A stretch of DNA of 64,000 nucleotides, from positions 2,480,001-2,544,000 of the forward strand of contig JAYJMM010000123.1 in assembly GCA_037349105.1 (NCBI GenBank), read 5' to 3'. The notes beneath the pieces are model-generated. The model was given only the letters and a program-made list of their open reading frames with translations. It was not told the origin of the DNA and did no database searches. This document shows, one piece after another, positions 1-64,000 of the stretch (positions within the stretch are counted from its first letter, which is position 1; each line of letters begins with the position of its first letter). This stretch comes from Limnomonas spitsbergensis (Eukaryota; Chlorophyta; Chlorophyceae; Chlamydomonadales). The position numbers and the translations under genes were made by a program.

Positions 1-13
1 CTTCTTCACCCAG

Positions 14-3000
14 GTGGCACCCTGCTCACCCTCATCGACAGTGGCTTTCCCGACTCATCCCAGCCACTGCTTAAGCACAGCGTCAACGTCAGCGTCGCTG
101 GCGCCCCCTGCTCCATTGTCAGCTCCAATTACACCACGATGCAGTGCAGGACTCCGACCCAGGCTAGCTCAGCAGTGACGGCCGGCGTGATGTGGTCTGA
201 TGCCTCCCTCTTGTACCCGGTGAGCATGGGCGTAAAACCCTGAACCACAAGCCCTTCACCCTTTTATATACCCTACAACTTAAGCCCTTGACCCTAGAAA
301 CCCTAAACCACAGGCTCTCACCACTACAATTTAACCTTGAACCCTAAACCAAGAGCCCCGAACCCTGAAATGTAACCCTTTATGCCCAAACCCAAGGCCT
401 GGGATGCTCCTGAAGCCGTATATCGTCTTCCAAAACCTAGGGTTGTGCATTCTGTAAGGTCCCGTAAGGTTTACTTTACCCCGCTTTATCATTCCTGAAT
501 GCAGGGCATGCGCGGTGTGCTCCTGGAATCGTACAACGTCGCCTCGCCGACATTCTCCAGCCTGGCCGAGCTGGGCAGCGGCACATCAAGCAAAGGCAAT
601 AGCTGGACTCTCCAGGGTACTTGGCAGACCCCGCCCAAGATGCTCGGCAGTGACTCCTCGACGTCCTGCGATAAGTGAGAGGGGAATGGATGCGTGTGGC
701 CGATGGATAGAATTGTGTGCATGCTGCCTCCCCTGTTGCAGCGTCCCTCCCTCCCAGTGGTACGCGGGCTTATGTGGGTGAGGCAACGGGGTCTGCCAGG
801 TGCTTCCTTGGGAGAAGCTGGCAGACCACGGTACCCGACCCTACGCGTCCGGCAGCGACACGATCCGGGGCTGATGTGTGGAAGGGTAACGGACGTCGAT
901 CTGTTGTAGAGGCTACCGATGGGGTTGAGGCCTTGACCGGATTATGCCCAGCTGCTTAAACAGAGCAGGGTATACCGTGCCTGGCCCACGTAGTCGCGTT
1001 GGCTGTGACGTGGCTGACTGTAGCTGAAGCACATTGACGGTGGGGGCTGAGTTGAAGGGGAAGAAATGGAACTGTGTGCACAAGTGTGTCCTCTGCTTTG
1101 CTCTATGTCAAGATCCTAGTGGTTTTAAAAGAGCACCTGCCCGCCTCCCCGCCCTCCAGACAGAACCCTGCAGACTGCCCTCCCACCTCCCTGTCTACAT
1201 CCCTGCCCACCTCCCTGCCCACCTCCCAGCCCATCTCCCTGCCCACCTCCCTGCCCACCTGCCTTCCCACCTCCCAGCCCACCTCCCTGTCCACCTCCCT
1301 GCCCACCTCCCTGCCCACCTCCCTGCCCACCTCCCTGCCCACCTCCCTCCCACCTCCCTGTCTACATCCCTGCCCACCTCCCTGCCCACCTCCCAGCCCA
1401 TCTCCCTGCACACCTCCCTGCCCACCTGCCTTCCCACCTCCCAGCCCACCTCCCTGTCCACCTCCCTGCCCATGTCCCAGCCAACCTCCCAGCCTACCTC
1501 CCGTCCCACCTCCCTGTCCACCACCCTGCCCACCTCCCTGCCCACCTCCCTTTCCACCTCCCAGCCCACCTCCCTGCCCTCCTCCCCGCCCACCACCCTG
1601 CCCACCACCCTGTCCACCTCCCTGCCCACCTCCCTGCCCACCTCCCTCCCACCTCCCTGTCTACATCCCTGCCCACCTCCCAGCCCACCTCCCAGCCCAC
1701 CTCCCTGTCCACCTCCCTGCCCACCACCCTGCCCACCTCCCTGTCTACATCCCTGCCCACCTCCCTGCCCACATCCCTGCCCACATCCCTGCCCACCTCC
1801 CTGCCCATCTCCCTGCCCACCTCCCTGCCCACCTGCCTTCCCACCTCCCAGCCCACCTCCCTGTCCACCTCCCTGCCCATGTCCCAGCCCACCTCCCAGC
1901 CCACCTCCCGTCCCACCTCCCTGTCCACCACCCTGCCCACCTCCCTGCCCACCTCCCTGCCCACCTCCCAGCCCACCTCCCTGTCCACCTCCCTGCCCAC
2001 CACCCTGCCCACCTCCCTGACCACCACCCTGCCCACCTCCCTGCCCACCTCCCTGCCCACCACCCTGCCCACCTCCCTGCCCACCTCCCAGCCCACCTCC
2101 CAGCCCACCTCCCAGCCCACCTCCCTGTCCACCTCCCTGCCCACCACCCTGCCCACCTCCCTGCCCACCTCCCTGCCCACCTCCCTGCCCACATCCCTGC
2201 CCACATCCCTGCCCACCTCCCAGCCCTCCACCCTGCCCACCCACCTGCCCCCTCTCCCTTTACAGGTCTCGAGCGTTCTTCGGACCGCCTGTCAACGGCA
2301 GCTATGTCTTCTGGCTTGCTGCGGACGCCGTTGCTCAGTTATACGGTACCTGGAGCGCTGACGGAGGTGTGGCCTCGACCGTGCTACTGGCCACCATTAC
2401 GGCACCCACCGGCCTGCCTGACACCTGGGGTACAGCAGTGGGCTCCATGCCGGTGGCGCTGTCCGTCGGACAGCCCCTGCTGCTGGAGTTGAGGCACAGC
2501 AGCAACTCATCAACAACTGGCGGGTTTGTTCAGGTACGTTCATTTTTTATTTTTAGATAGGTTTGTTCAGGGTTTTGAGAGGGTTATGGAGAGATAAATA
2601 AAAGAACAAATACCGGCACAACATTTCTACATCTGTACTTGGATTACCTTCTGGCCTTCATCTCAGACCATAGGCTCAAAGCAAAACAACTTCAACCCTT
2701 AAAACCTCAACAACTGCAAGCTGTGTTTTCTATTCCCAGCTCCCGACCATGCTTCTTCAGTGTGGCAGACACGCAGCACATCCCCCCTGCTTCCTGTCTG
2801 CCTGCCTACCTGCTTGCCTGCTTACCTGCTTGCCTGCCTGCCTGCTTGCCTGCCTACCTGCTTGCCTGCTTACCTGCTTGCCTGCCTGCCTGCTTGCCTG
2901 CCTACCTGCTTGCACCCTTCTCCCTGTTTGCTGAAATTCTGCCTGCCAACCTGGCTGAAGATTGCCGTGTTGGTTCCCAACTCTCGGCCAAGCTTCTACA

Positions 3001-6000
3001 GCGAAGCCCACACGAAGGGCATCCCCCCTACTGCCTGCCTGCACCTACTTCACTCTTAAACCCACGCCATCATTATTAAACCCTAAAGACCGCAGCTCGC
3101 CGTTTCTGTTCCCAGCGACAGGCCGTGCTTCTTCAGCTTTGCCGACACGCAACACATCACCCTTAGCTACCTGCCTGCACTTACTTAACCCTATAAACTA
3201 CACCATGCATTATAAACCCCAACTGCCGCAGGCTGCCGTTTCTTTCCCCCCAAGGCCGGTCACGCTTCTTTAGAGTTGCTGACCCGCAGCTCATTCTCAC
3301 CCCTGTATGCCTGCACCTCCTGAACCTATAAAGTGCGTCGGGAATTCTACACCCTAACTGTCGCAGGTTGCCGTTGATGTTCCCAACTCCCGGCCACGCT
3401 TTCAGCGATGCGGACACGCAGCACATCCCCCCTGCTAGCACCTGCTTAACTCTAAAACCTACACCATCATTCCTCAACCCTAACGGCCGCAGGTCGCTGT
3501 TTCTGTTCCCAGCGACCGGCCGCGCTTCTTCAGCGTTGCCGACACGCAGCGCATCACGATCAAGGTGCAGCCCTCGGTCATGCAGCAGACCATCAGCAGC
3601 TGGCTGGAGACGCAGCGCTCGCAGGACACACCGTCACGCTGGCTGCGCTCTCATCTGCCGGCCAAGCGCTCCTGGGTAACCCACAGGTGAGGGGGGGCAT
3701 GAGGTTCAGATAGACATTATTTGCTAGTGGGGTGATGAGGGAGAGGGACACGCTGCCTCGCTGGCCACAGCCTTGTCGACTGGCCAGGCACTGCAGGAAA
3801 GTCCTTGGGTGAGAGGGTGGCATGGGGGCGAAATGGGGTGAAGTCAATTGTGAGGTGAGGTGAAGTGGTGAAGGGGCTCACCGTCAGCCTAGCCTCCGCT
3901 CGGGAGATCTGTGTGACTCATCATGCAGATGAAGATAATTGGGGCTTGCCGTCAGCCTGGCCTCTGGTCAGGTGCTCCATGTGACTCCTCATGCAAGCGA
4001 GAGGGTTGTGGCCAGGCAGGTGGGTACTGCCCAGTGGTGTGGTCGGAGGTGGGAAAAGACCAAAGGCCATCCCGAAGGGACAAAGAAAAGAAATTAGCAC
4101 ATTCAGGCGAGGTTATTTGATGGTGAGGTCAGGTTATGTGATGATTGGGGCCATAGCTCAGTGGCAGAGCGCCTGCTTTGCATGCAGGATGTCCAGGGTT
4201 CAATCCCCTGTGGCTCCATTTTCCTTTCCTCTCCTTGAACATTTGAAGTCAGTATGATGAAACTGACATTACACATGGAACACCGTAGTGTGATAGCACC
4301 CTCCGTATTTATCGTGTACGACATCCCCTCATTTCATGCTCCAATGTAAGTGCGGCTAGTCTGTGAGTACACTTTGACATCCTCAAATCCACGCCTTAAA
4401 CGGAGTTCCTTCCTTCCTTCCTAATTTACTTGTGACAATTAGCTTATGAAACGGAAGCCCCGGTAACCAACTATACCACTTGACTCAACACAACCCAGGT
4501 CGTCATCCAGCTCAGCCTAATGTCCTCAACTACCGCCGCCGTCACCGCAATATTACCAACGACGGCCTCTGAGGACGCCGCCGCGGCTGCGATCGCCGCA
4601 GCGATTGGCGCACCCGCCGGCGCGGTTTCTACGGAGCGCCGCGCTGCCACTGACGGCAGCTCCCTCACCTTTCAGCTGGGCGTGAACCTCACGCTGGCGC
4701 CCACGTTCTCCCTGACGGGCTCGTCGCTGGTGCTGCTGCCACCTGTAGCGCTGCCAGCCCCGGCCTGCCTGGCCGCCCCGGTGGCGCTCCAGCTGTCCCA
4801 GGTGAAGCATGTCCGCGGTGTGCCCCGACTTTTTGTCAAGCCAGTTCAACATCCCCTCCCCTCCTTTGTCCCATGCCGTGCCTCCGCCGCCGCTGATGAC
4901 GGCCCATCCTCCCTCCCTCCCTACCACCCCTCCCTCATCCCATTCTGTACCTCTGATGCTGCTGTAGTAGCATCCAACGTCCTACACCTGTTTTCCCGAA
5001 GCTCAAAACCCTACGCCCCCAACCCCATACCTAAAGCCCCAAACTCTGAACCTGAAACTTAAAACCCAAGTCCCGTATTGTACCCTAATGCCCCGATGCT
5101 CACCCGCCTGACCCTGGTTGGGCACAGCTGTCTCCCTCCTCCCTGCATCATACCCTGGGTGTGCATGCCTAGTTTTGGCGGCGTCATGCCGGCAGCACAT
5201 CCCCGCATGACGCCGTGTTGAAACACTTGATTGTTTATGATGATTGCGTCATAACAATATCAGCCGCATCACTAAATGACCCGCCATGACATGACCAATG
5301 CATTTTATCGGGGCACATAATTCCATGGCAGGAACGGTGTTTTTGCTCCGTTACTCCGCGCCGCCGACAGGTGCCTGGATCTTTATTTACCTTGTGGGTT
5401 ACAGTACATTCGGATTGCCTTCCCTCAATATTAACGTTGTTTAGGGCTGAGGGATTCGTTTCAACACTAAGTCTCGCTGTGTCAACGCCAGTTCCAGTCA
5501 TATGTACAGAGCTGTCATCCATATTTTGGTCCTAAGGAAGCATCAAATAAACAATTAATATGTACCCGAGGTAAGGCAATTTGAATTTATGATAAGGGTT
5601 TGGATACCGATGCTAGCCAGTGTAAAGCTGGGCGGCCAACAATGGGCGCATGAGGACCAATCAATGAGCGGCCTACGGCTGGTGGCTCATGCATCCGGTC
5701 ATGCAGCACCCCCCTCCCCGAGCCTTAGGGTGTGATGTAGCTGAATTGTATCTGAAACACCTTGCACAGAAAAGCAGTCCCAACCTTCTACCCGCCTCTT
5801 CCCCGCCCGCACCTCATCACAGATCCAGGCCGCCGTATCGATCTCGTCAGCCGCCGCCACCGCCCGCCCCGCAGCCGCAGCCGTACCCTCTGGCTTGTTG
5901 ACGATCACGCTGTCTGGTGGCAACGGCACCTCAGTCTCTTTCCCGGCCAACGCCAGCGCCTCCGTGGTCTCAGCTGCTATCAAGGTAGGACAGGCCTGGG

Positions 6001-9000
6001 GTGTGCGACGCAGGGATACCGTTTTAGGGTTCAGAGCTCAGGGTTTGGCTGGTTTTAGTGGCCATCAAGGTGAAGCATGTTTAGTGTTGAGAGTTAGGGT
6101 TTACCAGTACGGTTTGGTTGTTTTTTTGTGGCCTCTAATGTGAGGTATGTTTAGGGCACAGGGTTAAGGTGTCGGGTTTAGGGTGGAGTTGGTTGTGGCG
6201 ACAGACAAGGTGATGCTTGTTCAGACTGGCAGCATATGGGACATGCCATAAGTCCTACACTTAGACCCTAAACCCTGACCCTTGGCCCTGGACCCTGAAC
6301 CATGAACCCTGGACCCTGCATCCTGAACCGCCATCCGCACGCAGAACTTTATGAGCATCAAACCCAGCTCGTTGGTCGCTCTGACCAGGATGCCGTCCAC
6401 TCCCTAAACCTTGAACTCTTCACCCGCAGCCGCTTAAACGTAGGACCTATCCAATATCGAAACCAGGGGGGGTGGCAAGCAAGCGACGGATTTGGGGGGG
6501 GGGATATGTGGGGGAACACGTGGTTTGTACACCTGATCGAATCAATTTCTGTGGCTGTTGTGCCCGGGAGATACTCAACTGAGTCCGTTCCCCATGTTGT
6601 GATCCGCCCTCGACTCAGGATCTGACGAGCATTGACCCCGACTCAGTGGTCGCCCTGGTTGGGATGTACGGGGCATACACCGGCAGCCACTGGGCCGTCA
6701 CCTTCCCCAGCTCTCGCGGAAACAACGTGCCGGAAATAATTGCATCAGGTATGGGGGTTGTGTCCCAAGGTTTAAGGCTCAGGTTTTGAAGTACAAGTGT
6801 ACTGCTCCCATGGCATGATGGGTATAGTGTGCTGGTGCTTATTGCTTTCAGTATGGGCTTCAGGAATTTATCTGTTATTTCCCATCAGGTTTGGGGCTCG
6901 TGTTTTGAGCCTGTTATTCCTCACCGCCCACATGTGCTGGTGCTGGTCACATTTGGTGAGGGGTGAAGGGCTGAGGCCTCAGATTTTCGAGTTTATAATG
7001 TGATTTGGGGGTGGGATGGCAGGTCCCGCGCCCCCAGGGCGCAGGTTGTGAGGAGGAATTAGTTGGTTTAGGGGTTTATTTTGTCACCTCCGCTTGTCCC
7101 CGAATCAATGGTTTTATTTAGTGGCACACAAATTAACACTAATGACATGCCGCTCACGTTTCCTTGACCGGCTTGTGGAGTATGGCTCAGGTATCAGTTC
7201 TTTTGCACTAGAGGCTACTGGTGAAGGACTAGGGACGGGGTTGGAAGGTTAAGGAACGGCTCACTTGAGATGGGGACTCCTTGGGCTGGCAGATGGACTA
7301 TGCAGGAACTAGATAAGGGTCGGGCACGGCCGGAATTCAAATGATGATATGACGTTTGGCTAGTGACTGTCAGTTTGCCTGGCGAGGTGCTTAGTAAAGG
7401 CGTCCATGCAGTGGCAAGACTGTTAGGGCTTGGATCAGTGTTTCTTTTTTTGGCTGCAAGTCCACCTTCAGCAGGCCGCCCCACAGCCTAAAAAGGCCGG
7501 ATTGGGACAAAACTTAGGTTTGCCTAAGACTGGTGGTGAAAGCAGCATGGCTGGCCACAAATGGGCCCCCCAGCCATATGCCGGATTGTAGCTGACACGT
7601 AGCTGAGTCACAAGAAAATAAACGCTGGCTTGGATAGGGCTGGAATGTGAAAAATGTGCGTCGTATGACCGATGGTGGTCTGGGAGCTTACGATCATAAC
7701 TGCTCGTCCTGCTCGTGACGCAGCTTGACTCTGGTTGGGGTTGCACTTTGAGGCCCCTAGCTGGGTTCCTCTTTCGCAATTAATCTACATGTCAGCTACT
7801 GCCTGGTTGCTGGCCAGAGGCCTTGCTCGTGGCCAGCCTTGCTGCTTAGGCCACCATTCATTGGCAGCTCCAGGTTTGGTCGTAATTGGGCCTTTGCATG
7901 GCGGTCGCTGGGCAGCCTGACGAAGTTACCGAAAAAAGAAACACGTACGAGGGGTTCCAAAACCTCCACACCAACACCCCTTTACATACCGTATGCACTG
8001 ATGATGCAGCCGGCCGTAGGCCGTGTTGTTATAGCTGAATCATAGCTGAAGTACTTCACGTTAACACTGCCCTGCACCCCACAGCATCCTCCGTGGCCGC
8101 CCCCGCCATCACCTCTTACGTCGCATCCGCCACCATCGTGTCCCGCGCCTCTACTATCCTCTCGGGCAACGTGACGCTTGGCTTTGGAGCCGGATGCGAC
8201 ACGCTGGAATTCGACGTTGTTGCGGACACGCCGGCTAGCCTGGCCGCAAAGATCGCGGCGCTCCCCGGCATCCCGGTTCCGCCCGAGTCGGTCGACATCC
8301 GCCGCGGCGATGGCTCCGGCGGCATGCCGGCCGGGCAGCTGTACGTGACAGTCGTGTTCGATCGCAGGTAGGGGTACACGCCTGGGAGGATCGCAATATG
8401 CTTGCATGTGGACCACAAACACAGTTCCTCACAAAGCATGCAGTGGTGAGCAATCGAGCAAACGAATGACTACGTCAATTGCGTCATATATTGAGGTGCT
8501 GCATGGAAATGATTGTTGTTGCATGTTGCTTTGTGTGGAACGTCCCTGCTCTTGTTTTTTTTGCCCCATTTTCCTGCTGCCTGTGTTTTATTATCAGCTC
8601 GAACCCTGGGAACATGCAGCTGCTACGCATTGACGATGCCAGCGGGCTATCTGGGCCGCCGCTCGTGTCCGGTTCAGTGACCAAGCTGCTCAATGGCACC
8701 AAGGACATGTTCTTTGTCATTCCCACCGAGCTCTTGCAGGTAATAATGCTGGAATATAATACTGGAATATAATACTGGAATATAATACTGGAATATAATG
8801 CTGGAATATAATACTGGAATATAATACTGGAATATAATACTGGAATATAATACTGGAATATAATACTGGAATATAATACTGGAATATAATACTGGAACAT
8901 AATACTGGAATATAATACTGGAATATAATACTGGAATATAATGTTGGAACATAATACTGGAATATAATGTTGGAATATAATGCTGGAATATAATACTGGA

Positions 9001-12000
9001 ATATAATGCTGGAATATAATACTGGAATATAATGCTGGAATATAATGCTGGAATATAATACTGGAATATAATGCTGGAATATAATACTGGAATATAATAC
9101 TGGAATATAATGTTGGAATATAATACTGGAATATAATGTTGGAATATAATACTGGAATATAATACTGGAATGTAATACTGGAATATAATGCTGGAATATA
9201 ATACTGGAATACGGTATAATACTGGAATATAATGCTGGAATATAATACTGGAACTGGGTTGTGAAATTGTCAATCCCACACAACGCACACAGGAAATCAT
9301 CGTTTCCAGTAATCATGCAAAAAGACCAGAGAATGCCCAACCTCTGCGCAACCTCTGGATAAAACAAAATCGGGTTTCCCAACAAACACGATAAAACAAG
9401 ATTAATTTGTCATTCCCAACGAACACACACAATAAAACATGTTTTTCAGCATGGCCAGTCGATCATGTAGTGCAGGAATGAGAGCGGCAATGAAGTATGT
9501 GAGATCCCACCTTATGCCGTATAAAAGTTACCAATCCAGCTTGACGTCCTGTACCACTATTTATCCCTATCCTTCCTCCGGTTCCGTTATCCTATTTATT
9601 TATTTAACAACTACCGGTATTCATTTCAGCAAGGGAGAGCCAAGCATCCCCCCCTCACACATCTGCCCCCCATCCTTCCCCAGGTGCCCGTCTCAGTGCC
9701 GGACACCCTCGGCGTCATGGTCAACGGAGTCCCCACGACATGCGACGCTGCGGCCGCCTCTGACTGTGGCTTCTCCTTCGACGCTGCCCTGACCCCGGCC
9801 ATCACATCCGTGTCACCGTCCGCAGGTGGGAAGCAACCGCGTGTGTTCTCGTCCCCTTATGTTTCCTCACTCAGTCTCCTTCTGCCTCTTCTATGTTGTG
9901 TTTGTGGCTGGGGGAGCTTGCCCAAACTACCCCTCACACTACCTACCCACCTGCCACTTTCATATCATCACTAAACCCTTCACCTTAAACCCTCTCAGAC
10001 ATGCCAAGTGTAACTGAATCCTACATCTCTCTGACACACCAACCATCACTAAATCCTGATCCCTTATCCCGTACCCTATTGGACACACCAACCATCTCCC
10101 AACCCTACAACTTTTACCCTTAGCCTTCTCAGACATGCCAACCGTCGCTTAATCCTTTACCCTTATCCCTTACCCTATACGGCATGCGAACCGCTCCCTA
10201 ACCCTACAAATCTTACCCCCAAACGTCTTAGGCACGTCAACCGTCACACTGTCCATCTCTGGAAGCTTCCTCACCGCTTCAGTGGTCAACACCGCGGTCA
10301 CGGTCGGATCGACAGACTGTGCAGTGACAGCAGCTACTGCAACCAGCGTGAGATATCTGATGACGACTCTCTGATTTTGGTTTATTATTCTGAATCCCAG
10401 CGTCTGACGCTGACGCTTTTATCACTCCCACCACTCTTTGGTAGTCGGGTATGAATGGATGACCCTAGGGTGATGTTAAGATCTGCACCCTGTCCAGTGA
10501 CGGCAGTATCCTCTCGTACTCAGAGAAATCAGATTAATTTGTACAACACAGCACAAATGTATAAATACATGATATGTTTGTGTACCGCTTTGATATGCCT
10601 TCACCGGTGTGGCAAACATGTGTGTATATTGGGTTTTTGATCTTGCTTATGGTAGGACCAAAACGGTGCTGAATGCGAGCGGAGAGGTGATTCATTTTCT
10701 TCCAGGTGTTGAATGTTTGTGGTCTAGGGCTGGGCTGTGCGGAACACTAGAGAGGTGCCACCACCACCCATGGGGGGGGCGGGTATGACGGCTGAGCCAC
10801 ACAGCATGTCCCCATCACCTAGTAACCATGGACAGGTCTTGGGAGCGCTGAGCCACAGGACATGAAAGGGCTGAGCTACAGGATGTGGTTTCCTCACCTA
10901 CCGGCCACCCCACTCCCTTCTTCTTTCCTACACCTACACCTACACCTGCAAACCCTGAACCCTGAACCCTGAACCCTGAACCCTGAACCCTGAACCCTGA
11001 ACCCTGAACCCTGAACCCTGAACCCTGAACCCTGAACCCTGAACCCCAACCTTGCGATTTCAGGTCACGTGCATCCTGAGCAACACTGTTGGCGCGGGTC
11101 CCAATCGGGTTAACGTCAACATCAGCCCCCTTGGTTATGCCTCGGGCGCACCCTTGGCCTCGGTCCAGGTATGTGGGTGTCTGTGTGCCTGTGTGTGCAG
11201 GCACAGTTGGGGAAATCTGTTATGTCCCCTGGCAAGGCACTAAATGATTCTCACGCGCTTAATAGTGAAGACAATTGTGCATTCGTCCTTGCAGCAGCAA
11301 CTTAATGTTCTCCCCCCCTGCAATGTGGAAGTACCAGTATGAAATAATTCGGGGGGAAACAAGAAATTAGGTGTACGAGCGTCCGGTATGCTGTGGGCAC
11401 TCCTCAACTGTGCATGTGCACATGGCCCAGTGCCCCCTGATTTCGGTGCATGTACTTGTACATGTGTATGGTTGTATTTCCAAGTGGCCCCTCTTCACCC
11501 CAGCACTGCTGTGCAGGTGTTCATGTCTCAAGTCCTCAGGGGCTCTCCTCAACCTGCGTGCATGTGTGTTGCATTGTGAATGCGTGTGTGAATTTGTGTA
11601 TATGTGTGTAAGTGTGTACGGTACACGTGTATTAATGTGAGTGTTGAAATGTGTGTGAATGTGTGGGGAAGTGTTGGAATGTGTGTTAACATGTGCTGTC
11701 AAACAAACAACTCATTTTATGTGTGCAGGACTGCAGGTCCTTTACCTAAGACAAACTGAAACCCTAGGACTCTCTTGATTGTGTGCTGGCCCTCAACCCT
11801 CATCCAAGCCCTACACACCTACTCGTTTGTGTGCAGGTTCTCTCCATCTGTTCGGTGTCCCCGGCATCAGTGTCGGCCAGTGGAGGCACTCTACTTACCA
11901 TAAGCAGCACCGGCATAAGTATGGACAACTGCGCCAGGTGTGAGCTGGGGCTACTCATATTACTCATATTACTCATATTAGTCATATTACTCATATTTTC

Positions 12001-15000
12001 ACATGCTGGCAATGATATCTCTCAAGTGTTCACTCCCCATGATTTAAGCTTAAGGGATCTTTACTTGTGCGGGGTTTGAGCTGAGGCTATTAATTTGAGT
12101 GCAATGACTTAAGTAGGCCTTTTAACTGATTCCTGTGAGCTGAGGCCAATTAATTGTGCCAGATGTGAGCTGATGCTATTAATATGTATGGAATCAGGCC
12201 TTTTAATTGTGCTTGATGTGATCTGAGGCTATTTAATGGTGCCAGACGTGCGCTGATGCTATGTCATATGCGTGAGCTGCGGTCATTACTTTACCCTGTA
12301 GATCCTTAACCCTAGCAGCACACGGGAGGTATCCCAGGCAAATCCTGTCCACACCCTATCGCCACTCCTTGTACTGCCAACCCAGGTACTGCCTAACCTG
12401 TACTGCCTGCTGTGTATCTCTCTCAGGAGCTCCGTGTTTATTGGGGGCGTGTCCAGCCCGATCGTCGACTGTGGCCCCGGCTAAGTTACAGCCTTCTTTG
12501 CGGACATGCCTCAGTCTCCCCCCTCCCCGCCCACCCCGCCTAGCCCACCTCCAGAAACGTCTCCCCCTCCCGATCCCCGCCATTACTACCACACCCCTCT
12601 CCCTCCCCTCCCTCCCCCTTCCCTCCCTCTCCCTCTCCATTCCCTCCCTCTCCATTCCCTCCCTCTCCATTCCCCCCCTCTCCATTCCCTCCCTCTCCAT
12701 TCCCTCCCTCTCCATTCCCCCCCTCTCCATTTCCTCCCTCACCATCCCCTCCCACACCATCCCCTCCCTCTCCATTCCCTCCCTCTCCCTCCCCTCCGTC
12801 CCCATCCCCCCCCTCTCCATTCCCTCCCTCTCCATTCCGTCCCTCTCCAACCCCTCCGTCCCCATCCCTCCCTCTCCATCCATCCCCTCTCCAACCCCAC
12901 CCTCCCCAACCCCTCTCTCCCCATCCCCTCCCTCTCCATCACCCCTAACACGATCGCCGCCCTCTCCCCCTCCCTCTCCCCCTCCCCCTTCCCCACCACC
13001 TTCCCCTCCCCTTTCCCCTTCCCCTTCCCCTCCCCCTTCCCCCCCTCGTCCCCCTTCCCCTCCCCCTTCCCCCCGGCCTCCCCCTTCCCCTCCCCCCTCC
13101 CCTTCCCGTCCCCCTTTTCCTCCCAATCCCCCTTCCCCTCCCCCTTCCCCTTCCCCCCTACCTTCCCCTTCCCCTTCCCCTTCCCCTCTCCCCCCTACCT
13201 TCCCCTTCCCCTTCCCCTTCCCCTCTCCCCCCTTCCTCTTTCCCCCCCTCCCCTCCCCCCCCTTCCCCTTTTCCCCTTCCCCTGTCCCCCCTTCCCCCTT
13301 TCCCCCTTTCCCCCTTCCCCTTCCCCTCCTCCTTCCCCCCCTCACCCCTTCCCCTTTCCCTCCTTCCCCTCTTCCACCTTCCCCTCTCCCACCTTCCCCT
13401 CCCTCCCCTTCCCCTCCCTCCCCTTCCCCTCTCCCACCTTCCCCTCTCCCACCTTCCCCTCTCCCACCTTCCCCTCTTTCACCTTCCCCTCTCCCTCCTT
13501 CCCTTCTCCCACCTTCCCTTCTCCCACCTTCCCCTCTCCCACCTTCCCCTCTCCCACCTTCCCCTCTCCCACCTTCCCCTCTCCCACCTTCCCCTCTCCC
13601 TCCTTCCCTTCTCCCACCTTCCCCTCTCCCACCTTCCCCTCTGCCCCCGTCCCCTTCCCTTTCCCCTCCTCTTGCAGACTGTTTGAACGAGGAGGTGAGA
13701 AGGCAGGCCATTTTCCATAGCACATGACTGGCATCAATTATGATTCATGTCCACTACGGTGGCCACAGTTGCATACAATAAAAATAGAGAAAGTGCGTCC
13801 TTCAGAAGCAGGTTGTTCTAGGTATCTGTAAAGTATGGGCCGTGTCCGTGTCCAGCGTTGCTGTTGGTGTCGCCGTCCTTATCCTATAAAGTGTACACTG
13901 TGTGTGTCTATCCCAGAAACTGGCGAAAGGCAATCAGGGTTGAGAATCACTCCTTCAAATTGCTGGCTGCACACCTGCTGCACACCTGCTGCACACCTGC
14001 TGCACACCTGCTGCACACCTGCTGCATCATTTTGCATCCCAAGCTTGCATATCCCTGCATTGGGGGAGAGGGGGGACAATGAAGGTTCAGGCATATCCCC
14101 CCTATCCCCACCTATTCCCCCCCTTCCCTCCCCTATCCCCGCCCCTATCCCCCCCCTTCCCCCCCTATTCCCCCCCCTATTCCCCTCCCTATTCCCCCCC
14201 CTATTCCCCCCCTTCCCCCCCCTATCCCCGCCCCTATCCCCCCCCTATCCCCCCCATATCCCCCCCCTATCCCCCCCTATCCCCCCCCTATCCCCCCCTA
14301 TCCCCCCCCTATTCCCCCCCCTATCCCCCCCTATTCCCCTCCCTATTCCCCCCCTTCCCTCCCTATTCCCCCCCTATTCCCCCCCTTCCCTCCCCTATCC
14401 CCCCCCTTCCCCCCCTATTTCCCCCCCTATTCCCCTCCCTATTCCCCCCCCTATTCCCCTCCCTATTCCCCCCCTATCCCCCCCCTATCCCCCCCCTATC
14501 CCCCCCCTATCCCCCCCCTATCCCCCCCCTATCCCCCCCCTATCCCCCCCTATCCCCCCCCTATCCCCCCCCCTATTCCCCCCCTATCCCCCCCCTACCC
14601 CCCCCCTATCCCCCCCCTATCCCCCCCCTATCCCCCCCCTATCCCCCCCCATATCCCCCCCCTATCCCCCCCTATCCCCCCCTATCCCCCCCCTATCCCC
14701 CCCTATCCCCCCCTATCTCCCCCCTATCCCCCCCTATCCCCCCCTATTCCCCCCTATTCCCCCCTATCCCCCCCCTATTCCCCCCCTTCTCCCCCCTATC
14801 CCCGCCCCTATTCCCCCCTCCCCCCCCCTATTCCCCCCCTTCCCCCCCCTATCCCCCCCTACCCCTCCCCCCCATCCCCCCTATCCCTCCCCTATGCCTC
14901 CCCCTTCCCCCCCTGTCAGCCCTATCACAGCGGACCTCTGTGAACCTGCATCTATGAGACAGTGGTGTTACCTCTGAACCCTTCACCCCCTAAACCCCAA

Positions 15001-18000
15001 ACATCATACCAAAAACCCTAAGACATATACTCTACACCCTAACCTATTCGCCCCATCCCCACTCCCCGCAGTGGACCTCCTTGAACCTCACTGTTGTAGA
15101 CAGTCATGTGACCACTTCCTTCCAAGGGCCCAACGGCCACGCTAAGGCTTTTGTCTCCCGGTGAGTGGAACTGTGGAACGAGTGACGGAAATCAATGCGG
15201 AATTTGTGTACGGGGCGAAATTGTGAGAGATCCCAGTGTACGCAACTGCGTCCGTGTGTGAGCCTAGACGTCCAACATAGTATCACGACAGAGGGAAGTG
15301 GAGCAGTGCAAACAAAATATGATGCATGAGTCCAATGAAGCATCGCGTTTGATGCCTTGGGTTGAAGTGCAAGAACAAGTGATGGGGGTGGGGGGGGGGC
15401 TGTGTGGGTGTGGTGACCCTTCTCCTCACTGACATAATTACCGACAAGCATGGAATGGTTGCGCTTAGGAACACAAAGGTCCCACCCTCCACAGTCCACA
15501 CTCACATACAAACCACACATCTCTGTCCCCTTGTGCCCCCCTCACACCAACCACTGACTCCTTCCAGGAGCCTTTTGTCCTCCAGCGCAAACGGGGTTTG
15601 CATAGCCAGCCAGACCCTGAGTGGGGACTGGGAGTCGGCAGGCGTACTGGACGACATGCTGAGCAGTGACTACCTGCTGGCAGCAGCCATCCTCCCAACA
15701 GGTGCGGGGGACAGAACTGCAGTTTGAATTTCAAACTGCGCACTGACGTGCACCAGAATTTGAATGCTGAAGCAATAAACAAACTTATCGTCTGGACTCT
15801 TCAATGATTTGGCACCCCTATGTACCGCCACGCCTAGTCACCTTAGGATCCCCTCTCATCATTTTGCAGGTGACCCAGACGTTTCTCTCCGCGCACCTTT
15901 CCTCCCCCCCCCCCCGGACATAACCACTACTCTAACCACACCTGTTCTCCCCACCATCCCCAAATCATTCCTCTCTGAGCCCATTTACCCCCCCCCCTAA
16001 CCACTTCTCTTTGCGCCCCTCTGCGCCCCTCCTCCACTTTTGTAACTCAGCAGAGACCCCTAGTACCCCGGCCGCGAGGTTTGTCAACATTGCCACGGGG
16101 ACGTGCTGCGGTCGACTCCCTAACACCTCCACAGCTCCAAGGTCCCTGCTCCCCGCCCCCGTCTCCCATGTCTCTGCTCCCTGCCCCCGTCTCCCATGTC
16201 TCTGCTCCCCGCCCCCGTCTCCCATGTCTCTGCTCCCTGCCCCCGTCTCCCATGTCCCTACTCCCTGCCCCTGTCTCCCATGTCCCTGCTCCCTGCCCCC
16301 GTCTCCTATGTCCCTGCTCCCTGCCCCCGTCTCCCATGTCTCTGCTCCCTGCCCCTGTCTCCCATGTCCCTGCCCCCTGCCCCCGTCTCCCATGTCCCTG
16401 CTCCCCGCCCCCGTCCCCCATACCCCTGCTCTTCCTTCTGCTGCATACAGGCCTTTTGAAGTTCGGCGATAACGCCGTGGCAACTTGGTGTGGCCGCCTC
16501 TCCACACCCACAAAGCTCAAGCTGCGCATGTCCGCGTCAGGGCTTGGTGACGTCGGAGGCGTAGGCGGATGCAGTTTTACCCCCTTGAACAGCTTGCTGC
16601 GTTGCGGGTTGAAGAGCTGCCAACTGTCCCAACTCCAGGTATACACAAGTATGTTTGTGTGCATGTGCGTGCATGTGCGTGCATGTGCATGCATGCATCT
16701 GAGATATGGTGTGCTTGCAGCTAACCGCTTACACCAACCGCTCACGCGAACCGCTCACTAAAATCACTCGCACCAACCACACTCACCAACCGCCCCCACC
16801 AACCACTCACGCCAACTGCTCACACAAACTCACATCAAGTGCACTCACCAACCCAGGAAGGATCTGCCGCATGTGGACCTTGTGTCAATTTCTCACTGTC
16901 CACCCGCCCCAATGTCCCACTGGCAGGGTTGCGGCGGGCCTGGCAACAATAGAGGGGGTGGCAACAACATCGACCAGGACGGTGCAGGTGCCCCCTTGGA
17001 GTGCATACAGCAGAACATCTGCCCCAGCAGGTGGGTTTGGGGACCCGGGCTGGGGGTCAAGACTGGCATTAGAATATTCAAATATCGGAGTTTCGAATTC
17101 GAATGTTGAACATTGAAATTTTCGAAACTGTGTCTCAGGGGTGGGTCGCAATCGGGCAGCTGCAATCTTAACAACAAGGGTTACAGCAGTTACGTCGAAG
17201 CCTGCTCAGACGGGGCGCCGTCACCCTTGGGCCGCCGCTCCCTCCACGCCTCCGCCCCCGCACCCTCCCTGGCGGTGGTCCTCTCTGTCACGGACCCGAA
17301 CGGTCCGTCGGTGTCGGTGGATTCCAGCACCTGGAGCGGCTCACTGGCAGTCACGTACCACACAGCAGCTACAGGGGAGGTGGGTGACTGCATGGGGGTG
17401 TGCATGTGCATGCCCATGCGCTTGCCCATGCGCGTGCTGATACACATTCCCAATTTCCCTTGCGTGTTCTCCTGCATTGGCCCCTGCATGCTCACCTGCA
17501 CGTGCCCCTGCATGCTCCCTTGCGCTTGCCCATGTGCATGTCTTGGCAGGCCAAGGTACGCCTACGTCCGTTAACGTGCTCCCCATACACGATCCAATGT
17601 GTGTCCCTGAGCATCCGCATGAATGTGCTCCTGCGTGTGCCTCCCTGACCTCTGCCCCCCTGCTTAAATCAAATCTTTAGCATGGACCCTTGTCTCCAAC
17701 CTTGGACCCTAACCCATTGCCCCCCCTAAACCCCATCCAGGCGCCCGCTGTTGCCTCACTGACCTCAGTCCCAGCCAACGCTGCGGGTGGCCCCCTTGTG
17801 GCTGAGCTGGCGAGCGGGCCTTACCCCACCTATGTCACGACCATGACGCTCATCTCAGCTGCTGGGATTCATGTCACGGCCCCAGGCGTCGTCGACGCGG
17901 CATGTGGCTTGCTGGCAGCAGCGATCAAAGCCGGGTGTGTACCGTGCCGTAGTGTTCAAGGTTGAGGGTTTATCTTGAAACCTTGACCTCGAAACCTTGC

Positions 18001-18062
18001 CCACGGTTTGCCTGCACAGCCTCTCCAGCGTCAGCAACCCGGCCCCTGTATCCACCATTTAA
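14..18062 (+). CDS. Fibrocystin/PKHD1L1-like protein with IPT/TIG and PA14 segments (5' end outside window)
   Basis: Proposed exons: 14-219, 505-674, 2266-2533, 3493-3675 (or 3686), 4499-4801, 5823-5984, 6619-6748, 8085-8367, 8598-8739, 9684-9825, 10232-10347, 11064-11168, 11837-11937, 12427-about 12479, perhaps 13678-13694, 15072-15160, 15568-15701, 16451-16638, 16927-17030, 17139-17379, 17741-17934, 18020-18062. Phases agree throughout except around 12.4-15.1 kb, which needs a GC donor plus a 17-nt exon. Exon 1 is an IPT/TIG unit ([12 protein letters not shown], later a CRTP motif). Exon 3 has a PA14-type core ([17 protein letters not shown]). Exons 7-9 resemble the fibrocystin linker ([12 protein letters not shown]). 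Exons 10-14 give two more TIG units ([21 protein letters not shown]). After exon 15 I recognise no domain. This order is typical of PKHD1L1-type cell-surface proteins, so an extracellular role is inferred. About 1,120 residues lie in the window. The stop at 18060-18062 is tentative. Confidence 0.72.
1145..2252. repeat. 12-bp minisatellite in intron 2 of the fibrocystin-like gene
   Basis: About 1.1 kb of CCCACCTCCCTG-like units with variants (CAG for CTG, ACATCC for ACCTCC). Longer higher-order blocks recur near 1186, 1360, 1660 and 1740. Twelve is a multiple of three, so long open frames (His-Leu-Pro-Ala, Gly-Gln-Gly-Gly and similar) exist on both strands. They are by-products of the repeat. 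The array ends about 13 bp before the acceptor at 2265. Confidence 0.95.
2715..3492 (+). repeat. Tandem decayed copies of the exon 4 acceptor junction
   Basis: The start of exon 4 (after AG at 3491-3492) is preceded by five degraded copies, beginning near 2717, 2960, 3093, 3229 and 3364. Each has a GCAG-like acceptor (lost in the first two), a stretch like TTCCCAGCGACCGGCC and then GACACGCAGC(A/G)CATC. Spacing is 126-136 bp, except where a CCTG-rich microsatellite expanded the first unit. Frameshifts and stops occur in the copies, so only the copy at 3493 fits the gene model. Confidence 0.85.
2795..2916. repeat. CCTG/CTTG/CTAC microsatellite
   Basis: Imperfect CTGC-CTAC-CTGC-TTGC tetranucleotide tract inside the first exon-junction copy. 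It accounts for the larger size of that unit. Confidence 0.9.
3874..4007. repeat. 67-bp direct duplication in intron 4
   Basis: Two adjacent diverged copies share GGGGCT(C/T)(A/G)CCGTCAGCCT and then TGACTC(A/C)TCATGCA. No coding role is seen. Confidence 0.6.
4147..4218 (+). tRNA. tRNA-Ala (anticodon UGC), inside intron 4 of the fibrocystin-like gene
   Basis: A 72-nt cloverleaf folds completely. The acceptor stem is GGGGCCA paired with TGGCTCC (one G-U), with discriminator A. The D arm is GCTC/GAGC around AGTGGCA. The anticodon arm is CCTGC/GCAGG with loop TTTGCAT (anticodon TGC). The variable loop is ATGTC and the T arm CAGGG/CCCTG with loop TTCAATC. Box A (TAGCTCAGTGG) and box B (GGTTCAATCCC) are intact. 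There is no intron and no encoded CCA. It lies in the sense orientation of the host intron and should be transcribed on its own by RNA polymerase III. Confidence 0.96.
7455..7640 (+). repeat. SINE-like dispersed repeat, family B
   Basis: A ~180-bp element shared with copies at 7770-7935 (reverse), 27562-27745, 33588-33740, 43940-44090 and 48243-48420. Common blocks are CAGGCCGCCCC, a GGGACAAAACTT/GGGACCAAACCT block, CTGGTGG..AAAGCAGCATGGCTGG and a terminal GTAGCTGA..GTAGCTGA followed by an A-rich AAAATAAAC end. It lies in intron 7 of the fibrocystin-like gene. I see no coding capacity. Confidence 0.65.
7770..7935 (-). repeat. SINE-like dispersed repeat, family B (reverse copy)
   Basis: Read on the minus strand it has CCAAACCTGGAG, GGTGGCCTAAGCAGCAAGG and CAGTAGCTGACATGTAG, in the same order as the other copies. 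It lies about 130 bp from the forward copy in the same intron. Confidence 0.55.
8743..9252. repeat. 13-bp AT-rich minisatellite in intron 9
   Basis: About 39 units of TACTGGAATATAA, with ACT to GCT or GTT variants and one ACGG interruption near 9212. It begins within 10 bp of the donor at 8740. Its frames encode Tyr-Ile-Pro-Val-type repeats on the minus strand, which are artefacts. Confidence 0.95.
10946..11046. repeat. Telomere-like CCCTGAA heptamer array
   Basis: About 13 uninterrupted copies of CCCTGAA, one base off the plant telomere unit CCCTAAA, end 17 bp before the acceptor of exon 12. Confidence 0.93.
12508..13672. repeat. Long polypyrimidine tract (C/T-rich), first block
   Basis: Nearly 1.2 kb of almost pure pyrimidine on the plus strand. 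It starts as CCCTCTCCATT units, turns into CCCCTTCCC runs and ends as CCCCTCTCCCACCTT units. It ends at a good acceptor (CTTGCAG, 13671-13677). Long Pro/Ser- and Gly/Glu-rich frames on both strands reflect composition only. Confidence 0.93.
13967..14032. repeat. 11-bp array (CACACCTGCTG)
   Basis: About six perfect CACACCTGCTG units between the two polypyrimidine blocks. Confidence 0.93.
14095..14931. repeat. Polypyrimidine tract (CCCTATCCCCC), second block
   Basis: About 840 bp of CCCTATCCCCCC/CCCTATTCCCC units. Together with 12508-13672 it makes most of this ~2.6-kb intronic interval one-sided pyrimidine. Confidence 0.93.
16051..16141 (+). pseudogene. Decayed copy of the start of exon 16451-16638
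   Basis: After an acceptor-like AG this stretch aligns with the next real exon. The copy reads [14 protein letters not shown] where the real exon reads [14 protein letters not shown], and both continue into Ser/Thr-Pro-Thr. Splicing it in would give the wrong phase for exon 16451, whereas joining 15568-15701 directly to 16451-16638 keeps the frame. Confidence 0.65.
16136..16432. repeat. 28-bp minisatellite upstream of exon 16451-16638
   Basis: About ten units of CTGCCCCCGTCTCCCATGTC plus CCTGCTCC-like sequence. It begins at the end of a decayed copy of the next exon (16051-16141). Confidence 0.9.
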
Positions 18063-18089
18063 CATCATTAGCTGAGAAAATCTTGTCTA

Positions 18090-18720
18090 AGTCCATTTTA
18101 TTGGACGCTCTTCTGCTGAATCCCCTTTTGTCTGCACCGCCGCCCCTGCATTAACGTCATAGCCCCCCAAGTCCCCCCATTCGCTGAGTTACCTCTTCCT
18201 GAAGTCCCTTTTGCTTAACACCCTTTTGCTGCATTCCCTTTTGACTGTATAGTCTCCCCTGCATCAACGTCATAGCCCCCATGCCCACCTCATTCTCTAA
18301 GCTACCTCTTGCCAATGTCTTTTTCTCTGAACACTCTTTTGCTGAATTCAATTTTGACTGTGCAGTCCTCCATGCATTGATTCCATAGCCCCCACCCTCA
18401 TGTCATTCGCCAAGTTATATTTTGCTGATCACCCTTTGCTGAATTCCCTTTTGACTGCACAGCCTCCCCTGCCTTAATGGCATAGCCCCCATGCCTACCT
18501 CATTGGCCGAGCTTTCTTTTGCTGAATACCTTTTTCTAAATTCCCTTTTGTGACTGCATAGTCTCCTCTGCATTAATGGCATAGCCCCCACGCTTACCTC
18601 ATTCACCGAGTTATCTTTTGCTGAATACCTTTTGCTGAATTTCCTTTTGACTGCACATCCTCCCCTGTATTAATAAAGCTTATGCCTGCACAGCCTCATT
18701 TGCATGAACGTCCTGGCACC
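18090..18720. repeat. Tandem ~100-125-bp repeat after the last exon
   Basis: Six to seven diverged units carry TTTGCTGAATTCCCTTTTGA, then CTGCACAG-CCTCCCCTGC and a CATAGCCCCC block, then CCTCATT. Each unit has an acceptor-like TGCACAG/CCTC resembling the junction of the last exon at 18011-18024. Confidence 0.75.
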
Positions 18721-20584
18721 CTCATCTACCCTATGAAGGAATTGTGATACTGTCAGTGTGCTTGATATGGACTGTGCTGAATGTGCGTCACTGTCAATGA
18801 GATGGCCTGCTGCTCTTTTATATACATATTGCGGTGACCTTGCTGCTATTTATCATAAAGCTGATATGGTGGGATTCTTTGGATAGTGTCGGGTGAGCCC
18901 CCCATGTGTCCTTCCTCATGGTTGCAGTTTAATCGATTCTGAATATTAGATGAGTGCCTAGGGGAAAACAATCAAGTTCCGTTTACCGGTGGGCAGGGTT
19001 TAATCCAGAGTACGGTATGGCCCTTAGACGGCATGAATCGATGTTCTCTGCCGAAAAGATTGACCGAAGCACAAGCCAAGGTGAGTGTCAATGCTGTGTT
19101 AGGTGTTTCTCAAATCCGAAGTATGATCCCCAATCAAATGTGTGTGTACCTGGAGGACAGTAGTCTGTATGTGTGCAAATGAAGCAGGCGGCTGCTAAGG
19201 GCGCGATTTGGCAGCCTAAGGTGCTTTTATCCACCTATGCTGACCGAGTGCTTTGTGCTATCTAGGCAGGCGGCTGTAAATAAAGTGGCTGGCAATCTCT
19301 TGTTTCTTTCACCCTCATGATGCCCCTGCGGGATGTAGCCCTATTTCACTATTTGCTGCGGGTGGGCTGCTCTGCATTCAGTCATCTGGATGAGCATAAT
19401 ACCTGGTATGTGTATACGGGTGCTTGATTCTGCTACGCTCCAGCTACAGCCCCACGAACGGCTATCAGGGATGAGTGTATAAACCCCGCTGCTTAAGCTA
19501 CCGCCGTAAGGCCTTCGGGGGACCAAGACCTGCAGCCCTCAGTACCCAACTCGTTGGTGCCAAGATCACTCAAATACCACTGCCAGTGTCACCGAAGCAA
19601 CTACCTCTAATAAATACCCTTTGTAATAAGCAGGTTGAGCCTTAAGAACCGGTGGTGTCATTAAGGTCCAAGAATCCAATACTATCAAGGTTCAAGTCAA
19701 GCTATTCTCCCCATCGTACACGCAGTAAACACGCACCTTTGTGCTAACACGCCACACTGATTGGGGCATTTCTGATCACGGGTGCTCATGACACCGTTGG
19801 AAAGCCGTGCGAATGTGGCTACAGCTACTGAAATCCTTGGAGCGACCATTTCACCGAAGCTCCCACATGAGATTTCAGTTTCAGATTTGCACAGCAAGTT
19901 TGACACGAATCTTACACAAGCTTGGGATGTTACACGCCTTCCAGGATTTTTGATAGCCTTCGGCTTGTGTTCTACTTATTAATCCAGAATACAAAAACAT
20001 AAGCCCGGATTCCACCTAATCAACACCATCTATAAACGCAGCTGTGGCTGATTTTACAGCGGCTCTAACGAGAACACCAGCCAGCAACGCAGCAATCACA
20101 ATCAGTTTCCACTGAAGCCAGCAAGGACGTCGGAGGGTGGGAGGTGTGACACCTTTGCAAGCACCGGCTCTTCTCACGTCGGGCTGTTGTCAGCCTTCAG
20201 GTTACTACATGTCACAAGTGCCTAGTGATAGGTGTGTAGGGGGCTGACGGGGGCGTAGGAACTCACAACTACTATATCGGGTTCCTACAGTCCTATGGAC
20301 TCCCAGACAGAAGCCAAGCACATGCCAATGAGCTCATGACTCGTATCCTGGGAACTTCTGTCATTCTTGTACAGTCCAGAAGGGCATCAGATTTCATGCA
20401 TGGTACACGTGTCCGAAACCCGGTTTGAGCACAAAATAAACTAGGACAGCGAGCAAAAATACAGTGACAACCCTAAGCAAGCAACAACTACACCCTCGCG
20501 CAACCACATCTGAAGTGTGGCTTGCAGGTTAAAACCCCTTGCGCCATGTTGATACCCAATGAACCCTACTAATCTGACATCATT
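18721..20584. other. Intergenic stretch without a supported gene
   Basis: Between the two convergent genes I see only short frames with no family resemblance. The one recognisable item is a repeat at 20383-20510, described separately. The 3' untranslated regions of both neighbours must lie here, but no poly(A) signal stands out. Confidence 0.6.
20383..20510 (-). repeat. Dispersed repeat, family C (LINE-tail-like)
   Basis: It has ACTAGGACAGCGAGCAAAAA, CAGTGACAACC and AAGCAAGCAACAACTAC, in the same order as the LINE arm at 61565-61625. A related copy lies at 32085-32230. Diverged. Confidence 0.5.
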
Positions 20585-23500
20585 TTACAACTCATCCTTC
20601 CTTCCAAACCAGCCCATGACCATGGCCTCGATCTCTTGGTTGCTCATGCCCCGATCCTTCATCACGCGGAACGCCTGCAGGCCACACACCAGGATGATGG
20701 CCAGGAGGATGATGACGCCTTGCATGTGCCTGCGGGGGAAGGGTCAGCACGGTCAGAGGGCTCACAGCGATCGAGGTATGGAAGGCCCAGGGCCTGGCAA
20801 CCTCGGGAGTTCTACAAGTGAGCGGGAGTCGGGCATACTGCACATTCATTTATTTCTCAAACCAGAAAATTTGCGTAATCTCAGGCAGAGGGAGATGCTC
20901 CTGGTTGCTCTATACGTCTCCACCCCGTCCCCATCCTCCTCATTCAACCGCCGTGCCACAGTGCCTTGCTGCCGTGCCGTGCCTTCCTGCCGTGCGGTGC
21001 CACAGTGCCGTGCCTTGCTGCCGTGCGGTGCCGCAGCACCCAGGTCCCCTGCTTACCCCCACAACCTTACCCCCCCCTTCATCCCCTGCCCAGTAGCCAC
21101 CCTCCACACACACCTGGCCCACTCCGGCACCTTCCTCCCCTCGCGCTGATACGCCGCCCTGACGCTGGCCTTGCTGATGTCCGTGATGCGGGCGCTCGCG
21201 TCTGCCGACACGGACACCACGTGCTTGCAGTTGTGAGAGAAGGCGATGCCTGTGGCAAACACCATGTGCGCATTGAGCAGCTTACGTACGAGCGTGGTGC
21301 TGGCATTGGCCGTCGCAACCTGCAGGTGGTGGGGGGAGGGGGCCGTGGGTAGTGGAGGGGGGGCACAGAGGGAGGGCACAGAGGGGGGGCACAGAGGGAG
21401 GGCAGCATCAGGGGTGTGGTCGTAAGTGTAGATCTCAAGTAATTCAAGGTACATGTGACATCAGATTGCGCTGGGGCAGGAGAGCGGTGGGTAAAAGTCT
21501 GCGTCGGTAGCAGAAGCATGCGGGGAGGGAGGATGACGGAAAGTTGGGGTGGAAAAACGGAGGGACAAGTCGAAAATCTGAGGAAACAATCCAGGCGCAG
21601 CTTCATCAGCACAAGAAAGGGCGAGCGTGTGGAGGGCAGCATGGGGGGGCAGGTAGGTGTCAGGGCATGAGGGGCTCAAGCTCGCATGCTCCCCACCCAA
21701 ATCCCACAAGTCAAGCCCCACCCCACGCATATCTCTAGGTGGGGCCTGGACCATATCCCCAGGGTCCCGCCCCGTGCCGCCCTCATCCCCAGGATCTAAT
21801 CCCTGCCCCTTAGAAGCCCCAGGGCCCCGCCCCGCCAGAATTCAAAGGGTTTATAACCCTGCCTCAACCAAATTCCCAGGGTTTATCCCCCCCCCCAAAA
21901 TACTATTGTAGCCCAGGGCCCAGGCTCCAGCCCCACCCGAATTCCTAGGGTTCAACCCCAGCCCCGACCACATCCCCAGGTTCCAGCCTTTGCCCCACTT
22001 CAACCCCAGGGTCCACCCCTTGCTCCATTGACCAGTATTTCTCCACTACTCCGCTCCATTGACCCCCCGGTATCTCACCACTACTCCGCCCATTGACCCC
22101 CCGGTATCTCACCACTACTCCGCCCATTGACGTGCCGCAGGCGAGCAGCTCCCCGTCTCTGCTGACATCAAAGCAGGTGCAAGGGTGGTCCGACACCTTT
22201 TTGCAGGCGACCAACGTCGGCAGGCCGGCGGCGGGCGACGACGGTTCCGGAGCCGTGGTGGCGGCGTCGGCGGCCGCGCCTGAAGCAGCCGGGCGCTGCA
22301 AGGCTGCGATTCCTCCCCACCGCGCGATGTGCCCGCCCGACTGTGGCGTGTTGAGCAGCGTCAGGAGGTCGCCGGTGCCGTCCCGCGCAAAACGCAGCTT
22401 GGAGATCTGGACCCGCTCCGTGCCTGAGTCATGTGGCAGGGTCTAAGGGTTCAGGGTGCCACAGGTCACAGGGGAGATAGGGAGGCGTGCGGGGATAATA
22501 GGGACAACATTGTAACAAAATATAAATGAGATATTTACCAGTAATGGTGAAACAATATGACTTCCTCCCCTTGCCAGGAAAGGAACTCCTCAGGCACCGC
22601 CATAGTGCCCCCCCGATCATGATGCGACCCCGTAACAACACATTTGCATTTCCAATTTTCCACATGCATAGATTTCTTTCGCGCACCTGACGGCAGCCGC
22701 TGAACTGACGTCTTGCCCTCGCTGCTGAGGAGGATAGTGCGCTCCAACTTCTGCTTCACTGCAAACGGTAGAATTACGGACGTGAAAGATCGTGCAGGCA
22801 GACAGCCAAGAGTCCAGTAACCAGTAGCTAAATGATGTGCCGCACTTCAGTTCAAGCTCACGACAGTTTGGGTTCTACATTTCAGCCAAACCCTATCCCG
22901 CCTGCCAAAGCTTCCATTTCCTAGGCACTCATTCTGCCCCTTTGCCCCCCCTATCTCTCTTTCCGTCCCTATGCCCCCGCTCTCACACTTTCCCGGCTCC
23001 ATCCGGAACATCTGGCGGTTTCTCTCCCAGTCCCAGACCTCGCACGTCCCGTTGTCCAAAGTCACCGCTATCAAGTGCGAGCCCCGGCTGGATGCATGAG
23101 CCGCCTGCGCGCCTCCCGCTGCCGCTGCCGCCGCGTCCGCCCCACTCAGGAGGCTGAAGTCAATGTCTCTGATGGCGTCTGCAAGCTTCTTGTCACCGCT
23201 GCGCATGGCCAGCCGACGGGAACAAAACATGTTATCTTATTGAGATGGTACTGCTTGTCAGTAGGGTTTAGGGACAGCGCAAAGAGCAAGTTTACAATCA
23301 CAAAAATATGAAGGCCTCTGCACAGTGGCCTAGACCCTTGACCTTAGCCCTAAACGACACAGGACCAGATGGGGACTGTCACGAGTCAGAAGAAACAAAA
23401 CCGCCCCGAAGGTTTCCGATTAAAGATTTGAATACCCTAAACCCTGTCATTGACTCATGGCAGCCAACACCGACCTGAGGGGGCTTAGGCTTCAGTGTTA

Positions 23501-24993
23501 AGGGTAAACAAAGCCACACTTTCCTAACTCATGACAGGCAGCACCGACCTGAGGCTGAACTTGGGCTTCATGGAGGGCCACTCATACACATGCAGCTCGC
23601 CGCTGTCAAACCCAATGGCAAGGTGGCTGCTGCCCGGCCTGAAGCTGAAGCACTTGACCTCGCCCTTGACCTCTGACAACCGCTCCTGCAGATCTCCTGC
23701 GACCGGTGGGGTGCATGGCACAAAGCCAACGGGTGGCGAAGTGGCATTTGCATGGGGCGGGGAAAATAATGCCAGTGGTTGAAGTAAGATGTGGATACCA
23801 ATGTTGAGTGAAAGTTTGAATAGATGATGATACCTCCTACAAAAGTTCCTTTGATTTACGCAGGCAGGTTCTTTGCGCTGGCCATGCAAATGGCTCCCCA
23901 TGCATGACCCAGCACACATGCAACCTGCAAACGCACCGGTCATCTCTGTGAATTTTGGCACCTTGCCCCGTGCGTCCAAGTCCAGCCTCTTAATGCCCCC
24001 TTGTCCCATGGCAAACACGATAGACTTGTTGTTCGGAGTGACGGCAAGTCTGTGCATGCAGGACAGCATGGATTTTTATTAAGGATTGTGATATTTGATG
24101 CATGGCCAAACACGATGGACTTGCTGTTTGGAGTGATGGCCACTATGCGCATGTGGGGCAGCATGTGCCTGCACTCTCAAATCAAGCGAATGAATACAGC
24201 TGTTCCGGGTGTTGTTCAGCAAGCTTCAGCTTAGGCTGCTTGAGATGGGGCACAGGAGAGGTTAAGGGGTTGTACCTACCCACCTCACAATTAAGGCACA
24301 ATATGGCACAATTAGCCCAGGGCACACCAAGCCCATTGGCAGCATATGCCTCCCTGGTCAGGTCATGAGAGGGCAGGCTGATAGGGCCAGATCTTATGCT
24401 GCCGTGACCAACGCTAGAAAGAGGTTGCTGACATATTTAATTTCTGATTTTTTTTTGCACAAGCGATCAGCCAATAGGTACATTGGTTGTCCCGGGTCCA
24501 ACTTGAGGGTCCCATGTAGGTCATGTCCCATGGGTCCGACGTGCAGGAGGTGCCCCATGCAGGTCATGTCCCTGGCTTCAGCTCTAACAGGTGGGGTCTC
24601 TGCTTTGAAATGACGCATCATGGAAACGTTGCCATGACCGACCTCATGGGACAATTGTCTCCGAAATGGAACTCCGCAACTTGATCGGTCAGCTGACCGC
24701 TGATGACGTTCGCGCAGACGAGCCTGCGAAATTATTTGCCATGCACTTTCATTAAAGCGACCAAGATTGCATGTCATCGAAGAGCATGCCATGCCGGTCG
24801 CTTATAACTTCTGCACTGTGGGGACCTGCAGGGCGGGCATGACGAGCTGCCCAGGTGTACGTGAGCCGAACACCTGCCTGTTCTTGATGCCCATCCCTCC
24901 ACCCCCGCTGATGTAGATCGTGTCGCCCTCGGGCCAGCTAAGCCCATAGATCGGCATCCCATATTTGAAAGACCTGCCTTGGACCTTGGCCAT
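20585..24993 (-). CDS. SEC12: SEC12/PREB-type guanine nucleotide exchange factor for SAR1
   Basis: Exons (minus strand): 24993-24878, 24723-24643, 24049-23937, 23696-23549, 23198-22987, 22758-22687, 22423-22113, 21319-21114, 20729-20585. They join in one frame to 467 residues. SEC12 is an ER membrane protein that loads GTP on SAR1 to start COPII budding. Visible here: the N-terminal glycine loop SGGGGMGIKN (residues 29-38), which in yeast Sec12 is the potassium-binding K loop; the GDNCPMRLAVTPN block; WD-like blades (FDVSRDGELLACGTS, FSHNCKHVVSVSADASARI); one membrane helix (about 424-440); and a short tail ending in KDEL, fitting a type II protein with a lumenal C-terminus. The first intron appears to use a GC donor (AACAG|GCAGGT), because the GT three codons on breaks the frame. 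It is divergent from the PGP synthase gene. Confidence 0.93.
22035..22125 (-). repeat. Tandem copies of the exon-end/donor junction of SEC12 exon 7
   Basis: The exon end and donor (TCAATGGGCGGAGTAGTG then GTGAGATACC on the minus strand) are followed by two further ~32-bp copies. The first keeps the GTGAGA donor; the last is mutated. Confidence 0.85.
24102..24166 (-). pseudogene. Decayed copy of the start of SEC12 exon 3
   Basis: About 98 bp upstream of the true exon, the minus strand reads MRIVAITPNSKSIVFG. The real exon reads RLAVTPNNKSIVFA. The copy soon loses the frame, and the true exon alone keeps the phase. Confidence 0.8.
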
Positions 24994-25227
24994 TTGAACG
25001 AGCGGCAGCAGCGGCTAAATGTAGTGATGTTTACGAGTAATGCCGTCTGCCTGTCTGCCTGTCTGTCGATTGTCTCGACACCTTCGACATTTCCGACCCT
25101 GGCATCGACCCTGGGTTTTTGAAAGGCCCCAAACCTTGTGACACGAGGGTGGGCGGGCATTCCGCCTTATCACAGCCAAGGTTGGGCCAGTTGCGCAGGC
25201 AACTCACATCAGGCATCCTACTGCACG
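24994..25227. promoter_or_regulatory. Probable bidirectional promoter between SEC12 and PGP synthase
   Basis: Only 234 bp separate the two start codons, which point away from each other. The interval holds a short CTGTCTGCCTGTC repeat. I see no clear TATA box on either strand. Confidence 0.6.
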
Positions 25228-28200
25228 ATGGCCACGCGAACCTTCATAAACGCGCTGCGTCCCTCCCTCCTGGCGAGCAAGACGCGCTTTGCGTCCACGT
25301 CACTGCAACATCTCCAGCTGCACCACGTCAATGGCCTGCACATCAAGCATGCTCTCCAAGACGCTTCTCTAGGAGGATCCGAAGGGCATGGATCTCCAAG
25401 CAGCAGCAGCGGTGGCGCTCCGGTAGGTGTGTCTGTGCGCGCCATGCGCCATGCGATTGGCAGACACGGCACATTGGCCTAATAGCCCGCAGTGCATGAT
25501 CCATGATACCATAATCCCCTTTATTCATGCATGGCATTGTCCAGATTTTTCTCACACTCGCACTGGGTGTCGGTCTAACTGCAGCGGGTAGCGCGACACC
25601 GCACTGGTTTGTTTACCTTTCTCTGTACCAAGTGCACCCTGGTTTCAACCGCCCAGTGGACCAGTCTGAAAAGGCTACTGGGCGGTTGCATTAATACTGT
25701 ACTGTTGGATGCATGGCAGCATTCTGGGTTTGTGCCCCAATCCATGAGATGAGCGTCTAAGAGCAGCTGTGAATGCGACACCAACGTCTCAGCAGTCAAA
25801 ACTGCAGGCGGGCACTCAGCTCTCCACCCTCGTGCACCCAATGCTGGGCCCACTGAGGGTTCATCGTCATTTTAAGTTCAATGCATATAACCCCAATCAG
25901 TTTTCGAAAGGTCGGGCAGTACAAACATAGAAAACATAAGTTTTGTTCAGCAGGGGATCCTCTGCTCGACCCCCAACAGATTCACAACTAAAGGAAACAC
26001 ATCTGTGTCCAGCTACGGGTAAGCCATGTAATTCAGGGGCATGCAGCTCTAGATGTCGATGATGCACAGTGGGGACGTAGGCCCGGATCTCTCGTCTATA
26101 AGAGCTTTGCGTGCTCCTTTTGTTGTGCACCCTGTAACACTCGTATGCGTGTTGATTGTCTTGATGTCGGGGTTTGTGTGTGTTTCCCCATCCCCCATGC
26201 AGGCAGTCACAGCACCCACCATGCCCATCCCTCCCTCCCCAGCATCTTATCGCGATACTCGCCATGCTGTGCATGATTTACTTGAAGTGTGTTGAAGTGT
26301 GTTGTAGTGTGTTGATGTCTGCTGCCTTTTCCCCTGACAGGTCATCACGATACCCACCATGCCGTACATTAAGTACTTGAAGTGTGTAGAAGAGTGTTGA
26401 AGTGTGTTGATGTGCGCTGCCTATTCTTCCCAACAGGTCATCACGATACCCACCATGCTCACCCTAGCGCGTGTTGCCGCTATACCCGTCCTCGTCGCCG
26501 GTAGGTCCTGGGTCGCTGGATGTATAGCTGCCCACCCAAACCCTAAACCCTAAACCCTCATCAATCTCTGCAAGGCCCTCTTTAACCCTCTTAACCCCTG
26601 TGAGCCCCTCTAAACCCTCATCAATCTCTGCAAGGCCCTCTTTAACCCTCTTAACCCCAGTAAGCCCCTCTTAACCCTCATCAATCTCTGCAAGGCCCTC
26701 TTTAACCCTCTTAACCCCTGTAAGCCCCTCTAAACCCTCATCAATCTCTGCAAGGCCCTCTTTAACCCTCTTAACCCCTGTAAGCCCCTCTTAACCCTCA
26801 TCAACCTCTGCAAGGCCCTCTTTAACCCTCTTAATCCCTGTAAGCCCCTCTAAACCCTCATCAACCTCTGTAAGGCCCTCTTTAACCCTCTTAACCCCTG
26901 TAAGCCCCTCTGAACCCTTATCAATCTCTGCAAGGCCCTCTTTAACCTTCCTAACCCCAGTAAGCCCCTCTAAACCCTCATCAATCTCTGCAAGGCCCTC
27001 TTTAACCCTCTTTACCCCTGTAAGCCCCTCTTAACCCTCATCAATCTCTGCAAGGCCCTCTATAACCCTCTTAACCCCAGTAAGCCCCTCTTAACCCTCA
27101 TCAATCTCTGCAAGGCCCTCTTTAACCCTCTTAACCCCTGTAAGCCCCTCTTAACCCTCATCAACCTCTGCAATACCCTCTTCACCCTTTCAACCCCTGT
27201 AAGCCCCTCTGAACCCCTGTAAGCCCTTCTAAGCCCCTCTTGGACATTGGAATACTACAAACTGTATTGCTCATACAAGAGTGACCATGGGGTAAAGTAT
27301 GGTTAAGAGGGTTCTTCTTAAAAAGAGGAGAAATCTCTATCAGCCCCTTCAAGTCCCGCCATGCCCTTTTTACCCTTCTCAACCCCTCTAAGCCCCTCAT
27401 AACTCCTCTACCTCTTAAGCCCCTTTAGGCCCCTTATCACCCCACAGCAGCTTGAGAAAAACTGCGCCGCAGCAGCAGCCTCAAGTTTTTATTTCAAACT
27501 TGCTGGCAGCTCTCCTGAGACCTCAACAATTTCTTCGCCCTGCCCCCTGCGCCAGTATCCCCCCCCGGCTTTAAGTCCACCTTTGGCAGGCCGCCCCGCG
27601 GCCATGGAAGGCTCGGTTGGGACCAAACCTCGGCCAGCCTTCGACTGGTGGCCAAAGCAGCATGGCTGGGCACAGACGGGGCCCGAGGCCCGGGTGTAGC
27701 TGACATGAAGCTGACTGATGAAAAAAGAAACACTGCCGTGCGCCCGGCTTCAAGACCACCATGAGCACAGCAACATGCAGCAGGCAGATTTTGCCCTCTG
27801 TCGTCTGCTGATTTTGCCTTCCTATGTAAATACGCACTTTGTTTGCTGATCTGCGCTTGCAGGCTCGTGCTGCGATCCCCCGGCCGGCATGTGCACCGGC
27901 AAAACCTAACTACCCCTCTGTGTATAAACATCTGATTTCTGACCTGTGCCCTCAGGCTGGTGCCAAACGTCCCTCGGCCGGCGCGCAGAACATCTCTATA
28001 AATAACAAAAAATCCTGATACCACAACTGTGTCTGATAGCTCGCTTGTCAATCTGCCCCCCCCCCCTGCAGGCTGGTACTGGACATCTTCCTGGTCAACC
28101 CCATGCTGTACAACACTTTTCCTGGCAGCAGCATTCACAGACTGGCTGGATGGCTACCTTGCACGGAAAATGGTGTGCTGAGCGGCTAGTTTGAAGGGCT

Positions 28201-31200
28201 GAATAAGGCTGTGTGTGTGTTTTAGGTTACGGAAAACGGCGCGGGCTGGAGCCCTAGGGAGCATCACCCACCTAACAAGGTGTGGTTTTGCAGCTGAATC
28301 CTCCTACAAATAGGGGACCCATTTGCGTTGTCTCTTTGAGCCTGTTGGACAGCCTGTTGGATCGTGGCTTCCCTTGATATTATTTCGTGATTTAGGCGCA
28401 CTTCAATCTTATGTTGGAGCACTTGAAGCAGGGTGGGTTGTGCACGCATGCGTTGAAACTACTGGGTCTACTACTGCATGCCTCCCGTAGATGTTCCCAG
28501 TTGCCCACCCACCTGGCTGCCACAGACTGGCGGCACTGATTGTTTTAATCAATACCTGAAGGAGTTTATTATTAGATGAAGCAATTGTCGTCCGGAGCAA
28601 CGGGGGAAATACGCGTTCACGTTCACAGGGATCAAGGCTTACATGGATTAGGGTTTAAAGGGACAATGGCACAGGGCCTTTCAGGGGAAAGGGCCTACAG
28701 GTTTAGGGCTCTTGACAGCCGTGTCAGCAGTGCCTTGGCCATATTCGATCCGGTCTGACAGCAGAAGCGAAAACGAACTATGCAAGCATAGGCTGCACAG
28801 CTGTTTTGCGTTGCCTAGGTTGTTGCTGTTTTTGTCGCCTGTCCATATTGCATGCCGCTGCTGCTGCCCTTGCTATTGTATGACTAGGGGCACCGGGAGA
28901 GTGAAGAGCTGTGAGGAATAATGTCTGTCAGTTCCATAGACTGCCCATCTGGCAGCCCCCCACCCCTGAAACCGGCCCCCAAACAGGCCCCAGGCAGGCG
29001 CCAGGCACGCCCTGGGGAGAAACCCGGGCAGCCCCTAGACTGGCCTTACGCATCTCCCCCAGGAAGGCCTCGAGATACCCTCACCACCTGCCTTGACACA
29101 CACTCTTTTCCACGTTGGATATGATCCTGGGCCAAGGTCACTCACCCACGCCTCTCCCCCTTGACAACAGCAGAGACTGAATGATGTGTTCAACGCATTT
29201 CTGGAGACCAGAATAGCCCCCTGCACCCCTTCCTCCTGCCTCTGTGCTGCACTGCTGTTTTCTACATTTGGCGTTTTGCTGGAGACCAAGGCGCCCCCTG
29301 CGCTCCTCTCTCCCCCTTTGAAATGCATTAATCTTGTCTTCATTCTGTGCTTTCTGAATAGCACATCCTACTTCCTTCGACCCTTTCCCCACCCCCCTCC
29401 TCAGTGCAGAAACTTTGCTCTGGATTCGGCCCCTCCCAGGACAATGAAACTGCTCCTCGGCCCCTCCTCTTCCACCACCACCCCAGTCTTCACAATTCAG
29501 AAATTGTGCTCTGCATTTGGCAATTTCTTGAACACCAAAACTGCCCTCCCCCCCCCTTCCTCCACCACCCCTCCCTGTGTGATTCAGAAACTGTAATCTG
29601 CATTCGGCACCCTCCCAGGACACCAAAACTGCCCTCCTCCCCCCTTCCTCCACCACCTCAACCTGTGCATTTCAGAAACTGTTCTCTACATTCAGCACCC
29701 TCCCAGAACACCAAAACTGCCCTCCCCCCCCCCTTCCTCCACCACCCCTCCCTGTGTGATTCAGAAACTGTAATCTGCATTCAGCACCCTCCCAGAACAC
29801 CAAAACTGCCCTCCCCCCCCCCTTCCTCCACCACCTCAACCTGTGTGATTCAGAAACTGTACTCTGCATTTGGGGCCTTCCTGGATCCGGTGGCGGACAA
29901 GCTCATGGTGGCGGCAGTGCTGGTGTTGCTGTGCACGGAGCCCATCACTGTGGGGCCGCTTGCAGGCAACACATGGCTGATGCCTTGCGCGACGCTGGGT
30001 GAGCATTTGGGGGGAAGGGGAGACCTTGAATTCATGGTGGGGGCAGAGGTGGTGCTGCTGCGCATGGATGCCATCTTTATAGGACCGCTTGGGGGCTACA
30101 GCTGCAACACCAGTGGTTATTTTAGCCGGTACTGGGTATAACTCGTAGTGAGAACGGTGTCAAATAATTAGTGGTTTGTGAGTCGAGCGCAGTCACTTGT
30201 TACCGGAAATATCCCGAAAACAAGCAAAATGTTGTGAGAATCAAGGAATTCTTCCGTCTTCAGCGCTTCTTGGGGGGGTCAGTGCCGTACATCGGTGGCC
30301 ATAATCACTAGAAGAATCACGGGTCAACACATGGCTGATGCCTTACGCGGCGCCTGGGTTGGGGGGTGATAGGGGAAAGCAGATCTTGAATTGATGGTGG
30401 CGGCAATACTGGTGGTGTTGGGTAGGTAAGCCGTGTTAATGAGACTGCTTGGGGGCAGCACGTGCCTGATGCCTATCACCATGCTGGTTGAGGACGTTAC
30501 ACAGACCCTGTAGGCATGGCGCATGGTATGGCTTGATTTGTGTATGCTCAGGCCAGCCCTCCAGTCTCGCCCGATCAATGCAGCAATGAAGCAAGCTACC
30601 TCGGACACCTGGTCCATTTTCGCCCTCCGTCCTGGCTCCAGAACCAGTGCCCAAACCCTGCATGCTGGACCCTGAACCTTGCTTGCTTGCTCCTGTACCC
30701 TATCCGATGATCCTGGGGCTTTAGATTCTCTTGGCTGGCACTTCTGAACCCCTAGTCTTTAAACCCACTGTTGCTGTCGTCAGCGGGTGGCCCAACACAT
30801 ACGGCCATGAGTCCTTGCGCAGCTTTCCATGAAATCCACCGGAACTCTACAAAGTTCCAGTTATGCAGTTTAATATCGGTTCTCGGGTTATATTTGATTA
30901 ATAATATTAAATATTGGTAGCAAAGCGAATTGGAAGTCAATTGTGTTAGTATTACTGACCTACCGGTGCCGTACTGATGACCATTAAATGTATTACAATG
31001 CATCATGCATAACTGGATGTAAAAGTATTCAAATAATGACTGCTTTGCAGCTATCATCGGACGTGAGATCACCATGTCGGCGCTGCGGGAGTGGGCGGCG
31101 ACCATGGGGCCTGCCGCCAGGGGGGCTGTAGCGGTCAGCTCGTGGGGGAAGTGGAAGACGGCATGCCAGGTGGGGACCAGTAGGTAGATAGGCTGTAGCT

Positions 31201-31767
31201 GTGCGGATGAGGGGCCCAGGGGGAGTGCTCCGTGGCTGTAGCTGTGGGTGGGCAGGCTGTAGCTGTGCGGATGAGATGCCCAGGGGGGATGCTGCGCATC
31301 TTGTCGTTAATGTGATGGGGCAGGTCTGCAGGGCTTGGGTCCAGAGGGGCTGTGCATCCGACATTTCCACTTGTCATTATCAAGATTCTGTACTTTTTTG
31401 TACGTTCAGAAAAAACATTATGCCTCGTTCCTGCTTCTGTCCCTGCTCCTGTGTCTGCATGTCTGCCTGACAAATCTGCCCATGCCCTCTACCCATACCC
31501 TCTGCCCATGCCCCTGCCCTTTAGCCCTGCCCCGCCCATGCTGCCTGCTACTGCCCCTGCGTCTGCCCCTACCCTACCCTCTGCCCATGCCCCCCGTCCA
31601 TGCAGATGGCGTCTCTCACGATTCTGCTGGCAATGCGCGATGGAGGCTCCAGCCCACTGGTGCAAGCGGCTGGGGTCGCAGGTCCTGCACTGTTGTTTGT
31701 CGCCACGTTTCTCACAATTTGGTCGCTGGTGCTGTACCTTCAGGGACTGTGGAAGTACATGGCATGA
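25228..31767 (+). CDS. PGP1: CDP-diacylglycerol-glycerol-3-phosphate 3-phosphatidyltransferase (PGP synthase)
   Basis: Exons 25228-25422, 26437-26500, 28072-28172, 29854-29998, 31051-31169 and 31606-31767 join in frame to 261 residues. The enzyme moves a phosphatidyl group from CDP-diacylglycerol to glycerol 3-phosphate, the committed step to phosphatidylglycerol. The CDP-alcohol phosphatidyltransferase signature is complete across exons 3-4: DWLDGYLAR (Asp110, Asp113, Gly114, Ala117, Arg118), then GAFLDPVAD (Gly127, Asp131, Asp135). IIGREITMSALREWAA and GKWKTACQ are typical of PgsA/plant PGPS rather than cardiolipin synthase. The N-terminus (MATRTFINALRPSLLASKTR) is basic, hydroxylated and free of acidic residues, so a mitochondrial or plastid targeting peptide is likely. 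Hydrophobic segments follow residue 66. Introns 2-4 carry tandem copies of exon junctions. Confidence 0.95.
26240..26436 (+). repeat. Two upstream copies of the PGP synthase exon 2 junction
   Basis: The sequence CAG|GTCATCACGATACCCACCATG occurs at the real exon (26437). It recurs unchanged 98 bp earlier (26339), where it is followed by a different tail. A more diverged copy lies near 26245 (TTATCGCGATACTCGCCATG). GAAGTGTGTTGAAGTGTGTTG links the units. Confidence 0.9.
26550..27180. repeat. 60-bp satellite-like array in intron 2 of PGP synthase
   Basis: About 10.5 units of almost exactly 60 bp, each containing CTCATCAATCTCTGCAAGGC, CCTCTTTAACCCTCTTAACC and CCTGTAAGCCCCTC. It begins at CCCTAAACCCTAAACCCT and looks derived from degenerate telomere-like words. 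A less regular tail runs to about 27440. Confidence 0.95.
27562..27745 (+). repeat. SINE-like dispersed repeat, family B
   Basis: Best-preserved copy. It has GTCCACCTTTGGCAGGCCGC, GGGACCAAACCTCGGCCAGC, CTGGTGGCCAAAGCAGCATG and GTGTAGCTGACATGAAGCTG, and ends GATGAAAAAAGAAAC. It lies in intron 2 of PGP synthase. Confidence 0.7.
27850..28071 (+). repeat. Two upstream copies of the PGP synthase exon 3 junction
   Basis: Copies of the CAG|GCTGGTACTGGAC junction lie near 27859 (GCAG|GCTCGTGCTGCG) and 27955 (CTCAG|GCTGGTGCCAAACG), about 100 and 115 bp apart. They share CCCTCGGCCGGC and TATAAA-containing filler. Only the last copy (28072) enters the conserved reading frame. Confidence 0.7.
29165..29853 (+). 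repeat. Eight tandem ~88-bp copies of the PGP synthase exon 4 junction
   Basis: Acceptor-like CAG sites end at about 29409, 29500, 29587, 29675, 29764 and 29853 (the real one), 87-91 bp apart, with three more eroded units before. Each unit reads CAGAAACTGT, then CTGCATT(T/C)GGC, then ACACCAAAACTGCCCTCC and a C-rich filler. Copies near the exon are the most similar to one another. They lack the LDPVADK codons. Confidence 0.93.
29999..30530 (+). repeat. Downstream decayed copies of PGP synthase exon 4 end
   Basis: After the donor at 29999, pieces of the exon recur. At 30030-30110 the order is ATGGTGG..GCAG, GTGGTGCT, GCACGGAGCCCATC-like, then a GGACCGCTTG block. At 30318-30500 AACACATGGCTGATGCCTT recurs, followed by another ATGGTGGCGGCA block. 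Frames are broken. Confidence 0.65.
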
Positions 31768-32084
31768 CAGTGTAACAGATACACTGACTCACAGGGAAAG
31801 AGGGGAGCTGTCTGATGGGCTGGCGCAGCTGTGTTTTTATTCAGCCCATCCTAGAATAAATCCGTATCCTAGACGCAGGGCAAGTAAAGCATCCTTCAGA
31901 ATGAGACAGAGTACACTCATGAAAATTGCCTATTTTCTGACAATGGAACTTAATCAGCAGGCTGATGGATAAAGCGGGGAGAAATAGTGGGGCAATGTAG
32001 AGGCAAATGAATACCACGACTAGATTACTACGATGTCCTTCACCGGGCTTGCTACATGGTGCATACTTCATGGGATTATGACTA

Positions 32085-32230
32085 CTGGTTTGTGGTTGGG
32101 TGTTCAGGTGCTTGCCCAGGGGTCACTGGCCTTTTGCTCGCTGACCTAATTAATGGCTCGAACAGGCTTGCAGTCACCTGTCCTACGCATTGCATGTGAT
32201 GTACCGTTGGACTTGAAAACTTAACTTATC
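32085..32230 (+). repeat. Dispersed repeat, family C (LINE-tail-like)
   Basis: GTGCTTGCCCAGGGGTCACT, then a block ending GTGATGTACCGTTGGACTTG, matches 63290-63405 (GTTGCTTGCCCAGGGGGGTC, later GTGATGCTCTGTTGGACTG). Confidence 0.6.
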
Positions 32231-32795
32231 GTGGCCAGTGCGGGCCACGTGCAGCAGGGGGACATGTGCAGTACCTGTATACGGTATGTCGATTTAAAAT
32301 CTGCCAGCTCAATACTGCACACACCCAAACACACACTCTGGGGGGCACGGTTAAGTCTTGTAACTGCTTAGTTGGTGCCCTTTAAGCACCCTGTCAGGAA
32401 AATGAGCAGGCAAGTTGTGGTCTGAACCCTGGCTGAGAAACCGCCGAAGAAGGGACATGCCTCGAAATAGCAGCGAACAATCACATATTTATATCCTTAA
32501 CGCCTATTTCTTCTCTTTCTGACGATGCTTAACTTGTTGCAGCGGCGGCCCAGGCTCCCAAGGTGACGCCTGCTGCTGTCTCGCCTGCTGTCTCTGACGC
32601 AGCAGTCTTGAGTATCCTCAGATACCCAAGCATTCCAATTACCGGTAGTATCCTAGGTACCTCAGTATCCTCGTATCATATCCCGTTTTAAGAACGGTGC
32701 AAGCCCTCCAGGACCATGGTGCAGCCATGCCACCCTCCTGTGGGAGAGGGGCACGAACATAGAACACGGCGATCTAGGTAGGGGGATAGGATAGT

Positions 32796-32864
32796 GTGGC
32801 GGGTTCGATCCCGGAACCTTTTGTTATGCATGCCACCAGCGTTATACCACAGGACCATTTTATT
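32796..32864 (-). pseudogene. Degenerate initiator-tRNA-Met-like sequence
   Basis: On the minus strand a box A-like TGTGGTATAACGCTGG is followed by GGTGGCATGCATAACA (CAT at the anticodon position) and a T arm CCGGGATCGAACCCG with a good box B. The central part resembles plant initiator tRNA-Met. The acceptor stem does not pair and the anticodon stem is broken, so it is a relic or a tRNA-derived repeat head. Confidence 0.4.
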
Positions 32865-33006
32865 TCAGCGTCCTGAATACCGGTATCCTCAGCATCTTGG
32901 GTACCGATATACTGTTCCACCCCCCCCTCCTTGTTCCTTTCCCCCCTCTTCCTTTTAGTTTCTTCTTTTCTACCTTCTGAACAGTTGGGCGCCCACGCGG
33001 CTGAGA

Positions 33007-33040
33007 TTTGAGCGGGCCCAGAGGTGTAATGTCATTGACC
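33007..33040 (+). repeat. Dispersed short repeat, family A
   Basis: TTTGAGCGGGCCCAGAGGTG followed by TAATGTCATTGACC. Other copies are at 39067-39123, 39314-39362, 42212-42245 and 52295-52356. Confidence 0.7.
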
Positions 33041-33587
33041 GATATCCTGAATAACCGCTGTTATCCACCACTTCCAAACGTTTCAAGAGTGTTGGCCCCC
33101 CTGAGTCCTCGAGTATTAAGTGGACCTGATATTTTTTCTTCATTCAAAATTTCATACCGTACTTCTAAACCACGTGCTTAACTAGTAACTGATACCACAA
33201 GAAGCGCACTGCTGCGCTGACTGGAGCAAACCCCTGACCCCGCCCCTTCACAAAACTAATTTATTGTTCTGAGAAACGAAGATTTACTGAGTTTCAAATG
33301 CGGGGCGGGGTTCAGCCAAATAAAAGTGGATTCACATATTTATTCTAGGATGAGTTTAAGCTTTTCTTCCTGCCCCCCCCCCCTTGGAGGCAGGCGCCTG
33401 ATACTTATCAGCTGTGTTCGGCCATGCTGTGCCTCCGAAACCTAGTAAACCTTAACTTCCCGGAGGCGGGTGTGGGGGGTCAGCTAGGGGTCTTAAAACA
33501 TTTTTCGACAATAAAGGGATACACGTTTTCTGACCCCCTCCCCTGGCATACCGGTATGCACATTACGTATTTGCGTACGCACCAGAC

Positions 33588-33740
33588 CACCTTTGGAGTG
33601 TAGTTAGACGGCCAACACGGCCGATTGGAACAAAACCTCAACTGTCCTAGCGCCGGTAGCCCAAGCAACAGGGCTTGCTGTACCGCCCCCCCCCCGGCCA
33701 TAGGCCATGATGTAGATGAATTCCTCTGTGCATATGGCAT
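33588..33740 (+). repeat. SINE-like dispersed repeat, family B
   Basis: It has ACCACCTTTGGAG, GGAACAAAACCTCAACTG, AGCAACAGGGCTTGCTGT and GCCATGATGTAGATGAATT, in the family order. Confidence 0.6.
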
Positions 33741-33835
33741 GCGCATGACACGTACCGCAGCTGGCAGCCGAGCTGGCAGCAGTCAGCGGGCCACAAACGC
33801 CAGTAGCTCCTGAACCTGTGAGCTTAAAGCAAATG

Positions 33836-33837
<2 letters not shown>

Positions 33838-33876
<39 letters not shown>
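33838..33876. repeat. CAG trinucleotide run
   Basis: About 13 CAG units, not in a supported gene. Confidence 0.95.
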
Positions 33877-33882
<6 letters not shown>

Positions 33883-35478
33883 ATACCGTAATTATTTTCT
33901 TGACCCACTCGGTGGACTCACTGGCATATTTTAGCCACATTCCGGCCTCAGCAAGCCTGTTGGCTTGGGGCTGCAACCAGCAGCTCCGGGACCTGTGGGC
34001 AGGTACCGGTGTGCACTGCCTGGCTACTTATAAAATGGCTTTAGGGTGGATTTGGTGATGCTGCAACAACCACAATTACAGCAGAGCAGCAAGGCTCATA
34101 TTTTGGTCCCATGTGGCCAAGTGCTGGCCGTCTGGCTGCCCCCCGCAGGTGGTATAAATTATAACCATGCTATATATGAAACCGAGGCGCTAATCACTGA
34201 TTATCCCCGCACACGAGCACAAGTCCATCCCACTAGGGTTTCCCATCATAGCAAGTCCTGCCCAGCTTGGGCCACAGCCCCGGCTTATGACTTTCACAGC
34301 ATGAGACTACCCCTGGCTTAGACCTGCCCCAATTTGATACTGACCTAGCTTGACCCGCTCCCCAGCTTGGCCCTGCCCTAGCTTGACCCCCTCCAGATTG
34401 AAGCCTTCCCAGCTTGGGCACACTCCCGTTAGGCAAAGTAGATCTAGGCCATGGTCAGTAGGCCGCATACGGCCACAAGGAGTGCCCTTGCCCTTGAGAA
34501 GCTCAGACCATTTTGGCAGCGGCTAAGGTGAATTTCCAGTGTCTGCACCTCTTGAAGATCAAGAGCTTCCAAGCAGAGACCCGCAGAACAGGGCTGGAGG
34601 CGGCGGCGCCCGCGGGCAGGCAGAGCATGTTGTAGCCACCTGTCAAACGGTGTCACAGTATCCTCCTGCTGCTGCTACTGCTGATGCTGTTGCTACCGTC
34701 ACAACCGTTGCTGCTGCTGCTACTGTGGCTGTTGCAGCTGCTACATGCAAAGGGATCATCCTATCCCCACCCACCCATATGGTCATGCTGTTGCTGCTGC
34801 CATCAATTTTTCACTGCGACCACTTTTTCCGCGGCTGTCACTGCATTTTGTATATACATTGCTGCCCGTGTCCCTCGGTATTGCAAACTGACAAGGCGGT
34901 GCTCCTGATCCTGGGGTTCCTGCAGTTGCTGGTTTTGGTTTTGGTGTGGTGATGATGTTAGTTTTTTTCTGGTGTTGATGCCAGGCCGAGAAGGTAGGAA
35001 GCATCATGTGTCGTTTCGGTCTAGGGATTTGCAGCTCCTGGGGCCAGTGCCGTGCCTCACGAAGCGCGGCCGCAGCTCAACCCAGGCTCTAGGGTTCTGG
35101 AGCCGAAGATGCACCTGGATTTGCGGAAGCTGCACAGGGAAGCTGCCTCGAGGACAGCAAAGCGTATGTCCAGGGCTGCGAGATAAGTGCCCAAAGGAAT
35201 CCCGATAGAACGGTCATCAGTGACGATGGGTGCATTATCTTAATGTCATATCAGGTCATCGAGGAGAGTGGTCACGGGTCACTGTAAGTCACATCCGTCA
35301 TCCAGGGGTCATATCTGTTGCAGTTGGTGATCCATAATCCACACTTGTTTGTAATGCGTGAATCTGTATCGGTAAAACGCAGTACCGGTAGCTTACCACC
35401 ATCAATAGATGGAGAAACCCTGTCCATTGTGCATAAGCCAAGAATCTCCAACCAAGAATACCCCCGAGAAAATCACTG

Positions 35479-35486
35479 TATAAAAG
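35479..35486 (+). promoter_or_regulatory. TATA box of UDP-glucose dehydrogenase
   Basis: TATAAAAG lies 57 bp before the ATG. It is the best core promoter element in the window. The short distance implies a 5' leader of only about 30 nt. Confidence 0.6.
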
Positions 35487-35542
35487 GGGTGCCATCCAGT
35501 CTTCCCACCGTTCGCTCATCAGCTCCTGTCCCGTCCGTCAGT

Positions 35543-38500
35543 ATGAAAATCGTTTGCATCGGCGCTGGCTATGTCGGTGGTGAGTCTTTTTTATTTTAAT
35601 CCATCTTCTTCATCACCATGCTTGCTTGGGTGCCGAGGGAGACCCAGGACTATCTGTTATGCAGTTTCTAAAACAACTGTGTTTGTTAGGTCCCACCATG
35701 GCCATGATTGCCTTGAAGTGCCCACACATCGAGGTGGTGGTCCTCGATATCAACGTTGATAGAATCAATGCCTGGAACTCGGACACTCTGCCCATCTATG
35801 AGCCTGGTCTACTCGAGGTCGTCCTTGCTGCTCGCGGCAAGAACCTCTTCTTTTCAACAGACACCACCAAGCACATCGGTGAAGCAGATATAGTGTTTGT
35901 CAGGTGAGCTCCTACCTTGGAAATCCAAATGCCTGACATGTGAATGTATCTATCTGCATCCCTCATGACTGAAACTTTGCTGCAGCAATCTATCGGTAGG
36001 ATAGAGTTCCAGAGTTGAAATGCAAGTGATGCCTCCCTGCCCTTCCCACTGCTCGGAGGGTATCTCCATTCAATGTTACTGCTATTTACGACCCAGTTCA
36101 TGTATGTCACCGTAGTGTGAACACCCCTACGAAGACGAGCGGTATCGGTGCTGGCAAGGCAGCAGACTTGACCTACTGGGAGGGAGCCGCCCGCATGATT
36201 GCCGCTTGCTCCACCTCGAGCAAGATCATTGTGGAGAAGTCAACTGTGCCCGTGAAGACAGCAGAGGCAATTGGAAAGGTAAGAATGAGTTGTGATTCAT
36301 TGTTTCTTACTTAATTGGAATGAGTCCCAGACCGCCCATTCTGACCTACCTGCCTCAACTTCCGCACAGGTGCTGACGAGAAACTGCAGCGACCCCAATG
36401 TCAAGTTTGAAATCCTGTCCAACCCCGAGTTCCTGGCTGAGGGAACTGCCATCGCTGATCTACAGAAGCCGGACAGGGTGAGTCTTCTGCCTGATGCCTG
36501 TTGCATTACCCCCCATCCTTCTGATGATGAATGTGCGTGCAGTACGCCCCTGCTGGTTGCCAGTCCCATGAACCACGTATGCACCTTGACCACGGCGCGC
36601 ACGTACGGCCCTTATCCTCACAGGTCCTCATCGGAGGAAACGACACCCCCAGCGGCCGCGCTGCCATCAAGGCGCTTAAGGAGGTGTACGAGAATTGGAT
36701 TCCCTCGGAGCGCGTGCTTACTGCCAACCTGTGGTCCGCTGAGCTGGCCAAGTTAACCGCCAATGCCTTCCTAGCACAGCGCATCTCGTCCATCAATGCC
36801 ATCTCGGCGTTGTGCGAGACCACTGGCGCAGATGTGCAGCAGGTGCGAGGTTGCGAGGCGTCAACAGCATGGCATTCCTGTCCCCCCCCCTGCAATGAAC
36901 AGCTTCCTCCTGCTTGACTGGTATCTATCCTCTATTTCCTGTGTTGGAGGCTAAAGGCCATGTCCTTTTCTTCTCATTTGCAGGTCGCCCATGCCATCGG
37001 CACTGACTCGCGCATTGGCCCCAAGTTCCTCAATGCATCTGTCGGTTTTGGAGGCTCATGCTTTCAGAAGGACATCCTGAACTTGTGCTATGTGTGTGAG
37101 ACCGTTGGGCTCAAGGAAGTGGCTGACTACTGGTACCAGGTCGTGTCTATGAACGACTACATGAAGAACAGGTGTGTTTATTTGACTGTACAGCTGAAAG
37201 TGTGGGGTTTGTCGCTTGGTGAAGGCACAGACATGGTAGTTAACATTGGCTTCCTAACGTAGCTTACGGCTTGTTTTTGCGCAACTTTCCTTGCAGTTTT
37301 TCATTTTCGCAATGTACCCCTGGCATGTTGTCGGTATCGTGTGTGCGTGTGTATCCCTTTCCTTGTCATGGCCAGGGTGCATGTCAAGTTTAATGCGTGT
37401 TTTGAGGACCTGGTATGGGGCATTATGCCTGACATGTGGCATAGAGATCACAAACACATGAACCTCATGAAACCTCACAAACACATGAATCTCAGAGACC
37501 CAGGGAGGGGAGAGGCAGCTGGGGATGTACGGATCTTTGTAGGGTTAAGGGTTTATCCCCTTGGATTCTGCAGGATGCCCTATATGTCCTTTCATGTAGC
37601 TTGTGTGCTAATCTTGTCTTCTTAGAGGACACCAAGCTTGGTAAGCCTGGGCTTTCAGATCCATTTTCGAGGCACGTGTTGGCAACTCATCTGTGAGAGC
37701 TGGGACGTTGCTGTGATACTGTGTAGTGCAGGCATGTTGAGATTCTGGGGGTAACCATTGCAACCCGCATGTCACCCTATTCTCCCCTGTTGTGCGTTGC
37801 CCCCTCAGGTTTGTCGAGCGCGTCATTGGCTCCATGTTCAATTCCGTCAAGAACAAGAAAATCGCCATCTTTGGGTTTGCCTTCAAGAAGGATACTGGCG
37901 ACACCCGCGAGACGCCCGCCATTGACGTATGCAAGGGCCTCATCCGCGACGGCGCTAAGTGCTGCATCTATGACCCTGAGGTGGAGGCTGAGATGATCTT
38001 CCGCGACATGAGCACGCCCAAGTTTGAGTGGGACAAGCCAAACTACACCAAGTCGACGTCGCAATTCCTGGCAAATGTGGTGGTGAGTGCGCTTGGTGGG
38101 GGGGAGCTGTGATTTCTTGATGAGGTGGTCATTCCTTTGATTGAGGGAGTTGAGAGGGAGGGGTGTGCCAGTGAGGGAGCAATGTGGCGGCCGCACGAGT
38201 GTAGGATTCAAATCCAGGATAGGGATTCCACCTGTCCTAGAGGCTGCTCGCATGAGTCTCAGATCCTGGCACCTGCACATCAAGTTGGTTTTCCTGTCCA
38301 ACCCAGATTTTTTATTCATCATATGTTGTATGACCTGCCTCCCTTCCCTTGCAGATTGCTGAGTCCGCTGTGGACGCTGCCAAGGACTCGCACGCTATCT
38401 GTGTGCTGACCGAGTGGGACCGCTTCAAGACCTACGATTACAAGGCCATGTACGCCGCCATGAGCAAGCCGGCGTTTGTGTTCGACGGCCGCAACATCTT

Positions 38501-38585
38501 GGACCACGAGGCCCTCCGAGAGATTGGCTTCATTGTGTATGCGCTGGGTAAACCTCTTGACCCTTTCCTGCAGAAGGTGTACTAA
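35543..38585 (+). CDS. UGDH: UDP-glucose 6-dehydrogenase
   Basis: Exons 35543-35579, 35690-35903, 36116-36278, 36370-36477, 36624-36842, 36984-37171, 37809-38082 and 38355-38585 join to 477 residues, the usual family length. It oxidises UDP-glucose to UDP-glucuronate with two NAD+, feeding wall-polysaccharide precursors in the cytosol. Visible motifs: the nucleotide-binding GAGYVGG at the N-terminus; [34 protein letters not shown] (Lys217, Asn221 equivalent to human Lys220 and Asn224); and [10 protein letters not shown] with catalytic Cys273 and Asp277. [14 protein letters not shown] and the C-terminal FDGRNILD complete the domain. Every exon junction keeps phase, and no exon-junction copies are seen in its short introns, unlike its neighbours. 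AATAAA occurs at 38855-38860. Confidence 0.98.
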
Positions 38586-39066
38586 GTGGCAGCTCCGTTG
38601 CACATGCTGCCCCCCCTCCCTAAGTGACCACCCGGGCCTCATAATTTGACTGCACTCAACAAGGTTTGTATTTAATCTGTGTGAGTAACACCACTACTGC
38701 GAGATTATCGCATTCCTTGGACAGCTACACTAACAACACGAAAACAGGGAGTCTGTTACGATGCTTTCCTTGCTTGGACAATTGTGTCATGATTGTGGAA
38801 TAAGTACCCAGTAGCTTGTGCAAAATTGTGTCTAGGCTCTGCCCTGGCTAATGAAATAAACAGCAGTGATGACAGGTCTCATTCCCTGACAGGTGGTCGG
38901 GAAAAAATTATAATCCATTTTGTATTTGTAAACCTTTTATGATTCTTATCCTCGTCCGCGACAAAAAGTTGCCGAGTTTGTCCCTGCCTCTGTTTGCGTT
39001 CTGAATATGTTGGGTGATGGTGCTCTGCTTTGTTGGTTTGAATGTTGGGGTGTGCTGGTAATGTGT

Positions 39067-39123
39067 GAATGACGTTACACCTGTGGGCCATGCTGAAACG
39101 AAGCTCGGCCACGTCGGCAAACA
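39067..39123 (-). repeat. Dispersed short repeat, family A
   Basis: On the minus strand: TTGCCGACGTGGCCGAGCTT, then CAGCATGGCCCACAGGTG, then TAACGTCATTC. It is one of two copies in a diverged ~240-bp tandem pair (38900-39140 and 39140-39400). Confidence 0.7.
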
Positions 39124-39313
39124 AAAAGACAGCTAGGACAGTCAAGGGGAAGGCATAAGAGGAAAGAAAGGATGGCAAGTTCACCCACCAAACAACAGGA
39201 ACAAAGACACAAAGGCCAGGTAAACCGTATCCCCTGCCCCTGAAGAGTGTGCCGGTGATGTGTGTGTTGCGTTTGTTGCTTGTGCAGTGGGGTTGTGGGT
39301 GTTGTGCATGTAA

Positions 39314-39362
39314 GGTCAATGACGTTACACCTCTGGGCCCTGCTCAAAAAGGCTCGACTGCG
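39314..39362 (-). repeat. Dispersed short repeat, family A
   Basis: On the minus strand: CGAGCCTTTTTGAGCAGGGC, then CCAGAGGTGTAACGTCATTG. Confidence 0.7.
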
Positions 39363-41034
39363 AGGGCACTTCACTACAGGGGTTGGGAGGAAAGAACGAA
39401 TCAAACACAAGGGGGCAGAAAAAAATGAGAAAAAGTGGGAAATACAGTTGAGGGACAAACGAAGGCTGGAAAAGAAAGACAGAGGAAGTTCCAGCCTCTG
39501 ATAACGTCTATGCCTCGACGATACCTACCACCGCTTCCACTAAGGCCAGGGCATCCCACCCAAGCATGCCCCATTACAACTAGAAGAAGTCTCTAGCACC
39601 GTTCGGAGGCCCTGTCCATCCCCGCTCCCTGTGCATGTAGGGTAATACTGCTTATGTGTGTGTGCCTAGTTGCTTCTGATCGGCTGTGAATGTCAGCTGT
39701 GTCACCATGTCAGCCTAGCACTTGTTTTACACATATACAGTCCAGCGCGGCACCATATTTATTACATGGCATGTGCATGTGAACCGGTATGAGCACAAAT
39801 GAAGTGGGATGCTTTCATGTGCGGGGACTTGTTGCGTGCGCTGCTGCGCTTCTGCATGTTTTCTGCAAGGTGCATAGCATGCTTCGGCACTGTGCCTGCC
39901 TCAGTCCTCTGCAAGGATTCCTGGTTTGTCCACCAGCCGTGCATGGCACCTGTCACTTTGTCAAAATGCCATTGCATTAACTTCATTTGCTGTATGAGCA
40001 AGCAGGGTGCCAGAAGTGATGCTGTGTATACAGCAATATACAGCAAACAACATAGTTTCTTATGCGGAAAATTTTATGTGTACCTGCCTCCTTACGTCTA
40101 TAGCATCACTGCCCCGCTCAAGGGGGCACACCAAGCCATGCATGAATGGCCGGCAGTGTCACCGGGCAGTGTCACCGCACGGTGTCATTATTCCGCCTGC
40201 TGGCCGATAGTGTCAATGTGTCATTGATCCCTCCTATCGACGCATGGTGGCCGGCATGTTAGCCATGTGCACACTTGCCTGCAATAATGATGCCAACATG
40301 AAATTCATTGTCCAGGGCGGTGGAAGGGTAGACCGTCGCACTGACGCTTGTCATGAAGCGGCCTCGGCGGTTGTGGGTGACCCTGAGAAAGTCCGCAGCA
40401 TGATGGTAGAAGCCGGGCAAACATACAATTGGGTTGCAGCGAGAGAAGTCACGCACTACGAAGGTCGCATCGAATCATGCTAACTAGATTGTGACGACTA
40501 AAAAAAAGGACATGTCTTATTTGTGTGGCTGAATGAGTAAGTACGCATGTAAATCGATGGATCAGATTTGGCAGATCTTAGATCAGTGCAGTACCTTCTC
40601 ACCACGTGCATTTTCGGCAGAGCCCCCCGGGCGGCCGAAGGTCGCGGGAGCGGAGCCCCCGCACAGCAACATTGTGTGGGGGAAGAAAGGAAGGAACTAG
40701 TCACCGAACATAGGCAAGTCATCAAAGAAGAAACGGTCAAGAAGAATGAAACGTTCGGTTGATGCCGCGTATCCCTCCAAGACGGGCCAGGCCTGACGCT
40801 ATGTCTACCTCGGGGACGCAGTGCAGTCATGAACGCACCCCAAAAGCGCTATGACCTCTCCCGCCAAACTCTGAAAACCCTGACACCTGATCTGAGGCAT
40901 AAGTGGGCTCCTTTGTTGCAAGTCCCGTGTGAAGGTGGGTAACGGAAAGGTGCTTGCAAGTGTTTGTGTGCCAATTGCCCTAGGTAACTTCGTGGTGTGT
41001 CACTACTCACTAGCCAAGTGACACTTCATGGCAA

Positions 41035-41290
41035 ATCTCCCGGCCCTCCTAGGGGTCAGTGGCAGTGTGGCACACGTCCCGGAACTCTCAGGGTTCGGTG
41101 GCACAACTCCCGGCCTTCTCGGGGATCGGTGGCAAATGTCCCGGCCCTCCCGAGACCGGTGACACACGTCCTGGCCCTCCCAGGGTCGGTGGCTCATGTT
41201 CCGGCCCTGGCGGGGGTCAGTGGCACACGTCCCAGCCTTTCTAGGGGGCGGTGATAAACGCCCCGGCCCTCCCGGGGGTTAGTGACACAC
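41035..41290. repeat. ~33-bp GC-rich minisatellite, first block
   Basis: Seven to eight units of GTCCCGGCCCTCCCGGGG plus TCGGTGGCACAC. It is related to the larger array at 42240-42930 but separated from it by 0.9 kb of AT-richer sequence. Confidence 0.9.
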
Positions 41291-42211
41291 ATCTTTGTCA
41301 CGAGGCACCAGTGACCCTGAAGTATTACTGCGCTCAGCAATCACTATTACTCTTATTGGAGTGCTAAGTGCCCTTTGTAAGGGTTAACCAGCTTGTGCAT
41401 GAGCGATAAACTGCTGGCAGACAGTTTATCCTCGACTAATGAATCCTCGGGTTACTGCACTAACCTTTGATGATTCTTCTCTTACTGTTGACAGAAGTGA
41501 CGAAGTGAACTCGATCCCAGAGGGGCTAGTTGTAATGGAGGCGACTTGTGACAGTAGGAGACGGCTAGGAGCGAACTTGAGGACGAAACAGCCGGAGTGA
41601 TGAGAGATGTTGAGCCGAAAAGACGACTCTTGATGAGGAAGATCGACTGTTGGAGCAGTAGATCGACTTGGCAGCCAGGAAAGGCTTGGGTAGCAGCTCA
41701 CAGTGTCGACTTATATCCTAGAGATAGAGCTGATAAGGCTCACAGTGTAGGGTTATAAACGAGAGATAGCGCTGAGAGGAATGGAAGTAGAGGTGCTGGA
41801 GCTAGAGATAGAGAATAAGTGTAGTGTTAACTAGAGATATTCGCACAGTGTAGCTGCCAGGTCCTGATACATACTTGATGAGGTGGTATTAGAGAGAAAG
41901 GATCAGTGTAGAATTAACTAGAGATCTCCGATCAGTGTAGTGTTAGACTGTCAGTCCTAGCCTTGATAAAGGGCCGTAATATCGCAATTGGACGTTAATC
42001 CCAGAACATGTTACAATACCAGGGTGATTCAACTTCGGTATGTTACTTGAGTAAGAAGAGAAGAATGCCTAGAGCGAGCCAGGCATTCTCGAAGTACCAC
42101 AAAACAGACTAGATCCGAAACCAAATAGAATGTACAAGCCACCCATACGTGCGGTGCACCCATACGTCGTGACATCTTGGCCATCCAAGGGGTCGGTGAC
42201 ACACGTCACGG

Positions 42212-42245
42212 CTTTGAGCGGGCCCAGAGGTGTCACGTTATTGAC
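42212..42245 (+). repeat. Dispersed short repeat, family A, at the edge of a minisatellite
   Basis: CTTTGAGCGGGCCCAGAGGT followed by GTCACGTTATTGAC. It sits directly against the second block of the GC-rich array and shares ACACGTCACGGC with it. Confidence 0.65.
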
Positions 42246-42930
42246 ACGTCACGGCCCACCCGGGGGTCGGTGACACACGTCCCAGCCCTCCCGGGGGTTG
42301 GTGACACACGTCTCGGCCCTCCCGGGGGTTGGTGACACACGTCTCCGCCCTCCCGGGGGTTGGTGACACACGTCTTGGCCATCCAAGGGGTCGGTGGCAC
42401 ATGTCCCGGCTCTCCCGGGGGTCGGTGACACACGTCCCAGCCCTCCCGGGGGTCGGCGACACATGTCTTGGCCCTCCCGGGGGTCGGCAACACATGTTTT
42501 GGCCCTCCCGGGGGTCGGCGACACATGTCTTGGCCCTCCCGGGGGTCGGCGACATACGTCCCAGCCCTCCCGGGGGTCGGCGACACATGTCTTGGCCCTC
42601 CCGGGGTTCGGCGACACATGTCCCGGCCCTCCTCGGGGGTCGGTGGCACAAGTCCTTGCCTTCACGGGGGTCAGGGACGCGTGTCCCGGCTCCTCGGGGG
42701 TCGGAGGCACACGTCCCGGCCCTCCCGGGGATCGGTGGCACATGTCCCGGCACTCTCGGGGGTCGGTGACACAAGTACCGGCCCTCCCGGTGGTCGGTGG
42801 CACACCTCCCTGCCTGCCTTCCGGGGGGTCAGTGGCATAGGTCCCAGCCCTCCCGGGGGTCGGTGGCACACGTCCCGGAACTTCCGGGGGCGGTTGCACA
42901 CTTCCCGGCCCTCCAAGGGGTCGTTGACAC
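42246..42930. repeat. ~33-bp GC-rich minisatellite, second block
   Basis: About 20 units of CGTCCCAGCCCTCCCGGGGG plus TCGGTGACACA, many containing the palindrome CCCGGG or CCCCGGG. Open frames across it are artefacts. Confidence 0.93.
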
Positions 42931-42974
42931 AAGTGGCGATTCCCCTCACGACATGCGAAAAATTGAAGCCTATG

Positions 42975-43105
42975 AGCTACCGAGCTACCGAACTACCGAG
43001 CTAGTACCGAACTACCGAACTACCGAACTACCGAACTACTGAGCTACCGAGCTACCGAGCTACCGAGCTACCGAGCTACCGAGCTACCGAGCTACCGAAC
43101 TACCG
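42975..43105. repeat. 8-9-bp array (GAGCTACC / GAACTACC)
   Basis: About 15 units of GAGCTACC or GAACTACC just after the GC-rich minisatellite. Confidence 0.9.
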
Positions 43106-43319
43106 GAAAAATTGACATCGACAGCGAAAAATAAGCGAAACTGGTAAGCGCTGGCTACGGAAAATAGGATTTTCAACGGATACTAGTACAATGCCCGAGA
43201 GGCTTCGCCCCCTCCAAGAGCATGTTCAGAATGGTGCATGCCCGCAGGGCATTGCTGAACGCTCGGCCGAGTGGAGCTGGTATGGGATGTATGAGCAAGC
43301 TAAATTCCAGGTACCATGC

Positions 43320-43775
43320 AATGAACCCTGTGGTAGCACTGAATCCCGTGGCAAAGTGAATCCCGTGGTAGCATTGTTTCCCGTGGTAGCACTGAATCCC
43401 ATCGTATCACTGAATCCCGTGGTAGCACTGCATCCCGTGGCAGCACTGAATCCCGTGGTAGCACTGAAAATCCCGAGGTAGCATTGAATCCGTGGTAGCA
43501 CTGAATCCATGGCAGCACTGAATCCCGTATTCCCGTGGCAACACTGGATCCCGTGGTAGCACTGAATCCCGTGGCAGCATTGACTCCCGTGGTAGCACTG
43601 AATCCCGTGGCAGCATTGAATCCCGTGGCAGGACTGAATCCCGTGGTAGCATTGAATCCCGTGGCAGGACTGAATCCCGTGGCAGCATTGAATCCCGTGG
43701 CAGGACTGAATCCCGTGGTAGCACTGAATCCCATGGCATCACTGAATCCCGTGGTAGCACTGAATCCTATGGGAC
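43320..43775. repeat. 18-bp minisatellite
   Basis: About 25 units of GAATCCCGTGGTAGCACT (variants GGCAGCATT, GGCAGGACT). Eighteen bp keeps one frame open, giving Leu-Asn-Pro-Val-Val-Ala repeats on the plus strand. No promoter or splice context supports a protein. Confidence 0.92.
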
Positions 43776-43939
43776 TTATGGGCCCAGCTAAAATAGGGCT
43801 TGGCCGCATGGGCGCCCAACTATTGGGTGTGTGTGTGGGGGGGGGGGGATGATCAGGAGAAAAAAAAGTGGAACAACCCGGCGGATCTGCAATGCGCAAT
43901 CTACCCCTGCGAAGTACATATTTTTGTGTGCGCCTAACC

Positions 43940-44090
43940 ACCCTTGCAGAGCCGCCGGGTGATGACCACTTGGTCCAGTGGGACCAAACCTGGACTGGCC
44001 TACGGTTGGTAACCAGGCAACAGGGCTTGCTGCTTCAAGCCCCACTGGCAGGAGGCTGGATTTATGGCTGAATCCGGCCATCTGAATGGT
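43940..44090 (+). repeat. SINE-like dispersed repeat, family B
   Basis: It has CCACCCTTGCAGAGCCGCC, GGGACCAAACCTGGACTGGC, CAGGCAACAGGGCTTGCTGC and TTTATGGCTGAAT. Confidence 0.6.
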
Positions 44091-44558
44091 AGCATACCGG
44101 TAAGAGCACTACACTAAAATAAAGCACTACGGTACCCGGTATGGAGTTCACAATTGAGCTTTGGCCACACACTGTTTTGAAAAAAGAACACCTGCAAACG
44201 TGGGGGGGGGGGCAAAAAGCTAGACAAACACGCCATTAAAAAAATGTGAAACGACCCCTGGCTACCCCCCCCTGCCTTTGGAACCTAGTAAAACCTTATT
44301 TCGCAGTCAAAAATCAGAATTGAAGGTCCAAGGGGGTGGGATCAATTTCAACCAGCTCGTCAGTGCGCTTCTTCTGGTGTCGATAAATGTAGCTGGTCCA
44401 CAAATGTCAAGCGGTGAAACAAAAGAATATACCATTGCTCTAGCTACCACCTGCCAGCTACCTATCCTCGCTAGAGACCACGAGGCCCCAGAAACGAGAG
44501 GACTCAAGCATGAGTGGCACCAACCTAGCATATAACTTGAGCGTGCTGATGTGCTGCT

Positions 44559-45273
44559 TCAGAAGCTTGGTCTTCTGCTTCTTGGGGAGCTCCTTGCCCC
44601 CCCCCCCTTATACTCCTCAAAGCTGATGGCATATCTCGTCACATCTGCCTTCGTCATCTCCAGACCAGGGTGGGCTGACTCCATGTGATCTACGAAGTGA
44701 TAACTCCACACATAAGGGCAGATGGTACCCGCGATGCTCCTGCAGATGGTGCAAGCCACTGGTCTGTTGGTGCAAGGATTTCTGGTAGAACCCCTTTCAG
44801 CCGCCGCATATGACATATGTACTTCAGGAGGCAGCGGGACTCGACTGCTAGCATGCTGCTGTTAGAGCCTTTGCCCTAGTCCGTTTTGCACAGGCCTGAT
44901 GTCCTGTCGTCACACACAATGCCACAGAAGCCGCATGCCTCAGCACCACCTGACTCCAAGCTACAGGCTACCCCACATAAGCACAGCAAGATATGTGCTC
45001 CGACGTGCAACTGCATAGCTGATAGCTTGATTATCTTCCCACAGCCATGCACCTTGCACACCGTCGGCGCATCCCCAGCTACCGGTGGTCCATATTCTTG
45101 TTAAACAACATCCAACTCTCGGAGGGGGTCATCGCTAAGTGGCCAGGGCTTGGCATCATCGCCTCTGTACAGGAACTCAGCTGACATGCTCAAGCTGTGG
45201 CTAGAGGCTGATGGAAGCTGACCATGGACCCCCACTAGCTGAGCCAGCAGGCTCGGCGACAGTCGCATGCTCG

Positions 45274-45307
<34 letters not shown>

Positions 45308-45500
45308 CAAGAGCTGAGGGAGTAGCGGGAGTAAAAGAGGAGTATAATGATGTGATTGTGCGCTGTCGCTTCGTCGAGTTCTCTTTGGCCAGCTTCTCAG
45401 CTCCTCTCTTGCACTCTTTCCCCTGTTGGTGATTCCTTAGGGCCACTGGGTTGTCTGCGCATTTTAAGACCTTCAAACAATGCTCACAGCAGGTTGTCAT
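44559..45500 (-). pseudogene. Cys/His-rich remnant, possibly from a transposon protein
   Basis: Three open pieces on the minus strand are separated by stops. The first (45500-45201) has CEHCLKVLKCADNPVALRNH then GKEC, a C-x2-C..H..C pattern like BED-type fingers. The second (45061-44876) holds CKVHGCGKIIKL and several Cys pairs. The third (44816-44559) has CTICRSIAGTICPYVWSYHF then HMESAHPG. A (CAG)n run interrupts the first piece as poly-Ala. No family is identified, and a decayed zinc-finger transposase is only one possibility. Confidence 0.3.
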
Positions 45501-46576
45501 TGCTTAATTCATAGCAACTACCAATGCAGCTACACCGTGTGAGTCCATGATGGGTGTGCGCTTAACGGTGCATGTGGTTCCGGAGCCGTGACACCCCCAT
45601 GCCAAATTTTGAAATTTGCATGCCAAGAGGGGTCTGGTATTCGGTGTGGAATGTTTTATAATGCATATCTGTAGCAAATGACAAAAGGATTGCAACTGTG
45701 TAGCTATCGTCTCAATCTGATGTTAAAAAAAAACTAAAATCAAGACAAATTTCCCCCCCAAAACCTTGATTTTTAACCCCCTTCCCCCCACTTTGACCCT
45801 CGATATCTCCCAGCCCCCTGGGCCAAAAACAATTTAAGACCAGATATGGAAAGCTCTCGTCAAGCTCTACAACTATCGATGATGGGGTGTATTCAGTTTG
45901 TTTTTTGCCCCCCCCCCTCGCCAGCAAAGCCGAAGGCTGCAGGAAGACTACAAGGCATTACAAGTTTCAAAGCCAGTAAAGGCTGTGAGCCTCTGGAGTG
46001 GGGTCGATCCAAGAAAAGGAGAGTGCACCTCTCAGGGCCTGGAAGGCCCATGCACACCGGTCAGTAACATCAATCCTCGTTCTGGGGGATAGGTGGGGAA
46101 AGTCGATGCGGCTTCGTTCCGATTCCCGGTGATTGCTTAGCAAGCATCGCCCTGAGCTATAGAGCCCTTGCACCTCCGGCCACTTAGCAGGTCACAACAG
46201 CCTTGGCGTCCTGGCGGCTGTCCCACGCACCTCTTATGATCTACGAGGGCCAAGCATCTTATTACGCCAAAATTATTACGCCAAAATTATTACCTTGGAT
46301 CCAAATAACGGAATCCACAGAGACTAACAGAGATTGACTGATAAACGAAATCCACTATGACTGATGACGTAATACACGAAATCCACACTGCTGGTCTGCA
46401 TTTAGCAGTATATGAATGGGCCACGATTGTATACATACAACGATTATTTCTTCTCCATTTAAATCCAAGCTCACGCGACGCTCACACGAAAACACCCGGA
46501 ACACTTCCTTCACCCCTACCCCAACCCTGACCCCCTCAGCCCATCCACATCCCCCCCCCCCCCCAACTTCGCGCGG

Positions 46577-49500
46577 ATGCCAGCAATGTGCGACTGTAAC
46601 GGTTCAGGATCCTGCCGCCTGGCCAGCGCCCATGCCGCCCTCGCAAGCGGCACTGCCTGGGCCCCCTGCCCACATGCAACCGCGACAACAACAGCGAGCA
46701 GCATCTCGGCTTCCGCTGCCGACGCCTCCTCGCCCGTTCAGCTCTTCATGGCCGCTGTTCCCAAAGCCGAGCTGCACATCCACCTCGAGGGCACGCTGGA
46801 GCCGGAGATGATGCTCGAACTTGCAGGTGGGGGTTGTCACGTGATCGCAACATCCCGCTTGTCAATCTCCACCGTAACTGTGAACAGAGTAGCATCGCCA
46901 GGTTCTTCAGCAAACAATCACAGGAAACCGCAAGCGAAAGTTTACACCAGTGATATAATGCCGTTACAGGCCAAGGGGGTCAAGTCTTCCCTGCATGCTA
47001 CAAATACCCTCCTGCTGCAAACCGAGGGTGTGTTGACACAGTCAGGTCGTTCCATGGTCTTTGAAAGGCGCACAGCAGGTAGCAAATGAGTAATGGAGCC
47101 ATTCTGTGCCCTGACCAAGCACTGAACCGGGCAGCTATCCTTGACCGGCCTTCCCTTTGTTGTGCTGCCCATACCAGTACATGCCTGCACATGGGCTTGC
47201 AAAAGCACGGTGGCACGCAACTTCTGCGTAGGGGGAGCTTCCTCACCAAGTTGCTGACCTCTCAGGGCCTCACATGCCTAATTGCCTAGTGAGTACAAGC
47301 AGGGCAGCGTGGCGATAAAGCATATCAAGACATGCACGTCAATTTTCAGGCCTACCTTGACCTGATGGCCTCCTGAAGGCCTTGCCTCTGCCACACTTTG
47401 CCTGCCCTGCCACACCCCATATTACGCCTTGCTATCTCTGCCTTGCCTACCCTGCCATACCCCTCATCACACCTTCCCGTTCCCGCCTTGCAGCTCGAAA
47501 CGGACTGAAGCCACCTTATCCTGATGCTGCGACTGCGCGAGCTGCATATGATTTCAAGGACTTGCAATCCTTCCTCGACCTATACTACAATGGTGAGCAA
47601 CGGGAACATGGGTGTGACCTGTACCTCGATGGTTTGAATGTGGGTGTGACCTGTACTACAATGACGTGAATATGGGTGTGACCAGTACTGATGCTTCAAG
47701 CATGTGGGCGACGATGACTCGTGTGTGGCGGAATGAGAGAATTTTTCTGTGCCTATGATTCCTGGTGTAGCGTATTCCAGGTGTAGCGTATGGAAAGGTC
47801 ATCGATGGCTCCAAGCATCGCTTCGGAAGTGCAGCTTGATATGAATTTGATCCTTGAATGCATTTGAGTGCAGACACACTGAAGCTGGTCTTCCTAGTTT
47901 TGGCTCCCAGACACCCAATGGTAGCTTAGCCTTGCCCAGACCTTGATGCAGTACATACAAGCCCCTTGCCTGCAGCGCATGGCCTGCATGCACTGCCATG
48001 CAACACCATGTACTGCCAGACACTGCCATGCAACACCATGCAACACCATGCACTGCCTGCCTTGCACTGTTACCCTCTCTTCCCCACCACCGTGGCCCTT
48101 GCATTGAGCTGGAGAGACTGGATTAATACAGCAGAGCCTGGATTGCAAGTTTGAATTCACTCTGGGAGCAGCTGGTTCACACCAGGGGGTTCACACCCAC
48201 CATGTGTCCAGTCTTTATCTAAATGTGCACCATACCCCCTTAAGCTGGCCACTGCTCGGCCACCATTTAAAGTCGATTGTTGCCTAACCCTGATCGGGTT
48301 AATGGCCGGTGGTCCGCGTAGCAGAAACTCGTGCACCTGGCCTCCCCCTCCTCCCAGCCATGGGCCAAGATGTAGCTGCGTTGTAGCTTAGAGTGCTCTA
48401 AAATAAAAAAACAAATCCATGCCCCTGCTGCAGGCTGCGCCGTGTTGCTGGTGAAACAGGACTTCTACGACCTCTCATGGGCGTACTTCCAGAGGGCTGC
48501 TGCGGACAACATCAAGCATGTGGAGCTCTTCTTCGACCCGCAGACGCATACGGAGCGTGGCGTGTCCTTCTCAACATTCATGCCTGGCATCCTCGACGCG
48601 GTGCGAGCCTGTGTTTGATACCTTCAGATGTTGCTGGCGCGACATTTTAAAGATATTCCTCGATGACATGCTATATTATCAACTTGTATAATGCTGAATG
48701 ATGATGGTGCGGAAGTGACTGAACTAACAGTGGGCAATTAGTAATATGGCATGACTTTGTGAGGTGTGGCTGAGGCCTACGCATGCATTTACATTCAGCA
48801 TCAAGGCCCCCCTGATCGCTGGCTGTGTGTGTGAGCCCTGAGCATGAGGATCGCCCCTGATAAAGTGCACTCCAACATGCGATCCTAGCCCCTGCCCCTG
48901 CCCTCCTGGCCAGTGGGTGGAGGCAAGTGGAGGCAGGTGATATACCAATGGTCAGCAAGGTGCCCGGTTTTAATTTCATGCGAGCCTTATGACCTTTGGG
49001 CTGCCAGCCAGACGACCACGTCTGGGCTGATGGGGACTATGCGCGTAAGGACTGTAAGCCTTCAGCGGCCCATGGACGAGGGCTCAAGCAGGGCTTGCTA
49101 TACTAGGAGCCCCTTGGCCTCAGGCTGTTATGTAGCTAGACGGTAACCGAAACAACCTAAACATAAGAGTGATCAGTACTCACCTGATAGGTTTCTTGCT
49201 TTTTGCTTGCGGTAGCAGCACTGTCTACTCATATGATGGCTTCAAAGAGACTGTGGGATTGGATCAAGGCTTGGCCCCCGCTTTGCAGATGGATGCCGCC
49301 AAGGCACAGCTGGGGCTGGAGGTCAGGCTCATCATGTGCTTCCTACGCCACCTGTCGGAAGAGAGCGCCACTGAGACACTGCATCAGGTAGGACGATTTG
49401 GGCGGCTCTTGCGGCCCTTCCTTACAATTGGGCAATGAATCGAGTACCGAGGAGCCTCCGGCGAAATGTTTTGTTGCAGCATCAACGTAACCATCCAAAA

Positions 49501-51602
49501 GCTTTTGGGGGCAGGCCTGTGTGGCCCTTTTTGAAGGTTGAGCAGTGAACCCAAAAGCCTCCAGGGACCCCCTTCTAGCTGGATTGCCGGTACAGGCCCG
49601 GGTCCTCCACATCGCACATGCTCCAGTGGGGTCAGCCATACCTTTGTTCATCAACGCTGACCCATTTGGATCTGCTCGCCCAGGTCCATCAAAGGGAGCC
49701 TGTCTAGCACCTCTCACAGCCCACCAGCTGTTATTATTATAGGCTGCCTGCTGTTAAGCCATTGTCCCACGGTGTGCTGAAGGAGCTGCTTGAATCGACG
49801 CTACTGATTGAAACAAGATGATGATGTCCTGACCGCACCGCACCCCTCCTCACCCTACCCGGTTCATCAGTGTTCGTCTTTGTGTGGGACTGACCTGCTT
49901 CGGGTTGCTGCCGTGCGGCTACCCAAGGACTGATGGGGAGCATATTTTGCCTGACCTACTGCCAGTGGCCTGAGCAGCAGGGATAGATATCTACTGTAGG
50001 GCCCCCTCTCAGCCGTAGGCCAAGTTGCAGCTGAAAACGGTGGGAGAAACAGTGTCGCCCATTGCGTGTGCTGCAGGCTGGTCCCTACGTGAAGAACCTG
50101 CTGGCTGTGGGGCTGGACAGCGGCGAATCGGGCAGGCCGCCATCCATGTTCAAGAACGTGTTTGCACTGGCGCGCGGGCTGGGGCTGCGCATGGTTGCGC
50201 ACGCAGGCGAGGAGGGCCCGGCGGAGTACGTGTGGGAGGCGCTCAATGACCTGAAAGTCGAGCGAGTAGATCACGGTATACACGCTCTGGACGACCCCGC
50301 GCTGGTCGCGCACCTGGAGCTCACGCGCACTGGCGTCACGCTGTGCCCCTTTTCCAACATGAGGCTCAAGGTGTTCCAGGATGAGACCGAGGCGGCCAGG
50401 GTGCTGGGCAAGTTCATCCTAGGTAAGTGGAAACAGCCGAGCTCAGAAACACACCTTTCCGGCTTTAGCCAACGAAATAAAGAAGGGTTCGGCTGAACCC
50501 GAGCAAAATCAAGAGGCCCCCCAGGACCTTAACTCTTAACCCTAAACCCTTAACCCTCCAGAACCCTGGGATGAGACATGTAGGTGTGTGTATATTGGGG
50601 GGGTGCCGAGGTGGAAGTGTTTATTTAGAATGCTTCAGGTGCACTTCAATTGCACTAAAGCTACAACACGGCCAGGGGTCGGGGAAGATTGTCCCAGGTG
50701 TCTGTGTGTGTGGGGGGGGGTCTCTTAAGTCTGGTGGACTTTTGTTTGGAGGGGCACCTGTTCACTGTGCCTTGCCGCTGCCCTGCCTTGATCCTGCCTT
50801 GCCTTGCCCTACCCAGCCCTCCCATACGGCATCCCCTCTCCTCCCATCGAACCCCCATCCCAATCCACCATCATTTCTGCCCTTTGCGCAGGGACGAAAC
50901 TAGTAGTCACCATCAATAGCGACGACCCTGCCTACTTTGGAGGATACCTACTCGACAACTACCGCTGGGTTCAGAAGCTGTTGGGGCTGGATGTGCACCA
51001 GGTGTGTGTGTGATGTGCGTGGTGTCATGGTGTGTGTGTGTGATGTGCGTGGTGTGTGATGGGTGGAGCAGGGCCTGCTACCTCTGCTGCTCTCCCATGT
51101 GGCGATTGGTGTTGCTGCATTTCACTTGTTTACTGAGAGTTACTTCAATTAGGAGGGCAGCTTATTAGGGTGCTTAGTGCCTGCGCTTCTGCAGTGAGGC
51201 TGGCAGCCAGATTTTGACATATGATTATTACTGTTCCAAGAGAGGTTGCAATACGGCATGCTGCATTAGGCTGACCGTGCATGGCTCGCCCGGCTACTCC
51301 ATGTATGTCATGCCAATCAAAATGGAGAGGGCCATATTGCAGCATCAGCTCCCCTATACCCCCCCCCTCCCCCGTTTACCCATCTCTCTGGCCCGTCCCT
51401 TCCCTGCTCGCTCCAGATTGCTCGCCTGGCCAAGAACAGTTTCACGGCTTCGTTCATCACGGACATCGAGAAGGCTGGCTTCTACGCCACGATCGACCAC
51501 CTGGCCCTGAAACACTCAGGCGCAGCCTATAACATGCTGGCTGCCTCAACAAACGTCTCTGACGAAGTAATAGCAGCCGTCGCTGTGGAAGTGGTCGCCT
51601 AA
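46577..51602 (+). CDS. Adenine deaminase-type member of the adenosine deaminase family
   Basis: Exons 46577-46826, 47494-47592, 48434-48600, 49289-49387, 50077-50422, 50892-51001 and 51417-51602 join in phase to 418 residues. The family hydrolyses the amino group of adenine or adenosine at a zinc centre. Expected residues are all present: KAELHIHLEG (His67, His69), HAGEEGP (His247, Glu250), VDHGIH (His271) and NSDDPAYFGG (Asp331). YDFKDLQSFLDLYY, FFDPQTHTERG, FLRHLSEE and VGLDSGESGRPPS match the bacterial/fungal adenine aminohydrolase (Aah1-like) branch better than animal adenosine deaminase. Adenine as substrate is therefore inferred from family pattern. The first 60 residues are an Ala/Ser/Thr-rich extension and may be a targeting region. 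The start is the first ATG of the open frame; no upstream TATA is certain. Confidence 0.93.
47575..47690 (+). repeat. Tandem copies of the exon 2 donor junction of the deaminase
   Basis: The exon end (GACCTATACTACAATG|GTGAGC) is followed by two decayed copies (GACCTGTACCTCGATGGTTT and GACCTGTACTACAATGACGT), each with a GAA(C/T)(A/G)TGGGTGTGACC block. Units are about 35-37 bp. Confidence 0.75.
48243..48420 (+). repeat. SINE-like dispersed repeat, family B
   Basis: Diverged copy ending GGGCCAAGATGTAGCTGCG, then TTGTAGCTTAGAG and AAAATAAAAAAACAAA, 14 bp before the acceptor region of exon 3. Similar ends precede other acceptors at 5736-5770, 8029-8062 and 50015-50052. Confidence 0.55.
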
Positions 51603-52059
51603 AGATGACCTCTGCTGACTGTAAAGAGGCTAGAATGCAGGGGTTCCTACGTTTAGGTCGTTCTTGACTGTTATTCATTTGTGGGTGATATTGTTTCAGG
51701 CCCCCCCCCCTTTTTCGGCAGAGTGATACTTATACTCTACTAGGCTGCCTGTCATACCGTACTTTGATCTGGAATAATAGGAGGAGGTGATTCCCTCTGG
51801 CAGGTGTGTGCTCCTGCTGCTGCTGCTTCATGTGGGCATATTATGAATATACGACGTCTGTGATCATACATATAAATTGCCACTTGTCTTAACGGTTTAG
51901 CCATTGAGACAAGCACCTGTGGATAGCATGGATGTTTTTGCTTTCTAACCGGAGACACGGGTAAATGCCATTGATCTCCTTTTGTTTTGAGGCATTGATG
52001 CTCCAGACTAACGTTTCAGTGCATACCAGAATGTGGGTATAGCACTAGGCTGTTTCGTT

Positions 52060-52275
52060 GTTATCATGACGGGCAGACGGATCCAAGGCCCTTCCAATTA
52101 TAGCTTTTACCGGCCAGGACGGTAGTTTTGTTCGTTCGACTAAGGTCTGGGCCCAAGCTGTAATTCGCAAACTGTTGAGCTGGGCCCGTGCATGGGCATA
52201 CATTGAGCCTGAGTATGACTGGGAAGGGCAGTAAGCAAGCAAGAGCTCACATTCATGTGTCTCTTCAGTGAGTTC
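52060..52275 (+). repeat. Dispersed repeat, family D
   Basis: A ~215-bp sequence matches 61222-61440. Shared blocks in order: AAGGCCCTTC, ACGGTAGTTTTGTT / ACGGTGGTTTTGTT, GGTCTGGG.CC.AGCTGTAAT, CATGGGCAT, TGAGCCTGAG and TGACTGGGAAGG.CAGT.AGCA. Confidence 0.7.
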
Positions 52276-52294
52276 CACCTGGTCAGGTTCAGGC

Positions 52295-52356
52295 TAATGA
52301 CGTTTAGACGTTACACCTCTGGGCTGCTTAAATAAAGCTCGCCCACGTTGGCAAAC
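52295..52356 (-). repeat. Dispersed short repeat, family A
   Basis: On the minus strand: TTTGCCAACGTGGGCGAGCT, then AAGCAGCCCAGAGGTGTAACG and CATTAGCC. Confidence 0.7.
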
Positions 52357-52720
52357 ATTGAGTTAAAGTCAGGCTCAGGTAACTCATCACACTATATTCT
52401 TTGTCGTTTCCGGCTGGGCCTATGTACCATGCATACATACGATATGCCATGCATGACAGGGGGCACTGTACATTTTAGGATGTCTCAGCTACTATCCAGC
52501 TACATAATTTACAGGGGCCTCTTAGTCAAGGGGGCGTATTGCTACTTGTCATGCTGTTTGGGCAAGCAGCTGGAGGTCAGTCATGATGTCACCACAAGCC
52601 CACTGGCCCAGCCAGTGGTTACAACCAAGGCCTGACAACGTTGGTCTGGTGTGCAATATAAATAACCAATAACAGGGTGTCCAATGCATCTTCCCTTAAC
52701 ACACAGCTTCCGGAAGGTGC

Positions 52721-52778
52721 ATGATATCACCTCACAGGCCTCATCACAGCTTTGATGAGGCCTGTGAGGTGATATCAT
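52721..52778. other. Perfect 26-bp hairpin with 6-nt loop
   Basis: The arm at 52721-52746 is the exact reverse complement of 52753-52778, around loop CAGCTT. The core of the arm is CCTCACAGGCCTCATCA. It is flanked on both sides by CACACAGCT (about 52701-52709 and 52783-52791). Its function is unknown. Confidence 0.97.
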
Positions 52779-52790
52779 GTTTCACACAGC

Positions 52791-52816
52791 TCATGCAACC
52801 CCCGCTGGTTGCATGA
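52791..52816. other. Second perfect hairpin, 10-bp stem with 6-nt loop
   Basis: TCATGCAACC and GGTTGCATGA pair perfectly around loop CCCGCT, 12 bp downstream of the 26-bp hairpin. Confidence 0.93.
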
Positions 52817-53094
52817 CGACCCAGTCAAACGCCCCTCACTCTCTTGTTCGATGCAGAACGAGTATTTGTCGCGGGCGCTCTTACTTCTTCTGTAGGCTTT
52901 TGTTGTTCCACAGCCAGACAGGCAGGCAGTATCTGCCGGGATGGGGTGTCACATGAATACGGTACGGACAATATTGACATCTTGTTATGTGTGGTGCTAA
53001 GTAACGTTGGAGAACCTCGGTCGTAGTAAGGATGATGCTCGCTCAGACTTGCTACACTGCAGGCTGTAACAGCACGATTCTGATGCGTGGAGTA

Positions 53095-53220
53095 ACTTGT
53101 TCCTCCACCCTTTCGAATGTTCCTCCACCCGATCTCGTGGAACAGGTGTGGCAGTCAGGTCTCCTCCACCCTTTCGAATGTTCCTCCACCCGATCTCGTG
53201 GAACAGGTGTGGCAGTCAGG
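53095..53220. repeat. 64-bp perfect tandem duplication
   Basis: Two essentially identical units contain CTCCACCCTTTCGAATGTTC, CTCCACCCGATCTCGTGG and AACAGGTGTGGCAGTCAGGT. They form part of the repeat that recurs inverted at 56160-56990. Confidence 0.9.
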
Positions 53221-53350
53221 TCTCCCGTAACTCGTATGTACCGCGAGGGGGGTATACAGTATACACCGCAAGGGGGATACTTATGTGAACCCATGCCTTT
53301 CGCTCTAAAAGCGATCGCACAATTAATTTATATATGTGTGTATTTGATAT
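53100..53350 (-). repeat. Inverted partner of the 56.2-57.0-kb repeat
   Basis: On the minus strand: TTAATTGTGCGATCGCTTTT, GTATCCCCCTTGCGGTGTAT, GTATACCCCCCTCGCGGTAC, GTTACGGGAGACCTGACTG and GGTGGAGGAACATTCGAAAG. These match 56165-56275 and 56887-56955 on the plus strand in order. Confidence 0.8.
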
Positions 53351-53609
53351 GGGCCTAACTCATTCAAAGCATCCTCGCGACAAAAGGATAAGTCTCGCTC
53401 TCTCAGTGACAGTAGTAAAGCTCCCCCTCTCTGGCCCCTAAGTTTAATAGGCATAATAAACTTCTGACCTGGGGTTTGCGTCAGCTTCACGCTTCACAAC
53501 CTGGATCGCTTGGTGGCGGGAGCGGCGAAGACGGTGAGGAGGACGACGGCTCGTGGCCCTTCAGTGCTGGCTTGCTTACCAGCAGTCCAAGTGCTCCGAC
53601 TGCATGGTA

Positions 53610-54955
53610 TGCAGTACCACCGCACCCTGCCCTCCAGGCATGTGCTGCTTGCATGTTGCACCGCCACACCCCTGACCTCCTGGCATGCGCTGCCTGCATG
53701 CTGCACCATCGCCTGACAGATCCTCTCCCCACCTATTGCCCTGCATGCATGCCGGACTACCGTCGCCCATCCACCATGGCATGCGCTGCATGCACGCTGT
53801 ATGAAGCCTCCCTCTCCCCCCTGGCATACGCTACCTACATGCTGCAATACCGTACCCATCCCCCATGGCATGCGCTCCCTGCATGCTGCACCACTGGAAC
53901 CCCACCTACCTCCTTGGCATGCGCTGCTTGCATGCTGCACCATCGCCTCCCTCCCCCCACCCCTGCCCGCATTATGCACCACCGACCCCCTCCCACCCTA
54001 ACGCGCTGCCTGCTTGCTGCACCACCGACCCCCTCCCTCCCTAACACGCTGCCTGCATACTGCACCACCGCCCCCCTCCCTCCCTAATGCGTTGCCTGCA
54101 TGTTGCACCACCGCCCCCCTCCCTCCCTAACGCGTTGCCTGCATGGTGCGCCACCGCCCACTCCCTCCCTAATGCGCTGCCTGCATGCTGCGCCACCGCC
54201 CCCTCCCTCCCTAAAGCGCTGCCTGCATGCTGAACCACCACCCCCCTCCCTCCCTAACGCGCTGCCTGCATGCTGTGCCACTACCCCCCTCCCTCCCTAA
54301 TGCACTGCCTGCATGCTGAACCACTGCCCCCTTCCCTCCCTAACGCGCTGCCTGCATGCTGCGCCCCCGCCATCCTCCCTCCCTAACGCGCTGCCTGCAT
54401 GCTGCGCCACCGCCATCCTCCCTCCCTAATGCGCATTCTGCATGCTGAACCACCACCCCCCTCCCTCCTTAACGCGCTGCCTGCATGCTGTGCCACTACC
54501 CCCCTCCCTCCCTAATGCACTGCCTGCATGCTGAACCACTGCCCCCCTCCCTCCTTAACGCGCTGCCTGCATGCTGTGCCACTACCCCCCTCCCTCCCTA
54601 ATGCACTGCCTGCATGCTGAACCACCACCCCCCTCCCTCCTTAACGCGCTGCCTGCATGCTGTGCCACTGCCCCCCTCCCTCCCTAATGCACTGTCTGCA
54701 TGCTGAACCACTGCCCCCCTCCCTCCCTAACGCGCTGCCTGCATGCTGCGCCCCCGCCATCCTCCCTCCCTAACGCGCTGCCTGCATGCTGCGCCACTGC
54801 CATCCTCCCTCCCTAATGCGCAGCCTGCATGCTGAACCACCATCCTCCTCCCTCCCTAATGCGCTGCCTGCATGCTGCGCCACTGCCTCCCTCCCTCCCT
54901 AATGCCCTGCCTACATGTTGCGCCACCGCCCCCCTCCCTCCCTAATTCCCTCTAC
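53610..54955. repeat. ~43-bp minisatellite
   Basis: About 30 units of GCGCTGCCTGCATGCTGC plus ACCACCGCCCCCCTCCCTCC and CTAAT. The left third is less regular. Frames on both strands are artefacts. Confidence 0.93.
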
Positions 54956-55139
54956 CTACAGGTGGAATGTGCAGCTTTTGTCAATGCGGGCTAGTTTCCA
55001 TCATCTCTATGCATGCCATTCTTGCTTGGGACATGCTTCTTAATGCTGCCCAGATTGCCGCCCAGATTGAGAAGACCTTGCAGGAGATGGCTGTGTGGCA
55101 GTGTATTGGGACACAGAGAAGCTCAGCAGAGGTGCTCAT

Positions 55140-55565
55140 GATGCCGGACTTGGCATCTCTCAGCCGACGCCATTTAAGTATGTTCATGATGAAAGTTTGG
55201 AAATGCCCTAATCATATACTTATTACAATTAGCTAGGTTCGAGAGCAGATATTGTAATTCAACCATTCCGACCGGCCGATCTTAAGTTTATGCAATGACC
55301 AGCCCACCTACCCATGATCGCATGCTGATCAGACTTCGCAACTCTCAGTTGACCCCTTTTAAGTCTGGTCGTGATGAAAGGTTGGGAATCCCCTAATCAT
55401 ATCCTATTTAAGCTAGGTTAAAGATGTCCTAGATCAACCTTTCCGACAGGCTGTTCTTAATTTTCTGTTATGACCAGCCCACCTACCCATGCCCGTCGGA
55501 CTTATACTAATCATAAACTAATAAAGCTAGGACTCTACAGCAAATGTCCTATTTCAACCTGAAAG
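55140..55565. repeat. Diverged ~180-bp tandem duplication
   Basis: Two units and part of a third share GACTT(G/C)GCA, TTTAAGT.TG.TC.TGATGA, CCCTAATCATAT, AGCTAGGTT and GACCAGCCCACCTACCCATG. Confidence 0.75.
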
Positions 55566-56159
55566 CTAGCCGGGAGCTGGCCTGATTCGGGACTTTGATC
55601 TCCTTTTGAACTCCAAGCTAAGTAGGAGCTCACTGAACTCCAAGCTCTTGGACTTCACTGAACCATGAAGCGTCCGTGAAGGGCAAGTGACCTTCGCTAA
55701 GACGCCTTCTTTACAGTGTCTTCATAGATTCCGCACTTAATTGTCCGCTAAATTCTCGAAGGCACTCTTTACAAACGCTGGCAGATTGTCAGCAAGGCGC
55801 GCGAAGCGCTAATACCACAGTAGCAGAGGAGCAGCGCTCGCCCCTTGGCGTTGAAGTAGTCAGCAGCTGTCCCGATTAAATTGGGACCTCGTCCAGATAC
55901 TTCCCGGGCTTGATGAGGTCCTCTCTTGTCTCCAGTGCCTCCTCTGAAGTCGATTCGCCGATCTCCGGCATACGCCTCAATTTCAGAGTGTTAAGTATGC
56001 ACACATGAAAAGAAAAGAAAAGAGAACGCCGATGCGGCGTGGATTTTGGGAAGTACAGGTTGACGAGACGCCCAAGCCCCGGTCTGTATACCCTTAAAGG
56101 GAGAAAGGGGCTATGGCGGGTCAGTGAGAACAGGGGGAGATGCTGGACGGTAGTATCGA

Positions 56160-56995
56160 CACATGTATATATTAATTGTGCGATCTCTTTTAGGGCGAAA
56201 GAAGTGGGTTCGTATGAGTATCCCCCTTGCAGTACATACTGTATACCCCCTTCGCGGTACAGACGAGTTATGGCCTTATGGACTTACAGCCCGTTTCCGG
56301 TTGACCCCGGAAAAAAAATTCAGCCAAATCGATCGATTGACCCCGGAAAAATTCCGGGGTGGTCGTTTTTCCGACTTATGTCATGAGACAGAATCTCGCG
56401 ATTCCCCTTTTCTGTACGGTGTGTGGACAGCTGTATGGTGCCGTTTTTCTTTTGTGTGTCATATTTTGCTGCTGCTGCTGCTGCTGCTGTCCATTAGGAC
56501 CAACACGATATGCAGGGTTCGTTCAAACAGAACTGCGTCTGTTGAGGCTCCCAAGCATTCTGATACGGTGCGTGGCCAGGATCGTCCCAACGATCGCCGC
56601 CTCCACGGCCCAGTATCGCATCATCATCCGGATCATCCATGGCAGTCAGCGCGATACCAATACGCACTATAGGGCAGTCGGCGCGATATCAGCAGAAGAA
56701 TTCTAAGGGCCTTGCCAGGTGGACAACGGAAACACCCCGAAATTTTTCCGAGGGGGGGGTCCCCGGAAAAGAAGCCGATGCAGTACGTAAAGGTACGGCA
56801 TCCAAGCACCCCGGAACATTTCCGGGGTGCCCGTTTCACCTCGGAAAGACCCCGGAACTTTTCCGGGGTCAATCGGAAACGGGCTGTTATGGGAGACCTG
56901 ACTGGGTGTGGAGGAACGGGTGGAGGAACTTTCGAAAGGGTGGAGGAACGCATCCTTTTCCGCGGAGAGGGGGGGGTCCACGGAACTATTGAACT
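56160..56995 (+). repeat. Dispersed repeat split by a TIR element
   Basis: Flanks at 56165-56275 and 56887-56955 are continuous with each other in the homologous copy at 53100-53350, so the part between was inserted. Confidence 0.75.
56288..56885. mobile_element. Non-autonomous TIR element (~598 bp)
   Basis: Terminal inverted repeats of 27 bp match at 26 positions: AGCCCGTTTCCGGTTGACCC (left) against the complement of GGGTCAATCGGAAACGGGCT (right). Subterminal CCCCGGAA..TTCCGGGG palindromes recur inside. The occupied site has GTTATGG on both sides (56268-56274 and 56886-56892), with 13 extra bases on the left, so the exact target duplication is uncertain. No transposase frame is seen. Confidence 0.75.
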
Positions 56996-57269
56996 ATTGA
57001 GCTCATTGCCAGCGTGGCCGAGATAATTTCTGCGTCATTTCTGCGTCGGGCTGTAAGCAAACGTGGTGCCATGTGACAGCTTTCGTCGGCCCCGAAAGTG
57101 TGATTAGGTGTGAGCGAAGAGTGTTAGCTATCGTGCAGAAAAATGACGAAAAAGGGGGATGCGAGGTGGAAGGGCAATCCCGACACTAGAATCGCCGCAT
57201 ATAAGCATGCACTGACGTAGAGAGACATGTAATTAATTAACGGTCTTCATCGAAATCCTGCCCGCAAAC

Positions 57270-60200
57270 ATGCCTTCAGTCAGCAACATGAGAGCGACAC
57301 ACGGAACGACGAGGACGATGAGGGCATGGCTGACAGCAGCTTTCCTCCTCGGAGCGGCCCATCACGTCAGGTAGATAGGGAGCCTCGAAGTGACAGGGCC
57401 CGCGGGACTGAATCGATTATGCGATTTGCTGGCCTTTATCCACAGTGAACGTATGGCTGTTGCCTGAAGATGCTCACAAGCTGATGTAGCACCAGTGCCT
57501 TGATTGCCTCCGACAGGGCTGCAGTTAGTACTAAAATGGGCCAACTACCGCTACCGTGCATCCTGAATTGACGGTGGTTGGCTGTTCAACATTGGCTACC
57601 TTTTTTGCGTGCTTCTTTGCTTATTGCGTGACTGCTTCATGCTTGGTTGCAATTTTGCATGCAGTTCAAAGACAGTCCTGAACCCAAATGGCATCTACGG
57701 CAACGCTGCAGTAAGTACCGTATTGCAAGGAGCATGCAGTGGACTGGAGCTAGATGCTGCATGATACTGAAATAAAGTAGCCGGCCCACAGGCTGCCTGT
57801 TACTTGGCACTGGGCACTCATTCACTGCGCGAGTGGGTCTGAATGTTGGAGGGCCACAAGGCCGTCCACTTGTGCCAAAGAAAGGAAAACAGACCTTCAG
57901 TGCCAAGCAGCTACATAATACCCAGTCATGTATGGCTGTATGCCCCCAGAGATCCATGCCTGATCCATGCCTGAACCTTGGTGGGGGCACAGCTCAACAT
58001 GTGACGCTTGCTGTCACATTATACTGTCGACCGGTACCGGTATGGCGGTATCCATGTAATGCACCAAATGCATGCTCCCCGGATGGAGACCCTGCCCACC
58101 TGTCTCCCATCGGCCATCCACTGTCTATCATTTGTTCTCACCTTTTTCACACCTGTTGTTGCAGAATGCCCAAACATGTTTCAATCGGATCTGGACGCTG
58201 GCCATCCAGCAGCTGAGTCCTGCCACCACGGCCCCCAACTGCCTGCGCATGGCTTTCCATGACGCGGGCACGTACAGAACCGATAGCGCACCCACCGACA
58301 CTCAAGGTGCCAACGGCTCCATCCTTCAGGGCAACGAGCTCAGCAACCCGCAGCATGCTGGCCTCACACTGTGCCCACCCTTCATCAGTGTGAGTTCAGG
58401 CTTTGATGCTCAACATGCAGCATTCATGGGTTGAGGGATGCCGAGCCATGCAGAGCATGGGTAATGGTTCGTCACATAACAGTGCTTGTGTCAGCAAATC
58501 TCGGTTGCCAATAAGCTGGACATGATAATGGCTGGGTACCTGTTCCCCCTCCTCTTTCATTCCAATATCCATGCTGGTTGCACGGCCCTGAACTTTCATC
58601 TCTCCTATCATGATTGGAATGATCCTCCCTCACCATGTATCTCCCCCCCTTGTTGCTTTCTTCTCAGTCCCTGAAGAGCCAAGTCATAACCACAAATGGG
58701 TGTGCATCTGTGACAAATGCAGACATCATCCAGGTGAGCCGCTTCCTCCACTCTGACATCAGAGGCGGATGCAGTGTGTGGACACTTCAAGTGCTCGTTG
58801 CTGCTTACCTGTCTAATCCTGCTTGCTTCTGGTGCGTGCATGCGGCATGTCCTTGCGGCACCAAGTCCACCACCTCACCGCCTCTGGACCCGAGCCTAAC
58901 TACCTTCCTCCCACCTCAGGTGGTTGGTGCCGCCGCCGTGAACCTCCTGGGAGGCCCCGCCTGCACCATGCTCATGGGGCGCCCCGATGTGACCACTGCC
59001 GATGTCACTGCCGGCCTGCCCAACCCATGCGACCTGGCACAAACAGGCATCAACCGCTTTACATTGATGGGATTCCGGGACCCGTTGACCGCCCTCGTCG
59101 TCCTCTCCGGCGCACACAACATTGGACGCTCGCGGGTCACCAATGGCACCTGCAGCAGGGGGACGGTGAGTGTTAGTGTGACACATGCAGCTGGGAGTGA
59201 TGAATGATGATGTTACACTTATTGGTGACCACCAGCACATGCAGCAGTGCGGGGAGCAGGTAGTGTTCGTGCAACACACGCAGTGAGGGAAATCTAGTGA
59301 CCTGACTACAGCCCTATATGTAGCCAATTTGCATCATGTCCCATTTGACTCCTGAGAAATTTCCAGCACAGGCTTCAGAGAAGAGGTTTCAGGGCAGCTG
59401 AAGCCTGCTATGTACAAATAGTTAGGGTTCCTCTTTTTTGCCTACCGCAATGTTTCCTCATGGATGTGTCATTTTCACTGAATACTGCCTCCTGTGTCCT
59501 CCCGCCCTCCTTGCTGGTTCCGCAGAACGCATTGACGGCAGCCCCGCAGAATTTTGACGGGCATTATTACTCTGAGATCGTGCAGCCTGGAGGCAGGAAC
59601 GGCTGGTTCAGCAGCGACAACAACCTCTTTGACAGTCCGGCACCCGCGGCCACCACACCAACCACCGCCACACTCATGCAGGTATGGAAAGAATGACTGA
59701 AGTTTTAAATGGGGTTTTGCTCTGGAGTTTTGAATTTCAAGGACTGAAGTTTAGTAGCGGAAACAAATAAATAATCGATCATGCGCACACCGCACTACTT
59801 GAACGTGCAGATAGATAATTTGCTCCGACAATGAAATAGGAATAGCCTCCTCTGTTCCTCCCTCTTACCCTCTATATCCTTCTAACCCCACTAATATCTT
59901 TTATACTGTTCCTTCCCTTAGGCTTACTCGGACAGCCCTTCTGCCTTCTTGGCTGCTTGGTGCCCACAATACAAGGAGATGTCCTTGCTGGGGGTGGACC
60001 TGACACAAGCTAATGCCAACATTGCGGACGGATTCACAGCGCCTACAGTAACCATTGGAGGGGGTGCCGGTGCTGGAAATGGAAATGGAAATGGTGCTGG
60101 AAATGGAACTCGAGCTGGTGCAGGAAATGGAACTGGTGCTGGAAATGGAACTGGTGCAGGTGGTGCCGGTGCTGGTGGAGCTGGTGCTGGTGGAGCTGGT

Positions 60201-60542
60201 GGTGCTGGTGCTGGTGGAGCTGGTGGAGTTGGTGGAGCTGGTGGAGCTGGTGGAGCTGGTGCTGGTGGTGCTGGTGGAGCTGGTGGTGCTGGTGGTGCTG
60301 GTGGAGCTAGTGGTGCTGGTGCTGGTGCTGGTGGAGCTGGTGGTACTGGTACTGGTACTGGTGCTGGTGCTGGTGCAGGAGCTGGTGGTGCTGGTGCTGG
60401 TGGAGCTGGTGGAGCTGGTGCTGGTGGAGCTGGTGGAGCTGGTGCTGGTGCAGGTGGAGCTGGTGGAGCTGGTGGTGCTGGTGCCGGAACTGGAGGGGGT
60501 GGGGGTCAGGGAGGTCCCAAGGGCGCCCGCACTGGATTATGA
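57270..60542 (+). CDS. Secreted heme peroxidase (ascorbate-peroxidase-like fold) with Gly/Ala-rich tail
   Basis: Exons 57270-57370, 57665-57710, 58165-58389, 58668-58733, 58920-59165, 59526-59681 and 59922-60542 join in phase to 486 residues. The plant/fungal/bacterial heme peroxidase superfamily reduces hydrogen peroxide. Here RMAFHDAGTY gives the distal Arg77 and His81, NGSIL follows, and LSGAHNIGRSR gives the proximal His212; FDGHYYSEIV and SSDNNLF fit the C-terminal half. The distal Arg-x-x-Phe-His resembles class I/II-like enzymes; the electron donor cannot be told. Exon 1 has a basic start and a hydrophobic stretch (AWLTAAFLLGAA), a likely signal peptide. From residue 326 the tail is almost only Gly, Ala, Asn and Thr, built from GGTGCTGGA codon repeats, then ends GGQGGPKGARTGL. 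The tail lies in the last exon and keeps its frame. Confidence 0.92.
60055..60500 (+). repeat. Coding GGTGCTGGA/GGAGCTGGT repeat of the peroxidase tail
   Basis: About 450 bp of 3-, 6- and 9-bp units (GGA, GCT, GGT). The other frame is also open as Leu-Val-Glu repeats, but frame 1 continues from conserved peroxidase sequence. Confidence 0.9.
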
Positions 60543-61563
60543 GAATGCATCTACCGTAGAGAGGAGGTGCCTGGTGTATAACTGATAAACAAACCGTCAA
60601 GGAGTTTAAACATGTTAATTTCACGACATGACTTGGGAGTCACATCAGAGTATGGGGCTCAGCACAATTTGAGCAGCATACAATATCCGGTATACGCTTA
60701 CGAGTTTCTGACGCATTCATGACATTTATTTCGTTTAAATCAGAACCCCGGATCGGACTAGAGGAATGGTAGCACAGAAAACCTGGTGACGGCAGTCATG
60801 GAACAAACTTGGCTTAGATTCATTTTTATCCACCATTCGTGAAAGTCATTCACGTCAATTCATGCTAGGCGTAGAACGTGATCTCTTAAAATGCATGCCA
60901 TGACTGGATCCTGGTGCATAGCAGGTCCTGCTGCATGCATGCTATAGTTCTGTATACTCATCTCAACCACATTATGTTATTTGAAGTGTTGTATGACTCT
61001 CAGATGTTTGCTCCAACTACTTAATTGCAATGTCTGAGAATTGCTGATGTTCTGGACTACAAGCACAGTGTCGGGCTGTTGGTCCCGACCCAGCATGGCT
61101 GACATAATGGCATAAAACCTGGACTATCTTGCTTTCGTTATGAGGCATCGATATTGTAGATGATGTACGCATCTGTGCATACCGGACTGAAGGTACAGCA
61201 CCTGGCTTTTTCATCCTGATCGTGAAGGGTGGACAGCATTCATAAGGCCCTTCATATGTTAGTTTTTACAAGTACGGTGGTTTTGTTTGAACCAGGGTCT
61301 GGGACCTAGCTGTAATTTGCAAGCTGACGTGATAAGCTTGCAAATTCATGGGCATGCCTTGAGCCTGAGGGTGACTGGGAAGGACAGTCAGCAATTGAGA
61401 CCTCAAGGATGTGTCCCTTCAGGACTGAGTAGGGTCATTCCAAAATGTTATCACTAGTCAATGGTACAAGACATGGATATTCGTGTAACCTATCCTGTAT
61501 TCCCAAGGTGTGCTAATGCCGCCATCCATTTGCCGTTTTCCTGAAGGCCGGGCCCACACTCAG
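60543..61563. other. Intergenic stretch after the peroxidase
   Basis: It contains the peroxidase 3' untranslated region and, at 61222-61440, a family D repeat copy. Nothing else is recognised. Confidence 0.6.
61222..61440 (+). repeat. Dispersed repeat, family D
   Basis: Second copy, homologous to 52060-52275 over its whole length and in the same orientation, with diverged spacing. It ends about 120 bp before the LINE-derived palindrome. Confidence 0.7.
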
Positions 61564-62286
61564 GATACACTAGGACAGAAAGCGAAACCAGTGACCCCCC
61601 TGGGCAAGCAACTAGCACACAACCACGACAGTGGCTTGGGAATGAACCCCATAGTGCAGAAGATAAGCCCCAGCCATAAAACATGACGTGGGTGCAAAAT
61701 AGTTCGATTGAGCACCGCCTAGAGAGTTAGGGGGAGACAGGAATTTTGGCAAAGTTTTGAGATGATTATCTCTTTTCATCATAGACTGAAAAATAAAAAC
61801 AACCAAATTTCTTCCAGAACACATATGCAGAATCCGCTGCATTTAGTTTGCCCCACACTCCATTTGCGAACCGTTTCATGGCCTCATCCTCGTCCTCTAG
61901 GAAATTATGGAAAGTAAGGTTAAACTGAAAACAAAGGTCTGTATGGAACGGGCAGTAAATCATGTGAAGCTCATCCTCCCGACATTTATGATTGCAACAT
62001 CTACAAATCCTCTCGCTACGAGGCACACGGGGTTTCTCAAAGCGCCCCGTCTCAACATTCAGCCAATGCGACCCATCCGATACCGGGCTACAGCAAAAAT
62101 AATATTAGGCTTACTCAAATTGTACCAGAAAGTCTCCTGCACATCACGCTTAATTTGGAACCACTTAGAGAACGTAAACAATTTGAACCCCGAGCGTTCT
62201 GAGTCAGGAGTAGCACGTACTGAGAGGGCCGTACGTGGCATGTCCCTGGAAATTTTGGAAAGCCACTGATCCCTAGCTGAATTCAC
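61564..62286 (-). repeat. Left arm of a large LINE-derived inverted repeat
   Basis: About 723 bp, matched in reverse by 62618-63343. It encodes, on the minus strand, the LINE C-terminal region (MNSARDQWLSKISRDMPRTA onward). A one-base deletion near 62075 breaks the frame that is intact in the right arm. Confidence 0.92.
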
Positions 62287-62617
62287 AACTTTCCTGCATA
62301 GCCATTTTCACAAGGTCATTGTCAGGCCTCAGATTAATTATATTCCAAAAACTCAGGGTCTGCTGAAAAGACTTAAGATAAGGGTTCACGGTGCAGTTCA
62401 CTCATGAGAACATACTCGGCCACAGACTTGCGAAGACCCAGACACTGCCTAAGGAAACCCTTGTGAATTACCTCCAAATCTCTAGAGAAACCAGTATCTG
62501 TCAAGCCGACTCCTTTCGCAAGGAGACCTGGTCCCCAAATTTCACACCCATAAAACAGAATAGGCTTCACCAAAGAGTCAAAAATATGACATTTAATGTC
62601 AACATTGTGTATGTCAA
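62287..62617 (-). pseudogene. LINE polymerase thumb-region fragment in the palindrome spacer
   Basis: The minus strand reads FDSLVKPILFYGCEIWG, then a region ending LRKSVAEYVLMSELHREPL. It joins the polymerase part at 63344-64000 to the C-terminal part in the left arm in the original element order. Confidence 0.8.
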
Positions 62618-63343
62618 GTGAATTCAGCTAGGGATCAGTGGCTTTCCAAAATTTCCAGGGACATGCCACGTACGGCCCTCTCAGTACGTGCTACTCCTGA
62701 CTCAGAACGCTCGGGGTTCAAATTGTTTACGTTCTCTAAGTGCTTCCAAATTAAGCGTGATGTGAAGGAGACTTTCTGGTACAATTTGAGTAAGCCTAAT
62801 ATTATTTTCGCTGTAGCCCGGTATCGGATGGGGTCGCATTGGCTGAATGTTGAGACGGGGCGCTTTGAGAAACCCTGTGTGCCTCGTAGCGAGAGGATTT
62901 GTAAATGTTGCAATCTTAAATGTCGGGAGGATGAGCTTCACATGATTTACTGCCCGTTCCATACAGACCTTTGTTTTCAGTTTAACCTTACTTTCCATAA
63001 TTTCCTAGAGGACGAGGATGAGGCCATGAAACGGTACGCAAATGGAGTGTGGGGCAAACTAAATGCAGCGGATTCTGCATATGTGTTCTGGAAGAAATTT
63101 GGTTGTTTTTATCTTTCAGTGTATGATGAAAAGAGATAATCATCTCAAAACTTTGTCAAAATTCCTGTCTCCCCCCTAACTCTCTAGGCGGTGCTTAATC
63201 GAACTATTTTGCACCCACGTCATGTTTTATGGCTGGGGCTTATCTTCTGCACTATGGGGTTCATTCCCACGCCACTGTCGTGGTTGTGTGCTAGTTGCTT
63301 GCCCAGGGGGGTCACTGGTTTTCGCTTTCTGTCCTAGTGTATC
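62618..63343 (+). repeat. Right arm of the LINE-derived inverted repeat
   Basis: About 726 bp and very similar to the left arm; only a handful of codons differ. It holds an intact 173-codon frame (62618-63139) with CKCCNLKCREDELHMIYC, a Cys/His motif typical of the region after the LINE reverse transcriptase. The spacer between arms is 331 bp. This arm interrupts the element, which otherwise reads on the minus strand. Confidence 0.92.
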
Positions 63344-64000
63344 AAGTGCCTGTACCGGTTTACGGGCACATGTCCCATGCATCAAGTGTGATGCTCTGTT
63401 GGACTGTAAAAACTTCACAAACTTCACAAGCTCATGACATCTCCGGACCATGGCATACAAAGCTGCCCTCCCCTTGTTGACACAACGTCTACCTGCTCCC
63501 TTCATACCCTCTGCCTCATCAAATAACATACCCAAGTAGATAAAAAAGGGCTTAATATCAAGAACGCTTCCGTCATAAGACAGAGATGCCAAATGACTGC
63601 AATATTTATGGTTCAAAACAACTGCTTCAGATTTTTTTATATTGACAGTCAAGGCATTGTGGCGACAAAAAATATGGAGAGCATCAGGAAGTTTTTGCAG
63701 ATCATCCGGCGATTTAGCGAATAACACCAGATCATCAGCATAAAGTAAACTCTGACCAAAGCATGTGAAAGACGGGCGCCAATATCAGGGCACTCACTTG
63801 CGACAAACTTCTCGAAACGGTCGATAAACAGGCCAAACAATAGAGGGGACAGCGGGTCTCCTTGTTTAACACCCATAAAGGAGGAGAAACTATCTCCCAG
63901 TTTACCACCAACCCGTACACGGATTTTTACATCCTGATACATCTCCTTCAAACTTTCTAAAATCCGGCCGTGCAAACCCATGCTCTGTAAACTCCGCCAC

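Follow-up and report, generated by a model that had tools for sequence, protein, structure and literature searches.

Tandem repeats that carry an exon edge together with its splice site have already been described in amphioxus, where such 'mirages' were reported for Adh3, with units of 10-72 bp, and for globin genes, with units of 150-160 bp (PMC3087553). Among green algae, the survey of repeats in Chlamydomonas reinhardtii and Volvox carteri found introns to be the gene region richest in repeats, with repeats becoming more numerous towards the intron ends (PMC3887541), and intron definition has been deduced for Volvox and Chlamydomonas from the shortness of their introns (PMC4378016). Analysis of a 64-kb window (the whole stretch of DNA analyzed here) from the genome of a green alga revealed what appears to resemble the amphioxus phenomenon, with repeat units that hold both the intron and the exon side of a splice junction. 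Between one and six copies per edge of the exon edge and its splice site were found in the adjoining introns of the fibrocystin-like (FIB), SEC12-like, PGP-synthase (PGPS) and peroxidase genes; the deaminase gene showed the same kind of copies, but weaker.

For 11 window edges chosen as promising, a 60-base junction query (24 intron and 36 exon bases) was compared with the remainder of the adjoining intron and with 200 dinucleotide shuffles each, and nine of the 11 exceeded all 200 shuffles. These nine were the acceptors at FIB 3493, FIB 6619, PGPS 26437, PGPS 29854 and SEC12 24049 and donors at PGPS 29998, SEC12 22113, deaminase 47592 and peroxidase 59165; in the same test, PGPS acceptor 28072 and deaminase acceptor 47494 had no significant copies. 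The proposal of the sequence-only reading that four genes (fibrocystin-like, SEC12, PGP synthase and deaminase) contain exon-edge copies in the adjoining intron was thus confirmed, more weakly for the deaminase. At six of the passing edges the nearest copy lies 34-126 bp away, but the spacings of 274 bp at FIB 6619 and 359 bp at PGPS 29998 are too wide for the tight head-to-tail arrays of its description.

Gene models were built from the sequence, and the joined proteins were checked with Pfam. Matches were obtained for PGP synthase (PF01066, E 2e-29), adenosine deaminase (PF00962, E 4e-85), UDP-glucose dehydrogenase (PF03721, E 7e-61) and peroxidase (PF00141, E 1e-28), and for the SEC12 candidate (WD40), while the FIB protein gave a sub-threshold TIG match alone (E 0.0042); 'SEC12' and 'fibrocystin-like' are labels taken from the sequence-only reading. 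A search with the PGPS protein returned mainly green-algal and plant relatives, the best being Chlamydomonas eustigma (63% over 93%).

FIB intron 3 (forward strand) contains five decayed copies of the acceptor and exon start (2703-2755, 2953-2996, 3072-3131, 3215-3268 and 3344-3401, spanning 2703-3401) at lags of 126-773, with a score of 42 against a shuffle maximum of 17 and an intact AG in four of the five. The exon at 3493-3686, supported by its open frame and splice sites, has its initial ~63 bases in common with the array (the 63-bp exon part of the unit), and a single weak copy of acceptor edge 6619 lies 274 bp off at 6324-6379 (39/54 identical). In PGPS, also on the forward strand, three copies of the exon 2 acceptor edge occupy intron 1 (26194-26232, 26235-26268 and 26321-26362, spanning 26194-26362; best score 32, shuffle maximum 16) and share the initial ~22 bases of exon 2 (26437-26500), part of the joined protein that matches PF01066. 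Intron 3 holds six copies of the exon 4 acceptor edge with an 89-bp unit (29239-29792), five of which span the junction and retain AG, and the initial ~28 bases of exon 4 (KLYSAFGAFLDPVADK..., 29854-29998) are common to this array. Two donor-side copies of the end of exon 4 are located in intron 4 (30325-30376 and 30454-30492, spanning 30325-30492; score 30, shuffle maximum 18), the nearer one 359 bp off. Seeming copies upstream of exon 3 (28072-28172), first counted by eye, were rejected because their score of 11 was not significant against a shuffle mean of 13.2.

On the reverse strand, SEC12 intron 6 contains two tandem 34-bp copies of a donor edge (22056-22088 and 22025-22054, spanning 22025-22088; 33/33 and 27/30 identical), a period also reported by TRF. 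Of these tandem donors, edge 22113 of the exon at 22113-22423, an exon supported by its frame and by the joined WD40 protein, lies closest to the exon. SEC12 intron 1 has one copy of acceptor edge 24049 (24109-24165), in which the decoy reads AT, not AG. The forward-strand deaminase and peroxidase genes each carry one donor-side copy, the former in intron 2 from edge 47592 (47648-47680; 32-bp repeat found by TRF, 30/33 identical, beating 200 shuffles) and the latter in intron 5 from edge 59165 (59224-59282; 45/54 identical), in the gene matching PF00141.

A systematic test of all 85 curated window edges (an 86th, the donor of SEC12 intron 1, was uncertain and left out) gave 12 positives, six acceptors and six donors; at two of these, FIB 8739 and deaminase 51001, the copies scarcely enter the exon. 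Deaminase donor 47592 fell just under the margin of this test (score 19, shuffle maximum 17), and exon-only 40-mers were positive at seven of the 85 edges.

Across exon edges sampled from the 260-Mb genome, junction 60-mers identified a junction-spanning copy at 49 of 431 edges (431 and not 433, as two edges with targets under 60 bases were omitted) and at none of 431 reverse-complement controls. At 44 of the 49, a copy extends at least 8 bases into the exon, and at five the copies scarcely enter it. The positives are spread over 25 of 63 sampled loci, as expected from the earlier suggestion that the phenomenon is not bound to one gene or family. Both boundary types are affected alike, with 26 of 211 donors and 23 of 220 acceptors positive (Fisher p 0.55) and equal numbers in the window, at odds with the acceptor-side majority initially perceived. 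At least two copies were found at 31 positive edges and a single copy at 18; the distance between edge and nearest copy is 30-135 bp for 37 of the 49 and reaches 440 bp at most, and identity among 148 copies ranges from 0.68 to 1.00 (median 0.87). Among Pfam-supported edges outside the window, defined as no more than 30 nt from the end of a Pfam match, 15 of 86 were positive, compared with none for reverse complements and 0/86 for exon interiors.

Exon sequence considered by itself gave a similar result. When the score had to exceed the highest of 100 shuffles by more than 2, exon-edge 40-mers were copied in the adjoining intron at 30 of 433 edges, compared with 0/433 reverse complements, 2/392 exon-interior 40-mers and 0/346 opposite exon ends; with a margin of 0, the corresponding counts were 43, 4, 3 and 2. 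All except two of these 30 edges are among the 49 junction-test positives, and the 30 cluster by gene (permutation p 0.015). The sample leans to kinase and kinesin genes: domain loci supplied 307 of the 433 edges, random blocks 41 and the window 85. The random blocks contributed three positives, two of which are one formamidase donor edge counted twice in a duplicated gene. Most edges came from a purpose-written gene finder, trained from curated genes and domain-search loci, which exactly reproduced 20 of the 28 exons in its four training genes. A satellite-like block (C41:1000001) was left out, as were, outside the window, introns shorter than 80 bases and predicted exons with a score below 8, a length below 40 bases or more than 30% tandem repeat.

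The sequence-only reading attributed the copies to a process acting at exon boundaries, a view that would fail if exon edges held no excess of copies over random positions in introns. Edges were not richer: by the same score criterion, one-sided copies were found for 365 of 1574 intron-internal windows (23%) but 30 of 433 exon edges (7%). In profiles restricted to edges flanked by sufficiently long introns and by exons of 60 bases or more, 19-22 of 80 mid-intron windows were duplicated, compared with 13/80 for the initial 30 exon bases and 3/80 for the next 30. For introns of at least 850 bp, the frequency was 24-28% at −420 to −210, 15% in the last 30 intron bases, 16% in the first 30 exon bases, 4% in the next 30 and 1% at 60-90, and a 24-nt profile showed no peak at the junction, with copy frequency declining from mid-intron to edge. 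TRF arrays with a period of at least 20 likewise cover 17.4% of intron bases, 9.8% of other bases and 2.4% of exon bases. When short-period arrays were masked, the initial 30 exon bases (15/77) were copied roughly as often as the intron at large and more often than the last 30 intron bases (9/77), and a mild boundary effect may therefore exist.

The extents of the copies, measured by anchored extension, show that their exon part is not better conserved than their intron part (identity 0.85 versus 0.84 at acceptors and 0.87 versus 0.91 at donors). Exon copies were measured at 21 acceptor edges, and at 15 of them a copy also extends to the intron side, always with at least 35 intron bases in the unit; at 18 of 22 donor edges the intron bases in the unit go down to 12 and 15; these unit sizes omit the six acceptor and four donor edges at which the intron side was not reached or anchoring failed. 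Exon copies at four acceptor and three donor edges scarcely reach the intron side, a pattern that a unit simply spanning the junction leaves unexplained.

Decoy splice sites are left behind, as had been anticipated: among junction-spanning copies, 41 of 64 on the acceptor side keep AG and 32 of 50 on the donor side keep GT. In 27 of these 41 and 23 of these 32 decoys, the score is no more than 1 log unit below that of the real site. Acceptor AG was kept at approximately the neutral rate (p 0.77), whereas donor GT was kept less than neutral decay expects (0.54 versus 0.75 per edge over 23 edges, p 0.026), suggesting that donor duplication may not be neutral. The further proposal of alternative exon starts appears unlikely, since decoys with an intact dinucleotide would produce an in-frame, stop-free insertion at one of 31 acceptors and none of 11 donors. 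Because only one of these 42 decoys keeps the frame open, and considering homology and domain matches, we infer that the exon-proximal sites are those used.

A pair of formamidase genes (PF03069) that are 99.8% identical differs by 164 bp, or two units of 82 bp, at an acceptor array, and the remaining two indels in ~7.2 kb are single bases. In addition, an exon-start variant of one copy is present in the intron of the other. The last exons are absent from the member of the pair that carries the two additional units, and one single-base indel falls inside a predicted exon, suggesting that one copy may be a pseudogene. Shifting exon borders, also envisaged by the sequence-only reading, find their one support in this pair, in which one copy is truncated.

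We consider it likely that the copies are intronic minisatellite-like repeats that cross splice junctions and do not stem from a process aimed at exon boundaries. Short tandem duplications would arise all over introns and turn over, probably through slippage or unequal exchange, and a duplicated unit spanning an exon edge would place a new copy of that edge and its splice site inside the intron. As long as the spliceosome stays with the exon-proximal site, the mRNA would be unchanged, so that edge-spanning duplications would survive and degenerate in the same way as the rest of the intron; selection would eliminate duplications deeper in the exon. The functional exon edge would then be the terminal, selected unit, and exon-proximal choice, by exon definition or a proximity rule, would presumably be the reason for tolerance.

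Exon edges would also be copied into introns by a mutational process that targets exon boundaries, one linked, for instance, to splicing or R-loops. Such a process could account for recurrence at 49 of 431 edges, for the excess of exon starts over intron ends in the masked profile and for the clustering by gene of the exon-only positives, but mid-intron windows are duplicated equally or more and the profile lacks a junction peak, making such targeting improbable. Still less probable is that the copies are functional and selected as alternative splice sites, exon starts or splicing regulators; decoy strength and the near-neutral retention of acceptor AG speak for function, against which stand the one in-frame, stop-free insertion among 42 decoys, an exon part conserved no better than the intron part, and the loss of donor GT faster than neutral.

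The arrays might also record the birth of introns from tandemly duplicated exon segments (Rogers model), for which precedents are a potato intron derived from duplication across an intron-exon boundary (PMC4974935) and the proposal, in the amphioxus report, of intron gain from such repeats (PMC3087553). However, the repeats fill just part of the 360-1700 bp introns in the window, and their units contain intron as well as exon sequence, indicating that the intron already existed, and we regard this origin as very improbable, below either preceding alternative. The lowest probability goes to artefact, through errors of assembly or gene modelling or through a transposon or introner family dispersed in the genome. 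The gene models are predictions, five of the 49 positives scarcely enter the exon and several are weak; yet the copies are diverged, unlike falsely duplicated reads, Pfam-supported edges are positive at 15 of 86, reverse complements gave nothing, and the two arrays searched against the genome with very common words skipped, those of FIB and PGPS intron 3, had no match beyond their own place.

Extending the minisatellite reading, we tentatively suggest, with rather less than even confidence in the whole, that about one in ten exon edges (44/431 of those sampled) is the terminal unit of a minisatellite that is turning over, that splice-site and exon-start DNA is repeatedly replaced by array exchange with the protein unchanged, and that near-equal sites are resolved exon-proximally on both sides by exon definition or a proximity rule, despite the intron definition deduced for Volvox and Chlamydomonas (PMC4378016). 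The arrays provide dozens of natural contests in which real and decoy sites are closely matched in strength and lie at known distances; RNA data on them could reveal how these algae choose their splice sites. They also carry a warning for annotation, as gene finders in such genomes can choose decoy junctions.

Comparison with published systems revealed both likenesses and differences. The repeat-density account for C. reinhardtii and V. carteri does not appear to describe exon-crossing repeats or splice-site copies, and while repeats rise towards intron ends in those algae, the frequency of same-intron copies falls towards the edge in this one (PMC3887541). As in the alga, the duplication reported for the potato intron includes splice signals and crosses an intron-exon boundary, whereas extra copies in the alga lengthen an existing intron, with no new intron shown (PMC4974935). 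Minisatellites in human segmental duplications likewise change in unit number between recent paralogues, some at an exon-intron boundary, and are said to elongate exons and introns and form novel introns, in contrast to the alga, where no protein change is evident (PMC2812944). Amphioxus, as described for its mirages, and the alga are alike in having tandem units of exon edge plus splice site at both 5' and 3' boundaries, with AG or GT kept in many but not all copies; copy number varies between haplotypes in amphioxus and differs, in the alga, between two gene copies of which one is truncated (PMC3087553). They differ in that amphioxus belongs to another kingdom and has RT-PCR support for regular splicing, whereas the alga was analyzed at the DNA level, and in that amphioxus was reported gene by gene, whereas in the alga the phenomenon was measured over 431 edges and is not boundary-specific (PMC3087553). 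A phenomenon known from single amphioxus genes is thus extended to a green alga, with a rate.

Comparison of 60-base queries spanning 11 selected junctions of the window with the remainder of their own introns revealed that nine outscored all 200 dinucleotide shuffles, confirming the observation of the sequence-only reading that exon edges (exon ends at an acceptor or donor, named here by window coordinate) are copied in the adjacent introns. The clearest cases with this query were, in the fibrocystin-like gene, edge 3493 (five copies); in the PGP synthase gene, 29854 (six copies, unit 89 bp), 26437 (three copies) and donor 29998 (two copies); and in the SEC12-like gene, donor 22113 (two copies, unit 34 bp) and acceptor 24049 (one copy). 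PGP synthase 28072 and deaminase 47494 showed no copies beyond shuffle level in their own introns with the same query and 200 shuffles, and deaminase donor 47592 passed this test and fell narrowly below the margin of the systematic junction 60-mer test. Exon-only 40-mers, which contain no intron bases, matched at 9 of 86 window edges versus 1 of 73 exon interiors with 40 shuffles, and at 7 of 85 versus 1 of 72 with 100 shuffles.

The window belongs to a genome of 260.2 Mb in 124 contigs, taken here to be that of a green alga on account of its PGP synthase, and six of the window's genes were curated through reading frame and splice sites, yielding 43 introns. Pfam supported PGP synthase (whose closest relatives in a protein search are from chlorophyte algae), deaminase, UDP-glucose dehydrogenase and a peroxidase; the SEC12 candidate matched as a WD40 protein, and the fibrocystin-like protein gave only a sub-threshold TIG match. 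Introns of the fibrocystin-like gene also hold a tRNA-Ala (TGC) gene (4146-4219, + strand) and a minisatellite with a 12-bp unit repeated about 90 times (1178-2259), which occupies most of intron 2. An array with a 13-bp unit, in about 39 copies (8743-9253), starts a few bases from donor 8739 of this gene; it is nearly intron-only, yet was counted as an edge match in the junction 60-mer test. Elsewhere in the window, two distinct arrays (41067-41271 and 42244-42931) are built from very similar 31-bp minisatellite motifs, and a large near-perfect inverted repeat (61585-63321; arms of 345, 215 and 150 nt, 98-99% complementary) adjoins a putative non-LTR reverse transcriptase sequence, recognized by eye.

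Recurrence was assessed in 336,705 bases (59 merged pieces). Besides the window, these took in loci for kinases, kinesins and UDP-glucose dehydrogenase, together with four blocks of 20 kb placed at fixed coordinates, one of which (C41:1000001-1020000, sampled loci L040-L041) was satellite-like, with a 39-base "exon" called at many repeated places, and is absent from all counts. Exons outside the window were predicted by a gene finder written for this analysis. When a 40-mer copy in the adjacent intron had to score more than 2 above the highest of 100 shuffles, exon-only queries matched at 30 of 433 edges, versus 0/433 reverse complements, 2/392 exon interiors and 0/346 opposite exon ends; outside the window the corresponding values were 23/348 edges, no reverse complements and 1/320 interiors. 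Junction 60-mers matched at 49 of 431 edges (reverse complements, 0/431), on both sides of exons (23/220 acceptors, 26/211 donors) and in the window (12/85), elsewhere (37/346) and in the random blocks (3/41). At 44 of these 49 edges a copy extends across 8 or more exon bases, and 18 of the 49 have a single copy only. As a guard against gene-finder error, we considered only exons outside the window with an edge no more than 30 nt from where a Pfam match ends; of 86 such edges, 15 matched, versus no reverse complements and, in the exon-only test, 0/86 exon interiors. One kinesin gene (contig C97) carries copies at either end of one intron, and again at the acceptor that follows. With at least one matched edge at 25 of 63 loci, the copies are not confined to the window.

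The sequence-only reading further proposed a process acting at exon boundaries, recurring across unrelated genes. One-sided copies were found for 365 of 1574 intron-internal windows, drawn from those of 278 distinct introns that have at least 240 bases, versus 30 of the 433 exon edges. A paired profile covered introns of 850 bp or longer, with 80 edges and targets of 400 nt; matches numbered 19-22/80 at −420 to −210, 17/80 at −60 to −30 and 12/80 at −30 to 0 on the intron side, and 13/80 at 0 to 30, 3/80 at 30 to 60 and 1/76 at 60 to 90 on the exon side. For introns of 530 bp or longer (156 edges), the profile gave 35/156 at −250 to −220, 22 at −30 to 0, 21 at 0 to 30, 6 at 30 to 60 and 1/147 at 60 to 90. 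These counts indicate that repeats are at least as frequent in mid-intron, pass the splice junction unbroken and disappear 30-60 bases inside the exon; exon-edge duplication is thus not boundary-specific. The sole result leaning towards a boundary process is a small rise, from 9/77 at −30 to 0 to 15/77 at 0 to 30, when short-period arrays are masked, which leaves the shape of the profile in place. Arrays with a period of at least 20 occupy 17.4% of intron, 2.4% of exon and 9.8% of other bases.

The copies themselves do not look maintained as coding sequence, given the similar identity of their exon and intron parts (0.85 and 0.84 at acceptors, 0.87 and 0.91 at donors). The exon part of a unit is mostly 23-63 bp (10th to 90th percentile). 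Acceptor units hold at least 35 intron bases among the 15 acceptor edges listed, and donor units as few as 12 and 15 among the 18 donor edges listed, a list that omits six acceptor and four donor edges with copies short of the intron side or not anchorable. For these few cases, the difference would fit a requirement that a tolerated unit bring along a branch point and a pyrimidine tract at acceptors, but just a 5' splice site at donors.

Among decoys, the splice-site look-alikes within junction-spanning copies, AG was retained in 41 of 64 acceptors (45.7 expected from identity) and GT in 32 of 50 donors (39.4 expected). Calculated per edge, acceptor decoys showed no departure from neutral AG retention (18 edges, p 0.77), and donor decoys showed a GT deficit (23 edges, p 0.026). 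Many intact decoys scored no more than one log unit below the real site (27/41 acceptors; 23/32 donors, 12 of the scored donor decoys stemming from one array). Use of a decoy with an intact dinucleotide would give an in-frame, stop-free insertion at 1 of 31 acceptors and 0 of 11 donors, and would thus nearly always break the protein, suggesting that the exon-proximal site is chosen. Intron definition is the mode that passages of a Volvox splicing study (PMC4378016) ascribe to the short introns of Volvox and Chlamydomonas. Under that mode the inner sites, which are the decoys, would be preferred; the pattern seen here would instead point to exon definition or a proximity rule.

Turnover of an array is suggested by a formamidase gene (PF03069, E 2.4e-17) duplicated in tandem with 99.8% identity (C4:1000001-1020000, sampled loci L036-L037). 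The overlap of about 7.2 kb contains three indels, two of a single base and one of 164 bp. The latter corresponds precisely to two units of 82 bp and lies at the acceptor array of the exon that begins with ARDWLM. One gene copy has GCT as the first codon of this exon; the other has GCC there but holds a GCT-starting unit in its intronic array. Therefore the exon edge itself seems to have joined the exchange, in whichever direction. The gene copy with more units is the second, which lacks the last exons (3' end truncated), and one single-base indel lies within a predicted exon. One of the two may therefore be a pseudogene, which weakens the case for turnover.

Similar structures are known from the globin and Adh3 genes of amphioxus, where passages of one report (PMC3087553) describe "mirages", in which intron/exon boundaries at both ends are duplicated in minisatellite-like fashion; their length differs between haplotypes, and splicing is regular by RT-PCR. 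The algal copies are of the same kind. No prior description of exon-edge copies in algae was found among the listed titles and abstract openings of open-licence PubMed Central papers. Passages of a survey of plant and green-algal tandem repeats (PMC3887541) describe algal introns as repeat-dense, increasingly so towards intron ends; unlike the copies found here, the repeats in those passages are not mentioned as entering exons. In sum, the phenomenon is known from amphioxus, and the present analysis adds an algal case with a measurement over many genes, which does not support boundary targeting.
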